From Pseudomonadota bacterium (GTDB taxonomy: Bacteria > Pseudomonadota > Gammaproteobacteria > Burkholderiales > Burkholderiaceae_C): a stretch of DNA of 64,000 bases. Under the pieces are notes generated by a model, which saw nothing but the letters and a program-made list of their open reading frames with translations, was not told where the DNA came from and searched no databases. The stretch's first letter is position 1; each line of letters begins with the position of its first letter. This document shows, in pieces, positions 1-64,000 of this stretch. Location: positions 119,380-183,379 of the forward strand of contig JAIUOW010000009.1 of NCBI GenBank assembly GCA_020161775.1. Direction: 5' to 3'. Made by a program: the position numbers and the translations under genes.

Positions 1-1
1 C

Positions 2-904
2 ACGCCGCCCGAGGTCATCGAGGCACCCGTGCTCACGCGCCTGCCCGATGAATTCCGCAAGCCGCGCCGCACCGACTGGACCGACGCCAACAAGGGCGGC
101 CACATCATCGACAGCTTCCTCGAAGGCCCGGCCTTCGACCGCGAAGGCAACCTGTACGTGGTGGACATTCCCTACGGCCGCATCTTCCGCATCTCGCCGC
201 AGCTGCAGTGGACGCAGGTCGCCGAGTACGGCGGCTGGCCCAACGGCATCGCCATCCACAAGGACGGCGGCGTGTGGATCGCCGACTACCGCCAGGGCAT
301 CCTTCGCATGGACCCGAAGACGCTTGCGATCGAAACCGTGCTGGGCCACCGCAACAGCGAATCGTTCAAGGGCATCAACGACCTGACCTTCGACGGCGAG
401 GGCAACCTGTGGTTCACCGACCAGGGCCAGTCGGGCCTGCACGACCCCACGGGCCGGGTGTACCGCCTGCGCGCCAATGGCCAGCTGGACTGCGTGGTCC
501 ACGGCGTGCCCAGCCCCAACGGCCTGGTGGTGGACGACGCCAGGAAGGCGCTCTTCGTGGCCGCCACACGCGCCAACGCCGTGTGGCGCGGGCCGATCCA
601 GACAAGCGGCAGCGTGACCAAGATGGCGGCCTTCCAGACCTTCTTCGGCACCAGCGGCCCGGACGGCCTGGCGCTGGACGTCGAAGGCCGCCTGTGCATG
701 GCGCACGGCAGCCTGGCCGGCACCTTCGTCATGAATGCGCGCGGCGAGGTGACGCACTTCCTGCGCAGCAGCGCGGGCAGCATGGTGACCAATGTGGCCT
801 ACCGGCCCGCAACGGCGCAGCTCGTGATCACTGAATCGGAAAGCGGCAGCGTGCTGCAGGCAACGCTGCCCGCGGCGGGGCTGGCGCTGTATTCACACAC
901 CTAG
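2..904 (+). CDS. SMP-30/gluconolactonase family protein (5' end cut by window)
   Basis: The frame is open from base 2, so the true start probably lies just outside the window; the first possible start inside is GTG at 29. The protein is a six-bladed propeller of the SMP-30/gluconolactonase/LRE family, which hydrolyses sugar or other lactones using one divalent metal. Numbered from the GTG at 29, the expected metal and catalytic residues are E32 (in LEGPAF), N164 (in SPNGLVV) and D212 (in GPDGLAL). No signal peptide is visible in the part seen. It is followed by a hairpin (922-946) and then gdhA. The natural substrate cannot be told from sequence. Confidence 0.85.
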   Translation, partial: TPPEVIEAPVLTRLPDEFRKPRRTDWTDANKGGHIIDSFLEGPAFDREGNLYVVDIPYGRIFRISPQLQWTQVAEYGGWPNGIAIHKDGGVWIADYRQGILRMDPKTLAIETVLGHRNSESFKGINDLTFDGEGNLWFTDQGQSGLHDPTGRVYRLRANGQLDCVVHGVPSPNGLVVDDARKALFVAATRANAVWRGPIQTSGSVTKMAAFQTFFGTSGPDGLALDVEGRLCMAHGSLAGTFVMNARGEVTHFLRSSAGSMVTNVAYRPATAQLVITESESGSVLQATLPAAGLALYSHT

Positions 905-921
905 ATGGATAGGGGTCCGCA

Positions 922-946
922 GGGTTATGCGCGAAACGCATGACCC
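922..946 (+). terminator. Hairpin after the SMP-30 gene, possible terminator
   Basis: A 10-bp stem (922-931 with 937-946, one G-U pair) encloses a 5-base CGAAA loop, 18 bases after the stop codon of the lactonase gene. There is no clear T run after it, so it may be a weak terminator or an mRNA-end stabiliser rather than a strong intrinsic terminator. Confidence 0.4.
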
Positions 947-994
947 CCTTCAAAGCTGGCCTTGGACTTTTGGCAGCCAGCCGCCTACGCTTCG

Positions 995-1026
995 CTCCTG
1001 AAAAACAACGCCTCTGTTGTCAGGAG
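995..1026 (+). promoter_or_regulatory. 5'-leader hairpin covering the gdhA Shine-Dalgarno
   Basis: CTCCTG (995-1000) pairs with CAGGAG (1021-1026), and after a 4-base bulge ACAAC (1005-1009) pairs with GTTGT (1016-1020) around a 6-base loop. The 3' arm is the ribosome binding site of gdhA, whose ATG is at 1033. When formed, the hairpin would mask that site, so it could control translation. No known riboswitch class is recognised. Confidence 0.45.
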
Positions 1027-1032
1027 TTCAAC

Positions 1033-2337
1033 ATGTCCAAGGCATCCACCGCCGCCCCCTCCCCCAACGCCCTGCCCTCCTACCTGGACGCCGGCAACCT
1101 CGGCCCATGGGGCATCTACCTGCAGCAGGTGGACCGCGTCACGCCCTACCTGGGCCACCTGTCGCGCTGGGTCGAAACCCTGAAGCGCCCCAAGCGCGCG
1201 CTGATCGTGGACGTGCCCATCCACCTGGACGACGGCACCGTGGCCCATTACGAAGGCTACCGCGTGCAGCACAACACATCGCGCGGCCCCGGCAAGGGCG
1301 GCGTGCGCTTTCACCAGGACGTGACGCTGTCCGAAGTGATGGCGCTGTCGGCCTGGATGTCCATCAAGAACGCCGCGGTGAACGTGCCCTACGGCGGCGC
1401 CAAGGGCGGCATCCGCGTGGACCCGCGCACGCTGTCGCGCGGCGAGCTGGAGCGCGTGACGCGCCGCTACACCAGCGAGATCGGCATCATCATCGGCCCC
1501 AACAAGGACATCCCCGCGCCCGACGTCAACACCGACGGCCAGATCATGGCCTGGATGATGGACACCTATTCCATGAACCAGGGTTCCACCGCCACCGGTG
1601 TGGTCACCGGCAAGCCGATTGACCTGGGCGGCTCGCTGGGCCGGGTGGAAGCCACTGGCCGCGGCGTGTTCACCGTGGGCATGGAGGCAGCCAAACACAT
1701 TGGCCTGGACGTCAGTCAGGCCCGCGTGGCCGTGCAGGGCTTTGGCAACGTGGGCGGCACCGCGGCCAAGCTGTTCGCCGAAACCGGCGCCCGCGTGGTG
1801 GCCGTGCAGGACCATGGCGGCACCATCTACCGCGAGGCCGGCCTGAACGTGCCCGAGCTGCTGCGCCATGTGGCCGAACACCGCACGGTGGCCGGCTTTG
1901 AAGGCGCCGAGACGCTGAAGACCGACCAGTTCTGGGACGTGGAATGCGACATCCTGATCCCCGCCGCGCTGGAGGCACAGATCAACAAGGACAACGCCGG
2001 GCGCATCAAGGCCCGCATGGTGATCGAAGGCGCCAACGGCCCCACCACCCCCGAGGCCGACGACATCCTGAAGGAGCGCAACATCCTGGTGCTGCCCGAC
2101 GTGATCGCCAACGCGGGCGGCGTGACGGTGAGCTACTTTGAATGGGTGCAGGACTTCTCCAGCTTTTTCTGGGACGAAGAAGAAATCAACGCCCGGCTGG
2201 TGCGCATCATGCGCGCGGCCTTCGCCAGCATCTGGCAGGTGGCACAGGACCACCAGGTCACGCTGCGCACGGCCACGTTCATCGTGGCGTGCAAGCGCAT
2301 CCTGCACACGCGCGAGCTGCGCGGGCTCTACCCCTGA
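1033..2337 (+). CDS. gdhA: Glu/Leu/Phe/Val dehydrogenase (NAD(P)-dependent glutamate dehydrogenase)
   Basis: This 434-residue protein is a hexameric-type glutamate dehydrogenase, interconverting glutamate and 2-oxoglutarate plus ammonium. The substrate domain shows the catalytic lysine motif PYGGAKGGI (about residues 119-127, K124) and an upstream [10 protein letters not shown] block. The nucleotide domain carries GFGNVGG (236-242). Length is normal for the short bacterial class. ATG 1033 is preferred over upstream in-frame codons because CAGGAG lies 6 bases before it and the family normally begins near this point. That ribosome binding site is inside a leader hairpin. Cofactor preference (NAD or NADP) cannot be settled by eye. 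Confidence 0.95.
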
Positions 2338-2476
2338 AACCTGAGGCACCGGGTCGCAGTCAGGCGGCGCCGCTTTGGGCACCACGCCATGCAGCTGGCG
2401 CGCGACGGTGCGGTAGATCTTGACGCGGGTGAGGGACAGGCTGGTCAGGGGTTGCGAGGTTACAGTCGTTCGCGGC

Positions 2477-2959
2477 TCAAAGAACCCGCAGCACCTCAAA
2501 CTGCTGCCGGATGGGAGCGACCTGAATCGACACCTCATCACCCTCGCATGTGCCCAGCAAGGCCCTGCCCAAAGGGGCTTCGCTGCTGATGACCTGAACG
2601 AGCTGCGCGCCGCTGACCAGCTTCATGCTGCCCCCATTCGGGCCGAGAAAAAAGTGTTGCGGCTTGCCGCCGGAATCAACCAGACAGACCAGCGCGCCGA
2701 GCTGTATGCCTTTGCTGGCGTCGTAGGGACGTGGGCTGAATTGGCGCCACATAGTCAACGCCTGGCGGATGGCGTCAGCGCGCCGGGCCTGGCCAGTGGC
2801 CAGGTAGGCGGCTTCGAGTCCCAATGTGTCGTATTTGTTTTCGGCGACGTTTTCTTCGTGGGTGGCCGTTTCATGGGCCGACTGGGCCGCCTGTTCGGTT
2901 TGCAGCAGGTCTTCGGCGAGCCGATCCAGCACCTGCTGGCGCAGCAGGAGTTTGTCCAT
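2477..2959 (-). CDS. GreA/GreB-family transcription elongation factor-like protein
   Basis: The 160-residue protein has an N-terminal helical region (MDKLLLRQQ onward, roughly residues 1-75) and a C-terminal domain of the GreA/GreB FKBP-like fold, with a SEAPLGRALLG segment typical of that domain. Gre factors rescue backtracked RNA polymerase; this is the shorter, more divergent GreAB-like group. ATG 2959 is chosen because the family starts at MDK; an ATG at 2980 would overlap the upstream gene by four bases and add seven residues. It probably shares a transcript with the FGE-like gene, though no functional link is evident. Confidence 0.75.
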   Translation of the reverse strand: MDKLLLRQQVLDRLAEDLLQTEQAAQSAHETATHEENVAENKYDTLGLEAAYLATGQARRADAIRQALTMWRQFSPRPYDASKGIQLGALVCLVDSGGKPQHFFLGPNGGSMKLVSGAQLVQVISSEAPLGRALLGTCEGDEVSIQVAPIRQQFEVLRVL

Positions 2960-2976
2960 GATGAAAGGTGGGCGTC

Positions 2977-3714
2977 TCATCGGCAGCGGGCGCAGCGAAA
3001 GCCGATGTACACGACGCTCGTGTCAGCGGGTTTGTCCTGCCGGTGTTCGTCGCGCATCTGCGCGGCGCCGTACCACCAGGAACCGCCGCGCGTGCGCTTG
3101 TCTGCGCCCGCACCGCTGTCGACCCACTCCCAGGCATTTGCGCCCATGTCGTACAGACCGTTCACACCCGCCTTGGTGGTGCCAACTTCAGCATGTCCCC
3201 GGCCACGGGATGTCACCGCGTGCGCGGCGGTCTTGACCGGACCGCAATCACCGAGGCAGTTCGCGCCCTCGGGGCTGGTCCCGGTCGGGTACGGATAGCG
3301 GCGGCCCGTGACGAACCCGCCCGATGGCTTTGCGCGCCGTTCCACGTAGGCCGCCTCACCCCACTCGGCATCCGTCGGCAGGCGCTTGCCCGCCCAGCGG
3401 CAAAATGCTTCGGCTTCCGCGTAGGTCACGTGCACCGCCGGCTCGCGCGGCCCCGCTGGAGTACCGAATGGGGTGCGCCAGGTCCAGCCTGGCCGCTGTT
3501 GCCATCCGTTCTCATAGGTGCTGCCACCGCCCGCCCGCTCGGCCGCTGTCACCGTGCCGGTCGCATCGACGAAGCGGCGGAACTCGCCGATCGGGGTCTC
3601 GGTCCTGTCAATCTCGAAGTCGCCAACCGCCTGCATGTCGGCTCCTCGCGCGCTGAAACCCGCCAGCAGGGCCGCCGACCCGGTGGCAATGCAAAGGAAT
3701 CGGTTGAGCATCAT
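2977..3714 (-). CDS. Formylglycine-generating enzyme (SUMF1/FGE-sulfatase) family protein
   Basis: The 245-residue protein begins with a Sec-type signal peptide (hydrophobic stretch about 8-20, cleavage near SARGA-D). The rest has the FGE-sulfatase fold signature: an early EIDRTETPIGEF strand, AEAEAFCRWAGKRLPTDAEW in the middle, NAWEWV, a GGSWW motif and a terminal GFRC. Members either make formylglycine in sulfatases or act as structural or lectin-like domains. No sulfatase gene is nearby, so the maturation role is unproven, and export suggests a periplasmic role. The stop overlaps a possible start of the GreAB-like gene. Confidence 0.85.
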   Translation of the reverse strand: MMLNRFLCIATGSAALLAGFSARGADMQAVGDFEIDRTETPIGEFRRFVDATGTVTAAERAGGGSTYENGWQQRPGWTWRTPFGTPAGPREPAVHVTYAEAEAFCRWAGKRLPTDAEWGEAAYVERRAKPSGGFVTGRRYPYPTGTSPEGANCLGDCGPVKTAAHAVTSRGRGHAEVGTTKAGVNGLYDMGANAWEWVDSGAGADKRTRGGSWWYGAAQMRDEHRQDKPADTSVVYIGFRCARCR

Positions 3715-3806
3715 GTGCTCATTTTGCCGTGACCGATCGGCGCTGGCGCGTCAACGTCCCACGGGGGCCAGATGCTGGCACCAGGCAAAGTGACTACAGT
3801 CGCGCC

Positions 3807-4544
3807 ATGACCTATGAACTGCACTACTGGCCGACGATCCCGGGTCGCGGCGAATTCGTTCGCCTGGCGCTCGAAGCGGCCGGCGCGACTTACGTGGACA
3901 TCGCACGGGGCCCGGAGGATGCGGGCCGCGGAGTGCCTGCGATGCTGCGCACGCTCGGCGACCGCAGCCTGCGCCAGCCGCCCTTCGCGCCGCCCTTTCT
4001 CAAGGACGGCGATTTCGTCATCGGCCAGACCGCCGCCATCCTGCAGTACCTTGCACCGGCGCTGAAGCTGGTGGCGCGCAGCGAGCAGGCGCGCGCCTGG
4101 ACGATGCAGATCCAGCTGACCATCGCCGACATGGTGACCGAGGCACACGACACGCATCACCCCATCGCGTCGAGCCTGTACTACGAAGACCAGAAAGCCG
4201 AAGCGCTGCGGCGTGCCGCCAACTTCTGCAGCGAGCGCATGCCGAAATTCATGCAGTGGTTCGAACGCATCCTTGCGCAAAACCCGGCCGGCGATCGCTG
4301 GCTGGTCGGCAATCGCATGAGTTATGCGGACTTGTCGCTGTTCCAGCTTGTCGAAGGCCTGCGCTATGCATTCCCCCTGGCGGCCGGGCGGGTGCTCTCG
4401 CGCGCACCGCGGGTGGTCAGCATGCACGGCCGTGTGGCCGCGCAGCCGCGCGTGGCTGCGTACCTGCGAAGCGAGCGCCGCATTGCATTCAACGAAGAAG
4501 GAATCTTTCGGCGCTATCCGGAGCTGGACAGGCCCACAGGCTGA
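3807..4544 (+). CDS. Glutathione S-transferase family protein
   Basis: A 245-residue cytosolic GST. The N-terminal thioredoxin-like domain opens with YELHYWPTIPGRGEFVRLAL, a Tyr-type active-site region like mu/pi/sigma GSTs, and has the usual cis-Pro and SNAIL-equivalent near VIGQTAAIL. The all-helical C-terminal domain contains the N-capping GNRMSYADLSLFQL motif. ATG 3807 is chosen over an upstream in-frame start at 3729 because the fold begins immediately after it. It lies just upstream of the aromatic catabolism island, but a 353-base gap and a separate promoter region make a direct role uncertain. Substrate unknown. Confidence 0.88.
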   Translation: MTYELHYWPTIPGRGEFVRLALEAAGATYVDIARGPEDAGRGVPAMLRTLGDRSLRQPPFAPPFLKDGDFVIGQTAAILQYLAPALKLVARSEQARAWTMQIQLTIADMVTEAHDTHHPIASSLYYEDQKAEALRRAANFCSERMPKFMQWFERILAQNPAGDRWLVGNRMSYADLSLFQLVEGLRYAFPLAAGRVLSRAPRVVSMHGRVAAQPRVAAYLRSERRIAFNEEGIFRRYPELDRPTG

Positions 4545-4897
4545 GTTCACACGGGCTGCCGTGCATGCCAATGGCAGCTTTCGACCCAATGCAGCCATAG
4601 AGTTGCGGTCCGCCGTTCTTTCAAGGCTTTCGACGGTGACCATCGTCGAAAAAGAGCGCACGCGCGTGCGCGCGTACCCACCGGAATTCAAGAGTCGAGC
4701 CCGTGGGCTAAACCGACTGTTCCGAGGGCGTCGGTCGCCAAAGTATCACTCGCGCACGGGCTGAACACGAACATGCTGGCATTCGTGGCCGCGCGAGCGA
4801 ATGCCGGCGTCCAAGCCGCAGCCGTGTGGCTGCAAACTGCGGGAAAACACTTAGTTAGATATCTAAGCATTTCTCGGAGAATCGTGCTGGAGGCACC
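4545..4897. other. 353-base gene-free region upstream of catabolic unit 1
   Basis: No convincing gene. It holds an 8-bp inverted repeat with 8-base loop (4628-4635/4644-4651), an alternating GC/CG/CA stretch near 4657-4675, a second 8-bp inverted repeat with 12-base loop (4778-4785/4798-4805), and the palindrome at 4855-4866 close to the ferredoxin start. The promoter of catabolic unit 1 is expected in the last part, overlapping that palindrome. Confidence 0.5.
4855..4866. promoter_or_regulatory. Palindromic operator, probable MarR site (unit 1)
   Basis: A perfect 12-bp palindrome, TTAGATATCTAA, lies 31 bases before the ferredoxin ATG. The identical sequence occurs at 15905-15916, just ahead of the phthalate dioxygenase gene. 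I noticed no third copy in the window. Size, symmetry and position fit a winged-helix MarR dimer site, and two MarR genes lie in the island. Confidence 0.7.
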
Positions 4898-5284
4898 ATG
4901 GACCAGACAGCTCACATGCACGAGACCTTTAGCCAAACCATTGAACTCGCCGACTTGCCGGAAGGCGAATCCCGGCGCTGCCAATTCGACGGAGCCGCCG
5001 TCGCGCTGTTCCGCGTCGAAGGCTGCGTTTATGCGACCCAGGACGAGTGCACGCACGGCAGGGCTTCCTTGGCCGACGGATACCTGATCGGCGACGAGGT
5101 TGAGTGCCCCCTTCACCAAGGCATGTTCAACGTTCGCACCGGAGCGGTCACCGCTGCCCCTTGCACCCAGGCTCTCAAGACCTACGCCGTTGAAGTCCGC
5201 GACGGCGTGATCTACCTCGCTCCCTCATCCGCCAAGGCCGAGTCGCCGACCGGCCAGACCCCCCCCAAAGGAGACACTGCATGA
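4898..5284 (+). CDS. Rieske [2Fe-2S] ferredoxin, aromatic dioxygenase electron carrier
   Basis: A 128-residue soluble Rieske ferredoxin of the kind that passes electrons to ring-hydroxylating oxygenases (NahAb/NagAb type). The cluster ligands are C51-x-H53 (DECTHG) and C70-x2-H73 (VECPLHQG), and the KTYAVEV strand near the C-terminus is also typical. It has a C-terminal tail of about 20 residues beyond the fold. GGAGG lies just before ATG 4898. As first gene of catabolic unit 1 it is best matched to the NagGH-like oxygenase at 12007-13799, since phthalate dioxygenases normally take electrons directly from their reductase. It overlaps the next gene by ATGA. Confidence 0.9.
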   Translation: MDQTAHMHETFSQTIELADLPEGESRRCQFDGAAVALFRVEGCVYATQDECTHGRASLADGYLIGDEVECPLHQGMFNVRTGAVTAAPCTQALKTYAVEVRDGVIYLAPSSAKAESPTGQTPPKGDTA

Positions 5285-6453
5285 AACTTCTTCGCCTGAT
5301 GGCGCTTGGCGCCGTCGCCGCCTGTATCGGCACGGCGCAATCGCAAACGCCGGCACCCATCAAGATAGGTTTCGTCGGCGAGCTTTCGGGTCCGCAAGGC
5401 GCCTTGGGCCAGGACCAGTACGACGGATTCATGATGGTCGTGGAACGCAACGGCGGCAAGCTCGGCGGTGTCCCGGTGCAGATCATCAAGGAGGATTCCC
5501 AGCTCAAGCCCGACGTCGCCACGCAGATAGTGCAGCGCCTGATCGAGCGCGACAAGGTGCCAATCATCACCGGCGTGACTTTCTCCAACATCATGATGGC
5601 GATCCACAGGCCGGTGACCGAGAAGGAAGTGTTCCTTATCGGCTCAAACGCCGGCCCCTCCCCCATCGCCGGCTCCGCGTGCTCACCGTACCAGTACGTC
5701 GTGTCGTGGCAGGTGGACCAGCTCGCGGAAGTGTTCGGCGTTCACGCCAACAGCAAGGGCTACAAGAAGGTCTACCTGATGGCGCCCAATTACCAGGCGG
5801 GCAAGGACTTTCTCTCCGGCTTCAAGCGGACTTTCAAGGGCCAGATCGTGGACGAGGTCTATACGAGCCTCAACCAGCCGGACTTCTCCGCGGAACTGAC
5901 CCAACTGAATGCGGCCAAGCCGGACGCCGTTTTCGTCTTCTATCCGGGCGGCCTGGGCATCAACTTCGTGAAGCAGTACCAGCAAGCGGGCCTGCTCGGC
6001 AAGGTGCCGCTCATGTCGGGTGGCGCTGTCGATGGCACCACGCTGCCCGCATTGAAGGAAACAGCACTAGGCGTGCTCGGCGCCTTCCCTTGGGGTCCCG
6101 ACCTGGACAACAGGGCGAACAAGCGATTTGTCGAAGAGTTCGAGCGCAAATACAACCGTATTCCAGCAGCTTTTGCTGCCCAAGGCTATGACTCCGCGCT
6201 CCTGCTCGACTCGGCGATCGCCAAAGTCAAGGGCAACGTAGCCGACAAGCGCGCCTTCATGGCAGCCCTCAAGACCGCTGAATTCGAGTCCGTTCGCGGG
6301 TCGTTTAAGTTCGGCAACAACAACTTCCCCGTGCAGGATTTCCACATCCAGGAAGTCGCCAAGGACACCAAGGGGCGCGTGAGCCTCAAGACGATCGCCA
6401 CACCGTTCAAGGCCCAGGCAGACTCGTACCACACGCAGTGTGCGATGAAGTGA
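5281..6453 (+). CDS. ABC transporter substrate-binding protein (branched-chain amino acid/aromatic acid type)
   Basis: A 390-residue periplasmic binding protein of the LivK/HAAT family. Residues 1-22 are a signal peptide ending in AQS-Q. The mature protein starts with IKIGFVGELSGPQG, the usual first strand and loop, and has GVTFSNIMMA and YQAGKDFLSGF further on. In catabolic operons such proteins commonly bind aromatic acids, and the location between a ferredoxin and ring-cleavage genes points that way. The ATG overlaps the ferredoxin stop, with AAGGAG eight bases upstream. The ligand (naphthoate, phthalate or other) is not readable from sequence. Confidence 0.9.
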   Translation: MKLLRLMALGAVAACIGTAQSQTPAPIKIGFVGELSGPQGALGQDQYDGFMMVVERNGGKLGGVPVQIIKEDSQLKPDVATQIVQRLIERDKVPIITGVTFSNIMMAIHRPVTEKEVFLIGSNAGPSPIAGSACSPYQYVVSWQVDQLAEVFGVHANSKGYKKVYLMAPNYQAGKDFLSGFKRTFKGQIVDEVYTSLNQPDFSAELTQLNAAKPDAVFVFYPGGLGINFVKQYQQAGLLGKVPLMSGGAVDGTTLPALKETALGVLGAFPWGPDLDNRANKRFVEEFERKYNRIPAAFAAQGYDSALLLDSAIAKVKGNVADKRAFMAALKTAEFESVRGSFKFGNNNFPVQDFHIQEVAKDTKGRVSLKTIATPFKAQADSYHTQCAMK

Positions 6454-6491
6454 TCGTCTGATCGCCAGTCCACATCAGTGCCCACATCCAG

Positions 6492-7412
6492 ATGACCGCC
6501 TCCGTCATCCTCACCCAGTTGCTCAACGGCATCCAGCTGGGGGCGCTGCTCTTCCTTCTCTCCGCCGGGCTCACGCTGGTCTTCGGGATCATGAATTTCG
6601 TGAACCTGATGCACGGCTCGCTTTTCATGATGGGGGCGTATTTCGCCGCTGCGGGCTACAAAGTGTCCGGCTCGTTCACGGTCGCCGCAATCTGCGCCGT
6701 GGGCGGGGGCCTCGTCCTTGGCCTGCTGGTGGAGCGTCTGGTCGTCTCAAAGATGTACCGCCGCGAGCACCTCGATCAGGTGCTCGTGACATTTGGGTTG
6801 GTACTCTTTTTCAACGAGGTTGCCCGCATCCTCTGGGGTCCGACTTCGGTGCACGCGGGATCGCCGGCCGCGTTCGACGGCACGGTCAATCTCCTCGGCG
6901 TGATGTATCCCTCCTATCGTCTCCTCATCATCGGCGTCGCGCTCGTGGTGGGAGCGGGCCTCTACTTCATGATCCATCGCACCCGCATTGGCATGCTGGT
7001 GCGAGCGGGGGCCACCCGTCCCGAGATCGTGAGTGCGCTTGGCGTTAATGTCGTGCGCCTGAAGCGCTGGCTTTTCGCCTTCGGCGCGATGCTTGCCGCA
7101 CTCGGCGGCCTGATGGCCGGGCCGATCACGTCAGTGCAACCCGGCATGGGCGAGCCGGTGCTGATCATGACCCTCGTCGTCATCGTCACCGGCGGCATCG
7201 GCTCCATCCGGGGCGCGTTCTACGGCGCCATGATCATCGGTGTCGTCGACACAGTGGGCCGCGCGTTCCTGCCGCTGATGCTGCGCGAGGTGTTCGAGCG
7301 TTCCGTCGCGCAGGCCGCGGGACCTGCGCTGGCGTCCATCCTGATCTATCTTTTCATGGCCTGCGTGCTCGCCATCCGTCCGCAAGGCCTGTTCCCGGTG
7401 CGCCATGGCTGA
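6492..7412 (+). CDS. ABC transporter permease, LivH type
   Basis: This 306-residue inner-membrane permease has about eight hydrophobic helices and the LivH opening NGIQLGALLFLLSAGLTLVFG, followed by MNFVNLMHGS, which is diagnostic for the family. It forms the channel with the LivM-type protein that follows and overlaps that gene by eight bases. Together with the binding protein and two ATPases it makes one complete HAAT importer, most likely for the aromatic acid degraded by the surrounding enzymes. Confidence 0.92.
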   Translation: MTASVILTQLLNGIQLGALLFLLSAGLTLVFGIMNFVNLMHGSLFMMGAYFAAAGYKVSGSFTVAAICAVGGGLVLGLLVERLVVSKMYRREHLDQVLVTFGLVLFFNEVARILWGPTSVHAGSPAAFDGTVNLLGVMYPSYRLLIIGVALVVGAGLYFMIHRTRIGMLVRAGATRPEIVSALGVNVVRLKRWLFAFGAMLAALGGLMAGPITSVQPGMGEPVLIMTLVVIVTGGIGSIRGAFYGAMIIGVVDTVGRAFLPLMLREVFERSVAQAAGPALASILIYLFMACVLAIRPQGLFPVRHG

Positions 7413-8394
7413 ACAGTTGTCCTCTCGCATTCGCCGACACTGGTTGCCCATCGTTCTGCTCGGGCTCCTGGCGCTGCTGCCCGTGGTGGCCGCCTTGCTG
7501 GGGCAAAGCTACTACGTCACCTTCGCAACGCGCGTGCTCGTCCTCGCCATCGCAGCCGTGGGCTTGAACGTGGCGCTCGGCTACGGCGGAATGGTCAGCT
7601 TCGGCCATGCGCTGTACGTGGGCCTGGGCGCCTACGTCGTTGCCGCCATGTCAGAAGCCGGCATCCAGTCGGGCTTGGCCCATCTCGGCACGGCTCTCGC
7701 TGCCGGGGGCCTGCTTGCGGTCCTTCTCGGCCTCGTGTGCCTGCGCACCAGCGGCATCGCGTTCATCATGATCACGCTGGCGTTCTCCCAAATGTTCTAC
7801 TACGTCATCGTAAGCCTCAAGCGCTATGGGGGCGACGATGGGATGTCCCTTCCGGCACGCAGCACCTTGTTGGGTGCCAGCCTGGACAGTCCGGTTGCCT
7901 TCTACTACCTGGTGTTCGCCGTGCTTGCGCTCGCGCTGCTCTTCGTGGCTTCGATGGCGCGCTCGCGATTCGGCTGGGTGGTACGCGGCAGCAAACTGAA
8001 CGCAAGACGCATGGCGGCATTGGGCTACCCCGTGCTTCGCTATCGGCTCGCAGCCTACGTGCTGTCCGCCCTGATCTGCGTGGTCGCCGGGGTGCTGCTC
8101 GCGAACCTCACGCGCTTCGCATCGCCTTCGTACCTGCAGTGGTCGCTCTCCGGCGAACTCATCGTGATGGTGGTGCTGGGAGGCATGGGCACCGTGCTTG
8201 GTCCCGTGTTCGGCGCGATCGCGCTGCTGGTTCTGGAGGAGCTGCTCGCCAACGCGCATCTACCGATGCCCTTCGGCGCCGACGCGATGGTGCGCTCCCA
8301 TTTCATGGGCCTGATCGGCATCTTCATCGTTCTCATGGCAATGGGTACCCGGCACGGCCTGGCCGGCCTCGCCAACCGCAAGGCTGCATCATGA
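7405..8394 (+). CDS. ABC transporter permease, LivM type
   Basis: A 329-residue inner-membrane permease, second channel half of the importer. It carries the LivM signature GLNVALGYGGMVSFGHALYVGLGAY near the N-terminus, about nine hydrophobic segments, and GGMGTVLGPVFGA in the region that contacts the ATPase. It overlaps the LivH-type gene upstream and shares ATGA with the ATPase gene downstream, as in a tight operon. Confidence 0.92.
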   Translation: MAEQLSSRIRRHWLPIVLLGLLALLPVVAALLGQSYYVTFATRVLVLAIAAVGLNVALGYGGMVSFGHALYVGLGAYVVAAMSEAGIQSGLAHLGTALAAGGLLAVLLGLVCLRTSGIAFIMITLAFSQMFYYVIVSLKRYGGDDGMSLPARSTLLGASLDSPVAFYYLVFAVLALALLFVASMARSRFGWVVRGSKLNARRMAALGYPVLRYRLAAYVLSALICVVAGVLLANLTRFASPSYLQWSLSGELIVMVVLGGMGTVLGPVFGAIALLVLEELLANAHLPMPFGADAMVRSHFMGLIGIFIVLMAMGTRHGLAGLANRKAAS

Positions 8395-9146
8395 CGCCAC
8401 TGCTCGCGGTCGAGAACCTGGTCAAGCGCTTCCGCGGCATCCGTGCATCGGACGGCATCAACTTCGACTTGCGCCACGGCGAGATCCATGCCGTGATCGG
8501 GCCCAATGGCGCAGGCAAGACTACCTTCATCAACCAGCTCGCAGGGGAGCTGGCCCCCGACTCCGGTCGCATTCTCCTGGACGGCCGAGATATCACAAAG
8601 GAACCGGTGCATAGGCGGGCAGCCCTCGGCCTGGGGCGGTCCTACCAGATCAGTGCGGTGTTCGACGAGTTGTCCGTTCTCGACAACGTCATGCTGGCCG
8701 CGCAGGCGCACCAGGGGCACAGTTTCCGGTTCTTCAACGACGCGGCGAAAGATGAAGACGTCGCAGCGCCATCGCGCGAAGCGGTGCGGATCGTCGGGCT
8801 TGAAGATTCCATGCACCGCCCCGTGGCGGACCTCGCGCACGGCGCGAAGCGCCAGCTCGAACTGGCCATGGTGATCGCCACGAAACCCCGCTTCATGCTG
8901 CTGGACGAGCCCATGGCGGGCACGGGCCCGACCGAGTCGCGCGAGATTGTCGCCCTCCTGCGGCGCCTTCGGGGCACGGCTGCCATCGTGCTGATCGAGC
9001 ACGACCTGGAGGCTGTCTTTGCATTGGCGGACCGCATCAGCGTCATGGTCTATGGAAAGGTCATCGCCACCGGAAGTTGCGACGAGATCCGGTCCGACCC
9101 CGCAGTGCGGGAAGCCTACATCGGCGACGAGGAGGCCGTGCTGTGA
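8391..9146 (+). CDS. ABC transporter ATP-binding protein, LivG type
   Basis: A 251-residue ATPase energising the importer. The Walker A is GPNGAGKTT (about residues 37-45), Walker B is MLLDEP, and the switch histidine is in IEHD. The signature motif reads LAHGAKRQLELA rather than the canonical LSGGQQ type, as is common in LivG proteins. The extended C-terminal part ends with REAYIGDEE, also LivG-like. ATG 8391 shares four bases with the permease stop; the longer upstream frame is out of register with the family. Confidence 0.92.
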   Translation: MTPLLAVENLVKRFRGIRASDGINFDLRHGEIHAVIGPNGAGKTTFINQLAGELAPDSGRILLDGRDITKEPVHRRAALGLGRSYQISAVFDELSVLDNVMLAAQAHQGHSFRFFNDAAKDEDVAAPSREAVRIVGLEDSMHRPVADLAHGAKRQLELAMVIATKPRFMLLDEPMAGTGPTESREIVALLRRLRGTAAIVLIEHDLEAVFALADRISVMVYGKVIATGSCDEIRSDPAVREAYIGDEEAVL

Positions 9147-9856
9147 GCGCCGCACTCGTCGAGGCCCGAGACCTGGTTGCGCACTACGGAACCAGCCAGG
9201 TGCTTTTTGGCGCCGGGCTGGATTTGAGGCGCGGCGAGTTCGTGACGCTCCTGGGCCGCAATGGCATGGGAAAGTCGACGCTGGTCAAGGTGCTGCTGGG
9301 CATGTTGCCCGCGCGCTGCGGATCGGTGCGTTTCGACGGAACGGAAATCTCGGGACGGCCTGACCACGAGAATGCCCGCCGCGGAATCGGGTTGGTCCCG
9401 GAAGGCCGCGGCATCTTCCCCAACCTGAGCGTGCGCGAGAACTTGCTGGCTACCGCCATCGAGCGTAAGGAATCGACCACGCCGTGGTCGTTGACGCGCG
9501 TGCACGAACTCTTCCCGCGCCTTCAGGAACGGGAGAAGAACCTCGGCAGCGATTTGTCCGGCGGCGAGCAGCAGATGCTCGCCATCGGGCGCGCGCTCAT
9601 GACCAATCCGAAACTGCTGATCCTCGACGAGGCGACCGAGGGATTGGCACCGCTGGTGCGGCGCGAGATCTGGCTGTGCCTTCAAAGACTGAAGGCAGAG
9701 GGCCTGACCATGCTGGTAATCGACAAGAACCTCAAGCCGCTGCTGCACTTGGCGGACAGGCACTACGTGATCGAGAAAGGCCGGATGGCGTGGTCGGGAA
9801 CATCTTCGCAGTTGCAAGCCTCACCCGACGTTATGTCGCGCTACCTCAGCTTGTGA
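9143..9856 (+). CDS. ABC transporter ATP-binding protein, LivF type
   Basis: A 237-residue ATPase, partner of the LivG-type protein. It has Walker A GRNGMGKST, signature LSGGEQQML, Walker B LLILDEATEGLAP and a LivF-like VPEGRGIFPNLSVRENLL block. The H-loop position reads VIDKNLK, where most ABC ATPases have a histidine (E-H-D/N); loss of the switch histidine is seen in some LivF proteins. GTG 9143 overlaps the previous stop (GTGA), and in-frame codons further upstream would add unrelated residues. It is the last transporter gene before the ring-degradation genes. Confidence 0.9.
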   Translation: MSAALVEARDLVAHYGTSQVLFGAGLDLRRGEFVTLLGRNGMGKSTLVKVLLGMLPARCGSVRFDGTEISGRPDHENARRGIGLVPEGRGIFPNLSVRENLLATAIERKESTTPWSLTRVHELFPRLQEREKNLGSDLSGGEQQMLAIGRALMTNPKLLILDEATEGLAPLVRREIWLCLQRLKAEGLTMLVIDKNLKPLLHLADRHYVIEKGRMAWSGTSSQLQASPDVMSRYLSL

Positions 9857-9885
9857 GCAATTCGGAACACTGACCAGGAGTACCC

Positions 9886-10845
9886 ATGAAAGTAACTATG
9901 CAGGACATCCGCGGTGTGGTGGGGATCGTCCCGACGCCCGCCACGGCGGATGCGGAAAGCTGGAGCGCCGTGAACACCATCGACCTCGCGGAGACGGCGA
10001 AGATGGTTGGCGCGGTGGTGGATTCGGGCGTCGACATCTTGATGACGACCGGAACCTTCGGCGAGTGCGCCACGCTCACCGAAGACGAGCTGCGGACGTT
10101 CGTGCAGGCCGTCGTGCGGACGGTCGCCAAGCGCCGCCCGGTGTTCGCGGGGATCACGACGCTGAACACTCGCGACACGATCCGCCGCGGCCGCGAACTG
10201 GTCGAGCTCGGCGCCGATGGCCTCTTCGTCGGTCGGCCAATGTGGCTGGCGATGGACGACAAGTCCATCGTGCGCTTCTACCGCGACATTGCAGAGGCGC
10301 TCCCTGGCGTGCCCCTGGTGGCGAACGACAATCCTTCCGCGTTCAAGGGCAAGATGTCGCGCGACGTCTACCGTGCGCTCGCCGAGATTCCCGAAGTGGT
10401 CGCTTCCAAGCACGTTGGCGGCCCGGCCCTCGTGTCCGACCTGCTGGAAGTTGGCGACAAGATCCGCCTGCTGCCGCTGGAGATGGACTGGTATGCCCTG
10501 GCGCGCGACCACCGCGAGCGCGCCCAGGCGTGCTGGTCGGGCAGCGTGGCCTGCGCGCCTGCGCCCATTGTGGCCTTGCGTGACGCAATCTTTGCCGAGG
10601 ACTGGGCTAGAGCCGCCGAGATCAGCGAAAAAGTGAACTGGGCCGTCAAGGCGATGTTCCCCGGTGGTGAGCTGTCGAAGTTCATGGACTACAGCATCCA
10701 GCTGGGTCATGTGCGCTTTCGCGAAGCCGGGCTGTTCGATCCCGGCCCATCGCGCCCGCCTTACCTGGAAGCGCCGGCCGACTATGTCGAGGGCTCGCGT
10801 GTCTGCGGACGTCGCTGGGCCCAATTGCAGCGCGAGTACGCGTGA
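9886..10845 (+). CDS. NahE/PhdJ-type hydratase-aldolase (DapA superfamily)
   Basis: A 319-residue class I aldolase of the dihydrodipicolinate synthase superfamily, closest in my reading to trans-o-hydroxybenzylidenepyruvate hydratase-aldolase (NahE) and trans-2'-carboxybenzalpyruvate hydratase-aldolase (PhdJ). Shared features are TPATADAESW with NTIDL near the start, MTTGTFGECATLT (53-65), the Schiff-base lysine K175 in VASKHVG, and the C-terminal SRPPY block. Such enzymes hydrate and cleave an aryl-CH=CH-CO-COOH product to an aromatic aldehyde plus pyruvate. Where NahE has a YANPEAF segment, this protein has VANDNPSAF, so the substrate pocket differs. AGGAG precedes ATG 9886. It sits between the importer and the ring-cleavage dioxygenase. 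Confidence 0.85.
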   Translation: MKVTMQDIRGVVGIVPTPATADAESWSAVNTIDLAETAKMVGAVVDSGVDILMTTGTFGECATLTEDELRTFVQAVVRTVAKRRPVFAGITTLNTRDTIRRGRELVELGADGLFVGRPMWLAMDDKSIVRFYRDIAEALPGVPLVANDNPSAFKGKMSRDVYRALAEIPEVVASKHVGGPALVSDLLEVGDKIRLLPLEMDWYALARDHRERAQACWSGSVACAPAPIVALRDAIFAEDWARAAEISEKVNWAVKAMFPGGELSKFMDYSIQLGHVRFREAGLFDPGPSRPPYLEAPADYVEGSRVCGRRWAQLQREYA

Positions 10846-10867
10846 AGTCCGAGACGAGAGGAATACC

Positions 10868-11974
10868 ATGAGCGCGAAACCGAATTCACCCGTCAAAAGC
10901 CTCGCCAGTTTCGACAAGGACCTGGCCGAAATTTCCATCCGCGGCCAGTGGCAGTACGACGAAATGCTCGAGCGGCTGATCGGGGGACCCAAGACCGCCG
11001 CGCTGCCGATGATGTGGAAGTGGGACATCGTCCAGCGCAAGCTGATGGAAGCCTGCGACGTCATGGCCGAGAGCTTCACGGCGCGCCGCAACCTGTCGTT
11101 CATCAACCCCGGCCTCGAGCGTGGCGGCACGTCGCAAACCATCTTGGCGGGCATGCAAGCCGTCAAGCCGGGCGAGGTGGCGTGGGCCCATCGCCACCCG
11201 ATCTCGGCGTTGCGCTTCGTGATGGACGGCGACCCCAAGCTGTTCACCGTAGTCAACGGTGAGGTCCTAACGATGGAGACGAACGACCTGGTGCTGACGC
11301 CGGCCTGGACTTGGCACGACCACCACAACGAGAGCGACATCCTCGGCGTCTGGCTCGACGTCCTCGACGTGCCGCTGATGCTTTCGTTGGGCCAGATGGC
11401 GTATCAACCGCTGGGCGAGACGACGCAGCCGATCCGTGCCGAGCGGCACAATTACCTGAGCGAACGCACGGGGGTCGTCCGCCCCCTGTGGGAACAGAAG
11501 GTGGGTGGCTCAATGCCGCGTCGCTATCCGTGGAAGGAGGTCAAGCGCCAACTCGACCTGTTCTGCGAGGGCGGGCCGGCCAGCCCCTACGACGACGTGA
11601 TCTTAGAGTACGTGGACCCGACAACGGGCGGCTCGACTCTGCCCACGCTGCGGTGCTGCGTGCAGCGCCTGCGTCCGGGATTCATCGGGCAGCAGCATCG
11701 GCGGACTGCCAGCACCGTCTACTACGTCGTGGAGGGCGAAGGCAGCACGCGCATCGGCGACACGGAACTGCACTGGGGCCCGCGCGACGTGTTCGTGGTG
11801 CCGACCTGGGTATGGCACGAGCATCGCTGCGGCGCGGGCGGCCAGGCGGCCACCTTGTTCAGCGTGAGCGACGCACCGCTCCTCGAGGCCGCGCAGCTCT
11901 ATCGTGAAGAACCCGAATCGCAGGTGGGCCGCAGGTCCGCGCCCCTGCCGCCGCTTGACGCCCGCAAGGCTTGA
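10868..11974 (+). CDS. Gentisate/1-hydroxy-2-naphthoate-type bicupin ring-cleavage dioxygenase
   Basis: A 368-residue bicupin of the gentisate 1,2-dioxygenase family, which also includes salicylate 1,2-dioxygenase and 1-hydroxy-2-naphthoate dioxygenase (PhdI). The first cupin carries the Fe(II) ligands H108 and H110 (AHRH) and H150 (WHDHH). The second cupin keeps H277 (QHRR) and WHEH (316-319). ATG 10868 follows GAGAGGAATACC; the longer upstream frame runs through the aldolase gene. Because an aldolase acting on benzalpyruvate-type products is next door, cleavage of 1-hydroxy-2-naphthoate to 2'-carboxybenzalpyruvate is the best guess; gentisate is the alternative. Confidence 0.85.
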   Translation: MSAKPNSPVKSLASFDKDLAEISIRGQWQYDEMLERLIGGPKTAALPMMWKWDIVQRKLMEACDVMAESFTARRNLSFINPGLERGGTSQTILAGMQAVKPGEVAWAHRHPISALRFVMDGDPKLFTVVNGEVLTMETNDLVLTPAWTWHDHHNESDILGVWLDVLDVPLMLSLGQMAYQPLGETTQPIRAERHNYLSERTGVVRPLWEQKVGGSMPRRYPWKEVKRQLDLFCEGGPASPYDDVILEYVDPTTGGSTLPTLRCCVQRLRPGFIGQQHRRTASTVYYVVEGEGSTRIGDTELHWGPRDVFVVPTWVWHEHRCGAGGQAATLFSVSDAPLLEAAQLYREEPESQVGRRSAPLPPLDARKA

Positions 11975-12006
11975 TGGCCGATTCGAACGAACACCAAGGA
12001 AGCTCC

Positions 12007-12480
12007 ATGAACGACCCCGTCATGCATGCGCGTGTTGCCGATCTCTACACGCGCTATTCCGAAACCCTGTGCGACCTGAAGATCGCCGACTGGCCCGAAT
12101 ACTTCACCGACATCTGCCTCTATCGCGTCGTCTCGCGCCCCAACCACGACCGGGGCCAGCTCATCGGCCCGATGTTCGCGGAGAACAAGGGGGCGCTGAA
12201 GGACCGCGTGGTCGCCATCCGCGAAACCCTGGTGTATTCGTCCCGAAGCCTGACCCATCTGGTGAACGGCGTGCGTATCGTTTCGAGTGAAGAATCGACG
12301 CTGCGCACACGCAGCATGCTGGCCGTCTACCAGACGCTGATCGACGGCACGACGCAGTTGCAACTGGTGGGCCGAACGTTCGACGCGATCGACGCGAGCG
12401 GCCCCGAACTGAAGTTCCGCGAGCGGGTGGTGGTGTTCGACACCGAACTGCTCGCAGGCGCCCTGGTCTACCCCGTCTGA
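12007..12480 (+). CDS. Aromatic-ring-hydroxylating oxygenase beta subunit (NagH-like)
   Basis: A 157-residue small subunit of the SnoaL/NTF2-like fold found as the structural beta chain of ring-hydroxylating oxygenases. It resembles the salicylate 5-hydroxylase small subunit NagH, with LYTRYSETLCD near the start and a typical FRERVVVFDTELL C-terminal strand. ATG 12007 is chosen because AAGGA lies just upstream; an in-frame TTG/ATG near 11971 lacks one and overlaps the dioxygenase gene. It is followed after 14 bases by the alpha subunit, the reverse of the usual alpha-beta order but the same operon. Confidence 0.85.
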   Translation: MNDPVMHARVADLYTRYSETLCDLKIADWPEYFTDICLYRVVSRPNHDRGQLIGPMFAENKGALKDRVVAIRETLVYSSRSLTHLVNGVRIVSSEESTLRTRSMLAVYQTLIDGTTQLQLVGRTFDAIDASGPELKFRERVVVFDTELLAGALVYPV

Positions 12481-12494
12481 AGGATCCCCAAGCC

Positions 12495-13799
12495 ATGAAC
12501 CAAGCATGTCCGCACGCCGAAGCCGGCGCAGGCGCCGCCGCTAGTGAACTGCGCCCGATCAAGATCTGGCCGCGCAAGGACAGCTCGCGCGTGCCGTTGT
12601 GGGTCTACACAGACCGCGACAACTACCTGCGCGAGCTCGAAGCCGTTTTCTACGGTCCCCACTGGCACATGGTCGGACTAGAGAGCGAGATCCCGAACGC
12701 CGGCGACTTCAAGCGATCCGTGATCGGCGAGCGCTCGGTGATCGTTACGCGCACGCAGGAGGGCGAGCTGAGCGTTTTGCTCAACAGCTGCGCCCACCGC
12801 GGCGTCGAGATCTGCCAGACGACCTTCGGCACGCAGAAGGAGATCATGTGTCCCTATCACCAGTGGACCTACGACCTGAAGGGCAACCTGATGGGCGTTC
12901 CGTTCAAGCGGGGCGTCAAGGGCAAGGGCGGATTCCCAGCCGACTTCGACACAGCGCAGCATGGCCTTCGCACGTTGAAGGTGGAAAGCGTCAACGGCTG
13001 CATCTTCGCGACCTTCGACCACGACGCGCCGCCGATGCGCGAATACCTGGGCGACGGCAACTACGAATATCTCACACGCATCTTCAACGGCCGCAAGACC
13101 AAGGTGCTCGGCTACCAGCGCCAGCGCATCAAAGGAAACTGGAAGTTGTACATGGAGAACATCAAGGACCCGTACCACGCGTCCCTGCTGCACGTGTTTC
13201 TCATCAGCTTCGGCCTCTACCGCATCGACCAGAAAGGTGTGACCGTCACCGACGAGCGCACGCTGTCGCACAACGTGTTCGCGTCCATACGTAATGCCGC
13301 CGGGGAAGTCAGTGGCACCGAGGACATGAAGTCGTACCGCAAGGACCTGAAGTTGAACGACATGAACCTGGTGTCGGCTGCCAAGGAGTACGAGGACGAC
13401 GTCACCATCCAGATCCAGACCATCTTCCCCGACCTGGTCCTGCAGCAGCAAGGCAACAGCCTCCAGATGCGCTACGTGATTCCGCGCGGACCGGACGAGT
13501 TCGAGCTGCAGTGGACCTATTTCGGTTATGAGGACGACAGCGCGGATACCACGCTGCGCCGCCTGCGGCAGGCCAACCTGACAGGCCCTTCCGGCTTCGT
13601 CTCGGTGGACGACACCGAGGTGCTGGAGTACTCGGGTTCCGGCATCCGGCCCAACCCATCGCACATTGCGGTGCTGGAGCTTGGGGGGCGCGAAGGGACG
13701 GCACCGGTCGACGGCAACATGGTGACCGAGGGCCCGATCCGCGGCTTCTACGACTACTACCGGCGCGTGATGTACAGCCAGGGCGGGGACACCCTGTGA
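12495..13799 (+). CDS. Aromatic-ring-hydroxylating oxygenase alpha subunit (salicylate 5-hydroxylase NagG-like)
   Basis: A 434-residue Rieske oxygenase large subunit. Rieske ligands are C99-x-H101 and C119-x2-H122. The mononuclear iron site shows D225 (bridging), H228 and H233 in KDPYHASLLH, with the carboxylate expected in VSVDDTEV. Similarity is strongest to NagG: LEAEIPN-like LESEIPNAGDFKRSVIGERSV and RRQRI-like YQRQRIKGNWK segments. NagGH adds one hydroxyl to salicylate. Here the neighbours suggest hydroxylation of a bicyclic acid such as 2-naphthoate to 1-hydroxy-2-naphthoate, which is inference. Electrons probably come from the ferredoxin at 4898 and the reductase at 18253. Confidence 0.88.
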   Translation: MNQACPHAEAGAGAAASELRPIKIWPRKDSSRVPLWVYTDRDNYLRELEAVFYGPHWHMVGLESEIPNAGDFKRSVIGERSVIVTRTQEGELSVLLNSCAHRGVEICQTTFGTQKEIMCPYHQWTYDLKGNLMGVPFKRGVKGKGGFPADFDTAQHGLRTLKVESVNGCIFATFDHDAPPMREYLGDGNYEYLTRIFNGRKTKVLGYQRQRIKGNWKLYMENIKDPYHASLLHVFLISFGLYRIDQKGVTVTDERTLSHNVFASIRNAAGEVSGTEDMKSYRKDLKLNDMNLVSAAKEYEDDVTIQIQTIFPDLVLQQQGNSLQMRYVIPRGPDEFELQWTYFGYEDDSADTTLRRLRQANLTGPSGFVSVDDTEVLEYSGSGIRPNPSHIAVLELGGREGTAPVDGNMVTEGPIRGFYDYYRRVMYSQGGDTL

Positions 13800-14401
13800 G
13801 TTCCCCGCTGAAGGTCGTCACCGGCTCCGTCGCGCGGGCGTCGGTTGCGGCCGGCGGCGGCGCGGGGACGGGGCCGGCGCTGGAGGACAGCCTGGGCTTC
13901 CTCATCTGCGACACCGCGCGCTATGTGAGGAGGGTGCTCAGCTCGCGGCTTGCGCCGTATGGCATTCCCGGCAGCTGCTGGTTCGTGCTGCGGGCGCTAT
14001 GGCAGCGTGACGGATGCACGCAGCGCGAGCTGAGCGCGATGCTTGGCCTGGCTGAGCCCGCGGTGATGATGACGTTACGCACCCTGGAGCGCCTTGGCTT
14101 GGTCACGCGCGCACGGGACGAATCCGACAAGCGTCGTATCGCCATCCTGTTGACGCAACGCGCGCGCGACATCGAGGAGGAATTGCTCGGTGTCGCCGCC
14201 GAGGTCAACCAGGCCATGCTGGCAACGATTTCCCCCGACGCGCGCGCCAGCATGATGTCGTCGCTGCGTTCCGTTCACACGGAACTTGAGCGCGCCTGCG
14301 ACAGCACGCTCCAGCCGTTCGACAAGGAAATCGCCGGCGAGCGAATGCCGTCCGCCGCCCGGCTGGCCGCCCAACCCGAGAAAAAGAGAGTCTTTAGATG
14401 A
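13796..14401 (+). CDS. MarR-family transcriptional regulator (first)
   Basis: A 201-residue MarR protein. The winged helix lies at about residues 70-130 (LWQRDGCTQRELSAMLGLAEPAVMMTLRTLERLGLVTR), followed by an ISDKRR-type wing DESDKRRIAILLT. It has a 40-residue N-terminal extension rich in Gly/Ala and a long C-terminal helix region. GTG 13796 overlaps the oxygenase stop and the gene's own stop overlaps the aldehyde dehydrogenase start, so it is embedded in the unit it probably controls. The ligand is expected to be a pathway acid or CoA-free intermediate; the likely site is the palindrome at 4855-4866 and/or 15905-15916. Confidence 0.9.
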   Translation: MSSPLKVVTGSVARASVAAGGGAGTGPALEDSLGFLICDTARYVRRVLSSRLAPYGIPGSCWFVLRALWQRDGCTQRELSAMLGLAEPAVMMTLRTLERLGLVTRARDESDKRRIAILLTQRARDIEEELLGVAAEVNQAMLATISPDARASMMSSLRSVHTELERACDSTLQPFDKEIAGERMPSAARLAAQPEKKRVFR

Positions 14402-15867
14402 GTTCCGACGACGCCATCACCTCCGCGCTGCCACGCCATCGCCAGCTTTATGCGGGCGGGCACTGGATCGAGCCGCAGGGCGGCTACCGCGACACCTGGA
14501 ATCCGGCGACAGGCGCATCGCTCGGCCCGTGTGCCGAGGCCAATGCGGCCGACGTCGATGCCGTCGTCATGCAGGCGCAAGCCGGCTTCGAAACGTGGCG
14601 CTCGGTGAAGCCCCTGGAGCGCGCGGCCATGATGCGGCGCATTGCGCAAGTGCTGCGGGACAACGCCGGCGAGCTGGCGCTCATCGACGCGGCGAACTGC
14701 GGCAACCCGCTCAAAGAGATGGCGGGCGATGCACTGGCGGCCGCCGCACAGGTTGAATATTTCGCGGGGCTCGTCACCGAGATCAAGGGCGAAACCCTTC
14801 CAATGGGCGACGGCGTCGTGAACATGACCGTGCGCGAACCCCTGGGGGTCTGCGCGCGCATCGTTGCGTACAATCACCCGCTGATGTTCGTCGCCGGCAA
14901 GCTGGCGCCCGTCATCGCGGCCGGAAACACCGCCGTGATGAAGGCGCCTCAGCAGGCACCGCTGTCCACATACCGGTTAATGGAACTGATCGAGGACATT
15001 CTCCCGCCTGGCGTCCTGAACATCGTCACGGGCGGCACGGCTGCCGGACAGGCGCTGGTCGCGCATCCGCTGGTGCAACACGTCGCTTTGATCGGCAGCG
15101 TCGAAACCGGCCGCGCCATCGCGCGCGCGGCCGCGGACCAGCTGAAGAAGGTCTCGCTCGAACTCGGGGGCAAGAATGCCTGCATCATCTTTCCGGATGC
15201 GGACATCGCCGCCGCGATCAAGGGTGCCGTGGGCGGCATGAATTTCAGCTGGTGTGGCCAGTCCTGCGGCTCCACCTCGCGGCTCTTCGTGCATGAGTCC
15301 GTGTACGACCGGGTGATCGACGGTGTCCTGCAACAGGTGCGGCAATTCCAGCCCGGCCTGCCGACGGATCCGGCCACGTCGATGGGCGCCCTCGTGTCGA
15401 AGGACCAATTCGACAAGGTGATGCGATACATCGACGTCGCGCACGCCGACGGCGCGCGCCTGCTGTACGGGGGTAAGCGCGCGACCGATGCGGCGCTCGC
15501 GAATGGCTTCTTTGTGGAGCCGACGATTTTCGACGGCGTCACCCACGACATGCGCATCGCGCGCGAGGAAGTCTTCGGTCCCATTCTCTCCATCCTCAAG
15601 TGGAGCGACACCGACGAGATGCTGAGCCACGTCAATTCCGTCGACTACGGCCTGACCTGCTCGATCTGGACCACCAGCCTCGCGAACGCGCACCGCACCG
15701 CAGCGCGCGTGGAAGCCGGGTACATCTGGGTCAACAACGCCAGCCGGCACTTCATCGGTGCGCCGTTTGGCGGCTACAAGCGCTCCGGGCTCGGCCGCGA
15801 GGAATCGCTCGAAGAACTGCTGCACTACACGCAGGTCAAGAACATCAACATCACGCTCGCACCTTGA
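14398..15867 (+). CDS. Aldehyde dehydrogenase, probable 2-carboxybenzaldehyde dehydrogenase
   Basis: A 489-residue NAD(P)-dependent aldehyde dehydrogenase with all key residues: N159 (AYNHP), K182 (VMKAP), E255 (LELGGKN) and nucleophile C290 (GQSCGS). The ending GAPFGGYKRSGLGRE is standard. By position it would oxidise the aldehyde released by the hydratase-aldolase, giving o-phthalate if that aldehyde is 2-carboxybenzaldehyde (PhdK role), and so links the two halves of the island. The family alone does not define the substrate. It overlaps the MarR gene by ATGA and is the last gene of unit 1; 70 bases later the phthalate unit starts. Confidence 0.88.
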   Translation: MSSDDAITSALPRHRQLYAGGHWIEPQGGYRDTWNPATGASLGPCAEANAADVDAVVMQAQAGFETWRSVKPLERAAMMRRIAQVLRDNAGELALIDAANCGNPLKEMAGDALAAAAQVEYFAGLVTEIKGETLPMGDGVVNMTVREPLGVCARIVAYNHPLMFVAGKLAPVIAAGNTAVMKAPQQAPLSTYRLMELIEDILPPGVLNIVTGGTAAGQALVAHPLVQHVALIGSVETGRAIARAAADQLKKVSLELGGKNACIIFPDADIAAAIKGAVGGMNFSWCGQSCGSTSRLFVHESVYDRVIDGVLQQVRQFQPGLPTDPATSMGALVSKDQFDKVMRYIDVAHADGARLLYGGKRATDAALANGFFVEPTIFDGVTHDMRIAREEVFGPILSILKWSDTDEMLSHVNSVDYGLTCSIWTTSLANAHRTAARVEAGYIWVNNASRHFIGAPFGGYKRSGLGREESLEELLHYTQVKNINITLAP

Positions 15868-15904
15868 GCGGTTGCACCAAGCGCCGCCGCACCACGAGCC
15901 AAAC

Positions 15905-15916
15905 TTAGATATCTAA
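15905..15916. promoter_or_regulatory. Palindromic operator, probable MarR site (unit 2)
   Basis: A second, identical copy of the 12-bp palindrome TTAGATATCTAA, 21 bases before the phthalate dioxygenase ATG at 15938. It lies between the stop of the aldehyde dehydrogenase and the GAGGAC ribosome binding site, where it would overlap a promoter for unit 2. Confidence 0.7.
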
Positions 15917-15937
15917 CCAATACAGAGGACCGAGAAG

Positions 15938-17251
15938 ATGCTCACGCCGCAAGAAAACGAGCTGCTCTGCCGCGTCGAAGGCGATGCCCCCATGGGCCAG
16001 TTGATGCGCAGGCACTGGACGCCGATCTGCCTTCGCGAAGAGGTGCCGGAGCCCGATGGCCCGCCCGTGCAGGCGCGCATCTTCGGAGAAGACCTGGTGG
16101 TGTTTCGCGACACGGAAGGCCGTGTCGGTGTGATGGACGAATACTGCCCGCACAGGCGCGCGTCCCTGGTTCTCGGGCGCAACGAAGACAGCGGCCTGCG
16201 CTGCCTGTACCACGGCTGGAAGATGGACGTCCAGGGCAATGTGATCGAAATGGCTTCCGAGCCCAGCGCGAGCTGCATGGCTCAGAAGGTCAAGCACAAG
16301 GCCTACCCCACGCATGAATGGGCGGGGCTTGTCTGGGCCTACATGGGCCCGCCGGAGACCCAGCCCGAGTTCCAGCCGCCGGCATGGGCCCCCACGGAAA
16401 ACGCGCGCGTCAGTATCGCCAAGGCGGTACTCCCCTGCAATTGGGCGCAGGTGCTCGAGGGTGCGATCGACTCGGCGCACAGCTCCAGCCTGCATTCGTC
16501 CGACATGGTTCCCGCGCGTGTAGATGGCGCCAAGGCCACGGACAAAACCTGGCTGCGTCCGTCGACGGACAGGGCGCCGCGGATGCAGGTGCAACGCGCA
16601 GGCTACGGTTTCCGCTACGCCGCCTTGCGCCGACCCATCACGAACGCTGCGACGCACGAGTACATCCGCACGACCGTCTTCGTCGCGCCCGCGGCCGCGC
16701 TGATCCCGCCGAACAACCTCTACAACGTCGCCAACATCAACGTGCCGATGGACGACACGCACACGGTGTTCTACTTCATCGCCTGGGGTCACCCTGCGCA
16801 AACCCCCGAGACGGACACCTGGCGCAAGTTCCTGAGACAGCAGGTAGGCGTGGACCTCGACAACCGCTACCGTCCCCTGCGCACGCGCGACAACATGTTC
16901 TGGCAGGACCGCCAGGCCATGAAGGCGGGCAACTTCACCGGCATCACGGGCTTTCCCAACCAGGACGTGGCGATGTGGGTCACGATGGGCCCGATCGCCG
17001 ACCGCACACGCGACCGTCTCGGTGCCAGCGATGTGGCGGTCGTCGAGTTCCGCAAGCAGATGCTCGAAGCCGTGCGGGCTTTCCAGGACGGCGCCCGAGC
17101 CATCGGCACCGGCGAACACGCCATTCCCTCCAACGTCTGTGCTTTCCAGGCCGTGGTGCCCAAGACGAGCGACTGGCGCACCTACGACGCGCGCCACGTC
17201 TGGCAGGAACAGGGCGAGGCCTTGGACGCCGGATATCAGGTCGGGCCCTGA
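15938..17251 (+). CDS. pht3: Phthalate 4,5-dioxygenase oxygenase component
   Basis: A 437-residue class IA Rieske oxygenase that adds O2 to o-phthalate, giving cis-4,5-dihydro-4,5-dihydroxyphthalate. It matches the known phthalate dioxygenases (Pht3/OphA2) closely from the first residues MLTPQENELLCRVEGDAPMG. Rieske ligands are C70-P-H72 and C89-L-Y-H92. The mononuclear site has D178, H181 and H186 in GAIDSAHSSSLH. The enzyme has no beta subunit and receives electrons directly from a reductase, encoded two genes on. It is first in unit 2, with an operator and GAGGAC site upstream. Confidence 0.95.
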   Translation: MLTPQENELLCRVEGDAPMGQLMRRHWTPICLREEVPEPDGPPVQARIFGEDLVVFRDTEGRVGVMDEYCPHRRASLVLGRNEDSGLRCLYHGWKMDVQGNVIEMASEPSASCMAQKVKHKAYPTHEWAGLVWAYMGPPETQPEFQPPAWAPTENARVSIAKAVLPCNWAQVLEGAIDSAHSSSLHSSDMVPARVDGAKATDKTWLRPSTDRAPRMQVQRAGYGFRYAALRRPITNAATHEYIRTTVFVAPAAALIPPNNLYNVANINVPMDDTHTVFYFIAWGHPAQTPETDTWRKFLRQQVGVDLDNRYRPLRTRDNMFWQDRQAMKAGNFTGITGFPNQDVAMWVTMGPIADRTRDRLGASDVAVVEFRKQMLEAVRAFQDGARAIGTGEHAIPSNVCAFQAVVPKTSDWRTYDARHVWQEQGEALDAGYQVGP

Positions 17252-17255
17252 CGCC

Positions 17256-18245
17256 ATGGCCAAGCTCCAGCTTTCTGTCGCCATGGGCGACTACGACCGC
17301 ACCCGCGCCCTCTACGACGGCCGGGTGCAGATCGATGGCGTCGATCCGGTGTACATGCTGCTCAATCCGGAGGAGATGTTCTTTCGGGCGATGCGCAGCC
17401 GCGACTTCGACATCGCCGAACTGTCGTTTTCCAGTTACCTGGTGAAGCACTCGCGGGGAGAGTCTCCGTACATCGCGGTGCCTGTTTTTCTTTCACGGGC
17501 ATTTCGGCATACCTCGATCTATGTGCGACGGGATCGGATCCGCAAACCTGAAGACCTGAAGGGTTGCCGCATCGGAGTGCCCGAATACCAATTGACCGCG
17601 ATCGTCTGGGCTCGGGCCCTGCTGCAGGACGAATACGGGGTGAAGCCCGCCGACGTGACTTGGGTGCGCGGCGGAATCGACACCCCGGGCCGGCCGGAAA
17701 AGATCCGCCTCGAACTGCCGGCGGATGTGCGCCTCGAAGCCGCCCCCGAGGGCAAGACGATCACCGAGTTGCTCAACGAAGGCGATCTCGACGCATTCAT
17801 CGCGCCGAGGCCGCCGGGTGCGCAGGCACTGCGCAACCCCGACGTGCGCTGGCTCTTTGACGATCCGACGGCAGCTGCGAAGGACTTCTATCGTCGCACG
17901 CGCGTCTTTCCGATCATGCATGTGGTTGGCATTCGCAAGGAACTCGCGCAGCAGCATCCCTGGTTGCCGGGTGCCGTGCTGAAGGCGTTCACGCAGTCCA
18001 AGCAGGCAGGCCTTGAGCTGCTGGGCGACACCTCCGCGACCAAGGTGACGCTGCCCTTCGTCGAGGAACAGTTGCAGGCCGCCCGCGAACTCATGGGCGG
18101 CGACTTCTGGTCGTACGGCGTCGCGCCGAACCAGGCGACGCTGGAGACCTTCGTTCGCCACCATCATTCGCAAGGCTTGTCGCCGCGCCAAGTCCCTGTC
18201 GAGGATTTGTTCCACCCGGCGACCTACGAGAGCTACAGCATCTGA
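17256..18245 (+). CDS. pht5: 4,5-dihydroxyphthalate decarboxylase
   Basis: A 329-residue protein matching Pht5/OphC, which decarboxylates 4,5-dihydroxyphthalate to protocatechuate. It has no signal peptide, yet its fold resembles a periplasmic binding protein (LQLSVAMGDYDRTRALYDG, then DLKGCRIGVPEYQLTAIVWARALL), which is known for this decarboxylase and explains why such genes are sometimes labelled ABC-binding proteins. ATG 17256 sits four bases after the dioxygenase stop; longer in-frame starts overlap that gene. It completes the route from phthalate to protocatechuate together with the oxygenase, reductase and dehydrogenase of the unit. Confidence 0.93.
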   Translation: MAKLQLSVAMGDYDRTRALYDGRVQIDGVDPVYMLLNPEEMFFRAMRSRDFDIAELSFSSYLVKHSRGESPYIAVPVFLSRAFRHTSIYVRRDRIRKPEDLKGCRIGVPEYQLTAIVWARALLQDEYGVKPADVTWVRGGIDTPGRPEKIRLELPADVRLEAAPEGKTITELLNEGDLDAFIAPRPPGAQALRNPDVRWLFDDPTAAAKDFYRRTRVFPIMHVVGIRKELAQQHPWLPGAVLKAFTQSKQAGLELLGDTSATKVTLPFVEEQLQAARELMGGDFWSYGVAPNQATLETFVRHHHSQGLSPRQVPVEDLFHPATYESYSI

Positions 18246-18252
18246 TCGAGCC

Positions 18253-19218
18253 ATGAGCGACTCCCACGAACTCGCCTTCAACCTGCGCATCGCGCGCGCG
18301 ACCGACGCGGCCGAGGGCATCCGTAGCTTCGAGCTCGTTAGTTCGAACGACGCGCCCTTGCCCGCGTTCACACCCGGCGCGCACGTGCGCCTGCGCACCC
18401 CTGCCGGCGCAGTGCGCAAGTATTCGCTTTGCAACGATCCGTCGGAGCGCCATCGCTATGTCATCGCGGTCAAGCGCGACGCAGCGGGCCGCGGGGGTTC
18501 GGTCAGCATGGTCGACGAGGCGCGCGAAGGCGACCTGCTGTGCGTTTCGGAGCCGGAGAATGCTTTTCGCATGTCGCGCGGCGCGCGCAGCTACCTGTTC
18601 ATCGCCGGCGGAATCGGCATCACGCCGATCCTGTCCATGATCCGCTCGCTGCAGGAACAGCCCGACGCGAAGTGGCGGCTGCTCTACCTGACCCGATCGG
18701 CAGCCACCACGCCGTTCGTCGAAGAGCTGCGCGAGCTCGACGCGGGTGGCCATGTCATCATCCACCATGACGAGGGCGACCCTTCGAGAGCGCTCGACCT
18801 GTGGCCTTTCCTGGAGAAGCCCCAGGACCACCAACACATCTACTGCTGCGGCCCGCGACCGCTGATGGACGCGGTCAAGGACATGAGCGGTCACTGGGCT
18901 GCAGGCCGGGTGCACTTCGAGAGCTTCACCGACGGTTCGGTCCCGCGCAAGAACGACCAGGCCTTCATCGTCCACCTCGCACGTTCGCACAAGTCCGTCG
19001 CCGTTCCAGTTGGGCAATCCATCCTGGAGGCCGTGCGGTCCGCGGGCTGCGAGGTGGCGGCGTCGTGCGAGAGCGGCACATGCGGCACCTGCAGGACCGG
19101 CCTGCTTGCCGGCGAAGCCGATCATCGCGACATGGTGTTGATGCCGGAAGAACAGGCCTCCCAGATCATGGTGTGTGTTTCGCGCGCATCGGGCGGCGAG
19201 CTGACGATCGACCTATGA
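18253..19218 (+). CDS. pht2: Phthalate dioxygenase reductase
   Basis: A 321-residue iron-sulfur flavoprotein of the phthalate dioxygenase reductase type. The FMN-binding barrel has RKYSLCND (55-62), the NADH domain GGIGITP (119-125), and the C-terminal plant-type [2Fe-2S] domain the ligands C272, C277, C280 and C308. It carries electrons from NADH to the phthalate oxygenase. As the only reductase in the island, it may also feed the ferredoxin at 4898 and thereby the NagG-like oxygenase, much as one reductase/ferredoxin pair serves two oxygenases in nag clusters. That sharing is inference. It overlaps pht4 by ATGA. Confidence 0.93.
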   Translation: MSDSHELAFNLRIARATDAAEGIRSFELVSSNDAPLPAFTPGAHVRLRTPAGAVRKYSLCNDPSERHRYVIAVKRDAAGRGGSVSMVDEAREGDLLCVSEPENAFRMSRGARSYLFIAGGIGITPILSMIRSLQEQPDAKWRLLYLTRSAATTPFVEELRELDAGGHVIIHHDEGDPSRALDLWPFLEKPQDHQHIYCCGPRPLMDAVKDMSGHWAAGRVHFESFTDGSVPRKNDQAFIVHLARSHKSVAVPVGQSILEAVRSAGCEVAASCESGTCGTCRTGLLAGEADHRDMVLMPEEQASQIMVCVSRASGGELTIDL

Positions 19219-20408
19219 CCGAACCGCCGCTTCGCATCGGCGTGATCGGGTTGGGGCGCGCATTCAGCCTGATGGTGCCAACTTTCGCGCACGACCCGCG
19301 CGTGCGGATCGTGGCCGGCTTCGACCCCCGCGACGAGCCTCGCCGGCGCCTCGCTTCGGACTTCGGTGCGGCGACGTATGGGCAGGCGGAAGCGCTGTGC
19401 CGCGACCCCGCTGTCGAAGCAGTGTACGTCGCAAGCCCGCACCAATTTCATGCCGAGCACGTGCAGATGGCGGCGCGCAACGGAAAGCACGTGCTGGCGG
19501 AAAAGCCGATGGCGCTGAGGCTGGCCGAATGCGACGCGATGATTCGCACGTGCGACGAAGCGCGTGTGAAGCTGGTGGTCGGGCACTGCCACAGTTTCGA
19601 TACGCCCTATTTGCACACGCGCGAATTGATACGCAGCGGAAACTACGGCGCGGTGCGCATGATCCACGCGTTCAACTACACGGACTTCCTGTACCGTCCG
19701 CGCCGCCCTGAAGAACTGCGCACCCAGGACGGTGGTGGCGTTGTGTTCAGCCAGGCCGCCCATCAGATCGACGTGGTGCGGCTGCTGGCGGGCGGCAACC
19801 TCGTACGCGTGCGTGCCACGACGGCCGCCTGGGACGCTGCGCGTCCCACCGAAGGCGCATACAGCGCGATGCTGTGGTTCGACAACGGTTGCTTTGCCAC
19901 GGTGGTCTACAGCGGCTATGCGCACTACGACTCGGACGAATGGTGCGGATGGATCGGCGAGATGGGACAGCCCAAGGATCCAGCGCGGCACGGGTCGGCG
20001 CGCGCCCGCCTGGGAAGCATCGGCTCTCCCCAGCAGGAAGCGGAGTTGAAGGCGGCCACGACCTACGGAGGGTCGGGATACCGCGATGGGCGCAGCGAGC
20101 CTTTGCCTGTCGGCCACCAGCACTTTGGAGCCGTCGTCGCCAGTTGCGAGCGCGCCGACCTGAGGCCCATGCCCGATGGCGTGTGGATCGACAGCAACGG
20201 CGGCGGAGAAAAAGTCGGCATCGCGCCTCCGGCGGTTCCCCGTTCCGAAGTGATCGACGAACTGGTGGCTGCGGTGCGGCACGAACAGGCACCGCTTCAC
20301 GACGGCTCGTGGGCACGCGACACGCTTGCGGGTTGTCTGGCGATACTGGAGTCGGCACGTGACCACGCGGATGTACATGTCCAGCCCTATGCAAGAATTC
20401 ACGCCTAG
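19215..20408 (+). CDS. pht4: 4,5-dihydro-4,5-dihydroxyphthalate dehydrogenase (Gfo/Idh/MocA family)
   Basis: A 397-residue NAD(P)-dependent oxidoreductase. The N-terminal Rossmann motif is GVIGLGRAF (9-17), followed by the family signature AEKPMAL and a HQIDVVRLL helix in the C-terminal domain. Pht4/OphB proteins of this family rearomatise the cis-4,5-dihydrodiol of phthalate to 4,5-dihydroxyphthalate. Gfo/Idh/MocA enzymes usually act on sugars, so the assignment leans on the overlap with the reductase gene and on matching the phthalate gene set. The C-terminus overlaps possible starts of the next MarR gene. Confidence 0.9.
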   Translation: MTEPPLRIGVIGLGRAFSLMVPTFAHDPRVRIVAGFDPRDEPRRRLASDFGAATYGQAEALCRDPAVEAVYVASPHQFHAEHVQMAARNGKHVLAEKPMALRLAECDAMIRTCDEARVKLVVGHCHSFDTPYLHTRELIRSGNYGAVRMIHAFNYTDFLYRPRRPEELRTQDGGGVVFSQAAHQIDVVRLLAGGNLVRVRATTAAWDAARPTEGAYSAMLWFDNGCFATVVYSGYAHYDSDEWCGWIGEMGQPKDPARHGSARARLGSIGSPQQEAELKAATTYGGSGYRDGRSEPLPVGHQHFGAVVASCERADLRPMPDGVWIDSNGGGEKVGIAPPAVPRSEVIDELVAAVRHEQAPLHDGSWARDTLAGCLAILESARDHADVHVQPYARIHA

Positions 20409-20424
20409 CCTGCGGCATGAATCG

Positions 20425-20961
20425 ATGAGCAAGACGTCCAAGACCCTCAAGGCCGACGAGGCCGACCGCGTGCTGCGGCATTGGCACGAAGCGGTGCCCA
20501 ATGACCGGATGGCGCACTTGATCAAGGATGCGACGCGCTGCTTCCTGCGCGCCCTGCAGGTCCGCCTCGCGCGGCACAACGTACAGCTGGGACACTGGGC
20601 GTTCCTCCGCATCTTGTGGCAGCGCGACGGGCTCACCAAGCGTGAGCTCAGCATCGAGGCGGGCCTGATGGAGCCAACTACGTTTGTCGCCCTGCGAGCC
20701 ATGGAGTCCCTGGGCTACGTGACGCTGGAGCGCAAGGTCGTGAGCAAGAAGAACGTCTACGTCTACCTGACTCCGGCCGGCAGGGAGCTAGAAAAGCTGC
20801 TCGTGCCACTGGCGGTAGAGGTCAATTCGATTGCTCTAGCCGGCGTGTCGGAGGCGGACATCGCAGCGACAAGGAGGTGCCTGCTTTCCGCGATCGACAA
20901 CCTGTCCGAGGAAGCCCTGCGGCTCGGCGGCGCAGTTGAGGAATTGGAAGTCCGCTCCTGA
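20425..20961 (+). CDS. MarR-family transcriptional regulator (second)
   Basis: A 178-residue MarR protein (from ATG 20425). The winged helix is at about residues 60-125 (LWQRDGLTKRELSIEAGLMEPTTFVALRAMESLGYVTLER), with a KVVSKKNVYVYLT wing and a DIAATRR helix after it. It is clearly a paralogue of the first MarR protein of the island (LWQRDG, KRELS/QRELS and L-EPT/AEPA patterns match). Alternative in-frame starts at 20371, 20377 and 20389 would overlap pht4. As last gene of unit 2 it is likely autoregulated through the palindrome at 15905-15916 and may cross-act on unit 1. Confidence 0.88.
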   Translation: MSKTSKTLKADEADRVLRHWHEAVPNDRMAHLIKDATRCFLRALQVRLARHNVQLGHWAFLRILWQRDGLTKRELSIEAGLMEPTTFVALRAMESLGYVTLERKVVSKKNVYVYLTPAGRELEKLLVPLAVEVNSIALAGVSEADIAATRRCLLSAIDNLSEEALRLGGAVEELEVRS

Positions 20962-21266
20962 ATACGCTCTTCGCGCATGAAAGTGCCAACCTGCGCGGGC
21001 GTACAGGGGACTTGGCATAGCAGCGGCTCTTGATCGCACTGACAATCGGCAGCTCGAACTCCATCTTGACACTCGAGCTGAGACTCAACGCGATCCGACG
21101 GCTGCTTGTGGCCGGAAGCAGCCATCGCACTTGTCTCCCGGCTAATGTATTGATCCATTCGCGTTACGTGTTGGTCGGTCGGGCTGGGCCTACCCGACTA
21201 GAACTGCTGCGAGTACGCATGGTACAAGGTCAAAACTAATCGTTCCTCTATCGTCACGGAGATGAA
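20962..21266. other. 305-base gene-free region after the catabolic island
   Basis: No gene is supported. Base use becomes visibly richer in A and T than in the island. It contains a small hairpin, GTCGGG (21178-21183) with CCCGAC (21193-21198), with no T run after it. An untranslated leader or promoter for the gene at 21267 is expected at the end, where CGGAGATGAA precedes its ATG. Confidence 0.4.
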
Positions 21267-21839
21267 ATGTATTTACGCCGAGCCCCATCTGTAGCGCGCC
21301 GAGTTGCAGCTTTACTGGCCTCTATCGCAGGCCTTGTTGCTTCGAGCGCTTACAGCGCAACCTCAAATGAGGTCACAGCTCAGCGAACTTGGGACTATCA
21401 GCAAACTGCTGACGTCGAGTCTGGCGACCTCTACCCTGCTGCAACCCTGATGAGCAAAAGGTTCGCTGACACCTCCGCCAAAATCGCTGGTGTACTCCAC
21501 GGCTACCTTCAAGTAGGCAACTATTCGAAGCGGCCTTTTGAGGTGATGCTCACTTGGGACCAGCCGTACGCCAAAGAGGGTGAGCCAAAGTGCAAGCCGG
21601 GCGGATGTGAGGTCATCTTTCGACTTGGAGAATCGAAGACCCTCAAGGTTGTCGCTGTTCAGAGAAAGCACTGGTCGGGCTTGTTCGTTCAAGATGCGCG
21701 TCCGGTGATCACAGCTTTGGAAAAGCATGCTGGGAACATCAGCGTTCAAGTACAAACTTTGCCGTATGGGGCAATTGCATTTCAGCTTTCTACGCTCCAA
21801 CCATTGCAAGCGGAGAAGCTCATGGCGCCCAAACGGTAG
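21267..21839 (+). CDS. Hypothetical exported protein
   Basis: A 190-residue protein I do not recognise. Residues 1-30 look like a Sec signal peptide (RRVAALLASIAGLVASSAYSA). The mature part has a mixed composition, two cysteines close together (KCKPGGC, about residues 110-116) that could form a disulfide, and no repeats. Codon use is less G+C-biased than in neighbours, suggesting recent acquisition. CGGAG lies upstream of ATG 21267. The next gene begins about 50 bases later, so they may share a transcript. Confidence 0.65.
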   Translation: MYLRRAPSVARRVAALLASIAGLVASSAYSATSNEVTAQRTWDYQQTADVESGDLYPAATLMSKRFADTSAKIAGVLHGYLQVGNYSKRPFEVMLTWDQPYAKEGEPKCKPGGCEVIFRLGESKTLKVVAVQRKHWSGLFVQDARPVITALEKHAGNISVQVQTLPYGAIAFQLSTLQPLQAEKLMAPKR

Positions 21840-22000
21840 ATGGTGGCGCCCTCCACGGTGGAGGCCTGACTTAAACCAACGGGCCTCCATGAAACTCGGG
21901 GCGGTTCACTCTGGACTCGATTCTGGGGCGCTACGCGTTCGCAGAGAAAGTACCTTGCGGACTCTCTAATTGCCACACACCGCACAACCGGGGCTACATC

Positions 22001-22717
22001 GTGGCCACTAAGGAGGGGCGTGAGACCAACATCGGCAAGGATTGTGGAAAAACGTACTTCGGTGTTGATTTCCAAACGCTGTCCAACAAATTTGATCGAG
22101 ACATTACAGAGAAAGAGAATCGCGAGAAGCTTTGGGCCTTCTTCTTCCGTATTGAGGATGTGGTCGCTGAAGTCTCTGGGCTGCGGTCAGGCGCAAACGG
22201 GGCAGACTGGGTCTACAAGCAATGCGTCTCCCTCCTGGACATCCGCAATGTACCTTCGAAAATCGTACGCAAGGTTCTCGCAATGGCAAAGGCGCAAGAC
22301 CCGCGTATCACGCGTGAGCGCGAGGCGACAAAGGACGAGATAGCTCGCATGGAGCAAATGCAAGGCCGGACGTTGCGCGGACCTCAGTTCATTTCCGAAC
22401 CGTTGGGCGAACTGCGGGGACTAGAGATTCTCTACGCGGAGAACAATCTGCGCTCCATGCTAATTGAGGACGTTTCGGAAAGGCTGAAGGAGTTGAATGA
22501 AACGAATATCGATTCTCTGACGTATGAACAGTTGAGCAAGTGGTCTCGTTGGCTTGGCTCTCTTGATGCAACCCTCGAACGCGCAGCTAGTGCGATTCGG
22601 AGCGGTCGGCGCTTCTTAACGCAGGAAAATCTTCTGCCATTGGCCGATGCCGCCGACGTCAACACTGAGGACAATGAGCGGTACATAAAGTTCCTGCGAC
22701 AGTACCCAAAGCAGTAG
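22001..22717 (+). CDS. Hypothetical protein with N-terminal Cys/His motif; probably frameshifted, true start near 21889
   Basis: The open frame from GTG 22001 encodes 238 residues, with GKDCGKTYFGVDF near the start and a helical, charged remainder. The same frame stays open upstream to 21893 and reads as protein (LDSILGRYAFAEKVPCGLSNC, then HTPHNRGYI), including cysteines and histidines that could bind a metal with C of GKDCGK. No start codon exists in that part. An ATG at 21889 in another frame would join it if one G of GGGG at 21898-21901 were skipped, giving a 275-residue protein starting MKLGRFTLDS. So the gene is either frameshifted or carries a sequencing error. Function unknown. Confidence 0.65.
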   Translation: MATKEGRETNIGKDCGKTYFGVDFQTLSNKFDRDITEKENREKLWAFFFRIEDVVAEVSGLRSGANGADWVYKQCVSLLDIRNVPSKIVRKVLAMAKAQDPRITREREATKDEIARMEQMQGRTLRGPQFISEPLGELRGLEILYAENNLRSMLIEDVSERLKELNETNIDSLTYEQLSKWSRWLGSLDATLERAASAIRSGRRFLTQENLLPLADAADVNTEDNERYIKFLRQYPKQ

Positions 22718-23166
22718 CCGTTGTCGCTAGCTACTGAAGCGCACCGCTGGTTGGCCCGTTGCGGGTACGCGATGGCCGCGTCCGACCCGAAGCAGACATC
22801 ATGCTAGGGATGGGCCCTCTTGAAGCAAGCGCAACCAAATGCAAGAGCGCCGACGCGGCGAGCATCGTCACGTTCCGCCCACTCGTCGCGCGCCAACACC
22901 ACCCCTCGCGGCCAGGGCGGCGCATGGGTATGCCAGCCCGTCTTAGCCGCAGGCGCGAAGCGCGCAGGGTTTGGCCGCGTGGTCTGTACGGAGCGCACTG
23001 CGCCAATGCCAAACCCGAGCACTGCAGCGGCTCACCCCGAAGGGGGCTGCGGCGTGGGCTGGCGTGCCCATGCGCCGCCCTGGCCGCAGGCGCGGTGCAC
23101 GACCGCAAAACGCAACGAAAGACAAGGCGCGGTGCTACGCTACCCCCAGACACAGGAGGGAAACCC
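22718..23166. other. 449-base gene-free region before the alpha-2-macroglobulin gene
   Basis: No gene is supported, although some frames stay open because of high G+C. It carries a 29-bp inverted repeat (22911-22939 and 23056-23084) and other CCGCAGGCGCG-like words. The final bases contain an AGGAGG ribosome binding site (23153-23158) for the gene at 23167. A promoter is expected but not obvious. Confidence 0.5.
22911..23084. repeat. 29-bp inverted repeat pair with 116-base spacer
   Basis: The arm at 22911-22939 and the reverse complement of the arm at 23056-23084 agree at 27 of 29 bases by direct comparison. Each arm itself is G+C-rich with GCGCATGGG/GGGCTGGC words and is followed by a CCGCAGGCGCG-type sequence. 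It looks like an extragenic repeat of REP type rather than a terminator, given the long spacer. Confidence 0.7.
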
Positions 23167-26100
23167 GTGCCCCATTCAGCCCGCATCGCCAGCACCATCG
23201 CCGCCGCGCTCTTGGCCGCCTCCATCTGGCCAGCCCACGCCCTGCAGGTCACCAGCCTCACGCCACAGGGCGAGGTGGCCAAGGTGCGCCAGGTGGTGGT
23301 CAAGTTTGACGAGGCCGCCGTTACCTTCGGCGACCCGAAGGCACCCGCGCCGGTGGCGCTGACCTGCAGCGACGCGCAGGCCACCCAGGGCACGGCGCGC
23401 TGGACGAATGAGCGCGAATGGGTATTTGCCTTTGCCAATGACCTGCCGCCCGGCGTGCGCTGCACGGTGCAGGTGCGCAGCGGGTTTGAGTCGCCCAAGG
23501 GCGCTGCGCTGGCCGCGCGCGGCTGGGCCTTCAGCACTGGCGGGCCGTTTGTGCAGGCGCTTCGGCCCGGTACCTACCAGCGCATTGACGAAGAGCAGTT
23601 CTTTGCCCTGCAGCTCAACGGCCCGGCCGCGCCGGCCAGCGTGCTGGCCCACATGGGCTGCGCGGTCGAGGGGCTGGGCGAGCGCGTGCCGGTGCGCCTG
23701 ATTGACGGCGCCGAACGCGCCGCGCTGCTCAAGGCCCAGGGCTGGGACAAGGCCGCCGCCGCCGAGCCGCTGCGATTTGTGACGCTGGCCTGCAACCGGC
23801 GCCTGGCCCCCGCGGCCAAGGTCCAGCTGATCTATGGCAAGGGCGTGGCCACGCCCGGCGGTGTGGCCAACAGCACCGAGCGGCGTTACAACTTCCAGGT
23901 GCGCGAGCCGTTTGCGGCCAGCTTCAGCTGCGAGCGCGAGAACGCCCAGGCTGCCTGCCTGCCGATCCGGCCCATGGCGCTGTCGTTCAATGCGCCGGTG
24001 GCACGCAAGCTGGCCGAGGCCATCCGTCTGAAAGGCAAGGCCAGCCTGAAACCCGTGCTGGACGGCGACAGCAGTGCCGATGGCGATGCGCTGGTCAACG
24101 GCATCACGTTCAAGCCACCGTTTGCCGAGAAAGCCGCCTGGACCCTGGAGCTGCCGCGCGACTTCAAGGACGCATCGGGCCGCGCGCTGCGCAATGCAGA
24201 CAGCTTTCCGCTGAAGGTAGCCACCGGCGACATGCCGCCGCTGGCCAAGTTTGCCGCCTCGCCGTTCGGCATCGTGGAGCGGTTTGCCGAGCCGGACGGC
24301 GTAGCCCTGCTGCCCATCACCGTGCGCAAGGTTGAGGCCGCGCTGGGCGCCAGCGCACTGAGCCCCGGCGCCGCCAATGGTCAATTCAGTTCGCTGCAGC
24401 CCCGCGCGGACGCCGACATCCTGGCCTGGTTCCTCAAGGTGGGGCGTTACGACGGCTTCTTTGCGCCGCGCAAGCAGGCTGCGCTGGATGTGAAGGGCCC
24501 GCTGCCCCAGGTGCTGGATGCGGACCAGAAGGAATACGTGCAGTCGCGCATGGTGTCGCTGCTGGCCGGCCACGCCGGCGTGCGCAAGCTGGACATGCCC
24601 AAGCCCGCGGGCAATGACCCGCGCCCGTTCGAGGTGGTGGGCATTCCGCTGGCGCCGGGCTTTCATGTGGTGGAGGTGGCGTCGCCCCTGCTGGGCGCCA
24701 CGCTGCTGGACGCACGCCACGGCAGCCCGCGCACGATGTATGTGCGCACCACCGCCCTTGTCACCAACCTGGGCGTGCACTTCAAGCTGGGGCGCGAAAA
24801 CGCCGTGGCCTGGGTCACCACGCTGGACAAGGGCCAGCCCGTGCCCAATGCCCTGGTGCGGGTGTATGACTGCGGCGGCAAGCAACTGGCCGTGGGCGTG
24901 GCCGATGCGCGCGGCGTGGCCACGCTGTCAGGCCTGTCGCCGCAGGCGCCCACCTGCAAGACGGGCGACGACGACTACCACAGCGCCTATTTCGTCACTG
25001 CCCGCGCCACCGATGCGCAGGGCGTGGAGGAACTGGCCTTCACCTTCAGCGACTGGACGCGCGGCATTGAATCCTGGCGCTTCAACGTGCCCACCAGCAA
25101 CGCCACCCACCCCAGCCAGGCCGCCCATACGGTGATGGACCGCACGCTGCTGCGCGCGGGAGAGACGGTGGGTATGAAGCACTTTGTGCGCACCGAAACG
25201 CGCAACGGCTTGGGCCTGCCGGCGACGCCGCCCGCGGTGCTGGCCATCACGCACGTGGGCACCGGCCAGCAGGTGACGCAGCCGCTGCGCTGGCGCAAGA
25301 CGGCTGGCGGGGGCCTGAGCGCCGAGAGCGAATTCTCCATCCCGCCGGCGGCGAAGCTGGGCGTGTACCAGGTGGCGCTGCGCGAATCCGCCGGCAGCGG
25401 CGTGGTGCTGGACAGCGGCGAATTCCGCGTTGAAGAGTTCCGCCTGCCCGTGTTTGAAGGACGCATAGCCCCCGTGGCCAGGGAGGCGCTGGTCAATGCC
25501 ACCGCCGTGCCCACGGCGCTGCAGGTGGGCTATGTGTCGGGCGGACCTGCTGCCGGGCTGCCGGTGCGGGTGTCTGCCCTGGTGCGCAACAAGGCGCCGG
25601 GCTTTGCCGACCACGACGCCTTCAGCTTCAACCCGCCGCGCGGGCGACGCAACGCTGGCGATGAGGAAGAACCCACCGCCGGTGAAGACCAGCGCGTGGT
25701 GGCCGACAAGCTGCCGCTCACGCTGGACCGCAACGGCGCAGGCCAGCTCACCATCGACAAGCTGCCGCCATCGCGCCTGCCGCGCGACTTGCTGCTGGAG
25801 GCCAGCTACGCCGACCCCAACGGCGAGATCCAGACGTTGCGCCATGTGGCCACACTGTGGCCCGCGGCGGTGGTGGCCGGCATCAAGACCGAGGGCTGGG
25901 TGTCGGCCAGCCAGGCGCTGCGCTTTCAGGCGCTGGCGCTGGATCTGGCGGGCAAGCCGGCGGCGGGCGTGCCGCTGTCGGTCAAGGCCGTGGCGCGCGT
26001 GGTAACCACCAGCCGCAAGCGCATGGTCGGCGGCTTTTACAGCTACGACAACAAGACCGAATACAAGGACCTGGGCGAGGTCTGCAAAGGCCAGAGCGAT

Positions 26101-29040
26101 GCGCGCGGCCTGCTGCTGTGCGATGCCAGGCTGGCCCAGCCCGGCGAGGTGGAGCTGGTGGTGACCGCGCGCGACGCCAAAGGCAACAGCATCGAGGCCG
26201 CGTCGTCCGTGTGGGTCACGCGCCAGGGCGAGCTGTGGTTTGGCGGTGAAGACCATGACCGCATGGACGTGCTGCCCGAGAAGAAGAACTATCAGCCGGG
26301 CGAGGTGGCGAAGTTCCAGGTGCGCATGCCGTTCCGCTTTGCCACCGCGCTGGTGTCGGTGGAGCGCGAGGGCATCATCGACACACAGGTGGTGCAGCTC
26401 AACGGGCAGGATCCGACGATCAGCCTGCAGGTCAAGGACAGCTGGGGGCCCAATGCCTATGTGAGCGTGCTGGCGCTGCGCGGGCGCCTGCGCGATGTGC
26501 CCTGGTACAGCTTTTTCACCTGGGGTTTCAAGGCGCCGCGCGAATGGTGGACAGCCTTCTGGTACGAAGGCCGCGAATACGTGGCCCCCACCGCCATGGT
26601 GGACCTGAGCAAACCCGCCTTCCGCCTGGGCCTGGCCGAGATCCGCGTGGGCACGCAGGCCCACCAGCTGGCCGTGAGCGTGAAGGCCGACAGGGAAAGC
26701 TACCCGGTGCGCGGCACGGCCACCGTGACCCTCAGCGTCAAGCTGCCCAACGGCCAGCCCGCCGCCCATGCCGAGGTGGCGCTGGCCGCCGTGGACCAGG
26801 CCCTGCTGGAGCTGGCGCCCAACACCAGCTGGAACCTGCTGGAGGCCATGCTGCAGCGCCGCGCCTGGGGTGTGGAGACGTCCACCGCGCAGATGGAAAT
26901 CATTGGCCGGCGCCACTATGGCCGCAAGGCCGTGCCGGCGGGCGGTGGCGGCGGCAAGAGCCCCACGCGCGAGCTGCTGGACACGCTGTTGCTGTGGAAC
27001 CCGCGCGTGGCGCTGGACGCGCAGGGCCAGGCGGTGGTGAAGGTGCCGCTGAATGACGCGCTCACCAGCTTTCGCATCGTGGCCGTGGCCGACGCGGCGC
27101 CCGGCCTGTTTGGCACGGGGCAAACCACCATCCGCGCCACGCAGGACCTGCAGATCATCAGCGGCCTGCCGCCGCTGGTGCGCGAGGACGACCAGTTCCG
27201 CGCGCAGCTCACGCTGCGCAACACCACGCCGCGCGCGATGAAGGTGGAGGTGAAGCCCCGGGCCACCCTGCTGGAGCTGGCGGCGCAGACGGTGGACATC
27301 CCGGCCGGGGAAGCGCGTGAGGTGGCCTGGAACGTGACCGCGCCCGCGCAGCTGGCGTTCACGCGGGCCGAGGCCCTGCTGTGGGAGATCGAGGCACGCG
27401 ACACCGTCAGCGGCGCGCGTGATGCGCTCAAGGCCCGCCAGCGCATCGTGCCGGCCGTGCCATTGACGGTGCAGCAGGCCACGCTGGTGCAGCTGGATGC
27501 GCCGTTCACGCTGGACGCGGCGCCGCCCGCCGATGCGTTGAAGACCGGCGCCACACCGCGCGGCGGGCTCAAGCTGGCGCTACAGCCCCGGTTGTCCGAG
27601 GGCATGCCCGGCGTGCGCGACTGGTTCCTCAATTACCCGTTTGCCTGCCTGGAACAAAAGGCCAGCAAGGCCCTGGGCCTGCGCGATGCAAGGATGTGGC
27701 AGACCGTGGTGTCGCAGCTGCCCGGCTACCTGGACAGCGGCGGCCTGGCCAGTTACTTCTCCCCGCGCGAGGGCGACGCCAACCGCGGCAGCGATGTGCT
27801 GACCGCCTACCTGCTGGCTGCCAGCCATGAGGCGTCTGCCATCAACCCCGCCTTTGCCCTGCCGGATGACGCGCGCGCGCCGCTGGAGCGTGGCCTGATC
27901 GCGTTTGTGGAGGGGCGCATCCAGCGCGAATTCTGGTCGCCACGCAAGGACCTGGACGTGCGCAAGCTTGCCGCGCTGGAGGCGCTGTCGCGCTACGGCA
28001 AGGCGCAGGGCCGCATGCTGGGCAGCATCACCATCGCGCCCAACCAGTGGCCCACGCATGCGGTGATCGACTGGCTGAACATCCTGCGCCGGGTGGCCGA
28101 CGTGCCGCAGCGTGAGCAGCGCATGGCCGAAGCCCAGCAGGTGCTGAGAAGCCGCCTGAGCTACCAGGGCACAAAGATCGTCTTCAGCACCGAGCGTGAC
28201 GATTACTGGTGGTGGCTCATGCAAAACGGCGACGTCAACACCGCGCGGCTGCTGCTGGCCGTGATGGACGACCCGGCCTGGAAAGATGACATGGGGCGGC
28301 TGGCCAGCGGCTTCATTGCGCGCCAGCAGCGCGGCGCCTGGGCCACCACCACGGCCAACCTGTGGGGCGGGCTGGCGCTGGAAAAATTCTCGACCAAATT
28401 CGAGTCCACCCCCGTGACCGGCACCACCCGGGCCACGCTGGGCACGGCCACCGCCACGGTGGACTGGCGCCAGCCGCGCAACGCCAGCATGAGCCTGCCC
28501 TGGGCCAGCGCGGGCAAGGAGACGCTGAACGCCACCCACCAGGGCACGGGCAAGCCCTGGCTCACGCTGCAGTCGCTGGCGGCGGTCCAGCTCACGGCGC
28601 CGTTCAGCGCGGGTTACCAGATCAAGAAGACCATCACGCCGGTGGAACAAGCCGTGCCCGGCAAATACAGCCGCGGCGACGTGCTGCGCGTGACGGTTGA
28701 AGTCAACGCCAGCGCCGACATGACCTGGGTGGTCATCAACGACCCGGTGCCCGGCGGCGCCACCATCCTGGGCAGCGGCCTGGGCCGCGATTCACAGATC
28801 GCCACGCAGGGCGAAAAGCGCAGCGGTGCCGGCTGGCCCGCGTTTGAGGAGCGCAGCTTCGAGGCCTTTCGCAGCTATTACGAATACCTGCCCAAGGGCA
28901 CGGTCAGGATGGAATACACCCTGCGCCTGAACAACGTGGGCGACTTCGCCCTGCCCCCGACCCGGGTGGAGGCCATGTATGCGCCCGAGATGTTTGGCGA
29001 GGCGCCCAATGCACGCGTGAAAGTGGAGGCCGGGCGGTGA
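23167..29040 (+). CDS. Alpha-2-macroglobulin family protein
   Basis: A 1957-residue exported bacterial alpha-2-macroglobulin. Residues 1-25 form a signal peptide (AAALLAASIWPAHA); there is no lipobox cysteine. The MG domains fill the N-terminal half, and the thioester motif C1494-L-E-Q1497 (in YPFACLEQ) is intact, so the protein should trap proteases covalently. The C-terminal receptor-like domain ends near PEMFGEAPNARVKVEAG. GTG 23167 is chosen because AGGAGG lies nine bases upstream and a signal peptide follows. It overlaps pbpC by GTGA, the usual pairing in which PBP1C repairs peptidoglycan while the macroglobulin guards the periplasm. Confidence 0.95.
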   Translation: MPHSARIASTIAAALLAASIWPAHALQVTSLTPQGEVAKVRQVVVKFDEAAVTFGDPKAPAPVALTCSDAQATQGTARWTNEREWVFAFANDLPPGVRCTVQVRSGFESPKGAALAARGWAFSTGGPFVQALRPGTYQRIDEEQFFALQLNGPAAPASVLAHMGCAVEGLGERVPVRLIDGAERAALLKAQGWDKAAAAEPLRFVTLACNRRLAPAAKVQLIYGKGVATPGGVANSTERRYNFQVREPFAASFSCERENAQAACLPIRPMALSFNAPVARKLAEAIRLKGKASLKPVLDGDSSADGDALVNGITFKPPFAEKAAWTLELPRDFKDASGRALRNADSFPLKVATGDMPPLAKFAASPFGIVERFAEPDGVALLPITVRKVEAALGASALSPGAANGQFSSLQPRADADILAWFLKVGRYDGFFAPRKQAALDVKGPLPQVLDADQKEYVQSRMVSLLAGHAGVRKLDMPKPAGNDPRPFEVVGIPLAPGFHVVEVASPLLGATLLDARHGSPRTMYVRTTALVTNLGVHFKLGRENAVAWVTTLDKGQPVPNALVRVYDCGGKQLAVGVADARGVATLSGLSPQAPTCKTGDDDYHSAYFVTARATDAQGVEELAFTFSDWTRGIESWRFNVPTSNATHPSQAAHTVMDRTLLRAGETVGMKHFVRTETRNGLGLPATPPAVLAITHVGTGQQVTQPLRWRKTAGGGLSAESEFSIPPAAKLGVYQVALRESAGSGVVLDSGEFRVEEFRLPVFEGRIAPVAREALVNATAVPTALQVGYVSGGPAAGLPVRVSALVRNKAPGFADHDAFSFNPPRGRRNAGDEEEPTAGEDQRVVADKLPLTLDRNGAGQLTIDKLPPSRLPRDLLLEASYADPNGEIQTLRHVATLWPAAVVAGIKTEGWVSASQALRFQALALDLAGKPAAGVPLSVKAVARVVTTSRKRMVGGFYSYDNKTEYKDLGEVCKGQSDARGLLLCDARLAQPGEVELVVTARDAKGNSIEAASSVWVTRQGELWFGGEDHDRMDVLPEKKNYQPGEVAKFQVRMPFRFATALVSVEREGIIDTQVVQLNGQDPTISLQVKDSWGPNAYVSVLALRGRLRDVPWYSFFTWGFKAPREWWTAFWYEGREYVAPTAMVDLSKPAFRLGLAEIRVGTQAHQLAVSVKADRESYPVRGTATVTLSVKLPNGQPAAHAEVALAAVDQALLELAPNTSWNLLEAMLQRRAWGVETSTAQMEIIGRRHYGRKAVPAGGGGGKSPTRELLDTLLLWNPRVALDAQGQAVVKVPLNDALTSFRIVAVADAAPGLFGTGQTTIRATQDLQIISGLPPLVREDDQFRAQLTLRNTTPRAMKVEVKPRATLLELAAQTVDIPAGEAREVAWNVTAPAQLAFTRAEALLWEIEARDTVSGARDALKARQRIVPAVPLTVQQATLVQLDAPFTLDAAPPADALKTGATPRGGLKLALQPRLSEGMPGVRDWFLNYPFACLEQKASKALGLRDARMWQTVVSQLPGYLDSGGLASYFSPREGDANRGSDVLTAYLLAASHEASAINPAFALPDDARAPLERGLIAFVEGRIQREFWSPRKDLDVRKLAALEALSRYGKAQGRMLGSITIAPNQWPTHAVIDWLNILRRVADVPQREQRMAEAQQVLRSRLSYQGTKIVFSTERDDYWWWLMQNGDVNTARLLLAVMDDPAWKDDMGRLASGFIARQQRGAWATTTANLWGGLALEKFSTKFESTPVTGTTRATLGTATATVDWRQPRNASMSLPWASAGKETLNATHQGTGKPWLTLQSLAAVQLTAPFSAGYQIKKTITPVEQAVPGKYSRGDVLRVTVEVNASADMTWVVINDPVPGGATILGSGLGRDSQIATQGEKRSGAGWPAFEERSFEAFRSYYEYLPKGTVRMEYTLRLNNVGDFALPPTRVEAMYAPEMFGEAPNARVKVEAGR

Positions 29041-31283
29041 AGCCCTTCGCCGCGCGCGCGCAGCTTGTCACCCCGGGCTCGACCCGGAGTCCACGGCGGC
29101 GGGCCAACGCATTCCTGACAGCAACCATGGCACGCCTGCATGGATGGCGGGTCAAGCCCGCCATGACAGCCTGGGTGCTGGTGGCGGCGTCGGCCGTGGT
29201 GCACGCCCTGCCCGCTTTTGACGAGGTGCGCCGCGGCCACCGCGCGTCCGACAGCCTGCTGCTGGACCGCGACGGCGTGGTCATCCACCGCCTGCGCACC
29301 GACGCCACGGTGCGCCGTGGCGAATGGGTGGCGCTGGCGGACATTTCGCCCGCGCTGCGCACGGCCCTGGTGCTCAGCGAGGACCGGCGCTTTTACGAAC
29401 ACAGCGGGGTGGACTGGCAGGCCGTGCCGGCAGCGGCCTGGGCCAACCTGTGGAACACGCGCACGCGCGGTGCGTCCACGCTGAGCATGCAGCTGGCGGG
29501 CCTGCTGGACGAAGCCTGGGCCCAGGGGCCTGGCGGGCGTAGCGTGGCACAGAAGCTGGGCCAGGCCGTGGCCGCCCAGGTGCTGGACCGCCGCTGGCGC
29601 AAGGACCAGATCCTGGAGGCCTACCTCAACCTGGTGCCGTTTCGCGGTGAGCTGGTGGGCATTGACGCGTTGAGCCGCACGCTGTTTGGCAAGGCCGCGC
29701 ACGGCCTGGACGAGCGCGAGGCTGCGATAGCCGCCGCGCTGGTGCGCGCGCCCAATGCCGGCGCCCGCGTGGTGGCACAGCGCGCCTGCGGCGTGCTGAA
29801 AGCCGTGCAGGCTGCAACGACAGCGGTGGATTGCGACGGGCTGGACCTCTTTGCCACAGGCGCGTTGCAGCGCCGCGCGTTTGACGCCAGCGAAGGCATT
29901 GCACCGCACGTGGCGCGCAAGCTGTTGACCGGCCAGGCCGCATCCGTCAGGTCAACCCTGCGCGCACCGCTGCAACGCATGGCGCTGCAAACGCTGCAAC
30001 AGCACCTGCGCGAACTGCAGGGCCGCAACGTCGAAGACGGCGCCGTGGTGGTGCTGGACAACGCCACCGGCCAGGTGCTGGCCTGGGTGGGCTCATCCGG
30101 CGCGCTCAGCCGCGCGGCCGAGGTGGACGGCGTGACGGCGCTGCGCCAGGCGGGCTCCACGCTCAAGCCCTTCCTGTATGCGCAGGCGCTGGCCGAGCGG
30201 CGGCTGACCGCCGCGTCGCTGCTGGAAGACGCGCCCACCCACATTCCCACGGCCGGCGGCCTGTACATACCGCAGAACTACGACCGGCAATTCAAGGGCT
30301 GGGTGTCGGCGCGCACGGCGCTCGGCGCGTCGCTCAATGTGCCCGCCGTGCGCACGCTGGTGATGGTGTCGCCCGACGCGTTTGCGCGCCAGCTGGGCGC
30401 GGCGGGCCTTGCGCTGCAGCGGCCGGGCGACCATTACGGCTACAGCCTGGCGCTGGGCAGCGCCGAAGTGCCGCTGCTGGGCCTGGCCAATGCCTACCGC
30501 ACGCTGGCCAATGGCGGGCGCGCCAGCGCCACCACGCTGACGCTGCAAGGCAAACCGGCGTTCACCCAGGCCATGGACCCACGCGCCGCCTTCATCGTGG
30601 CCGACATGCTCAGCGACCCGAACGCCCGCGCGCGCACCTTTGGCACCGACAGCCTGCTGGCCACCCGCTTCTGGACGGCCGTGAAAACCGGCACCAGCAA
30701 GGACATGCGCGACAACTGGGCGGTGGGCTTCAGCCAGCGCTACACCGTGGGCGTGTGGGTGGGCAATGCCGGCGGCGCTGCCATGCATGACGTGAGCGGC
30801 ACCAGCGGCGCCGCGCCGGTGTGGGCCGCCGTGATGCGCTACCTGCACACCCACGAGCGCAGCCAGGCGCCCGCCGCCCCGCCCGGCCTGGTGGCGCAGC
30901 GCGTGGACTTCGGCGGCCTGGAGGCCGCGCGCAGCGAATGGTTCATTGCCGGCACCCAGCAGGCCCGCATGGCGCTGGACGACGCGCCGCCAGCGGCCCA
31001 GGCGGCGCGCATCACCGCGCCGGCCAGCGGCACCATCGTGGCGCTGGACCCGGACATCCCGCCGCAGCGCCAGCGCCTGACGCTGACGGCGCAGGGCAGC
31101 GATGTGCGCTGGCGCATGGACGGGCGGGAGTTCGCCCGCGGCGCGCAGGCGCAGTGGCTGCCCTGGCCGGGCCGCCATGTGGTGCAGCTGGTGGACCGGC
31201 ACAACGCCGTGCTGGATGAAATCCGCATCGAGGTGCGCGGCGCGGGCGTGCGCGGCGATGTGAGGAAATTTGCGCAGCCCTGA
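29037..31283 (+). CDS. pbpC: Penicillin-binding protein 1C
   Basis: A 748-residue (GTG 29037) bifunctional peptidoglycan synthase. After a membrane anchor (about residues 44-58), the glycosyltransferase domain shows E115-D-R-R-F and the RGASTLSMQL motif. The transpeptidase domain has S374-T-L-K377, S432-L-N434 and K550-T-G. A C-terminal BiPBP_C domain follows (about 640-735). The N-terminal cytoplasmic tail is encoded by two inverted REP elements (29067-29093 and 29141-29167), which is unusual; ATG 29127 or 29163 could be the real start. It overlaps the macroglobulin gene. Confidence 0.93.
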   Translation: MKPFAARAQLVTPGSTRSPRRRANAFLTATMARLHGWRVKPAMTAWVLVAASAVVHALPAFDEVRRGHRASDSLLLDRDGVVIHRLRTDATVRRGEWVALADISPALRTALVLSEDRRFYEHSGVDWQAVPAAAWANLWNTRTRGASTLSMQLAGLLDEAWAQGPGGRSVAQKLGQAVAAQVLDRRWRKDQILEAYLNLVPFRGELVGIDALSRTLFGKAAHGLDEREAAIAAALVRAPNAGARVVAQRACGVLKAVQAATTAVDCDGLDLFATGALQRRAFDASEGIAPHVARKLLTGQAASVRSTLRAPLQRMALQTLQQHLRELQGRNVEDGAVVVLDNATGQVLAWVGSSGALSRAAEVDGVTALRQAGSTLKPFLYAQALAERRLTAASLLEDAPTHIPTAGGLYIPQNYDRQFKGWVSARTALGASLNVPAVRTLVMVSPDAFARQLGAAGLALQRPGDHYGYSLALGSAEVPLLGLANAYRTLANGGRASATTLTLQGKPAFTQAMDPRAAFIVADMLSDPNARARTFGTDSLLATRFWTAVKTGTSKDMRDNWAVGFSQRYTVGVWVGNAGGAAMHDVSGTSGAAPVWAAVMRYLHTHERSQAPAAPPGLVAQRVDFGGLEAARSEWFIAGTQQARMALDDAPPAAQAARITAPASGTIVALDPDIPPQRQRLTLTAQGSDVRWRMDGREFARGAQAQWLPWPGRHVVQLVDRHNAVLDEIRIEVRGAGVRGDVRKFAQP
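29067..29093 (+). repeat. REP element copy 1 (27 bp)
   Basis: This 27-bp element starts GTCA and has the core GGGCTCGACCCGGAGTCCA, matching the pattern GTCA-N2-CGGGC-N-TGACCCG-N4-TCCA of the copies at 29141-29167 (inverted) and 59086-59112, with several differences. It lies inside the 5' part of pbpC. Confidence 0.7.
29141..29167 (-). repeat. REP element copy 2 (27 bp, inverted)
   Basis: Read on the minus strand it is GTCATGGCGGGCTTGACCCG plus CCATCCA, the same family as copy 1 and the copy at 59086. Together with copy 1 it forms a head-to-head BIME-like pair within pbpC, whose arms could pair in the mRNA. Confidence 0.75.
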
Positions 31284-31330
31284 GCCGCGCTCAAAATTAA
31301 TTCAATCTGCCTCAATGGCGTTTCGCTAAG

Positions 31331-31348
31331 CTTCGGGGTTGCCCGAAG
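31331..31348 (+). promoter_or_regulatory. Hairpin at the lldD ribosome binding site
   Basis: CTTCGGG (31331-31337) and CCCGAAG (31342-31348) form a 7-bp stem with a 4-base GTTG loop. The 3' arm runs into the GAAGGAG ribosome binding site (31345-31351) of the lactate dehydrogenase gene (GTG 31358), so it may tune translation. An upstream-terminator role is less likely because no T run follows. Confidence 0.4.
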
Positions 31349-31357
31349 GAGACAAAC

Positions 31358-32521
31358 GTGAGCGTGATCACCAACATTGAAGACCTGCGCGTGCTGGCGC
31401 AAAAGCGCGTGCCGCGCATGTTCTATGACTATGCCGATTCCGGCAGCTGGACCGAGGGCACCTACCGCGCCAACGAAAGCGACTTCCAGTCCATCAAGTT
31501 CCGCCAGCGCGTGGCGGTCAACATGGAAAACCGCAGCACCGCCACCCGCATGATCGGCCAGGACGTGGCCATGCCGGTGGCCATTGCGCCCACCGGCCTC
31601 ACGGGCATGCAGCATGCCGACGGCGAAATCCTGGCGGCGCGCGCGGCCAGGAAATTCGGCATCCCGTTCACGCTGTCCACCATGAGCATCTGCTCGATCG
31701 AGGACGTGGCCAAGGGCACGGACAACCACCCGTTCTGGTTCCAGCTGTACGTCATGAAGGACCGAGGCTTCATCGAACGCCTGATCGACCGGGCCAAGGC
31801 CGCAGGGTGCTCGGCGCTGGTGCTGACGCTGGACCTGCAGATCCTGGGCCAGCGCCACAAGGATCTGAAGAACGGCCTGAGCGCGCCGCCCAAGCTCACC
31901 ATTCCTAACCTCATCAACATGGCCACCAAGCCGCGCTGGTGCATGGGCATGCTGGGCACGCAGCGCCGCCAGTTCGGCAACATCGTGGGCCATGTGTCCG
32001 GCGTGGAAAACATGGGCTCGCTGGCCGAATGGACGGCCAAGCAGTTTGACCCGGCGCTCAACTGGGGCGACGTGGAATGGATCAAGAAGCGCTGGGGCGG
32101 CAAGCTGATCCTCAAGGGCATCCAGGACGTGGAAGACGCCCGCCTGGCCGTGCAGTCGGGCGCGGACGCACTGATCGTGTCCAACCACGGCGGACGCCAG
32201 CTGGACGGCGCTGAATCGAGCATCCGCGCCCTGCCCGCCATCGTGGACGCGGTGGGCCGCGAGATCGAGGTGCACATGGACGGCGGCGTGCGCAGCGGCC
32301 AGGACGTGCTCAAGGCCGTAGCGCTGGGCGCCAGGGGCACCTACATCGGCCGCGCCTTCCTGTACGGGCTGGGCGCCATGGGCGAGGAAGGCGTTTCAAA
32401 GGCGCTGCAGATCATCCACAAGGAACTGGACCTGTCGATGGCGTTTTGCGGGCACACCAGGATCGGCACCGTGGACACCGGCATCCTGCTGCCGGGCAGC
32501 TACCCCACCGCCCACGGCTGA
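31358..32521 (+). CDS. lldD: FMN-dependent alpha-hydroxy acid dehydrogenase, L-lactate dehydrogenase
   Basis: A 387-residue TIM-barrel flavoprotein that oxidises L-lactate (or a related L-2-hydroxy acid) to the 2-oxo acid and reduces the quinone pool. The family pattern is clear: MFYDYADSGSWTE, PVAIAPTGLTGM, the catalytic histidine H277 in SNHGGRQLDG, and DGGVRSGQDVLKAVALGA binding FMN phosphate. GTG 31358 has GAAGGAG eight bases upstream, in a hairpin. It stands alone between pbpC and a convergent BLUF gene. Mandelate or glycolate as substrate cannot be excluded. Confidence 0.88.
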   Translation: MSVITNIEDLRVLAQKRVPRMFYDYADSGSWTEGTYRANESDFQSIKFRQRVAVNMENRSTATRMIGQDVAMPVAIAPTGLTGMQHADGEILAARAARKFGIPFTLSTMSICSIEDVAKGTDNHPFWFQLYVMKDRGFIERLIDRAKAAGCSALVLTLDLQILGQRHKDLKNGLSAPPKLTIPNLINMATKPRWCMGMLGTQRRQFGNIVGHVSGVENMGSLAEWTAKQFDPALNWGDVEWIKKRWGGKLILKGIQDVEDARLAVQSGADALIVSNHGGRQLDGAESSIRALPAIVDAVGREIEVHMDGGVRSGQDVLKAVALGARGTYIGRAFLYGLGAMGEEGVSKALQIIHKELDLSMAFCGHTRIGTVDTGILLPGSYPTAHG

Positions 32522-32537
32522 ACGGCCGCGGGCGCGT

Positions 32538-33566
32538 TCAGGCCGAGGCGCTGAAGTCAGACTGGCGCCACAGGCTGTTGGCGGCGCTGCGCATCATGCG
32601 CAGCTGGCCGCTGATGAGTTCCCAGGCCTCGTCGGGGCCCTGCACCGGCGCTGCGTCCAGATAGATCAGCCCGGCGCGGCGCGCCAGCTGGAACATGGCG
32701 CGGTGGGCCGTTGGGCTGGCACCCAGGCCCATCAGCACTGGTGGCGTGGGCGCGGCACCGCAGGCCTGCACCATGCGCTCCATCAGGTCCACGTCGTGGA
32801 CATCGCTGCCGCAGCACCACAGCACCACCAGCGGGTAATCCGCCAGCAGGGCGCGCGTCAGGCCCAGCGCCAGGCCATTGCGCGCCATGGCAATCACCCG
32901 CACGGCACCTTGGCCATCGGGCAGGTCGGTGTAGTTGCTGCCCACGTCCAGCTGCTGCGGCCCCGCGAAGCGCCGCCGCACCACCTCCTGGCGGTGCTGC
33001 CAGGCCAGGTGCTGCACCAGCGCAAAGGATGCCTCGCCGCCCGCGCTGCACACCATCACCCGGCGGAACACGCCGGGCGTGTCCTGCCGGTCGGCGCAGG
33101 GGTGGCGCAGCGGCGTGGACAGCATGCGCCAAGCAGCCGCGGGCGCGTACTGCAGCCCCTGCAGCCGCACGGCGTCCACCTGGTCCACCCGGGCTTCGAA
33201 CTCGGCCGCGCTGTCGTTGCACTGCACGATGCTCATGGACCACACGTCTGGCAGCAGGCGGGGGCCGGTGCTGCGGTGCATGATGCGCGCGCCATGGTGG
33301 CGCGGGTCCTGCAACACACGCTCCATGATCTGGCGCACCGCGTCGGCGGGCCCTTCCTTCCATTGCAGGAACCAGCCGGACTGATGGGCCAGCGCGGTGT
33401 ACACGCCCAGCGGTTCGTTGTGGCGCACCGCACAGGCACGGATGCGCTCCATCTGCGCGTACACCGGCCCGTTGATGCGCGACTGGCTGGCGTACAGGAT
33501 GCGCGCCACGGGTTCGGGCCCGGTACCGGGCAATGCGCGGGGGAAAGAAACTGGCATGTAGCCCAT
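32538..33566 (-). CDS. BLUF-domain blue-light sensor with uncharacterised C-terminal domain
   Basis: A 342-residue protein (ATG 33566; a GTG at 33587 would add seven residues). The first 115 residues form a BLUF flavin photoreceptor domain: Y25 (ILYAS), N50 (VRHNE) and Q68 (FLQWKEG), the three residues that make the flavin hydrogen-bond switch, are all present, as is a W (VWSMS) in the last strand. After a linker, about 190 residues follow (RRVMVCSAGG onward) that I do not recognise; they have alternating strands and helices. No EAL, GGDEF or cyclase motif is seen. It is divergent from the TPR-methyltransferase gene and convergent with lldD. Confidence 0.8.
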   Translation of the reverse strand: MGYMPVSFPRALPGTGPEPVARILYASQSRINGPVYAQMERIRACAVRHNEPLGVYTALAHQSGWFLQWKEGPADAVRQIMERVLQDPRHHGARIMHRSTGPRLLPDVWSMSIVQCNDSAAEFEARVDQVDAVRLQGLQYAPAAAWRMLSTPLRHPCADRQDTPGVFRRVMVCSAGGEASFALVQHLAWQHRQEVVRRRFAGPQQLDVGSNYTDLPDGQGAVRVIAMARNGLALGLTRALLADYPLVVLWCCGSDVHDVDLMERMVQACGAAPTPPVLMGLGASPTAHRAMFQLARRAGLIYLDAAPVQGPDEAWELISGQLRMMRSAANSLWRQSDFSASA

Positions 33567-33658
33567 GCTAGCGACGCAACGGCGCACGCGCGTTGATGCG
33601 CATCAACCGCGCGCGCAACTGACAGCCCGGCGCCCGCGCCGCTGTACCATGCTGGCGC

Positions 33659-35374
33659 ATGAACAAGACCGAAGCCGACGCCGCCTTTGCGCAGGCCATC
33701 GAACACCAGCAGGCCGGCCGTCTGGCGCAGGCCCAGGCCCTGTACGAGCAGATCATGGCGGCGCAGCCCACCTACCTGCACGTGCCTCACCTGCTGGGCG
33801 TGATCGTCAGCCAGCAGGGCAACTGGTTCCTGGCGCGGCGCCTGATTGAAGGCGCGCTGGCGCTGCAGGCCAATGACACCGACGCCCTGGCCAACCTGGG
33901 CTGGGTGCTGGTGAACCTGGGCCTGCATGACAAGGCCATTGCGCGTTGCGACCAGGCGCTGGCGCTGGCGCCCGGCCATGCGCGCGCCCACCTCACGCGG
34001 GGCATGGCGCTGCGGCTGGCTGGCCGCCACGAGGAGGCGCTGGCGGCGTTTGAGCAGGCGCTGGTGCTGAACCCCGCGCTGGCCGATGCCATGCATTGCC
34101 GCGGCCAGGCGCTGCACGCGCTGGGCCGCCACGCCGAGGCGCTGGAGAGCTTTGAATGGGTGCTGCAGCACCAGCCCCGCCATGCCGAGGCCTGGAACAA
34201 CCGCGGCGCCAGCCTCATGCTGCAAGACCGCGCCGACGAAGCGCGGGCCAGCTTCGAGCAGGCCCTGCAGTGCCTGGCGGCATACCCCGAAGCGCTGTTC
34301 AACCTGGGCTCCGCGCTGCAGCTGGAGCGCCGCTATGAAGAGGCGCTGGCGCTGTACGAGCAGGCCCTGCAGCTGCGGCCCAATTACCCCGAAGCCCTGA
34401 TGCACCGCGCGTTTGCCCTGCAGGCGCTGCGGCGCTCGCCGCACGACTGCGTGGCCAGCCTGGACCGCGCGCTGGCGCTGCGCCCGGGTTATTTCGAGGC
34501 GCTGAACGGGCGCGCCAACGTGCTGGGCCAGATGGGCCAGTACGCCGAGGCGCTGGAGAACTACGACGAGGCGCTGCGCATGAAGCCCGGCTTCCATGAG
34601 GCGCTGCTCAACCGCGGCCATGCGCTGCGTGAAATGGGCCGCCTGGAAGAAGCCGCTGTGTCCTACCGCGAAGCCATTCGCTGCGGCGGCGATGCCCAGG
34701 CCGGCCTGTTCGCCCTGGCCGCCATGGGGCAGGAAGCCGCCCCACCCGTGGCGCCGCAGGACTACATCGTGAGCCTGTTCGACGGCTATGCCGACAAGTT
34801 CGACGAGCACCTGGTGGGCAAGCTGCAATACCAGGCGCACGAACGGCTGTGCGACGCGCTGCTGCCGCTGGTGGCACAGCTGCCGCAGCCGGGCCCGCAT
34901 GATGTGCTGGACCTGGGCTGCGGCACGGGGCTGTGCGCGCCGCTGCTGGCGCCCGTGGCGCGCAGCATGACGGGGGTGGACCTGTCACCCGGCATGCTGG
35001 ACGCCGCACGCAAGCGCGGCCTGTACACCACGCTGGCCTGCCAGGACGTGACGCAGTTCCTGCAGGGTGGCGACAGCCTGTTCAGCCTGGTCATCTCCAC
35101 CGACGTGTTCATCTACATCGGCGACCTGGACCCGGTGTTTGCCGGCGTGCGCGCGCGCATGCACGCGGGCGGCCTGTTCGGTTTTTCCGTCGAGTCCTGC
35201 GAAGGCGCGGACTTCGTGCTGCAGGCCACGCGCCGCTACGCGCAGTCCGCCGGCTACATCCGCCGGCTGGCGGCCACGCACGGCTTCGAGGTGCTGCAGC
35301 TGGCGCCCAGCGCGATCCGCAAGGAGCACGGCCAGGACCTGCCGGGGTTCATCGCCATCCTGAAAGCGCTGTGA
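33659..35374 (+). CDS. TPR-repeat protein with C-terminal SAM-dependent methyltransferase domain
   Basis: A 571-residue fusion. About residues 1-345 are consecutive 34-residue tetratricopeptide repeats (patterns such as A-NLG---LG--DKAI and EALFNLGSALQLERRYEEALALYEQAL). From about 385 a class I methyltransferase starts with YIVSLFDGYADKFDEHL, a lead-in typical of this family, and has the SAM-binding VLDLGCGTGLC near 416. Substrate unknown; the TPRs suggest a protein or complex partner. No signal peptide, so cytoplasmic. Its stop overlaps the dinB start. Confidence 0.88.
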   Translation: MNKTEADAAFAQAIEHQQAGRLAQAQALYEQIMAAQPTYLHVPHLLGVIVSQQGNWFLARRLIEGALALQANDTDALANLGWVLVNLGLHDKAIARCDQALALAPGHARAHLTRGMALRLAGRHEEALAAFEQALVLNPALADAMHCRGQALHALGRHAEALESFEWVLQHQPRHAEAWNNRGASLMLQDRADEARASFEQALQCLAAYPEALFNLGSALQLERRYEEALALYEQALQLRPNYPEALMHRAFALQALRRSPHDCVASLDRALALRPGYFEALNGRANVLGQMGQYAEALENYDEALRMKPGFHEALLNRGHALREMGRLEEAAVSYREAIRCGGDAQAGLFALAAMGQEAAPPVAPQDYIVSLFDGYADKFDEHLVGKLQYQAHERLCDALLPLVAQLPQPGPHDVLDLGCGTGLCAPLLAPVARSMTGVDLSPGMLDAARKRGLYTTLACQDVTQFLQGGDSLFSLVISTDVFIYIGDLDPVFAGVRARMHAGGLFGFSVESCEGADFVLQATRRYAQSAGYIRRLAATHGFEVLQLAPSAIRKEHGQDLPGFIAILKAL

Positions 35375-36600
35375 GCCCTGACCCAGCCACCGGCGCGCCC
35401 CTGCGCCGCATCGCCCACCTGGACATGGACGCGTTCTACGCGTCGGTGGAACTGCTGCGTTACCCGCAGCTCAAGGGGCTGCCGGTGGTGATTGGTGGTG
35501 GGCGGCGCCGGCTGGACGATGCGCTGCGCGCAAAGTACGCTGATCTCCCCACACATGAAATTCCGGTGGCGGCGTTCCCGCTGCTCAAGGACTACACCGG
35601 CCGCGGCGTGATCACCACCGCCACCTACGCCGCGCGCCAGTTCGGCGTGGGCTCGGCCATGGGGCTCATGAAAGCCGCCAAGCTCGCGCCACAAGCCATC
35701 CTGTTGCCGGTGGATTTTGAGGAGGTGCGCAAGTACTCGCGCCAGTTCAAGTCCATCATCACCGAGATCGCCCCCGTCATGCAGGACCGCGGGGTGGATG
35801 AGGTCTACATTGACTTCACCCACGTGCCAGGCGGCCAGCGCGCGGGCGGCCGCGTGCTGGCCCGGCTGATCCAGAAGAGCATCTTCGAGGCCACGGGCCT
35901 GACCTGCTCGGTGGGCGTGGCACCCAACAAGCTGCTGGCCAAGATGGCCAGCGAGTTCAACAAGCCCAACGGCATTTCCGTGATCTACGAGGCCGACGTC
36001 CAGACCAGGGTCTGGCCGCTGCCGGTGCGCAAGATCAACGGTATCGGCCCCAAGGCCGAAGCCCGGCTGCACAAGCTGCACCTGCACACCATTGGCGACA
36101 TCGCGGCCCAGCCGCGCGAATGGCTGGTCGACAACTTCGGCAAGAGCTATGGCGCCTGGATGCACGACGCGGCCTGGGGCCGCGATGACCGGCCCGTGCA
36201 GACCGAAAGCGAGCCGGTTTCCATGAGCCGCGAAACCACCTTCGAGCGCGACCTGCACGCGGTGCGCGACCGCGCGGAGCTGGGCGCGATCTTCACCGAG
36301 CTGTGCGAGCGCGTGGCAGGTGACCTGCAGCGCAAGGGCTATGTGGGCAAGACCATTGGCGTGAAGCTGCGCTATGGCGATTTCAAGATCGTCACGCGCG
36401 ACCAGACATTGCCCGAGTACACCGCGGATGCGAAAACCATACGCCATACGGCCGGGCTGTGCCTCAAGCGCGTGGATCTCACGCGCAGGTTCCGGTTGCT
36501 GGGCGTGCGCGTGGGCACGCTGGCGCGCACGGAAGATGCCCAGACCCTGCGCCCTGAGGCCGCCCCGGCGGATCTACCGCTGACGGGCGAGCTGTTCTAG
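35371..36600 (+). CDS. dinB: DNA polymerase IV (Y-family)
   Basis: A 409-residue translesion polymerase. The palm has the first catalytic aspartate in LDMDAFYASVE and the second acidic pair in DEVYIDF; PNKLLAKMAS and the HhH motif VRKINGIGPKAEARL follow, and the little-finger domain occupies the end. Compared with E. coli DinB there is an insert of about 25 residues between PVVIGG and RGVITTATYAARQFG, as in many beta-proteobacterial homologues. GTG 35371 overlaps the upstream stop; a longer frame would only add methyltransferase-frame shadow. The end LPLTGELF resembles a clamp-binding tail (QL-LF-like), though not exact. Confidence 0.93.
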   Translation: MSPDPATGAPLRRIAHLDMDAFYASVELLRYPQLKGLPVVIGGGRRRLDDALRAKYADLPTHEIPVAAFPLLKDYTGRGVITTATYAARQFGVGSAMGLMKAAKLAPQAILLPVDFEEVRKYSRQFKSIITEIAPVMQDRGVDEVYIDFTHVPGGQRAGGRVLARLIQKSIFEATGLTCSVGVAPNKLLAKMASEFNKPNGISVIYEADVQTRVWPLPVRKINGIGPKAEARLHKLHLHTIGDIAAQPREWLVDNFGKSYGAWMHDAAWGRDDRPVQTESEPVSMSRETTFERDLHAVRDRAELGAIFTELCERVAGDLQRKGYVGKTIGVKLRYGDFKIVTRDQTLPEYTADAKTIRHTAGLCLKRVDLTRRFRLLGVRVGTLARTEDAQTLRPEAAPADLPLTGELF

Positions 36601-36619
36601 CCTTTCGCCTGTCAGCTCA

Positions 36620-39600
36620 TCAGTCGTTGGCCAGGTTCGACTTCCAGTAGATGATGCGCCGCGTGCGCTTGAGGTTGGAAGAACTGGTCAGCCGCTGCAG
36701 GTTCACCGCCGAGGTGGGCGCGCCTGAAATGTTGATGCCGCCGGACAGCACGGCTTCGGCCGTTCCGTCGATCACCACGTTGGACACGAAGGGCGAGGAC
36801 ACCAGGCCGCCGCCCACGAACAGGGCCGATGCCGAGCCGCCGCAGTTGCCGGAGGTGGCGCCGATGGCTCCGCCCGCGTTGAACAGGTTCACCGCGTAGC
36901 CGCGTGCTTCACCCAGCGAATTGGTGCAGCTGGCCTCCGAGGGCGCCGTGGCGCGGTGGGTATTGAAGGTGACCAGGCCGTTGAAGATGGCGGCCGACGA
37001 CACCACCTGCTCGCCACGCCCGCCGTCCAGTCCCCGGTACCAGCCGCGCAGGCCGGAATCGGCGGTGACGCCGGCCACATTGCAGCCCGGCGCCGTGCTG
37101 TAGTCGCGCATGCCTGTGTCGCTGTCCAGCGCAATGGCGGCCGCACCCGACGACGCGGTCACCGTCAGATCATCCAGGTAGACGTAGAAGCGGTTGGTCA
37201 CCGGGTCGGTGTACGGGTAGTGCGTGGCCAGCGGGTGCTGGCGGTCGCCCGAGCCCACCGCCACATACACCTTGGTGCCCGACCTGGCCACCGCCGCACG
37301 GAACAGGAACTTGCGCCCCGTGGTGTAGGCCACCTTGCGCATCGCCCACGAGGCCACCGCCGCCGGCACACCCGCGGAGGTGGAAAAGTCCGCGCGGTAG
37401 ATGTTGCCCGCGGTGTCCACCGCATAGGCATGGTCCACCGAGCCGTCGCCGTTGGCATCCACCAGCGACACATCGGCCGGCACGCTGCCGCCGGTGGAGA
37501 ACGACTTGACGAGCTCACCGGTGTCGGCGTTGATGACGAACACCGCGCTGCCCTTGCGGCCGCTGCAGGTGGGCGACACGCTGTTGGTGTCTTCGCAGCT
37601 GGAATAGCCGCCGCCCACGATCAGCATCGGGATGTCGGTGGAATGCCCCTTGAGGAAGGCAATGTTGGGCGTGGACCAGGTCTGGCCGATGCCGGCAAAG
37701 CCGGTGGTGCAACCCGTGTCATTGGTCAGATTGGGGCAGCCCACGCGCCACTTGAGGCTGGGCGACTCGGGGTTGCTCACGTCAAAACCGTAGATCATGC
37801 GGCCGCCGCGGCGCATGGTCGTGAAGACCCACACACGCGAGTTGTCGGCGTTCTGGTAGAGCGCGGTGGAGCCGTCGAAGAAGTAGTCCTTGGGCGCCGG
37901 GGTGGGCGTGAGCGTGGGGTCCACGCTCGGGTAATTGATCAGCGGCACGTTGTCATGAAGGCGCTGCAGCCGCGATATCGCCTCGGGCGCCACGAACGCC
38001 CAGCGTTCGCGGCCGGTGTTCGCATCCACCGCGCGAAACATGCCGTCGTTGGCGCCGTAATACACGGTCACGCCCGTGCTGCCGCCGTAGTCCACCGGCA
38101 GGGGGCGCGAGTTCACCACGTCGCCGTGGATGGACGGCCGCGTGTTGGCGCTGGTGTTGGACAGCTTCTCCAGTGACGCGGTGGCGTCCTCGCTGCCCCG
38201 CACCCAGTTGGTCATCACCTGCGACAGGCCGGTGGAGGTGGTGGAAAACGGCGTGAGCGAGGTGCTGACGGTCGAGGCCAGCGTGTAGATCGTGCGGTTG
38301 GACGCCCAGGTGGGCGATGTGTTGGTGGACGGCGGGTTGTTGCCCTTGCGCAGCACCTCGGCCACGCCGCCCTTTTCGACCGTGGGGCCGTCGGGCAGGT
38401 CGGACCATTTGTTGCCGGTGATGCCCGCCACCGTCGGGAAGTTGACGCAGGCGCTGGACGGTACCGGGTTGGTGGGCACATCGGCCCAGTAAGTGCCTGA
38501 GTCGGTGGTCCAGAAGGAGGCAGCGCAGTCATTGATGAAGCCGGTTTGCAGGCTGTCGGCGCGGCGGTCGATGGCGTCGCCCAGCACAATGGCCGTGCCG
38601 TCCTTGATGGCCTTGAACCGCTTGAGGTTGCCGTTCCAGCGCGGTGCGCCGTTGGGGTCGGGGCGGAACATGCCGATGAACACCTGGTTCAGGCTTTCGC
38701 CGCGGTTGGTGGAACTGATCGGCAGGCTGGCCGCGGCAAAGGCGCTGTTGACCGACTGGATTTCGGCCAGGATTTCCTTGATGGCCGTCTCGATCTGGGC
38801 CTGGTTTCCCACCCGGAAATACTTGCCCGCGGCATTGGTGGCGGCGCTGCGCAAAACGCCGGAATAGGCCGCGTTGTTCTGTGCGTTGTAGGCGTCCAGC
38901 ACATACACGCTCACGCCGGACTGATACAGGAAACGCGCCCATTCATCGGTCCAGCTGTCGGCCGTTCCCGAAATGGCGCTGCCCGCGCTGACACCTTCAT
39001 AGCTTTGTGCGCCCGCAGGGTAGGCGCCGTTGGCGTTATTGGCAATCAGGATGACGTAGCTGCGCCCGCAGGTCGACGACGACACCGGGCTGTAGTACGT
39101 GCTGCCGGACACGGCATGCTGCGTGGCCAGGCCCTGGCCCACGGCGGTGTAGGGCGTGGACGCGCCAGCATTGCCCGCGATGTCCAGGTTGGGGCTGCTG
39201 GCCAGGCCGCCGCGGAACACCGTCGAGTTGCGGAAGTACTTGTACAGCTCGTACAGGGCAGGCGCTTCACCCGTGTTCTGCGCCACCTTTTCGTTGGGCG
39301 AATTGATGTTGCCGCGGATGCCGCCCAGGATGTTGGACAGCTTGGTGCGGTTGGAGGCCACCGACATGTCGCGCGCGCCAAACCGGATGTAACCCCCGTA
39401 GGTGCTGCCCACCTGGTTGTACATGGCCACGCCGATGTTGACGGCCGCGGTACTGGTCATGCCGGCCAGCACGTTCTGGATGGCCAGCAGCTCGGCCTCG
39501 CCCTGGTTGCCCGAGTTGTCGGGCCAGCGCTGGGACGCGCGCGCCCAGTTGGCCGAGTTGTCGATCAGGAACATGATGTTGGGCGCGCCCGAACTGCCCG

Positions 39601-39727
39601 CACCCGCCGACGTGTAGATGTCAATGTCCTCCGCATGCGCGAACGCCGCCGTCAGCAGCAACCCCGCGGCGGCCAGCATGCGGCGTGCCCACGCCCCCGC
39701 GCCAGTGTGTCGTGTGGCATTTTTCAT
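36620..39727 (-). CDS. pilY1: Type IV pilus tip adhesin/biogenesis protein PilY1
   Basis: A 1035-residue exported protein. ATG 39727 (with GGAACGGAG upstream) gives a signal peptide ending AFAHA. The N-terminal part is a von Willebrand A-like region (NIMFLIDNSANWA, a degenerate metal site), and the C-terminal half is a PilY1 beta-propeller with a calcium-binding loop, VDANGDGSVDHAYAVD, around residues 753-768. PilY1 sits at the pilus tip with the minor pilins and affects adhesion and twitching. Last gene of the minor pilin operon. Smaller than P. aeruginosa PilY1. Confidence 0.92.
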   Translation of the reverse strand: MKNATRHTGAGAWARRMLAAAGLLLTAAFAHAEDIDIYTSAGAGSSGAPNIMFLIDNSANWARASQRWPDNSGNQGEAELLAIQNVLAGMTSTAAVNIGVAMYNQVGSTYGGYIRFGARDMSVASNRTKLSNILGGIRGNINSPNEKVAQNTGEAPALYELYKYFRNSTVFRGGLASSPNLDIAGNAGASTPYTAVGQGLATQHAVSGSTYYSPVSSSTCGRSYVILIANNANGAYPAGAQSYEGVSAGSAISGTADSWTDEWARFLYQSGVSVYVLDAYNAQNNAAYSGVLRSAATNAAGKYFRVGNQAQIETAIKEILAEIQSVNSAFAAASLPISSTNRGESLNQVFIGMFRPDPNGAPRWNGNLKRFKAIKDGTAIVLGDAIDRRADSLQTGFINDCAASFWTTDSGTYWADVPTNPVPSSACVNFPTVAGITGNKWSDLPDGPTVEKGGVAEVLRKGNNPPSTNTSPTWASNRTIYTLASTVSTSLTPFSTTSTGLSQVMTNWVRGSEDATASLEKLSNTSANTRPSIHGDVVNSRPLPVDYGGSTGVTVYYGANDGMFRAVDANTGRERWAFVAPEAISRLQRLHDNVPLINYPSVDPTLTPTPAPKDYFFDGSTALYQNADNSRVWVFTTMRRGGRMIYGFDVSNPESPSLKWRVGCPNLTNDTGCTTGFAGIGQTWSTPNIAFLKGHSTDIPMLIVGGGYSSCEDTNSVSPTCSGRKGSAVFVINADTGELVKSFSTGGSVPADVSLVDANGDGSVDHAYAVDTAGNIYRADFSTSAGVPAAVASWAMRKVAYTTGRKFLFRAAVARSGTKVYVAVGSGDRQHPLATHYPYTDPVTNRFYVYLDDLTVTASSGAAAIALDSDTGMRDYSTAPGCNVAGVTADSGLRGWYRGLDGGRGEQVVSSAAIFNGLVTFNTHRATAPSEASCTNSLGEARGYAVNLFNAGGAIGATSGNCGGSASALFVGGGLVSSPFVSNVVIDGTAEAVLSGGINISGAPTSAVNLQRLTSSSNLKRTRRIIYWKSNLAND

Positions 39728-39744
39728 GATGCGGCTCCGTTCCT

Positions 39745-40290
39745 TCAGATGCATGCGGCGCCCGAGGTCTGCAGCTTGACGCCCTGCGTGACCACGGCCT
39801 GCGCGCCGGACTTGATTTCAGTGGCCACGGCGGTCACTTCCCACAGGGCTTCGTAGCACGAGCCCGAGACCACGCTGGCGGGCGCGCCGGCCACGCCGAA
39901 CGAGTCCTGACGGTCTTCGGTGAGGCCACCCCCGCACGAGATGGGCACGGCCTGCAGGCAGCGCGGCGCGGGCGACAGCGTGACCAGCACGATGGTGCGG
40001 CCATCGCCATAGACATCGTTGCAGCGGCTGTTGGCTGGCGCCGATACCGAGGCCGGGCAGTTGCTGTTGTCCAGCACGGCCGTGGGGGCGTTCTGGAAGG
40101 TGGGCGAGCTGATGACCTGGTCGATGATGGCCTGGGCCGAATCCATCGCGATGCCGCGCTGCTGCGCGTTGTCCACGAGCTGCAGGTCGCTCTTGCCAAT
40201 GTTCATGGTCGTCAGGCCGATGATGGTGAGCAGCACCAGCATGATCAGGGACACGATGAGGGTGATGCCCTTCTGGGAGCGGCGGTTCAT
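39745..40290 (-). CDS. pilX: Type IV pilus minor pilin PilX
   Basis: A 181-residue minor pilin: a short basic leader then the PilX hydrophobic helix (QKGITLIVSLIMLVLLTIIG), with the G-I-T-L start of class III leader processing by PilD. The C-terminal domain has four or more cysteines (SNCPASVS, SRCN, PRCLQAV, ISCGG). The start overlaps the PilW stop by four bases and the gene is followed after 17 bases by pilY1, matching the conserved order. Confidence 0.88.
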   Translation of the reverse strand: MNRRSQKGITLIVSLIMLVLLTIIGLTTMNIGKSDLQLVDNAQQRGIAMDSAQAIIDQVISSPTFQNAPTAVLDNSNCPASVSAPANSRCNDVYGDGRTIVLVTLSPAPRCLQAVPISCGGGLTEDRQDSFGVAGAPASVVSGSCYEALWEVTAVATEIKSGAQAVVTQGVKLQTSGAACI

Positions 40291-41387
40291 GACGATTCCT
40301 GGAAGATCTTGTGCGAATAGGTCCGCCCGGCTGGACCGTAAAAGCGCACCAGCGACTGGAAGGCGCTGCGCTTGTAGGCATCACCCAGGGGGCCAACCGT
40401 CTTGTCCGTGCCGCTGGCGGCGTTGGTGCCATCGGCATTGCGTCCCAGCACGTAGGTCTTGCTGTCGGCATGGCCGGCAGTGATATCACGGTTGCGCGTC
40501 AGCACCGAGATCCGCGCGGTCACGACGGAAGCCCAGTTCTGCACGCAGGCTGGCGCTGCGCAGGCGTTGTAAAGGTCCGGAGCCGGCGTGTAAACATCGG
40601 CTGCGCCATCGGCCAGCGCGGCGGGCAGCAAGTCCAGGCCATATTCGAGCTGCATGTTCTCCACCCCCTGCACCAGCGATACCGGCACGAACGCACCGTT
40701 GCTCAGTTCCGCCCGCTTCAGGGTGGGAATGCCATCGCCGGTACGGTCGTTGTTGGCGATGTAGTAGATGCGTACGTGAAACCGGCGCACTTCGGCCACG
40801 GTGGCGCAGTCGTATCTGGTCAGCGTGAAGGTGGATGTATCGGTTGAAAGCTTGTAATGGTTGGTGACCGTGGCTGACCCGAGCTCACCCGCTGCGCCGC
40901 ACGACGACGCCTGGAACGCAAGGTTGCCGGTGCCCATGGCGGCGCAGTCACCCACGCCCGCCACGCAGCCGCTGGCCCGCCGCACCACCAGCACGTCCGT
41001 GCCGGCTTTCACGTCGGGCAGGCAGCTGAGGGTGGTCGCCGAGACGTCGTCATAGCCCTGGACATGCAGACGCATCGCCGCCGCGACGCTGGCCGCGTCG
41101 GTGGCGCAGGCATCTGGCTTGGTGGCCGGCAGTGTCAGGCCCCGCGGGTCGAACTCGGCGTAGTAGCCGGCGTTCTGTATTTCACCGGCCAGTACCTCGA
41201 TGGCATAACGGCCGTTTTCGATCTTGAGGCTGGTCTTTTCGGTTTCCGTTCGGGCCCGGCTGTTGTTGGACAGCAGGATGGCCATGGATGCCACGATCAG
41301 CATGCCGATGGCAATGGTCACCATCAGCTCCACGAGCGAAAAGCCCCGTTCGCTGCCGCGCCCGCCAACGCACAGGCGCTTGCTCAT
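40287..41387 (-). CDS. pilW: Type IV pilus minor pilin PilW
   Basis: A 366-residue minor pilin. ATG 41387 gives the leader MSKRLCVGGRGSERG-FSLVELMVTIAIG with the PilD cleavage site before F and glutamate at +5. The large C-terminal domain is variable, as in other PilW proteins, with several cysteine pairs. It overlaps pilV upstream (ATGA) and pilX downstream. Longer upstream frames are shadow of pilV. Confidence 0.88.
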   Translation of the reverse strand: MSKRLCVGGRGSERGFSLVELMVTIAIGMLIVASMAILLSNNSRARTETEKTSLKIENGRYAIEVLAGEIQNAGYYAEFDPRGLTLPATKPDACATDAASVAAAMRLHVQGYDDVSATTLSCLPDVKAGTDVLVVRRASGCVAGVGDCAAMGTGNLAFQASSCGAAGELGSATVTNHYKLSTDTSTFTLTRYDCATVAEVRRFHVRIYYIANNDRTGDGIPTLKRAELSNGAFVPVSLVQGVENMQLEYGLDLLPAALADGAADVYTPAPDLYNACAAPACVQNWASVVTARISVLTRNRDITAGHADSKTYVLGRNADGTNAASGTDKTVGPLGDAYKRSAFQSLVRFYGPAGRTYSHKIFQESS

Positions 41388-42001
41388 ATGCACCCCAGCA
41401 ACGGCGCCACCACGGGCGCGGAGATGGCCTTGCGCAGGCCATCGTCGGTTCCGTACAGGCCCTGGCCGCAGGTGACGCCCGGCGCCACGGTCGCCAGCAT
41501 GCCCTGCCAGGCCACCGTCACGCGGTAAATGGCGGGCCGGCAGATGCCAGCGGTGAGGTCGGCCGCCTGGATTTCTTCCACGCACCCGCGCGCACCGATC
41601 ATCGCGCCGACGTTCGTCGTCGTACCACCGCTGGTGGACGTTTCGCTGGCGCCCTTGAGCGCGTTGCTCCATTCGCAGAGGTCCCTTTCGGGCACCGTGG
41701 TGAGTGACGCACAGGATGCCGGTGCAGCGTCGCCCGTGCCGGCGGGGGACGCCGTGACATAGCTGGCCACGCTGGCCGGGTTGGCTTGCATGCGCTGGGT
41801 CAGGTCAGCCAGCAGGGTGAGCGCCTGGGCACGTTGGTAAGACTCGAACTGCGCCTGACCCATGCGCGACTGCAAGCCGGCCAGCGCCAGCAGACCGAAA
41901 GAAGTGATCAGCACCGACACAAGGATTTCAATCAGCCCCACGCCCGCCTGCGCGCGTGGGCTGCCGCAACGGCGGCCCGGATGGCGTGCCTTGTTCAGCA
42001 T
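41384..42001 (-). CDS. pilV: Type IV pilus minor pilin PilV
   Basis: A 205-residue minor pilin with leader ending QAG-VGLIEILVSVLITSFGLLALAGLQ, the PilV/GspI-like N-terminal helix with glutamate at +5. The rest is variable, with a CEWSNAL motif seen in many PilV proteins. It starts seven bases inside the stop region of the FimT-like gene and overlaps pilW. Confidence 0.88.
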   Translation of the reverse strand: MLNKARHPGRRCGSPRAQAGVGLIEILVSVLITSFGLLALAGLQSRMGQAQFESYQRAQALTLLADLTQRMQANPASVASYVTASPAGTGDAAPASCASLTTVPERDLCEWSNALKGASETSTSGGTTTNVGAMIGARGCVEEIQAADLTAGICRPAIYRVTVAWQGMLATVAPGVTCGQGLYGTDDGLRKAISAPVVAPLLGCI

Positions 42002-42456
42002 GTGCTCCCTTTCGTTCCATACGGGCGTCCACTGGGATCGATGGCCACGCAGCGCGACTCGCTCGCGGACGACGCGGAAAACACGAACGTGGGTGTCGTC
42101 GTCGCGGCAATGCGGCCCGAACCCCGGTACACAATCTGCGTCAGGCTGGTGGCCACTGCCACCGCCCCGTCGGACGAGCGTTGCTCCAGCGGCTGGCCAG
42201 ACGGATTGGCAGGATCCACGATGGACCAGCCTGCCGCCCAGCTGCCACCGATCGGGTTGACGGTGACGCTGGTGTTGCGCTTGATCGCCTCGGAACGGGC
42301 CTTCAGCAGGCTTTGGTGAAAGTCCGTGGCCACTCCGCGCAGGCGCTGGGTCGCGATCATCGATGCCATGGGCGGGCCGGCCAGCGTGGCCATGACCACG
42401 AGGATGGCCATGGTCATCAGCAACTCGATCAGCGTGAACCCCCGTTCGTGCCGCAT
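41995..42456 (-). CDS. GspH/FimT-family minor pilin (FimU/FimT-like)
   Basis: A 153-residue pseudopilin from ATG 42456: leader MRHERG-FTLIELLMTMAILVVMATLAGPPM, with the normal PilD site and E+5, then a GspH-like domain (ARSEAIKRNTSVTVNP is characteristic). In other type IV pilus operons this position is FimU/FimT, which helps prime pilus assembly. A GTG at 42468 would overlap pilE. Second gene of the operon. Confidence 0.85.
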   Translation of the reverse strand: MRHERGFTLIELLMTMAILVVMATLAGPPMASMIATQRLRGVATDFHQSLLKARSEAIKRNTSVTVNPIGGSWAAGWSIVDPANPSGQPLEQRSSDGAVAVATSLTQIVYRGSGRIAATTTPTFVFSASSASESRCVAIDPSGRPYGTKGSTC

Positions 42457-42461
42457 GGTGC

Positions 42462-42860
42462 CTACCACTTGCCCGCCGGGCTCTTCACCCCGGCGCTGTT
42501 GATGCTCAGGGCCCCATCCGGTGCCTGGGGCGATGTGGCAAGCGGGGTGGCGGTGGCGGTGAACTCCGGCACCGTGCCGGTACCGACCACCAGCGTCACC
42601 GTGTAGTGCTGGCTGACGTCAGCCGGCACCGTCACGCTCAGGCTGCCAGTGCCCGTCAGCGTGGTGGCGAACGAGCGCGCGTCAATCAGGTACTGCTGCT
42701 GGCGCTGCGCCACGTCGCCCAGCAGCGCCTGCGCTGATGCACGGCGGTTCTTGGTCATCGCGTTCTGGTACGACGGGTAGGCAATGGCCGCGAGTATCCC
42801 GATCACGGCGACGGTGATCAGCAATTCGATCAAGGTAAACCCGCCGTGCCGGTTTTTCAT
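42462..42860 (-). CDS. pilE: Type IV pilin/minor pilin PilE
   Basis: A 132-residue pilin from ATG 42860 (AGGAGC seven bases upstream): leader MKNRHGG-FTLIELLITVAVIGILAAIAYPSY, followed by a short globular domain with QRQQQYLIDARSF, the usual minor pilin PilE pattern. There is no cysteine pair for a D-loop in the C-terminus. First gene of the unit pilE-fimT-pilV-pilW-pilX-pilY1; in P. aeruginosa pilE comes last. A TGTGAT-type motif lies upstream at 42883-42901. Confidence 0.87.
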   Translation of the reverse strand: MKNRHGGFTLIELLITVAVIGILAAIAYPSYQNAMTKNRRASAQALLGDVAQRQQQYLIDARSFATTLTGTGSLSVTVPADVSQHYTVTLVVGTGTVPEFTATATPLATSPQAPDGALSINSAGVKSPAGKW

Positions 42861-42882
42861 GAGTGCTCCTGGTCTTTTCATT

Positions 42883-42901
42883 GAATGTGATTATTTCCCA
42901 T
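42883..42901 (-). promoter_or_regulatory. Putative regulatory motif upstream of pilE
   Basis: GAATGTGATTATTTCCCAT matches 17 of 19 positions of the motif at 44662-44680. Both sit directly ahead of minus-strand genes (pilE and the DUF11 gene). It resembles an imperfect TGTGA...TCACA dyad. Confidence 0.45.
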
Positions 42902-42988
42902 TCTGTAGAAGAAACAGGAAGCCGTCCATCCCGGCGACAAGCGGCATCTCACAGAGGACGAACGGCGAAAGCGATGCTTTCTTTTGTA

Positions 42989-44650
42989 CTAGGCGCCAGT
43001 CGCGGTGATGCCACAGGTGACTGAAAACGTGATGCTGCTGGCCGCTGGAAAGCTGGGTAATGCGATTCCCCCGCCTTGCAGCGCAGCCACCGTCACGGAG
43101 CCTGCCGCAGGGCAACTGGCCGTACCGCTCACGCCCGTACAACTCACGCTGGTGCACGACAGGCCGGTGGCCGCCGGGTCACTGAAGGTGGCGCCATCGG
43201 CGTCCGAAGGCCCGCTGTTGGCCAGCGTGATGGCGTAGCTGACGGTGGCACCGGCGGTCACCGTGTTCAAGCTGTTGGTCTTGGTGATGGTGAGTGCGGC
43301 GGTGCGCGTGTTGGTGAACACGCAACTTGAATCCATGTTGGCCGGCGGGGTGTACACCACCGTACGGGTGGCGCCGGTCAGCGTGGTGGCGCTGGGGGTC
43401 ACGGCCGCGCCGGTTTCGTCGTTGACGCAGCTCACGCCTGTCACGTATTTGGTGATGCTGGCGTTGGAGCCCGAGGTTTCTGTCAGCGTCACGCTGCCTG
43501 AGTAGCTCTGCTGGTAAGCCGTCATGCCGCCGTCGCCCTGGTTGGTCGCCACAAAGCTGCCGGCGTTGGTCTGCGCCGTGAGGTTGAAGGTGCCGGTATC
43601 TGAATTGGGCACGGCCTTGCGCGCGCGCACCCGGGTCTGCTTATTGTTGGTAATGGTGCAGATGGCGCCGAAGTTGGTCGCATTCATCGCCGCGGCGATG
43701 GTGCGGTTGGCGTTGTTGACCGTCACATAAGTGGCCGACCCGCCGGACGGCGTCGTGCACGAAATGGTGGCGGTTTGCTCCCACCCCGAGGACAGCACCT
43801 CGGTCAGCGTGATGTATTGGGTGCCGCCCGTCGGATGCAGCGGAAAGGTCACGGTCTGAGCCTGGCCGTGGCCAATGGACCAGCTCGTGGTGGGCGACAC
43901 GACAGCACTCGGGCTGCTTGTGCTGGTGAAGGAGAACGTCTGCGTCGATGTACTCGGGTTGGTCTGCTTCACCAGCTTGATCCAGCCTTGCACATAAACA
44001 CCCACAACATAGGCCGCCAGGCCCACGTTGCACTTGGAGTTGGTGGATGCCGTGAGGTCGGGTACGGTACAGGCGCCGCTGGCCTGGTTGTCCCAGGCCA
44101 GCACATAGGGGATACCCAGCTGGTTGTTGCCCGCCGCTGGCAGACAGGTGGCCTTGATGCCGGAGATTTGCAGCGTGGCGGTCGACGAGCCGGTGAAGTC
44201 ACCGCACGCCGTGCTGTTGACGCCGCCCAGGTTGGAAAACGGTGCCGGCGTGGTAGGAAACACGCCCAGCGAGCACTGGCCCGCCGCATTGTTGACACGA
44301 GGGTCGTTGCCCGTCTGTCCGGTGAACAGGCCAATGTTGTAGCGGTCCGGTGAACCGGACTGCAGGGTCGCGATGGCATCCAATATCAACACCTGTCCGG
44401 CCACGCATGAAGAAATGGCGGTGGCCGATGGCTGGGTAAATGAGATGGTGGCAGCCAGGTCGTTGGCTGTGCAAGAACGCGTGGAACCAGCCCGCGTGCC
44501 CACGCAAGCCTGGTCAGTCAGGCCGGTAACGATGGCAGTTTGGGCATGTGCCGGGCCTAGCCAGGCCGCGGCCAGCAGCCAGGCGGCAGCCAACCACAGG
44601 TACCACCGTCCGCGAAGCAGGCAGCGTTGCAGCCAGCCAACCAAAAACAT
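42989..44650 (-). CDS. Exported DUF11-repeat surface protein
   Basis: A 553-residue protein. Residues up to about 36 are a signal peptide (LAAAWLLAAAWLGPAHA). The middle is rich in Thr/Ser/Asn with few charges and several cysteine pairs (SSCVAG, GQCSLG, ATCLPAAG). A C-terminal DUF11-type beta-sandwich (ALTITKTNSLNTVTAGATVSYAITLANSGPSDADGA) is clear. No sorting signal or TM anchor is visible at the end (FSVTCGITATGA), so it may be secreted or bound by other means. It is upstream of the pilin operon in the same orientation, with 128 bases between, and may be an adhesin-like partner; that is inference. Confidence 0.75.
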   Translation of the reverse strand: MFLVGWLQRCLLRGRWYLWLAAAWLLAAAWLGPAHAQTAIVTGLTDQACVGTRAGSTRSCTANDLAATISFTQPSATAISSCVAGQVLILDAIATLQSGSPDRYNIGLFTGQTGNDPRVNNAAGQCSLGVFPTTPAPFSNLGGVNSTACGDFTGSSTATLQISGIKATCLPAAGNNQLGIPYVLAWDNQASGACTVPDLTASTNSKCNVGLAAYVVGVYVQGWIKLVKQTNPSTSTQTFSFTSTSSPSAVVSPTTSWSIGHGQAQTVTFPLHPTGGTQYITLTEVLSSGWEQTATISCTTPSGGSATYVTVNNANRTIAAAMNATNFGAICTITNNKQTRVRARKAVPNSDTGTFNLTAQTNAGSFVATNQGDGGMTAYQQSYSGSVTLTETSGSNASITKYVTGVSCVNDETGAAVTPSATTLTGATRTVVYTPPANMDSSCVFTNTRTAALTITKTNSLNTVTAGATVSYAITLANSGPSDADGATFSDPAATGLSCTSVSCTGVSGTASCPAAGSVTVAALQGGGIALPSFPAASSITFSVTCGITATGA

Positions 44651-44852
44651 GCCTTATCCTCGAATGTGATAATTTCACATCTATACGGAAGTCTAAGGCA
44701 AAATGATTCTGTCGGTTACTTTTGTGAGTTTTTGCCACATTTCCAAATGTGAAAACTTCTCAGATGTGTGCCGGAATTGGTGTTTTGCCCGCCTGAGTGA
44801 CTGGGTTGCAGCGGCGCGCCGCTTAAACTGGAACCAGCGTCTTACTTTCCTC
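44651..44852. promoter_or_regulatory. Divergent intergenic region with two palindromes
   Basis: It separates the DUF11 gene (minus) from the DUF6502 gene (plus). It holds GAATGTGATAATTTCACAT (44662-44680), which contains the dyad TGTGA-N5-TCACA, and CACATTTCCAAATGTG (44736-44751), a perfect 7-bp inverted repeat with a 2-base spacer. The region is A/T-rich around both. They could bind a dimeric regulator acting on both genes; TGTGA halves hint at a CRP/FNR-like protein, but spacing is not canonical. Confidence 0.5.
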
Positions 44853-45677
44853 ATGCAAAACCGTCTGTCCTGGGCCCAAGCAGCATGCGCGCGCGTTTTG
44901 CGCCCGCTGGTGAAGCTGGCATTGGCCATGGGGCTGAAGCATCCGCATCTGGAAGAGCTGCTGCGCGACCTGCTGATCGACGAGGCGCGCAAAGCCTGGC
45001 AGGCCAAGGGCGTGGACCGGCCCAACATCAGCCAGATCGCGGTCACCACCGGCCTGAATCGCAAGGAAGTCACGCTGCGCGTGCGCAGCACCGACGACCC
45101 ATTGCCGCAAACCGAGCTGTCTTCCGCCGCAAAAACCTTCACGCTGTGGCTGCGCCTGTCCAGCGAGTCCCCCGAACTCACGGTGCTGCCAGTGGCCGCG
45201 AGCGACAAGGGCCCCTCCTTTGAATCCGTGGCCCGCCAGGCCAGCCGTGGCGATGTGCATCACCGTGCCGTGCTCGACGAGCTGCTGCGCCTGGGCATGG
45301 TGACCGAGCACGAGGGCCAGGCCAGGCTGATGGTGCAGGGCTTTGTGCCCTCGCGCGACCTGCAGACGCTGCTGGCTTTCCTGGGTGACAACACACGCGA
45401 TCACCTGCTGGCGGCGGTGGCCAACACGCTGGAACAGTCGCCCCGCTTTCTGGAACGCGCCGTGTATGCCGATGGTCTCGCGCCCCCGGAATGCGAGCAG
45501 GTCCACGAGCTGGTCCGCGCGCGATGGGACACGGTGCACCATGAACTGGTGGCCACGCTGTCCAGTGCGGTGGACAAGTCCGCCGGCCATGGCAGCCAGC
45601 GCATGCGCGTCGGCATCTATGCCTACTACGAAGACCGGGCCGAGCCAGCGGCCCACGCACGCAAAGAGCCATCATGA
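44853..45677 (+). CDS. DUF6502 family protein
   Basis: A 274-residue protein from ATG 44853, which fits the family better than the upstream ATG 44703. It begins with MQNRLSWAQAACARVLRPLVKLAL and contains a helix-turn-helix-like stretch (NISQIAVTTGLNRKEVTLRV, about 62-81), suggesting DNA binding; the rest is helical. No signal peptide. DUF6502 genes are often next to DUF5666 genes, as here with an ATGA overlap. Its function is not known; a regulator of the downstream lipoprotein is one possibility. Confidence 0.75.
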   Translation: MQNRLSWAQAACARVLRPLVKLALAMGLKHPHLEELLRDLLIDEARKAWQAKGVDRPNISQIAVTTGLNRKEVTLRVRSTDDPLPQTELSSAAKTFTLWLRLSSESPELTVLPVAASDKGPSFESVARQASRGDVHHRAVLDELLRLGMVTEHEGQARLMVQGFVPSRDLQTLLAFLGDNTRDHLLAAVANTLEQSPRFLERAVYADGLAPPECEQVHELVRARWDTVHHELVATLSSAVDKSAGHGSQRMRVGIYAYYEDRAEPAAHARKEPS

Positions 45678-47263
45678 ACGTCTGGAGGCGTCATGGCGCG
45701 CGGCTGGCTGCCGTGCTGGGCTTGGTCCTGCTGCTGAATGCCTGCGGCGGGGGGGGTGGCAGCCCGGGCATATGCCAGCCAGCCTGCCCGGTAGCCCCGC
45801 CGTCCACGGGTAGCAGCACAGGGACGGGCAGCACCGGCAGCAGCAGCAGCGGAGCCACCACCGACAACACCGGCAGCAGCAGCAGCGGAGCCACCACCGA
45901 CAACACCGGCGCCGGCGTGGCCGGTGGCGGTGACAGCACGGGCACGGGCGGGGGCACCGGCACAGGCGGCACCGCGGGCGGCGACGCCGGAACGGGCACG
46001 TCCGGTACCGGGTCATCGGGCACGGGTTCATCGGGCACGGGCTCGTCTGGTACCGGCGTAGCGGGCGGGTCCGGTGATTCAGGTGTGGGCTCGGGCGGCA
46101 CGGGCGTCAGTGGCGGCACGGGTGTGGCTGGCGGCGTGGGCTCCGGCGGCACGGGCATCAGCGGCGACGGCGGCGTGGGCTCTGGCGGCACGGGTGTCAC
46201 GGCAGATGCGTCCGTGGGCATCGGCTCGGTGGACGGTTTTGGCAGCATCATCGTCAACGGCGTGCGCCATGAAATCGGCAGCGCCACGCTGACCCTGTCA
46301 GACGCGGCCAGCCTGCAGCTGGGCATGACGGTGCGCGTCTCGGGCACTGTCAGTACCAGTCTGGCGGACGGCACCGCCACCAGCGTCGTTTCCGCGGCGG
46401 ATGTGCGCGGCATTGTGTCGGCGCTGAATGCGGCGTCTTTGACGTTCACTGTGATGGGCCAGACCATTTCGGCCGACGACGCCACGATCTTCAGCGGCGT
46501 GGGCGCGCTGTCGTCGCTGGTGAACGGAGACATCGTGCAGATTTACGGCCTGCCGGGCGCGCCGGGCGAGCTGCGTGCCACGCGCGTGGAGAAGCTGGCC
46601 GCCACCGGCAGCCATGTGCTCAGCGGCCTGGTGCAGAACCTGGACACCACCGCCCGCACCTTCCGCCTGGGCAGCGTCACGGTGCAATACACACCCGCCG
46701 GCCTGGTCTCGCCCCTGACACCGGCCACGCTGGTCAACGGCATGGTGGTGCGGGTGAGCGCGGCGGGCGATCCGACCGCTGGCGTGCTTGCCGCCACGCA
46801 GGTGCGGGCCTGGTACACCGTGCCGACCACCGCGGGCGCCGTGGTCAACGTGACCGGCATGGTGACGGATTACGCCAGTCTCACATCGTTCAGGCTTCAA
46901 GGGGTGGCGGTGAATGCGTCAGGCGCGCAGGTGACCGGCGGGCCGTCGTCCGGCATCGGCAACGGCGTCAAGGTGGAGGTCAGTGGCACCATGTCCGGCG
47001 GCGTGCTGGTGGCCACCAAACTCAAGATCAAGCACGTCCCCGGCACTGGCGGGCCGGCATCGTTCAGCGCAACGGGCGCCATTGCGCAGTTTGCGTCGTC
47101 GGCCAACTTCCGCGTCCAGGGACAGGTGGTCAATGCCAGCGGCGCCGGCGTGACGTTCACCGGCGGCACCGTGGGGGACCTGGCCAACGGCCGGCGCGTC
47201 ACGGTGCTGGGCTCGCAGGTGGTGGGCGGCGTGCTGATCGCGCAGTCGGTCGCATTCAACTGA
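45674..47263 (+). CDS. DUF5666 lipoprotein with Gly/Ser/Thr-rich repeat region
   Basis: A 529-residue predicted lipoprotein: lipobox LLLNAC with C24, then a low-complexity part (about 25-175) of Gly, Ser and Thr, including two identical 12-residue repeats (SSSSGATTDNTG type) and many SGTG units. From about 178 there are repeated beta-rich DUF5666 modules (VDGFGSIIVNGVRHE, VRGIVSALNAASLTF and similar). Probably anchored to the outer membrane with the repeats as a stalk. The start overlaps the DUF6502 stop. Function unknown. Confidence 0.8.
   Translation: MNVWRRHGARLAAVLGLVLLLNACGGGGGSPGICQPACPVAPPSTGSSTGTGSTGSSSSGATTDNTGSSSSGATTDNTGAGVAGGGDSTGTGGGTGTGGTAGGDAGTGTSGTGSSGTGSSGTGSSGTGVAGGSGDSGVGSGGTGVSGGTGVAGGVGSGGTGISGDGGVGSGGTGVTADASVGIGSVDGFGSIIVNGVRHEIGSATLTLSDAASLQLGMTVRVSGTVSTSLADGTATSVVSAADVRGIVSALNAASLTFTVMGQTISADDATIFSGVGALSSLVNGDIVQIYGLPGAPGELRATRVEKLAATGSHVLSGLVQNLDTTARTFRLGSVTVQYTPAGLVSPLTPATLVNGMVVRVSAAGDPTAGVLAATQVRAWYTVPTTAGAVVNVTGMVTDYASLTSFRLQGVAVNASGAQVTGGPSSGIGNGVKVEVSGTMSGGVLVATKLKIKHVPGTGGPASFSATGAIAQFASSANFRVQGQVVNASGAGVTFTGGTVGDLANGRRVTVLGSQVVGGVLIAQSVAFN
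45836..45907 (+). repeat. Perfect 36-bp tandem duplication
   Basis: Two directly adjacent identical 36-bp units (45836-45871, 45872-45907) within the DUF5666 gene, each encoding 12 residues. The repeat is in frame, so copy-number change would alter stalk length without breaking the gene. Confidence 0.85.
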
Positions 47264-47287
47264 ACGGCCCCGCCAAGGCCGCCCGCC

Positions 47288-47758
47288 TCAAGTCATGGGA
47301 TGAAAGTGCCGGTGCGGCGCTTGCCCCGGTTTGTCATGCCGGTGGCTCTGGTGCGTCTGCGCCAGCGGCACCAGATGCACCTGCCCATGGCGCACGCCGC
47401 GCACGGCCACCAGCTGCGCGGCAAATTCGCGCACGGCCGCGCTGGCGCCGCGCAACACCACGGTTTCCATGCAGTGATGGTGGTCCAGATGGGTGTGCAG
47501 GCTGCTGACGACCAGGTCGTGGTGGTCATGCTGCAGGGCCAGCACACGCTCGGTCACCGGCCTGTCGTGGTGGTCGTAGACGTAGCTCACGTTGGCCACG
47601 CACCAGGGGGCCTGACCGGCATCCAGCGCCTGCGCGCCGAGCTGCTCGCGGATCAGGTCACGCACAGCCTCGGACCGGTTGTCATAACCGCGTGACGCAA
47701 TCAGCGCATCAAAGCGCTGTGCCAGTTCGTCGTCCAGCGAGATGGTGAAGCGTTGCAT
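47288..47758 (-). CDS. nikR: Nickel-responsive regulator NikR
   Basis: A 156-residue ribbon-helix-helix regulator. The N-terminal strand is MQRFTISLDDELA and the ACT-like C-terminal domain has the square-planar nickel ligands H77, H88, H90 and C96, offset by one from E. coli NikR. The end is a His-rich tail (HQSHRHDKPGQAPHRHFHP), longer than usual, which could bind extra metal. No nickel transporter or hydrogenase/urease gene is in the window, so the target lies elsewhere. It is divergent from the tctC-like gene with 91 bases between. Confidence 0.9.
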   Translation of the reverse strand: MQRFTISLDDELAQRFDALIASRGYDNRSEAVRDLIREQLGAQALDAGQAPWCVANVSYVYDHHDRPVTERVLALQHDHHDLVVSSLHTHLDHHHCMETVVLRGASAAVREFAAQLVAVRGVRHGQVHLVPLAQTHQSHRHDKPGQAPHRHFHPMT

Positions 47759-47849
47759 CCGGCCATGCTAGCGCCAAACGGCGTATATCCGGCATGTAAG
47801 AACTTTGCTAAATTCTTCACACCTCCAACCAACCTGTTAAACAAACGCC

Positions 47850-48845
47850 GTGACCACCCGCCGTCGCCTTCTGGGCACACTGGCCAGCCTGCCCTTTGCC
47901 ACGACAGCATCCGTGCTGCCGCAGGCGGCGCGGGCGCAGGCCACCTTCCCGCAGCCGGGGCGGCCCATCCGCTTCGTTGTGCCGTTTCCGGCCGGTGGCA
48001 CGTCGGACCTGCGTGCGCGTCAGGTCGCACAGCGGCTGCAGCTGGACGCGGGCTGGGACGTGATAGTGGACAACCGCGCGGGCGCCAGCGGCATGATCGG
48101 CTCGGACCTGGTGGCCAAGGCGCCAGCCGATGGCCACACGCTGCTGCTGGGCACCGTCGGCTCCATGGCGATCAACCCGCACATGTTCCCGCAGCAACCG
48201 TACAGCGTGCTGCGCGACCTGCAACCCGTGACGCAGTTCTCGCGCTCGGTCTCGGTGCTGATGGCGCACCGCAGCCTGGGCGTGTCCACGCTGGCTGCGC
48301 TGCAGGCGCAGGCGCGCGGCGGCGCCAGGCTGGCGTACGCCTCCACCGGCAACGGCACCATCGGCCACATGATTGGCGAGATTTACAAGCGCCGCTCGGG
48401 CCTGGACATTGCCCACGTGCCCTACAAAGGCACAGCACCCGCCGTACAGGACTTCATCGGCGGCCACGTGCCGCTGCTGTATGAAACACCGTCGGCCGTG
48501 TGGGAACACATCCAGGCCGGCACGGCCGTGCCGCTGGCGCTCAGCAGCGCCACGCGCATGCCGCAGATGCCGCAGGTGCCCACGTTCCGCGAGTTGGGGT
48601 ATGCCGACATGGTGTTTGACACATGGCAAGGCGTGCTGACCACGCGTGGCGTCTCCCCGCCTGTGCTGGACGTGTTGCACCGGCATATCGCCGCCGCGCT
48701 GCGCCACCCCGACGTGCTGCGCAGCCACGAAGAGCAGGTCAATCTGGTGGTGGCCAACAGCCCGGCCGAATTCGAGCGCTACATCGCCGAGGAAACCAGC
48801 CATTGGGGTCAGGTTGTCAGGGAAACGGGCGTCAAGCCCACGTGA
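47850..48845 (+). CDS. Tripartite tricarboxylate transporter substrate-binding protein (TctC/Bug family)
   Basis: A 331-residue Bug-type periplasmic binding protein. The start (GTG 47850, MTTRRRLLG) has a twin-arginine-like signal peptide cut near ARAQA. Family marks are IRFVVPFPAGGTSDLRARQVAQRL, DNRAGASGMIGSDLVAKAPADGHTLLLG and TWQGVLTTRGVSP near the C-terminus. These proteins are very numerous in Comamonadaceae and Bordetella and bind small carboxylates. No TctA/TctB genes are adjacent, so this is an orphan binding protein. Confidence 0.92.
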   Translation: MTTRRRLLGTLASLPFATTASVLPQAARAQATFPQPGRPIRFVVPFPAGGTSDLRARQVAQRLQLDAGWDVIVDNRAGASGMIGSDLVAKAPADGHTLLLGTVGSMAINPHMFPQQPYSVLRDLQPVTQFSRSVSVLMAHRSLGVSTLAALQAQARGGARLAYASTGNGTIGHMIGEIYKRRSGLDIAHVPYKGTAPAVQDFIGGHVPLLYETPSAVWEHIQAGTAVPLALSSATRMPQMPQVPTFRELGYADMVFDTWQGVLTTRGVSPPVLDVLHRHIAAALRHPDVLRSHEEQVNLVVANSPAEFERYIAEETSHWGQVVRETGVKPT

Positions 48846-48875
48846 ACGGCCGCCGGGCGCGGCCCGGTTGCCTGC

Positions 48876-49205
48876 TTACCTCAACGTGGCCAGCCAGGCA
48901 TTGAGCGTCTGCGCCGTCCAGCGCAGGCGCGACGCCGCCAGCTCGTCCGAATACCGGTAACCCGGCGCGCTGCCCACCCGGCGGCCCATCACACCGCGGT
49001 GAGCCGGGCCGGTCTTGTGCGCATCCACGGCATGGCAACTGGTGCATTGGGCCGCGTACAGTGCCCGCCCCCGGTCGGCATCGCCCGCGGCGGGCGTGAC
49101 CCAGACCCGGGCTGGCGCCGGGGCCTGAGCTGCCACCTGATTTACTGCGGCGCCTGCAAACGCCACCACCAGGGCCCGGGCCAAGCCTGCCTTGTGTCTT
49201 GTCAT
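48876..49205 (-). CDS. Class I cytochrome c, C-terminally shortened
   Basis: A 109-residue protein from ATG 49205 with signal peptide (LARALVVAFAGAAVNQVAAQA) and haem motif C54-T-S-C57-H58. The middle matches small mitochondrial-like cytochromes c (TGPAHRGVMGRRVGSAPGYRYSDEL, then TLNAWLATLR). It stops there, where homologues continue about 30 residues to the PGTKM-type axial methionine. So the sixth ligand is missing, and the downstream sequence in this frame does not supply it. Either a pseudogene end or a high-spin, ligand-binding variant. It is convergent with the tctC-like gene 30 bases away. Confidence 0.75.
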   Translation of the reverse strand: MTRHKAGLARALVVAFAGAAVNQVAAQAPAPARVWVTPAAGDADRGRALYAAQCTSCHAVDAHKTGPAHRGVMGRRVGSAPGYRYSDELAASRLRWTAQTLNAWLATLR

Positions 49206-49341
49206 TGCACCGCTACGGCATGGCGGCGCCGTCAGTTTCAATCGCACACCGATTCTGTCGGATACCGCAAGCCTTGAATCTGGTTGTAACGCACCCGCGT
49301 AAGGGCTGGGCAGACCAACAACCTTCCCATACGGAGTCCCC

Positions 49342-50274
49342 ATGAAACATGCAACGAGCGCCCTGGCGCTGGCCCTGGCAGGCCTGACCTGCGGCCTGGC
49401 CCAGGCCGATACCGGCAAGCTGCGACTGACCGGGGGCGTCAGCTCGATCGACGGTGCCGCAGGCGGCGGCCTGACACCCTGGGCCGTGATCGGCACCAAC
49501 GCCACCGAAGGCGAGATCGGCGCATCAGCCCACATCAGCCGCGCCAGCACGCAGGACTATGGCCTGACCACCTACGGCGCGGCGCTGGGCTTCAAGGACC
49601 GCATCGAGCTGTCGGTCGCGCGCCAGGACTTCAACGCCTCGCCCGCCATCGCCCTGAACGGCATTGCGCCGTTTGGCGTCACGCCGGGCCAGCACATCAA
49701 GATGGATATCGTGGGCGTGAAGGTGCGCGTGGCGGGCGACGCCGTGCTGGACAGCGACACGCTGATGCCGCAGATCGCGGTGGGCCTGGAATACAAACAC
49801 ACGCGCCCCGGCTCGCTGGGCTCGGTGTTCAACTTCCTCGGTACCAAGACCAGCGGCGTAGACGTGTACGTGAGCGCGACCAAGCTGTTCCTGGCGCAGG
49901 GCATCCTGGTCAATGGCACGCTGCGTGCCACCAAGGCCAACCAGAACGGCCTGCTGGGCTTTGGCTCCAATGCGCCGGGGCGCGACAGCTACAGCCTGCA
50001 GCCGGAGTTTTCCGTGGCGTATCTGCTCAGCAAGAACGTGGCAGTCGGTGCCGAATACCGCTTCAAGCCCAACAATCTCGAATCGCTGGGCCGCGCGGCC
50101 GGCCTGGGCGACGCGCTGCGCGAAGACAACTGGAAGGACATCTTCATTGCCTGGGCACCGTCCAAGAACCTGTCGCTGACCCTGGCCTACGTGGACCTGG
50201 GCCGCGTGGTGCCCGGCATCACCGGCAACCGCAAGCAAAAAGGCGCTTACCTGTCGGCGCAAGTGGCCTTCTGA
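49342..50274 (+). CDS. DUF3034 family outer-membrane-like protein
   Basis: A 310-residue exported protein: signal peptide MKHATSALALALAGLTCGLAQA, then KLRLTGGVSSIDGAAGGGLTPWAVIG, the DUF3034 opening. The rest alternates polar and hydrophobic residues, ends in a strand with terminal phenylalanine (YLSAQVAF), and looks like an outer-membrane beta-barrel. It is first in a run with a globin, a cupredoxin-like protein and a sigma/anti-sigma pair. Function not established. Confidence 0.82.
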   Translation: MKHATSALALALAGLTCGLAQADTGKLRLTGGVSSIDGAAGGGLTPWAVIGTNATEGEIGASAHISRASTQDYGLTTYGAALGFKDRIELSVARQDFNASPAIALNGIAPFGVTPGQHIKMDIVGVKVRVAGDAVLDSDTLMPQIAVGLEYKHTRPGSLGSVFNFLGTKTSGVDVYVSATKLFLAQGILVNGTLRATKANQNGLLGFGSNAPGRDSYSLQPEFSVAYLLSKNVAVGAEYRFKPNNLESLGRAAGLGDALREDNWKDIFIAWAPSKNLSLTLAYVDLGRVVPGITGNRKQKGAYLSAQVAF

Positions 50275-50299
50275 CGCTTACACCCCTCAAGGAACTGAA

Positions 50300-50725
50300 A
50301 TGAAAAAAACCCTGATCGCAGTGACGCTGGCGTTCTGCGGCGCCGCCATGGCGCAGACCGCGCCCACCGACAGCCTGTACAAGACCTTTGGCGAAAAGCC
50401 GGGCTTGGTGAAACTGATGGATGACTTCATGGTGCGCCTGCTGGCCGACCCGCGCACCGGCCCGCACTTCAAGCCCGCCAACCAGCAGCGCGTGAAAGAG
50501 CAGCTGGTGGACCAGTTCTGCCAGGTCATGGGCGGGCCCTGTGTGTACAAGGGCGCCGACATGAAATCGGCCCACGCCAACCTGGACATCAAGAAGTCCG
50601 ACTTCAACGCGCTGGTGGAAGTGCTGCAACTGTCCATGGACGCGCAGGGCATTCCGTTCCGTGCGCAGAACCAGCTGCTGGCGCAGCTGGCGCCCATGCA
50701 CCGCGAAACCATCACGGAGAAATGA
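50300..50725 (+). CDS. Exported group I truncated haemoglobin
   Basis: A 141-residue protein with a signal peptide (MKKTLIAVTLAFCGAAMA) and a trHbN-type globin: SLYKTFGEKPGLVKLMDDF starts helix B, and the proximal histidine is H92 in KSAHANLDI. Group I truncated globins bind O2/NO and may detoxify NO. A periplasmic location is less common. It is followed by an overlapping ATGA to the cupredoxin-like gene, so the two are co-translated. Confidence 0.88.
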   Translation: MKKTLIAVTLAFCGAAMAQTAPTDSLYKTFGEKPGLVKLMDDFMVRLLADPRTGPHFKPANQQRVKEQLVDQFCQVMGGPCVYKGADMKSAHANLDIKKSDFNALVEVLQLSMDAQGIPFRAQNQLLAQLAPMHRETITEK

Positions 50726-51375
50726 TCACCATGCGGCTTGCAACATTCTTCATGGCCTGTGCCTTGGCCTCGGGCGCCGGCGCCGGCGTGGTGTCCGTCA
50801 CCGTGCTGGACAAGGAAGGCAAGCCGGTGCAGGACGCGGTGGTGGTCGTCTTCACAACGGCCAAGGGCGCGCCCAAAACCGCCCTGCCCATGGCGGCCAC
50901 CGTCAACCAGGACAAGATGCGCTTCATCCCGCCGGTCACGCTGGTGCCGGTGGGCGCCAAGGTCACCTTCACCAACAACGACCCGTGGGAGCACCATGTG
51001 CGTGGGTCCGCGGCCGGTCTGGCGCAGTTCTCCAGCACGGGCGGCGGCTTTGAGCTGCGCCTGGACGGCAAGGCCGACGGCAAACCGGGCAAGACCGCCG
51101 AGGTGACCCTGGACAAGGCCGGCGCCGTGCTGCTGGGTTGCCACATCCATGGCTCCATGCGCGGCCATGTGTACGTGAGCGATTCGCCCTGGGCACAGCG
51201 CACCACGCCCGAAGGCCAGGCCGTGTTTGACGACGTGCCTGACGGGCCCGCCCAGGTGCGCGTGTGGCATGCCGACCAACTGATTGACCTGCCGCTGCAG
51301 GCGGTGACGGTAGGCGCCAGCCCGGCCCGCGCCACGGTTCAGCTACAGGTCGTCCCCCGCCGCCGAAGGGTGTAG
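50722..51375 (+). CDS. Cupredoxin-like (methylamine-utilisation/plastocyanin-type) periplasmic protein
   Basis: A 217-residue protein (ATG 50722, or 50731 without overlap). After a signal peptide the cupredoxin core shows a likely type-1 copper set: H91/H92 (WEHHVRG), C140, H143 and M146 (GCHIHGSM). The C-terminal part (about 160-215) is a separate small beta domain. It may carry electrons to the globin or be a copper sensor; that is inference from the operon. It is followed 33 bases later by the sigma factor gene. Confidence 0.8.
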   Translation: MITMRLATFFMACALASGAGAGVVSVTVLDKEGKPVQDAVVVVFTTAKGAPKTALPMAATVNQDKMRFIPPVTLVPVGAKVTFTNNDPWEHHVRGSAAGLAQFSSTGGGFELRLDGKADGKPGKTAEVTLDKAGAVLLGCHIHGSMRGHVYVSDSPWAQRTTPEGQAVFDDVPDGPAQVRVWHADQLIDLPLQAVTVGASPARATVQLQVVPRRRRV

Positions 51376-51385
51376 GCCAAGGTTT

Positions 51386-51405
51386 CGCGAGTCCCTATAC
51401 TCGCG
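51386..51405. promoter_or_regulatory. 7-bp inverted repeat before the ECF sigma gene
   Basis: CGCGAGT (51386-51392) and ACTCGCG (51399-51405) flank a 6-base CCCTAT loop, ending three bases before ATG 51409. No ribosome binding site of standard type is left free, so the hairpin or operator may limit sigma factor expression. A terminator role is unlikely because no T run follows. Confidence 0.45.
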
Positions 51406-51408
51406 CCG

Positions 51409-51996
51409 ATGAGCCTGGACAGCCTCACACTGCAACAGCTGATCGCGCGCACCGCGCGGGGTGACCATGCCTGCTTTGCTCAGGTGTATGCGCGCACCCA
51501 GGCGCATCTGTTTGGCGTGGCCCTTCGTATGTTGGGGCGTGAACAGGCGGCCGAGGACGTGCTGCAAGAGGCCTTTGTGAGCATCTGGAAAAGCGCGGGC
51601 AGCTACCGCAGCGAGGTCAACGGGCAGCCCGTGCAGCCCATGACCTGGCTGATCGCCGTCGTGCGCAACAAGGCGCTGGACGCGCTGCGCCAGCGCACGC
51701 GCCGCGCCGAATCGGAGCTGCCCGGCGACGACGCGCTGGACGACGCCACCGGTGCCAGCGCCCCCAGCGCGCTGGACCTGCTGGGCGAGGCCACGCGCGC
51801 GCTGCACATTGAGGCCTGCCTGGGCGCGCTGGACGGCAGCCACCGCCAGAGCCTGGCGCTGGCCTACTACCAGGGGCTGTCACACAGCGAGGTGGCGCAG
51901 CAGATGGGCGCGCCGCTGGGTTCGGTCAAGGCCTGGATCCGCCGCGGGCTGGACAAGCTCAAGGCCTGCCTGGCCGCGCGCGGGGTGGCGGCATGA
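51409..51996 (+). CDS. ECF-family RNA polymerase sigma factor
   Basis: A 195-residue ECF sigma factor. Region 2 contains FGVALRMLGREQAAEDVLQEAFVSIWK (DNA melting and -10 recognition), region 4 ends in LAYYQGLSHSEVAQQMGAPLGSVKAWIRRGLDKL (helix-turn-helix). Resembles the SigK/RpoE group. It overlaps its anti-sigma factor by ATGA. It likely responds to envelope or redox stress and may drive the globin/cupredoxin genes upstream. Confidence 0.93.
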   Translation: MSLDSLTLQQLIARTARGDHACFAQVYARTQAHLFGVALRMLGREQAAEDVLQEAFVSIWKSAGSYRSEVNGQPVQPMTWLIAVVRNKALDALRQRTRRAESELPGDDALDDATGASAPSALDLLGEATRALHIEACLGALDGSHRQSLALAYYQGLSHSEVAQQMGAPLGSVKAWIRRGLDKLKACLAARGVAA

Positions 51997-52730
51997 AGTA
52001 CACCAGCGCACGTCTTGTGGAGCACCTGGCCTCCACCTATGCGTTGGGCACATTGGCCGGCGGCGCGCGCCGCCGTTTCGAGCGCCTGCTGCAGGAGCGC
52101 GCCGACCTGCGCCTGGCCGTCGCTGAATGGGAAAGCCGCCTGGGCTTGCTGGGCCAGGCGGCGCCACCGCATGCCGCACCGCCGCGCGTGTGGGCGGCCG
52201 TGGATGCGCGCACACGCCCGCTGGCGGCGGCCAGCGCGCCCGCACGCCCTGCCCCGCTGGGCTGGCTCAAGCCCGCCAGCTTCAGCCTCGGTGGCGTGGC
52301 CGCGGGCCTGCTGGCCGCCAGCGTGCTGTTCGTGCTGGTGCCTGGCCTGTTCATCACCGCCGACCGCGCGGCCATGCTCACCGGCCAGCGGCTGCCGCAA
52401 AGCTATGTGGGCCTGCTGACCGATGCGCAAGGCGACGGCAAACTGCTGGTCAGTTCGCTGCGCCACGGCACGGCCATGACGGTCAAGGTGATCGGCCCCA
52501 TCACGCCGCCCGCGCAAGGCCGGCTGGTACTGTGGGCGGTGCCGGCGCAGGGGCCTGCGTTCGTGCTCGGGCCGGTTCCCTTGACGGGCTCGGCCACGTC
52601 ACAGTTGCCCGGCACCTCGGAGCAGCTGCTGTCCAAGGTGCAGAAGCTGGTGGTCACGGCGGAAACCGACACCGCCCCCACGGCACCGGGTGCGGTGGTG
52701 TTCAGCGGCAACTGCGCCAAGCTCTGGTAG
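51993..52730 (+). CDS. Membrane anti-sigma factor (RskA-like)
   Basis: A 245-residue single-pass protein: an N-terminal cytoplasmic part (STYALGTLAGGARRRFERLL, the helix that clamps the sigma factor), a membrane segment at about 98-119, and a periplasmic RskA C-terminal domain. There is no HxxxCxxC zinc motif. It is co-translated with the sigma factor and should hold it inactive until a periplasmic signal arrives. Confidence 0.87.
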   Translation: MKYTSARLVEHLASTYALGTLAGGARRRFERLLQERADLRLAVAEWESRLGLLGQAAPPHAAPPRVWAAVDARTRPLAAASAPARPAPLGWLKPASFSLGGVAAGLLAASVLFVLVPGLFITADRAAMLTGQRLPQSYVGLLTDAQGDGKLLVSSLRHGTAMTVKVIGPITPPAQGRLVLWAVPAQGPAFVLGPVPLTGSATSQLPGTSEQLLSKVQKLVVTAETDTAPTAPGAVVFSGNCAKLW

Positions 52731-52816
52731 CCGCGCGCCAGCGGCGCTCCAACGCGCGATTGACGGATTCTTACTCGATGCTTACATTGGCAGCCATACG
52801 TCTGGAGGTTGCCGCC

Positions 52817-53080
52817 ATGACCCTGAATGAATTGCAACGCATCAAGCAATGGCATGTCGCGCACCGCGCGGACCACCCCGTGGAATACCACCTGTGGGAC
52901 GGCGTGCTGACGCTGTGGCTCATGGGCTGGGTGGGCTGGCTGCCCGCCGCGGCGTTCGGCCATTTCTGGGCCATGCCGCTGTGCCTGCTGGGCATGCTGC
53001 TGCCCGGCACCTACGTGGCGTGGCGCCTGCGCGCGCACCGCGCCTGCCGCCTGCGCTGCGATTGGGCGGCGCAACGCTAG
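52817..53080 (+). CDS. Small membrane protein, hypothetical
   Basis: An 87-residue protein from ATG 52817 (TGGAGG ten bases upstream). Two membrane helices are likely (about residues 28-46 and 50-70), with a basic C-terminus. I do not recognise a function. Longer upstream frames are shadows of the anti-sigma gene. Confidence 0.6.
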   Translation: MTLNELQRIKQWHVAHRADHPVEYHLWDGVLTLWLMGWVGWLPAAAFGHFWAMPLCLLGMLLPGTYVAWRLRAHRACRLRCDWAAQR

Positions 53081-53154
53081 CGCCGCTGTCGCCCAGTTGC
53101 TTTTCGCGCCGCGATGCCGCGGCTTACAGTGGCGGCCACAGGAGAGACCCCGCC

Positions 53155-53988
53155 ATGCAGTGCTTTGAACTCACCGTCCAGGACCATATTGCCCACCTCG
53201 TGCTGAACCGGCCCGCGGAGCTGAACACCATGCACCCCACCTTCTGGCGCGAGCTGGACGAGGTGCTGACCCAGCTGCACCGCCAGGGCCAGGCCCGCGC
53301 GCTGGTGATCTCATCCACGGGCAAGCACTTCAGCGCCGGCATGTCGCTGGAAGCGTTTGGCGGCGCGATCGCCATGGATGACCAGAGCGCCGAGGGCCGG
53401 GCCGCGATCTACGACCTGCTGACCGGGATGCAGGCCACCTTCACCAAACTGGAGACCCTGCGCATCCCCGTGATCGCCGCGATCCAGGGCGGCTGCATCG
53501 GCGGCGCAGTGGACATGGTCACGGCCTGCTGCGTGCGCTATGCCACGGCCGACGCGTTCTTCTGCATCCAGGAAATCAACATCGGCATGGTGGCCGACGT
53601 GGGCACGCTGCAGCGCCTGCCGCGGCTGTTGCCCATGGGCGTGGTCAAGGAGCTGGCCTACACCGGGCGGCGCCTGGGCGCGCACAAGGCGCTTGCCTAC
53701 GGCCTGGTCAACGAGGTGTTTGACACGCCCGAGGCCATGCTGGCCGCGGCACTGCAGTGCGCCAGGGAAATCGCCGCCAAGCCACCGGTGGCGATCTGGG
53801 GCACCAAGCAGGTGATCCACTACGCACGTGACCATTCGGTGGAAGATTCGCTGCGCCAGATGGGCTGGGTGCAGGGCGCGATCTGGAGCAACGCCCATGT
53901 GCGCGAATCAATTGCCGCCATGAAGACCAAGCGTTCGGGGCAGTTTCCTGACCTCTCGCCGCTGCAATCATTTACTGATCTGGCCTGA
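53155..53988 (+). CDS. Enoyl-CoA hydratase/isomerase family, delta(3,5)-delta(2,4)-dienoyl-CoA isomerase-like
   Basis: A 277-residue crotonase-fold enzyme. The oxyanion-hole segments are HFSAGM and GGCIGG. Its acidic residues D120, E140 and D148 (GGAVDM, IQEINIG, VADVGTLQRLP) match those of dienoyl-CoA isomerases (ECH1) rather than simple hydratases with two glutamates. It should act in oxidation of unsaturated fatty acids. ATG 53155 follows AGGAGA; an upstream in-frame stretch has no family match. It stands alone and is convergent with queF. Confidence 0.88.
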   Translation: MQCFELTVQDHIAHLVLNRPAELNTMHPTFWRELDEVLTQLHRQGQARALVISSTGKHFSAGMSLEAFGGAIAMDDQSAEGRAAIYDLLTGMQATFTKLETLRIPVIAAIQGGCIGGAVDMVTACCVRYATADAFFCIQEINIGMVADVGTLQRLPRLLPMGVVKELAYTGRRLGAHKALAYGLVNEVFDTPEAMLAAALQCAREIAAKPPVAIWGTKQVIHYARDHSVEDSLRQMGWVQGAIWSNAHVRESIAAMKTKRSGQFPDLSPLQSFTDLA

Positions 53989-53989
53989 T

Positions 53990-54853
53990 TTACTGGCGCG
54001 CCGTGCGCACGTTGGGCGGCAATGCCTGCGGATGGCTGGTGCGGTAAGGGTTGATGTCCAGCCCGCCGCGGCGCGTGTAGCGCGCATACACCGACAGCTG
54101 GGTGGGCCGGCAGCGCGCGCGGATGTCCGCAAAGATGCGTTCCACGCACTGCTCGTGGAACTCGTTGTGGTTGCGAAAGCTCACGATGTAGCGCAAAAGC
54201 GCCCCCTGGTCGATCTGCGGGCCGCTGTAGGCAATACGCGCGCTGCCCCAGTCGGGCTGACCCGTCACCAGGCAGTTGCTTTTGAGCAGGTTGCTGGTGA
54301 GCACCTCGGTCACGGGCTGCTCGCCAAAAGCCGCGCTCAGCAGCTCGGGGGCCGGGCTGTAGTGCGTGCATTCGATGTCCAGCCGGTCCAGGCTCAGGCC
54401 GTCCAGCTCATGCACGGGCTCGCGGTCAAACTGCTCGGGCAGCACCAGCTTCACACCCACCGATGACATCGGCGTGGTGCCGCGCCACACCGCTTCAGAG
54501 ATATCGGCGCGCAGGCGCTCGCGCACCTCGTCGGCGCCGCCAAAGCGGGTGTTGTTGTAGCTGTTCAGGTACAGCTTGAACGACTTGCTCTCGATGATGT
54601 GGGGCGTCTCGCATGGCACGGTGATGTGCGCCAGCGCGACTTGCGGCTTGCCGCGCGGCGTGAGCCAGCTCAGCTCGTAGGCTGTCCAGATGTCGGCGCC
54701 GAAAAAGGGCAAAGCGCCCGTGAGGCCGATTTCGGCGCGCTTGGCAGCGCGCGGGAGGGGAAACAGCAGCGATGCGTCGTACTGGTCCACATAGGCGGAG
54801 GCCTTGCCCAGCTGCGAGCCTTCGGGGGTGTTGGAAATGTTGGGAAGGGTCAT
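53990..54853 (-). CDS. queF: NADPH-dependent 7-cyano-7-deazaguanine reductase QueF
   Basis: A 287-residue long-form (double T-fold) QueF that reduces preQ0 to preQ1 in queuosine synthesis. The NADPH-binding motif is ESKSFK (about 88-93) and the covalent catalytic cysteine is C194 in [14 protein letters not shown], with D201. The end [10 protein letters not shown] is typical. No other queuosine gene is nearby. Confidence 0.95.
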
Positions 54854-54874
54854 GGGTGAATCAGGCTGGGCAGG

Positions 54875-55771
54875 TCAGGCCGCCTGCAGGTGCGGCATCA
54901 GGGGCTCCAGCAGGCGGTCCACCACGCCGGGCGCCAGGTCGTGGCCCATGCCGCCGATGCCGACCAGGCGCGCGCCCGGAATGCGCCGCGCGGTGTCCAC
55001 GCCGCAGGGATAAGGCACCAGGGGGTCGTCCTTGCCATGCAGCACCAGGGTGGGCGCGTTGATGCGGCCCAGCTCGGCGGCACGCCGGCCCGTGTCGGCC
55101 GCCACGGCCACCAGCTGGCGCACGGTGCCCACGGGGTGGTAGCTGCGCTGCAGGCCCGCCAGGATGCGCTCGCGCATCTGCGCCTCGTCCAGCGGATAGC
55201 CAGGGCTGCCAATCAAGCGGAACAGCTTGACGTAATGGTCCACGACCGCCGGCATGCCGGGACCGGCCGGTCGGCCCAGCAAGGCCCGCACCACATGGGC
55301 ACGGGGCTGCGGCAGGCCGCGCGCGCCGCTGGTGCTCATGATGCTGGTCAGGCTCAGGCAGCGCGCCGGTGCCGCCAGCGCCACCCGCTGGGCAATCATG
55401 CCGCCCATGCTCACGCCCACCACATGGGCCCGCGGCACGTCCAGCGCGTCCAGCACGCCCAAGGCATCCTGCGCCATGTCGTGCAGGCTGTAGGGGGCGC
55501 GCACGCCCAGGCCCAGGCGCAGCTTGACGGACTCCCACAGCACATTGGGCGTGCCCAGGTGGTCAAAGTGCTCGCTGAGGCCAATGTCGCGGTTGTCGTG
55601 GCGGATCACGCGAAAGCCGGCATCCACCAGCGCCTGCACCAGCGCGGGCGGCCAGGCAATGAGCTGCATGCCCAGGCCCATGATGAGCAGCACGGCGGGG
55701 CGGCCGGCCTGCGAGCCGTCAGCGCCGGTGTCCTCGACCTCGATGTCTATGCCGTTGGCGCGGACTTTCAT
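54875..55771 (-). CDS. Alpha/beta hydrolase
   Basis: A 298-residue alpha/beta hydrolase with nucleophile S121 in GVSMGG, oxyanion region GLGMQL, acid in HGKDDPLVPY and histidine in GMGHDL. It resembles esterases and 3-oxoadipate enol-lactonase relatives, but the substrate is not clear. The start overlaps the 2OG-oxygenase gene by four bases. Confidence 0.85.
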   Translation of the reverse strand: MKVRANGIDIEVEDTGADGSQAGRPAVLLIMGLGMQLIAWPPALVQALVDAGFRVIRHDNRDIGLSEHFDHLGTPNVLWESVKLRLGLGVRAPYSLHDMAQDALGVLDALDVPRAHVVGVSMGGMIAQRVALAAPARCLSLTSIMSTSGARGLPQPRAHVVRALLGRPAGPGMPAVVDHYVKLFRLIGSPGYPLDEAQMRERILAGLQRSYHPVGTVRQLVAVAADTGRRAAELGRINAPTLVLHGKDDPLVPYPCGVDTARRIPGARLVGIGGMGHDLAPGVVDRLLEPLMPHLQAA

Positions 55772-56631
55772 TCAAACCGCCGTTCACGCAGCCATTTGGT
55801 GGCGATCCATTTCTCGCCTTCGATCACCGGTGCGCCGCCATGCAGCGTCTTGGTGCTGGGGTGCGCACGCTCGTAGCTGAAGAACACCGCGTTGCCACGC
55901 TTGGGCGCGACTTCCAGGTGCACGTCGGGGAAGGTGGTGCCGCCGCCCTTGGCTGGCTCGCCCAGGTAGATCACCAGCGTGGCCACCCGCTGGCCACCGC
56001 GCTTGAGGATGGTGGGCGTGCCCGGCTCGTTGGGATCGAAGTAGTCGTAGTGGGGCTTGTATTCGGCGCCCGGACGGTAATGCAGCACCTGCAGGCCCTC
56101 GCCGTTTTCCACCGGCCAGTTCACCAGCCGGGCGATGCGCTCTTCCACGCGCTTGACCACCTCGTTCTCGCCGCGCTGGAAGAACATGCCGTTGCTGGTG
56201 CGATCAGCGTTCAGCTCCTCGCCGCCGGTCTTGGTCGCCACCGTCAGCGAGCGCGCCAGGCGGGGCCGGGCAGCCTCGATCAGCGCGTCGCATTCGTCGT
56301 CCGACAGCAGGCCGCCAAACACCACCACGCGCGGGTTGAACATGGCCTGCAGCACGCACACCTGGCGGTCGCCAGCGTCCAGGTACAGCGGCGATTCGTC
56401 CAGCGCGGGCTCGGGCACGGCCACCGCTGGCGGCAGGCCGCTGGCGACCGCCTGGCTTTCCACATGGCCCTTGAGGGTGGATTCCATGGCCTCGATGGCG
56501 ACGTCCTCATTCCAGCCGGAGGCCACCATGGACTTGAGCACCACCTCGGCGGTGTAGCCGGCCTGGGCCTGCTCAATGATCCATCTGCGCAGCTCGGGCG
56601 TGATCTGCTGGGTGCCGGTGGTATTGCTCAT
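55768..56631 (-). CDS. 2OG-Fe(II) oxygenase, prolyl 4-hydroxylase-like
   Basis: A 287-residue protein with the P4Hc double-stranded beta-helix: iron ligands H194, D196 (YKPHYDYF) and H264, and 2-oxoglutarate lysine K274 (EKWIATKW). The N-terminal 60 residues are a small helical domain (TPELRRWIIEQAQAGYTAEVVLKSM), seen in other bacterial members. The substrate, perhaps a protein prolyl residue, is not known. It overlaps yaaA upstream and the hydrolase downstream, suggesting one transcript. Confidence 0.87.
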   Translation of the reverse strand: MSNTTGTQQITPELRRWIIEQAQAGYTAEVVLKSMVASGWNEDVAIEAMESTLKGHVESQAVASGLPPAVAVPEPALDESPLYLDAGDRQVCVLQAMFNPRVVVFGGLLSDDECDALIEAARPRLARSLTVATKTGGEELNADRTSNGMFFQRGENEVVKRVEERIARLVNWPVENGEGLQVLHYRPGAEYKPHYDYFDPNEPGTPTILKRGGQRVATLVIYLGEPAKGGGTTFPDVHLEVAPKRGNAVFFSYERAHPSTKTLHGGAPVIEGEKWIATKWLRERRFE

Positions 56632-57404
56632 ACGGAACTCCTGCGCCGGAAAACGTAGCGGTCGGGTTGCGAGGCCTGCGCGTCAAAGGCATAGCCTTCC
56701 AGGTTGAAACCCTCCAGCTTGCGCGGCGTGGTGATCTTGTGGGTGATGGCATAGCGCGCCATGAGACCACGCGCGCGCTTGGCAAAAAAGCTGATGACCT
56801 TGTACTGGCCGGCCTTGTACTCTTCAAACACGCATTCAATGACGCGCGCCTTCAGCGCCTTGCGGTCCACCGACTTGAAGTACTCCTGCGAGGCCAGGTT
56901 CACCACCACCGGCGTGTGGTCGGCCGCCAGCCGGTCGTTCAGGTAGCCGGCGATCTGCGAGCCCCAGAACTGGTACAGGTTGCGCGCCTTGCCCGCGACC
57001 AGCGCCGTGCCCATCTCCAGCCGGTAGGGTTGCATCAGGTCCAGCGGACGCAGCACGCCGTACAGGCCGCTGAGGATGCACAGGTGCTGCTGCGCCCAGT
57101 CCAGCTGGGCGGCCTTCAGGCTGCGTGCCTCCAGGCCGCCGTACACGTCGCCGTCAAATGCCAGCACGGCCTGGCGCGCATTGGCCGGGGTGAACTCGGG
57201 TGTCCAGGCCTGGTAGCGCGCCACGTTCAGCGCCGACAGCGCATCACTCAGGTTCATGAGCGAGGCAATCTGCTGGGGCGACTTCTTTTTCAGTACATGA
57301 ATCAACGCGGAAGACTGCGCCACGAATTGCGGCAGGGTGTGGGGTACATCGCCCACGGGCGTGTCGAAATCCAGGGACTTGGCGGGTGAAATCAGGTACA
57401 GCAT
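56628..57404 (-). CDS. yaaA: Peroxide stress protein YaaA
   Basis: A 258-residue YaaA/DUF328 protein, which limits free iron damage during peroxide stress. Landmarks are MLYLISPAKSLDF at the start, SGLYGVLRPLDLMQPYRLEMGT in the middle and VISFFAKRARGLMARYAI near the end. ATG 57404 is the family start; extra upstream codons are not conserved. Confidence 0.93.
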   Translation of the reverse strand: MLYLISPAKSLDFDTPVGDVPHTLPQFVAQSSALIHVLKKKSPQQIASLMNLSDALSALNVARYQAWTPEFTPANARQAVLAFDGDVYGGLEARSLKAAQLDWAQQHLCILSGLYGVLRPLDLMQPYRLEMGTALVAGKARNLYQFWGSQIAGYLNDRLAADHTPVVVNLASQEYFKSVDRKALKARVIECVFEEYKAGQYKVISFFAKRARGLMARYAITHKITTPRKLEGFNLEGYAFDAQASQPDRYVFRRRSSV

Positions 57405-57414
57405 GTGCGGCTGA

Positions 57415-57690
57415 TTATCGCCAGTGGCGTCCCGCCAGCCACTGGCTGAGCGCGCAGGCCACCACCAGCGCAGCGTAGGTCGCCATCTTGCCGTCGCGGC
57501 CAAAGTACCACAGGCCGGCCACCAGCACTGCCACGCCCGCTATTGAATTGATAGCAGCCTGCGCTTGCACGGACAGTTTGGCTGATTTGGACCGCAGCAC
57601 ATACCGGGCGTACAGGGCCAGCGCTGTCCCGGTGAAAAGCGCCGGCGCGATGAAATTGAGCAGGTGAAGCAGAAGGTCCAGCGGTCCCAT
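57415..57690 (-). CDS. Small membrane protein, hypothetical
   Basis: A 91-residue protein with two to three hydrophobic helices (about 6-29, 46-62, 68-84) and a basic loop between. I do not recognise a family. It lies 10 bases before yaaA and may head the same transcript. Confidence 0.6.
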   Translation of the reverse strand: MGPLDLLLHLLNFIAPALFTGTALALYARYVLRSKSAKLSVQAQAAINSIAGVAVLVAGLWYFGRDGKMATYAALVVACALSQWLAGRHWR

Positions 57691-57748
57691 CAGAAATCCC
57701 GATCAGGGCGATTGGTGCAGTGCAAGTGCTTGATACAGCGACAAATTT

Positions 57749-57754
57749 TATAAT
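57749..57754 (+). promoter_or_regulatory. Candidate -10 box for hemA
   Basis: A consensus TATAAT lies 36 bases before the hemA ATG. The nearest -35-like word, TTGATA at 57730-57735, is only 13 bases upstream, which is too short for a normal sigma-70 promoter, so only the -10 is proposed. Confidence 0.4.
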
Positions 57755-57790
57755 CCGGTTCACACTCACGATACGTTTTTACGAACACGC

Positions 57791-59062
57791 ATGGCAGTCT
57801 GGGCCCTGGGCATCAACCACACCACCGCGCCGCTGGACCTGCGCGGCCGGTTCGCGTTTGCCATTGACCAGATCGAGCCCACGCTCAACGGCCTGCGTGA
57901 ATCGCTGGCCGGGCGGGTGGCCCGCGGGCCGGAAGCCGCCATCCTGTCCACCTGCAACCGTACCGAGATTTACTGCGCGGGCGAACGCCACGAGCTCGAT
58001 CACACCCTGGACTGGCTCGCCCATTCGGGCGGCGTGTCGCCCTCGCTGCTGCGCTCGCACGCCTACACCTTGCAGGACGGCCTGGCCGCCCGCCATGCCT
58101 TTCGCGTGGCCAGCGGTCTGGACTCCATGGTGTTGGGCGAGCCGCAGATCCTGGGACAGATGAAGGACGCCGTGCGCGCGGCCAACGAGGCCGGCGCGCT
58201 GGGCACCACACTGAACCAGCTGTTCCAGCGCTCGTTCGCCATTGCCAAGGAGGTACGCACCTCCACTGAAATTGGCTCGCATTCCATCAGCATGGCCGCG
58301 GCGGCCGTGCGCCTGGCCGGGCAACTGTTTGAAGACCTGAGCCAGATCCGCGTGCTGTTCGTGGGCGCGGGTGAAATGATCGAGCTGGCCACCACCCACT
58401 TCGCCGCCAGAAACCCCAAGGCCATTGCGATCGCCAACCGCACGCTGGAGCGCGGCGAGAAGCTGGCGTCCAGCTTTGGTGGCGAAGTCATGCGCCTGAG
58501 CGAGCTGCCCGATCGCCTGCATGAATTTGACGCCGTGGTCAGCTGCACCGCCAGCACGCTGCCCATCATCGGACTGGGCGCGGTGGAGCGCGCGCTCAAG
58601 CGCCGCAAGCACCGGCCCATGTTCATGGTGGACCTGGCCGTGCCGCGCGACATTGAGCCTGAAGTCAAGGGCCTGGAAGACATCTACCTGTACACGGTGG
58701 ACGACCTGGCCCATGTGGTGCAGACCGGCCAGGCCAGCCGTCAGGCTGCCGTGGCGCAGGCCGAGGCCATCATCGACGCGGGCGTGCAGAGCTTCCTGCA
58801 CTGGATGGACCAGCGCGGCACGGTGCCGCTGATCCAGCAACTCAATGCCCAGGCCGACGAATGGCGCGCCACGGAGATGGCGCGTGCGCGCAAGCTGCTG
58901 GCCAAGGGCGAGAACGTGGACGCCGTGCTGGAGGCGCTGTCGCGCGGCCTCACGCAAAAGATGCTGCACGGCGCCATGGCCGAGCTGCACGCGGGCGACG
59001 CCCAGGCCCGCGAACGCGCGAGCGCGGCCATCCAGCATTTCTTTTTGCGCAAAGAGCGTTAG
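57791..59062 (+). CDS. hemA: Glutamyl-tRNA reductase
   Basis: A 423-residue enzyme for the first step of C5 tetrapyrrole synthesis, reducing glutamyl-tRNA to glutamate-1-semialdehyde. The catalytic cysteine C55 is in [24 protein letters not shown] and the NADPH domain ([12 protein letters not shown]) follow. Length and order with prfA and prmC are standard for beta-proteobacteria. A REP element lies between it and prfA. Confidence 0.97.
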
Positions 59063-59085
59063 CTGGCTCACCAGCGCATCACGCC

Positions 59086-59112
59086 GTCATTGCGGGCCTG
59101 ACCCGCAATCCA
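59086..59112 (+). repeat. REP element copy 3 (27 bp)
   Basis: GTCATTGCGGGCCTGACCCG plus CAATCCA, the same family as the two elements inside pbpC. It lies between hemA and prfA, the usual extragenic setting. Confidence 0.75.
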
Positions 59113-59158
59113 CCCCTCGCGAACCCAGGTTGCCGGCCTTCCCCGGCGCAAGCCCTTC

Positions 59159-60244
59159 ATGAAACCCTTTCTCCGCCAGCAACTTGAGCGCTATCCCGTC
59201 CGGCTGCAGGAGCTCGACTTTTTCCTGCAGCAGCCTGACGTGGTGAACGACATGGCGCGCTTTCGCGCGCTGACGCGCGAGCACGCCGAGGTCACCGAGG
59301 TGGCGGGCCGCTACGCCACCTTCCTGCAAAGCGAGAAAGACCTGGCCGGCGCCCGCGAGATGCTCGAAGACCCCGAGATGGCGGATATGGCGCGCGAGGA
59401 CATCGCCACCACCGAAGCCGCCCTGGCCGCGCTGGAAGATGAATTGCAGCGCCTGCTGCTGCCCAAGGACCCGGACGATGTGCGCAACGCGTTCCTGGAA
59501 ATCCGCGCCGGCACGGGCGGTGATGAATCAGCGCTGTTTGCCGGGGACCTGTTGCGCATGTACACGCGCTACGCCGAACGCCAGGGCTGGCGCTGCGAGG
59601 TGGTGAGCGCCAGCCAGGGCGAGGTGGGTGGCTACAAGGAAGTGGTGCTGCGCGTGGAGGGCGAAGGCGTGTATGGCAAGCTCAAGTTCGAGTCCGGCGG
59701 CCACCGCGTGCAGCGCGTACCCGCCACCGAAACGCAGGGCCGCATCCATACCAGCGCCTGCACCGTGGCGGTGATGCCCGAGCCTGACGAGGCCGAAGCC
59801 GTCAAGCTCAATCCGGCCGATCTGCGCATTGACACCTTTCGCGCCAGCGGCGCGGGCGGCCAGCACATCAACAAGACCGATTCCGCCGTGCGCGTGGTGC
59901 ACCTGCCCACCGGCATCGTGGCCGAATGCCAGGACGGGCGCAGCCAGCACAGCAACAAGGCCAAGGCGCTGCAGGTGCTGCAAGCGCGCATCCAGGAAAA
60001 GGAACGCAGTGAGCGCGCGGCCAAGGAGGCGGCGCTGCGCAAGGGCCTGATCGGCAGCGGCGACCGCAGTGACCGCATCCGCACCTACAACTTCCCGCAG
60101 GGCCGCCTGACGGACCACCGCATCAACCTCACGCTGTACAAGCTGCAATTCGTGATGGAAGGCGAGATCGACGAAGTAATCGACGCGCTGCTGCTGGCGC
60201 GCAAGGCCGAGCAGCTCGAAGAGCTGGAATTCGCCGCAGGGTGA
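59159..60244 (+). CDS. prfA: Peptide chain release factor 1
   Basis: A 361-residue RF1 reading UAA and UAG. The peptidyl-transferase GGQ motif is G233-G-Q235 ([15 protein letters not shown]). The codon-recognition loop near [15 protein letters not shown] and the ending ELEFAAG are normal. It overlaps the prmC gene, whose product methylates the GGQ glutamine. Confidence 0.97.
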
Positions 60245-60246
60245 GC

Positions 60247-61077
60247 ATGGGCCTGCCCACCGTCACGCAAGCCCTGCAAGGCGCCGTTGCCGCCGGGCTG
60301 GCGCGCCTGGACGCGCAGATGCTGCTGCTGCATGCGCTGGGCCGCGCCACCGGCGACCGCGCCTGGCTGGTGGCGCACGACGCTGACCTGCTGACGGACG
60401 GCACACAACAACGGTTCGCGGACCTGTGCCGGCGCCGGGCCGGCGGCGAGCCTGTGGCCTACCTGACCGGGTTCAAGGAGTTCTTCGGCCTGGCCCTGCA
60501 GGTGGATGCGCGCGTGCTGGACCCGCGCGCCGACACCGAAACGCTGGTCGAGTGGGCGCTGGAACGGATCGACGGGCCGATGCGCGTGGCCGACCTGGGC
60601 ACCGGCAGCGGCGCCATTGCGCTGGCGCTGCAAAGCCAGCGGCCTGCTGCCCAGGTCACCGCCGTGGACGCCAGCCCCGCCGCACTGGAGGTGGCACGGG
60701 CCAACGCCACCCGGCTGGGCCTGCCCGTGACCTTCCGCCAGGGCTCGTGGCTGGACGGCGAGGCATCCCGCTACGGCCTGATCGTCTCCAACCCGCCTTA
60801 CATCGCAGCCGCTGACCCTCACCTGGCCGCCCTGCGGCACGAACCGCTGCAGGCGCTGGCATCCGGCCCCGACGGGCTGGCCGACATCCGCCAGATCGTG
60901 CGGCAGGCGCCCAGCTGCCTGGAGCCCGGCGGCTGGTTGCTGCTGGAGCACGGCCATGACCAGGCGCAGGCTGTGCGCGGCCTGCTGGCGGCGCGCGGCT
61001 TCGTGCAGGTCACCAGCCGCAGGGACCTGGCGGGCATTGAGCGCTGCTCGGGCGGGCAATGGCCTGAACGCGGATAA
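60247..61077 (+). CDS. prmC: Release factor glutamine methyltransferase
   Basis: A 276-residue class I methyltransferase that N5-methylates the GGQ glutamine of release factors. It has the SAM motif [13 protein letters not shown] and catalytic N182-P-P-Y185. Start is ATG 60247; GTG 60241 overlapping the prfA stop would add two residues. Coupled to prfA. Confidence 0.95.
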
Positions 61078-61122
61078 TTACGGCAGATCGCCGGGACACC
61101 GGCCCAAAGTGAGGACACACCC

Positions 61123-61449
61123 ATGAGCGACACGCAACAACGCATCGACAGCCTGGTCAAGAACAGCGACATCGTCCTGTTCATGAAAGGCAACGCCAGC
61201 TTTCCCATGTGCGGTTTTTCCGGCCGCGCCATCCAGATCCTGAAGGCCTGCGGCGTGGACCCGAAGGCCGTGACAACCGTCAACGTCCTTGAAGACGACG
61301 CCATCCGTCAGGGCATCAAGGAATACAGCAACTGGCCCACCATCCCCCAGCTGTACGTCAAGGGCGAGTTCATCGGCGGCTCGGACATCATGATGGAGAT
61401 GTACGAAAACGGCGAGCTGCAGCAGGTGTTGGGCGGCGACTCCGCCTGA
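61123..61449 (+). CDS. grxD: Monothiol glutaredoxin (Grx4 type)
   Basis: A 108-residue CGFS glutaredoxin (C30-G-F-S), with [19 protein letters not shown]. Grx4 proteins bind and transfer [2Fe-2S] clusters with BolA partners. Follows prmC; ends before a terminator-like hairpin at 61475-61498. Confidence 0.95.
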
Positions 61450-61474
61450 CCTTCGCGCGGGGCGCAAATGTTGT

Positions 61475-61498
61475 AAGGCGCCCACTCCCGGGCGCTTT
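61475..61498 (+). terminator. Probable intrinsic terminator after grxD
   Basis: AAGGCGCCC (61475-61483) pairs with GGGCGCTTT (61490-61498), nine pairs with one G-U, loop of six bases. The T run is only three, followed by C-rich sequence, so efficiency is uncertain. It would close the hemA-prfA-prmC-grxD unit. Confidence 0.55.
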
Positions 61499-61563
61499 CC
61501 CCCCTTTCAACACTGGCACGGCTTATGCTGGAATACAGCCGTGATCGTTGAAAGGAGTCGCCG

Positions 61564-62571
61564 ATGGAATCCCGCAGTCTCGTTCCTCAGTCCTCTTCGT
61601 TCCAGCTGCCCATTGCTCAGGTGCGCAGCGTGTTCCGCCCCGACGAGGTGGAACGCAAACTGGCCAAGCTCCAGGACATGGGCAGCCAGCGTGAACACGA
61701 CAACCTGCGCAGCACCTACGAACGCATGCTGGAGCGCGGCCCCGAGCGCTTCCAGGTCAAGCCCAGTGGCGTGCCCGACATGGCGGCGCTGTACGACCAG
61801 TTGCCCAACTTCACCGATGCGCTGGACGACGTTCGCCGACATGTTGCCCTGAGCCAGGACAGCCGCGACGGGCTGGAGGTCACCCCCATGCTGCTGCTGG
61901 GCCCGCCCGGCATTGGCAAGACCCACTTCGCGCGCAGGCTCGCAGCCTTGCTGGGCACGGGCATGAACCTGGTGCCCATGAGCTCCATGACGGCGGGCTG
62001 GCTGCTGTCGGGCTCCTCATCGCAATGGAAGGGCTCCAGGCCCGGCAAGGTCTTCGAGGCGCTGATCGACGGCCAGTACGCCAACCCGGTGATCGTGGTG
62101 GACGAAGTGGACAAGGCCAGCGCCGACGCGCAGTACGACCCGCTGGGCGCGCTGTATGGTCTGCTGGAACATGACAGCGCGCAGGACTTCATGGACGAGT
62201 TCGCCGAGGTATCCATTGATGCCAGCCAGGTCGTGTGGGTGCTGACGGCCAACGATGAACGGTCCATCCCCGAGCCCATCCTGAACCGCATGAACGTGTT
62301 CGAGATCGAGCCGCCCACGCCCGAAGCGGCGCGGCGCATCGCGCGCAACCTGTACCAGGGCATCCGTGAGGAACACGGCTGGGGGGAACGCTTTGCGGCC
62401 GAGCCCGAGGCCGACACGCTGGACTTCCTGGCGGCTTTGGCGCCACGCGAAATGCGCCGGGCATTGATGACCGGCTTTGGCAATGCGCGGCTGGACGGCC
62501 GCGACACCGTGCACGTGGACGACCTGCCCAGACCGGGCGCTGCCAAAACACGCATCGGGTTTTTCCAGTAG
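61564..62571 (+). CDS. AAA-family ATPase (Lon-like)
   Basis: A 335-residue AAA+ ATPase with Walker A GPPGIGKT (113-120), Walker B VIVVDE (176-181) and a Lon-like arrangement (RPGKVFEALIDGQYANPVIVVDEVDK). The sensor-1 asparagine (LTANDE) is present, while no protease domain follows. ATG 61564 has AAGGAG just upstream. The role and partner are not known. Confidence 0.85.
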   Translation: MESRSLVPQSSSFQLPIAQVRSVFRPDEVERKLAKLQDMGSQREHDNLRSTYERMLERGPERFQVKPSGVPDMAALYDQLPNFTDALDDVRRHVALSQDSRDGLEVTPMLLLGPPGIGKTHFARRLAALLGTGMNLVPMSSMTAGWLLSGSSSQWKGSRPGKVFEALIDGQYANPVIVVDEVDKASADAQYDPLGALYGLLEHDSAQDFMDEFAEVSIDASQVVWVLTANDERSIPEPILNRMNVFEIEPPTPEAARRIARNLYQGIREEHGWGERFAAEPEADTLDFLAALAPREMRRALMTGFGNARLDGRDTVHVDDLPRPGAAKTRIGFFQ

Positions 62572-62616
62572 GGCACGGGGGACGGGCCGGTAAACTCCAT
62601 GCAGGAGTTCCGCGCC

Positions 62617-63924
62617 ATGTCCCTCAACCAGAGCCTGCTGCTCATTGCCCTGCTGATCGCTGCCAGCGCGTTCTTCTCGCTGGCCGAGATCTCGCTGGCC
62701 GCATCGCGCCGGCTGCGCCTGCGCCAGCTGGCCGACGACGGCGACCTGCGGGCCGACAAGGTGCTGCGGGTGCAGGAGCACCCGGGCCCTTACTTCACCG
62801 TGGTGCAGATCGGCCTGAACGCCGTGGCCATCCTGGGCGGCGTGGTGGGCGAAGGCGCGTGGAGCCCCTACTTCGTGCAGTTCTTCCTGCTGTGGCTGTC
62901 GCCCGCGGCGGCGCAGACGGCGGCCTTCATCGCGTCCTTCCTGGCCACGATCTCGCTGTTCCTGGTGTTTGCCGACCTGTTTCCCAAGCGGCTGGGCATG
63001 AACAACCCGGAACAGCTGGCCATGCGCATGGTCGGCCCCATGCAGGCGTTGACGACATTGTTGAAGCCCGTGGTGTGGCTGTTCAGCAAAACCACCGACG
63101 GCCTGTTCAGGCTGTTCGGCCTGCCGGCGCAGCGCGACGAAAAGGTCACCTCGGCCGACATCCTGGCGCTGACGGAGGCTGGCGCGCAGGCCGGCGTGCT
63201 GGCCCGGCGCGAGCAGCAGGTGATCGCCAACGTGTTCGAGCTGGACACGCGCACGGTGTCCAGCGCGATGACGCCGCGCGATCGCATCGCCTGGTTCCGC
63301 CGCGACGACCCGGACGCGGTGGTGCGCGCGCGCATCGCGGCCGAGCCGTTTTCCACCTACCCCGTGTGCGATGGCGTGATCGATCATGTGCTGGGCTATG
63401 TGGATGCCAAGGACCTGTTCCAGCGCGTGCTGAAAAACGAGCCCATCCCGCTGACCGACGAGGCGCTGCTGCACAAGGTACTGATCGTGCCCGACCGGTT
63501 GACGCTGGCCGAGGTGCTGGAGCAGTTCCGCCAGGCCCACGAGGACTTCGCCGTGATCGTCAACGAGTACAGCCTGGTGGTGGGCGTGGTCACGTTGAAT
63601 GACGTGATGAGCACGGTGATGGGTGAACTCGTGTCGCCACCTGACGAAGAGCAGATCGTGCGCCGCGACGAAAATTCCTGGCTCATCGACGGCGTGACCC
63701 CCATCACCGACGTGCTGCGCGCCCTGCAGCTTGAAGCCCTGCCCCACGGCGACGAGTACGAAACCCTGGCGGGCTTCCTGATGGTGATGCTGCGCCGAGT
63801 GCCGAAGCGGACCGACGCTGTCACCTGGGGCGGCTACAAATTCGAGGTGCTGGACGTGGACAGCTACCGCATCGACCAGGTGATGGTCACCAAAATCCAG
63901 GCGGCGGCTAGCTGTGAAGTGTGA
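62617..63924 (+). CDS. CNNM/CorC-type transporter-associated protein (hemolysin family)
   Basis: A 435-residue membrane protein: a DUF21/CNNM domain with about four membrane helices (residues 1-190), a pair of CBS domains (about 200-330; MTPRDRIAWFRRDDPD and VNEYSLVVGVVTLNDV) and a C-terminal CorC_HlyC domain. This family is linked to Mg2+/Co2+ efflux despite the old hemolysin label. ATG 62617 follows AGGAG; ATG 62599 would precede that site. Near the window end; the last 76 bases hold no further gene. Confidence 0.9.
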   Translation: MSLNQSLLLIALLIAASAFFSLAEISLAASRRLRLRQLADDGDLRADKVLRVQEHPGPYFTVVQIGLNAVAILGGVVGEGAWSPYFVQFFLLWLSPAAAQTAAFIASFLATISLFLVFADLFPKRLGMNNPEQLAMRMVGPMQALTTLLKPVVWLFSKTTDGLFRLFGLPAQRDEKVTSADILALTEAGAQAGVLARREQQVIANVFELDTRTVSSAMTPRDRIAWFRRDDPDAVVRARIAAEPFSTYPVCDGVIDHVLGYVDAKDLFQRVLKNEPIPLTDEALLHKVLIVPDRLTLAEVLEQFRQAHEDFAVIVNEYSLVVGVVTLNDVMSTVMGELVSPPDEEQIVRRDENSWLIDGVTPITDVLRALQLEALPHGDEYETLAGFLMVMLRRVPKRTDAVTWGGYKFEVLDVDSYRIDQVMVTKIQAAASCEV

Positions 63925-64000
63925 ACAGGTTCTTTCGAGGAATCGAGAGACGAGACATAGGTGAGGCGAGGTTGATGCCGTGGTGCGGGCGGTGCCAGTT

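Follow-up and report, generated by a model that had tools for sequence, protein, structure and literature searches.

Which aromatic acid is degraded by the 17 genes at positions 4898-20961 of the window (the whole 64,000-nucleotide stretch of DNA analysed here), and through which reactions? All 17 lie on the + strand, in two units (Table 1). Unit 1 holds, in order, a Rieske ferredoxin, a five-gene HAAT ABC importer, an aldolase, a bicupin, the beta and alpha subunits of a Rieske oxygenase, a MarR regulator and an aldehyde dehydrogenase, and unit 2 a phthalate dioxygenase, a dihydroxyphthalate decarboxylase, a reductase, a dihydrodiol dehydrogenase and a second MarR-like gene. The gene set named in a sequence-only reading of this DNA was recovered in full, each gene being an open + strand frame within this interval with family matches (LivH and LivF being named by sequence and context). 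To our knowledge, the genes for aerobic use of naphthoic acids are poorly known. A review notes that the breakdown of methylnaphthalene, phenanthrene and anthracene yields these acids as by-products. With moderate confidence, we propose from sequence comparisons that the cluster serves the catabolism of 2-naphthoate or a close naphthoic acid, the Rieske oxygenase acting as a monooxygenase that would make 1-hydroxy-2-naphthoate (1H2N).

Table 1. Features of the two units, with positions in the window and the evidence for each name.
Feature	Position	Strand	Evidence
Perfect palindrome TTAGATATCTAA, probable MarR operator	4855..4866		Upstream of unit 1
Rieske-type [2Fe-2S] ferredoxin	4898..5284	+	Pfam Rieske; NCBIfam HcaC/AndAb-like below cut-off
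HAAT-family ABC substrate-binding protein (livK-like)	5281..6453	+	Best PDB 4evq, 181 bits; conserved linkage
LivH-like ABC permease	6492..7412	+	Open frame; conserved linkage; sequence and context
LivM-like ABC permease	7405..8394	+	Pfam BPD_transp_2; conserved linkage
LivG-like ABC ATPase	8391..9146	+	Pfam ABC_tran and BCA_ABC_TP_C
LivF-like ABC ATPase, GTG start	9146..9856	+	Conserved linkage; sequence and context
PhdJ-related hydratase-aldolase	9886..10845	+	PhdJ 386.5 bits, NahE 274-277
Bicupin dioxygenase, proposed 1H2N dioxygenase	10868..11974	+	Trees; 45% to Sphe3 plasmid cupin
Rieske oxygenase beta subunit (AndAd-like)	12007..12480	+	Pfam Ring_hydroxyl_B; AndAd 99 bits, below cut-off
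Rieske oxygenase alpha subunit, proposed 2-naphthoate 1-hydroxylase	12495..13799	+	NagG 444.8 bits
MarR-family regulator 1	13796..14401	+	Pfam MarR and MarR_2
Aldehyde dehydrogenase, proposed 2-carboxybenzaldehyde dehydrogenase	14398..15867	+	Pfam Aldedh
Perfect palindrome TTAGATATCTAA	15905..15916		Upstream of unit 2
Phthalate 4,5-dioxygenase oxygenase (Pht3-like)	15938..17251	+	842 bits to 7fjl/7v25, PDO of C. testosteroni KF1
4,5-Dihydroxyphthalate decarboxylase (Pht5-like)	17256..18245	+	572.7 bits to PDB 9jp7
Phthalate dioxygenase reductase-like	18253..19218	+	Pfam NAD-binding and C-terminal Fer2
Gfo/Idh/MocA dehydrogenase, proposed phthalate dihydrodiol dehydrogenase (Pht4-like)	19215..20408	+	Pfam; between reductase and second MarR
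MarR-like regulator 2	20425..20961	+	42% to MarR1 over 117 aa; Pfam MarR 23.5 bits, cut-off 24.6

A search of homologs for the joint presence of all genes found 17 of 17, in the same order and on the same strand, at two Polaromonas loci (L022 and L023). Pairwise dN/dS against L023 ranged from 0.06 to 0.33 across the 17 genes, ratios that are rough because synonymous sites are near saturation; together with the conserved order, they argue that the arrangement is not due to chance. The sequence-only reading had pointed to no known cluster arranged in this way, but the arrangement is not unique to this genome: it is also present in Polaromonas sequences on deposit and, partially, in those of Massilia. 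All 17 genes are present in Polaromonas sp. AER18D-145, apparently an isolate, and Massilia sp. WG5, which degrades phenanthrene, carries a partial copy of the cluster on plasmids. Genes for the Rieske alpha and beta subunits, the bicupin, the PhdJ-type aldolase and ABC proteins are linked at several loci in varying order: as in the window at L022, L023 and L024, rearranged at L042, on a WG5 plasmid (where the ABC part comprises two ABC ATPases only) and in a metagenome-assembled genome (MAG) of Eremiobacterota (L050). This linkage across differing gene orders counts for the 2-naphthoate reading.

The palindrome TTAGATATCTAA occurs at exactly two places in the 4.36 Mb genome, one ahead of each unit, an observation that adds to the earlier account. 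Upstream of unit 1, it is exact in L022, has one mismatch in L023 and reads TTAGTTATCTAA in L024; upstream of unit 2, the same site is found in L022 and L023, and TTAGGGGTCTAA in L003. No TTAG-N4-CTAA site was found at L042 or L050, which counts against the 2-naphthoate reading. Since the palindrome is confined to the two unit fronts and is exact or nearly exact in the Polaromonas relatives, a single MarR-type regulator probably controls both units; a MarR repressor sitting on the two identical sites would silence them until an acid of the pathway is present.

The phthalate half of the route, already assigned by the sequence-only reading, holds: the oxygenase matches a phthalate dioxygenase of solved structure, the decarboxylase matches a solved 4,5-dihydroxyphthalate decarboxylase, and the phthalate-binding residues S182, R207, R244 and I256 are present at the same numbers as in the C. 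testosteroni KF1 enzyme. The decarboxylase, reductase and Gfo/Idh dehydrogenase adjoin the dioxygenase gene, in an order shared with L022 and L023. Protocatechuate cleavage genes, expected elsewhere, were indeed located on host contig C4, which encodes 4,5-cleavage (LigB-type, 594.6 bits, and LigK, 415 bits, both above cut-off). Unit 2 would convert phthalate into protocatechuate, with ring opening encoded on that other contig.

Upstream of phthalate, the bicupin belongs to the gentisate dioxygenase superfamily (Cupin_2 and gentisate/aminosalicylate dioxygenase models matched below their cut-offs) and is closer to the Sphe3 plasmid cupin than to nine gentisate-type rows (34-41%). H108, H110 and WHDHHN (149-154) are invariant in alignment A1 and align with solved gentisate dioxygenases, the N-terminal cupin histidines presumably being iron ligands. 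In the bicupin tree, the protein falls in a 32-row clade that includes the Sphe3 cupin (support 91/98); this clade, together with the cupin encoded in the phn-like operon of WG5, which lies outside it, is split from the nine gentisate-type rows at 99/98. A Tyr found in 9 of 9 gentisate-type rows is replaced by a non-aromatic residue in the 32 bicupin rows (Leu93 in the window), and the two best plasmid relatives come from phenanthrene degraders. The Sphe3 anchor stems from a strain in which, as a paper's title states, 1H2N dioxygenases were characterised, the accession of this cupin being unmatched. We propose that the bicupin is a 1H2N dioxygenase that would split the C1-C2 bond to give 2'-carboxybenzalpyruvate, from which the aldolase (59% identical to the WG5 phn-like aldolase) is proposed to release pyruvate and 2-carboxybenzaldehyde, which the aldehyde dehydrogenase (63% to the one after the cupin in the WG5 phn-like operon) would oxidise to phthalate. 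Step by step, the bicupin tree, the PhdJ-near aldolase and the phthalate dioxygenase and decarboxylase matches support the 1H2N-to-protocatechuate route first suggested for this DNA.

Gene content and order, their conservation, the palindromes and the key residues can be read from the sequence; each reaction and the regulation are proposed from it, most tentatively the substrate that the Rieske oxygenase would accept at the entry step. The alpha subunit, whose closest solved relative is NagG, retains the Rieske ligands (C99, H101, C119 and H122), H228, H233, an Asp pair at 372-373 and the carboxylate Arg326. According to the TPADO paper, this Arg is conserved in aryl-carboxylate oxygenases, and NagG, AndAc and AhdA1c are placed in one cluster. 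In a tree that took in 24 of 30 rows, the alpha subunit lies outside the NagG-gentisate group (support 96/98 for the NagG group and 95/98 for that of the window). Neither the bicupin nor the alpha tree places the window protein with gentisate-pathway enzymes, a clustering that the sequence-only reading had named as counter-evidence. The known 2-naphthoate monooxygenase, NmoA, forms 1H2N. It is grouped among flavin-dependent monooxygenases and is two-component by the title of Deng 2007, a point absent from the sequence-only reading, so a Rieske oxygenase would be a different type of enzyme for this hydroxylation. The family matches of the scanned genes among the 17 include no flavin monooxygenase of NmoAB type, and we consider entry of 2-naphthoate through the NagGH-like Rieske oxygenase the best inference. 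Several points, besides NmoA being of another type, count against it: NagG, the closest characterised relative, attacks salicylate at C5 rather than at a position adjoining the carboxylate; unit 1 lacks a reductase of its own and the host genome has no Reductase_C protein, so that the Rieske system would need a shared or borrowed one; the host genome contains 21 matches to PF08028, a broad fold, that we did not manage to separate from ordinary acyl-CoA dehydrogenases; and neither tree settles where L042 and L050 fall with respect to the window group, long branches being flagged.

We propose that the HAAT importer takes up the naphthoic acid and that the Rieske system (alpha, beta, the ferredoxin as proposed electron carrier, and a reductase) would grip the substrate by the carboxylate-binding Arg and mono-hydroxylate 2-naphthoate beside the carboxylate. 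We see an even chance that the Rieske enzyme is specifically a 2-naphthoate 1-hydroxylase, a non-heme iron counterpart of the unrelated flavin enzyme NmoAB, within a self-contained regulon under MarR control that leads from naphthoate to protocatechuate and has spread among Burkholderiales and, provided that the MAG is correctly binned, partly to Eremiobacterota.

A rather unlikely alternative is that the cells take up 1H2N or another naphthoic acid excreted by other PAH degraders and that the Rieske oxygenase does something else, such as attack on a substituted naphthoate, 4-hydroxylation or an AhdA-like decarboxylating hydroxylation of 1H2N, as carried out by the sphingomonad AhdA enzymes. 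The importer implies an external acid, the Rieske subfamily varies in regiochemistry and 1H2N builds up in Burkholderia FM-2 cultures on phenanthrene; yet the 17 genes include neither an extradiol or chromene-carboxylate isomerase gene (1,2-dihydroxynaphthalene branch) nor a fumarylpyruvate-hydrolase-type gene (1,4-dihydroxy branch), and the aldolase and aldehyde dehydrogenase suit 2'-carboxybenzalpyruvate.

That the cluster is the usual lower pathway for phenanthrene, supplied by PAH genes located elsewhere in the genome, we regard as improbable. Phenanthrene uses the same lower chemistry, the origin of the two plasmid bicupins fits, and a PAH route may exist in the L023 genome, since three of its Rieske alphas have naphthalene dioxygenase as their best, if weak, panel match (29-31%). 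However, none of the four PF00848 oxygenases found in the host, whose genome is rated 100% complete, has naphthalene dioxygenase as best match, and the two of L042 and three of L022, genomes given with no completeness figure, include no naphthalene-type enzyme (L023, L024 and L050 have 7, 9 and 19 PF00848 matches). Moreover, WG5 also has a phn-like operon, distinct from its copy of this cluster, that encodes a cupin, an aldolase and an aldehyde dehydrogenase of its own; both types reside on one plasmid, with cupins 33% identical, and an acid importer would not obviously be needed for phenanthrene.

More doubtful still is a pathway that is genuine in the family as such but impaired in this strain. 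The aldolase carries Asn147 where 28 of 28 other aligned rows, PhdJ and NahE have the Tyr of a YDNP-type motif, a residue we take to be catalytic in the DHDPS/NAL superfamily; this counts against the 2-naphthoate reading, and we therefore call the enzyme PhdJ-related, not a proven working PhdJ. Against impairment, Lys175, presumably the Schiff-base lysine, is kept (Lys in all 29 rows), the aldolase dN/dS against L023 is 0.09, the other 16 frames are open and a single-base assembly error is possible.

Least probable is that a pathway for salicylate and gentisate has been mistaken for a naphthoate one, a reading that could draw on the NagG match, on three plasmid relatives (52-53%) that adjoin gtdA and on a GST-family gene just upstream (3807-4544; the GST fold is that of glutathione-dependent maleylpyruvate isomerases), but is opposed by both trees, by the absence of a fumarylpyruvate hydrolase among the 17 genes, by the aldolase and phthalate genes, by the GST gene lying outside the units and not being found at L022 or L023, and by a better NagG homologue elsewhere in the host (L008, 63%).

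In the portion of the open-access literature that we covered, subscription papers being outside it, we saw neither a Rieske-type 2-naphthoate hydroxylase nor this gene arrangement described. If true, the 2-naphthoate reading would offer a single locus as a marker of naphthoate use, show that the same hydroxylation has been solved by a second type of enzyme and supply a Rieske subfamily suited to studying what sets the position of attack, and strain AER18D-145 makes it directly testable.

Compared with known systems, the window contains all four genes of the phthalate 4,5-dioxygenase pathway (pht2, pht3, pht4 and pht5) with no essential difference seen, here behind a palindrome common to the naphthoate unit; the WG5 phthalate copy has TauE and nadC genes, both missing from unit 2. 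The phenanthrene lower pathway (PhdI-PhdJ-PhdK or PhnI-PhnG-PhnH, for 1H2N dioxygenase, hydratase-aldolase and 2-carboxybenzaldehyde dehydrogenase) takes the same three chemical steps to phthalate, the aldolase being nearest PhdJ and the bicupin grouped with the Sphe3 cupin, whereas the window cluster adds the Rieske alpha-beta pair, ferredoxin and acid importer and has no adjoining PAH upper genes. With NagGH, the window alpha subunit shares the Rieske ligands, the facial triad and the carboxylate-binding Arg, but Phe262 stands at the column of NagG Met257 (assigned by hand), where seven of the 9 NagG-gentisate rows have Met and two have Leu, Ala229 follows the first Fe histidine, a position taken by Pro in seven of those 9 rows and by Ala in two, an extra residue near 258 is shared with L022, L023, L024, L005 and L042, the linked cupin is not of gentisate type, and no gentisate-pathway linkage was found among the cluster genes. 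In Burkholderia sp. JT1500, 2-naphthoate is reportedly degraded via 1H2N, 2'-carboxybenzalpyruvate, phthalate and protocatechuate, the same intermediates as proposed for the window cluster; its first hydroxylase is the flavin enzyme NmoA, whereas the candidate in the window is a Rieske oxygenase.

The sequence-only reading had noted a complete-looking gene set for a naphthoate-to-protocatechuate route, and this gene set proved real: 17 plus-strand genes were located at 4898-20961 of the window in two linked units, with open frames confirmed and starts refined. Since most NCBIfam matches of the 17 genes fell under the curated cut-offs, gene names rest on pairwise and tree comparisons. G+C content was 64.7% in the cluster (4898-20961) against 69.7% downstream (24001-36000) and dips at 4-8 kb and at 20-22 kb; by this contrast the cluster DNA may have been acquired; no tRNA was found within the 64-kb window.

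Gene content and coordinates of the two units in the window
Feature	Coordinates	Strand	Content
Unit 1	4898-15867	+	Rieske ferredoxin, HAAT importer, DHDPS-family aldolase, bicupin, Rieske beta, Rieske alpha, MarR, aldehyde dehydrogenase
HAAT importer of unit 1			Binding protein, two permeases, two ATPases
Unit 2	15938-20961	+	Phthalate dioxygenase-type Rieske protein, decarboxylase, reductase, Gfo/Idh dehydrogenase, second MarR-like gene

The unit 2 oxygenase matched PDB 7fjl/7v25 at 842 bits (1-424 to 1-424) and has S182, R207, R244 and I256 at identical numbers to the phthalate dioxygenase of C. testosteroni KF1 (7V25), in which these four residues are described as phthalate-binding or reaction-setting. 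The decarboxylase scored 572.7 bits against the solved 4,5-dihydroxyphthalate decarboxylase 9jp7. Protocatechuate cleavage genes had been expected elsewhere in the genome, and 4,5-cleavage genes were indeed found on another host contig (C4). They comprise genes for LigK (415 bits against a cut-off of 304.5) and for an extradiol beta subunit (594.6 bits against 317), besides a Gfo/Idh dehydrogenase and amidohydrolases. At L003 9450-11161, the phthalate operon of Massilia sp. WG5 has a TauE/SafE exporter gene and a nadC-like gene between decarboxylase and reductase, both absent from the window.

Against solved proteins, the bicupin scored at best 192.2 bits, the matched entries being gentisate 1,2-dioxygenases, by their labels, plus one 5-nitrosalicylate dioxygenase. 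In plasmid records its best matches came from two phenanthrene degraders, at 63% from Massilia sp. WG5 and at 45% from Pseudarthrobacter phenanthrenivorans Sphe3. We built a first bicupin tree from 46 of 85 rows, and a second from 41 of the 85 rows and the cupin of the WG5 phn-like operon (a separate set of phenanthrene-type lower-pathway genes), leaving out L017, L051, L079, L082 and L088, which in the first had fallen next to the main groups or in between them. The window bicupin and the Sphe3 cupin fell inside one clade of 32 rows (support 91/98), and this clade, together with the WG5 phn-like cupin, whose placement is unsure because of its very long branch (3.69), split from the 9 gentisate-type rows at 99/98; the first tree, a quick version, agrees. 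The bicupin did not cluster with gentisate enzymes, and a gentisate pathway was rejected for it on the tree and the gene neighbours. In the alignment, the column of window Leu93 holds Tyr in all 9 gentisate-type rows and an aromatic residue in none of the 32 clade rows. The same site is Trp in PDB 2phd, which we take to be a salicylate 1,2-dioxygenase, and it presumably plays a role in specificity for 1-hydroxy-2-naphthoate (1H2N).

The aldolase scored 386.5 bits against PhdJ versus 274-277 bits against NahE, and its tree was built from 19 of 29 rows and the WG5 phn-like aldolase. Residue 147 is Asn in the window (codon AAC at 10324-10326) and Tyr in all 28 other aligned rows, as also in PhdJ and NahE; this Asn147 may be a natural variant, a lesion or an assembly error. 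The aldolase of Polaromonas sp. AER18D-145, a carrier of all 17 genes, has the Tyr. The aldehyde dehydrogenase shares 63% identity with its counterpart in the WG5 phn-like operon, which lies next to that operon's aldolase and cupin. As aldolase and aldehyde dehydrogenase are useful only if the cupin makes 2'-carboxybenzalpyruvate, the cupin would have to receive 1H2N.

To survey the cluster, a collection of 84,980 species, in which the host is the only genome of its genus, was scanned once with short peptide patterns that can miss relatives, yielding a total of 69 bicupin loci, at many of which the absence of a neighbour means little because contigs are short. Matches in tblastn covering less than 75% of the query were excluded from family sets, and those below 40% from the context map. 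All 17 genes occur in order in two Polaromonas loci (L022 and L023), the first 12 in a Polaromonas MAG (L024), and 13 of the 17, in changed order, in a Burkholderiaceae MAG (L042), while an Eremiobacterota MAG (L050) has the Rieske alpha, beta, aldolase and bicupin genes with two ABC ATPases on the opposite strand. The Rieske alpha subunit was matched at 47% identity or more in these 5 of the 69 loci, and the remaining Rieske matches reached at most 37%. In L024 (15007-15993), a TctC-type binding protein comes after the aldehyde dehydrogenase gene instead of the phthalate unit. Among 200 same-family genomes three matches passed 1e-60 (the host's own and two at 34-42% identity), among 399 same-order genomes two passed 1e-75 (the host's own and L042), and phage records gave three matches at 29-35%. 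Seven loci (L070, L072, L073, L074, L080, L085 and L087), from MAGs titled Deltaproteobacteria, Syntrophobacter or Gammaproteobacteria, carry a decarboxylase-like gene (28-42% to dihydroxyphthalate decarboxylase) closely 3' of the bicupin gene.

On the WG5 plasmid, the stretch that begins with the ABC ATPases and continues to the dehydrogenase, but lacks the aldehyde dehydrogenase gene, occurs as two tandem copies between IS6 elements, and these naphthoate-phthalate repeats look like a recent gene amplification. Across the WG5 plasmids (NZ_CP012641.2, 693-26960, as L003 and L150; also L005), there is a further, fragmented copy, which sits on a plasmid of 14.6 kb. The phn-like operon (L150, 14139-17651) has its own aldolase and aldehyde dehydrogenase and a cupin that has diverged strongly from the naphthoate type (33-34%); judged by sequence, one WG5 plasmid carries two distinct putative 1H2N-type routes.

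The perfect palindrome TTAGATATCTAA precedes both units, its end lying 31 bases ahead of the first unit 1 gene and 21 bases ahead of unit 2, and these are its only two occurrences in the 4.36 Mb host genome. Allowing up to 2 mismatches still gave 2 sites in the window (0.05 expected), a count reached in 1 of 100 shuffles. Both palindromes are exact in L022, one is exact and one has a mismatch in L023, TTAGTTATCTAA stands upstream of unit 1 in L024, and TTAGGGGTCTAA precedes every phthalate gene copy on the WG5 plasmid. Sites of the form TTAG-N4-CTAA averaged 0.08-0.2 in shuffled loci (50 local shuffles each, maximum 1), and L042 and L050 have none. The two MarR proteins of the cluster are 42% identical to each other, and we infer that units 1 and 2 are under joint control.

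A search of the host with PF00848, which is not exhaustive for Rieske oxygenases as the host's own phthalate dioxygenase was not listed, found four oxygenases: the cluster Rieske alpha, L006 (weakly panel-like, best 30%), the biphenyl-type L007, and L008. None of these four had naphthalene dioxygenase as best match, and on this non-exhaustive search phenanthrene upper genes were rejected for the host. L008 (also L019; contig C22:67225-68547) is a second NagG-like oxygenase with an adjoining beta subunit, 63% identical to annotated NagG, and is possibly a true salicylate 5-hydroxylase. On contig C10 (L018, 8633-16513), a Fer2-FAD-NAD reductase, biphenyl-type Rieske alpha and beta, an FAD monooxygenase, a class II aldolase and an AtuA-like protein form one run. 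Among relatives, PF00848 matched 3 proteins in the genome of L022, 7 in that of L023, 9 in that of L024, 2 in that of L042 and 19 in that of L050, and the WG5 plasmid had 3; all 30 matches with loci made were compared against a six-protein panel. There was no naphthalene-type best match in the genomes of L022 and L042, the L023 genome had three at 29-31%, too weak to name, and the oxygenase alpha of the WG5 phn-like operon (L120) was 47% identical to NagAc.

Gene order varies among loci, yet the Rieske alpha gene stays with those for the bicupin, the aldolase and the ABC proteins; because of this linkage, the lack of a naphthalene-type oxygenase among the host's PF00848 matches and the separate phn-like operon of WG5, the substrate would be a naphthoic acid from outside the cell. 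The proposed Rieske substrate is 2-naphthoate, the simplest acid that a single hydroxylation would turn into 1H2N. Unit 1 has no reductase gene and a PF14759 search of the host found no BphA4-type ferredoxin reductase; the Rieske oxygenase may be served by the reductase of unit 2 or by the Fer2-FAD-NAD enzyme adjoining L007.

The nearest solved structure to the Rieske alpha is NagG, the salicylate 5-hydroxylase alpha subunit (444.8 bits), followed by terephthalate dioxygenase (325). It retains the Rieske ligands, the iron ligands and the carboxylate Arg that the terephthalate dioxygenase paper gives as conserved across the aryl-carboxylate subfamily. In the tree (24 of 30 rows used) it lies outside the NagG-gentisate group, with L042 and L050 taking no firm place, and it differs from the nine rows of that group at Phe262 (Met in 7, Leu in 2) and, from most of them, at Ala229 (Pro in 7, Ala in 2). 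NagG hydroxylates salicylate at C5, and attack beside the 2-naphthoate carboxylate therefore needs another binding mode. The same intermediates were reportedly proposed for 2-naphthoate in Burkholderia JT1500. The 2-naphthoate monooxygenase of that strain, NmoA (accession CAD97420 in PMC5481743), is grouped with flavin-dependent monooxygenases. An NmoA-type search with PF08028, a broad fold family, gave 21 host matches and none on the WG5 plasmid; in the host, as over 6 relatives, its matches did not single out an NmoA-type enzyme. We found no report of a Rieske-type 2-naphthoate hydroxylase among the open-access papers listed. If the Rieske enzyme of unit 1 hydroxylates 2-naphthoate, it would be a second solution to this step, unrelated to NmoA.
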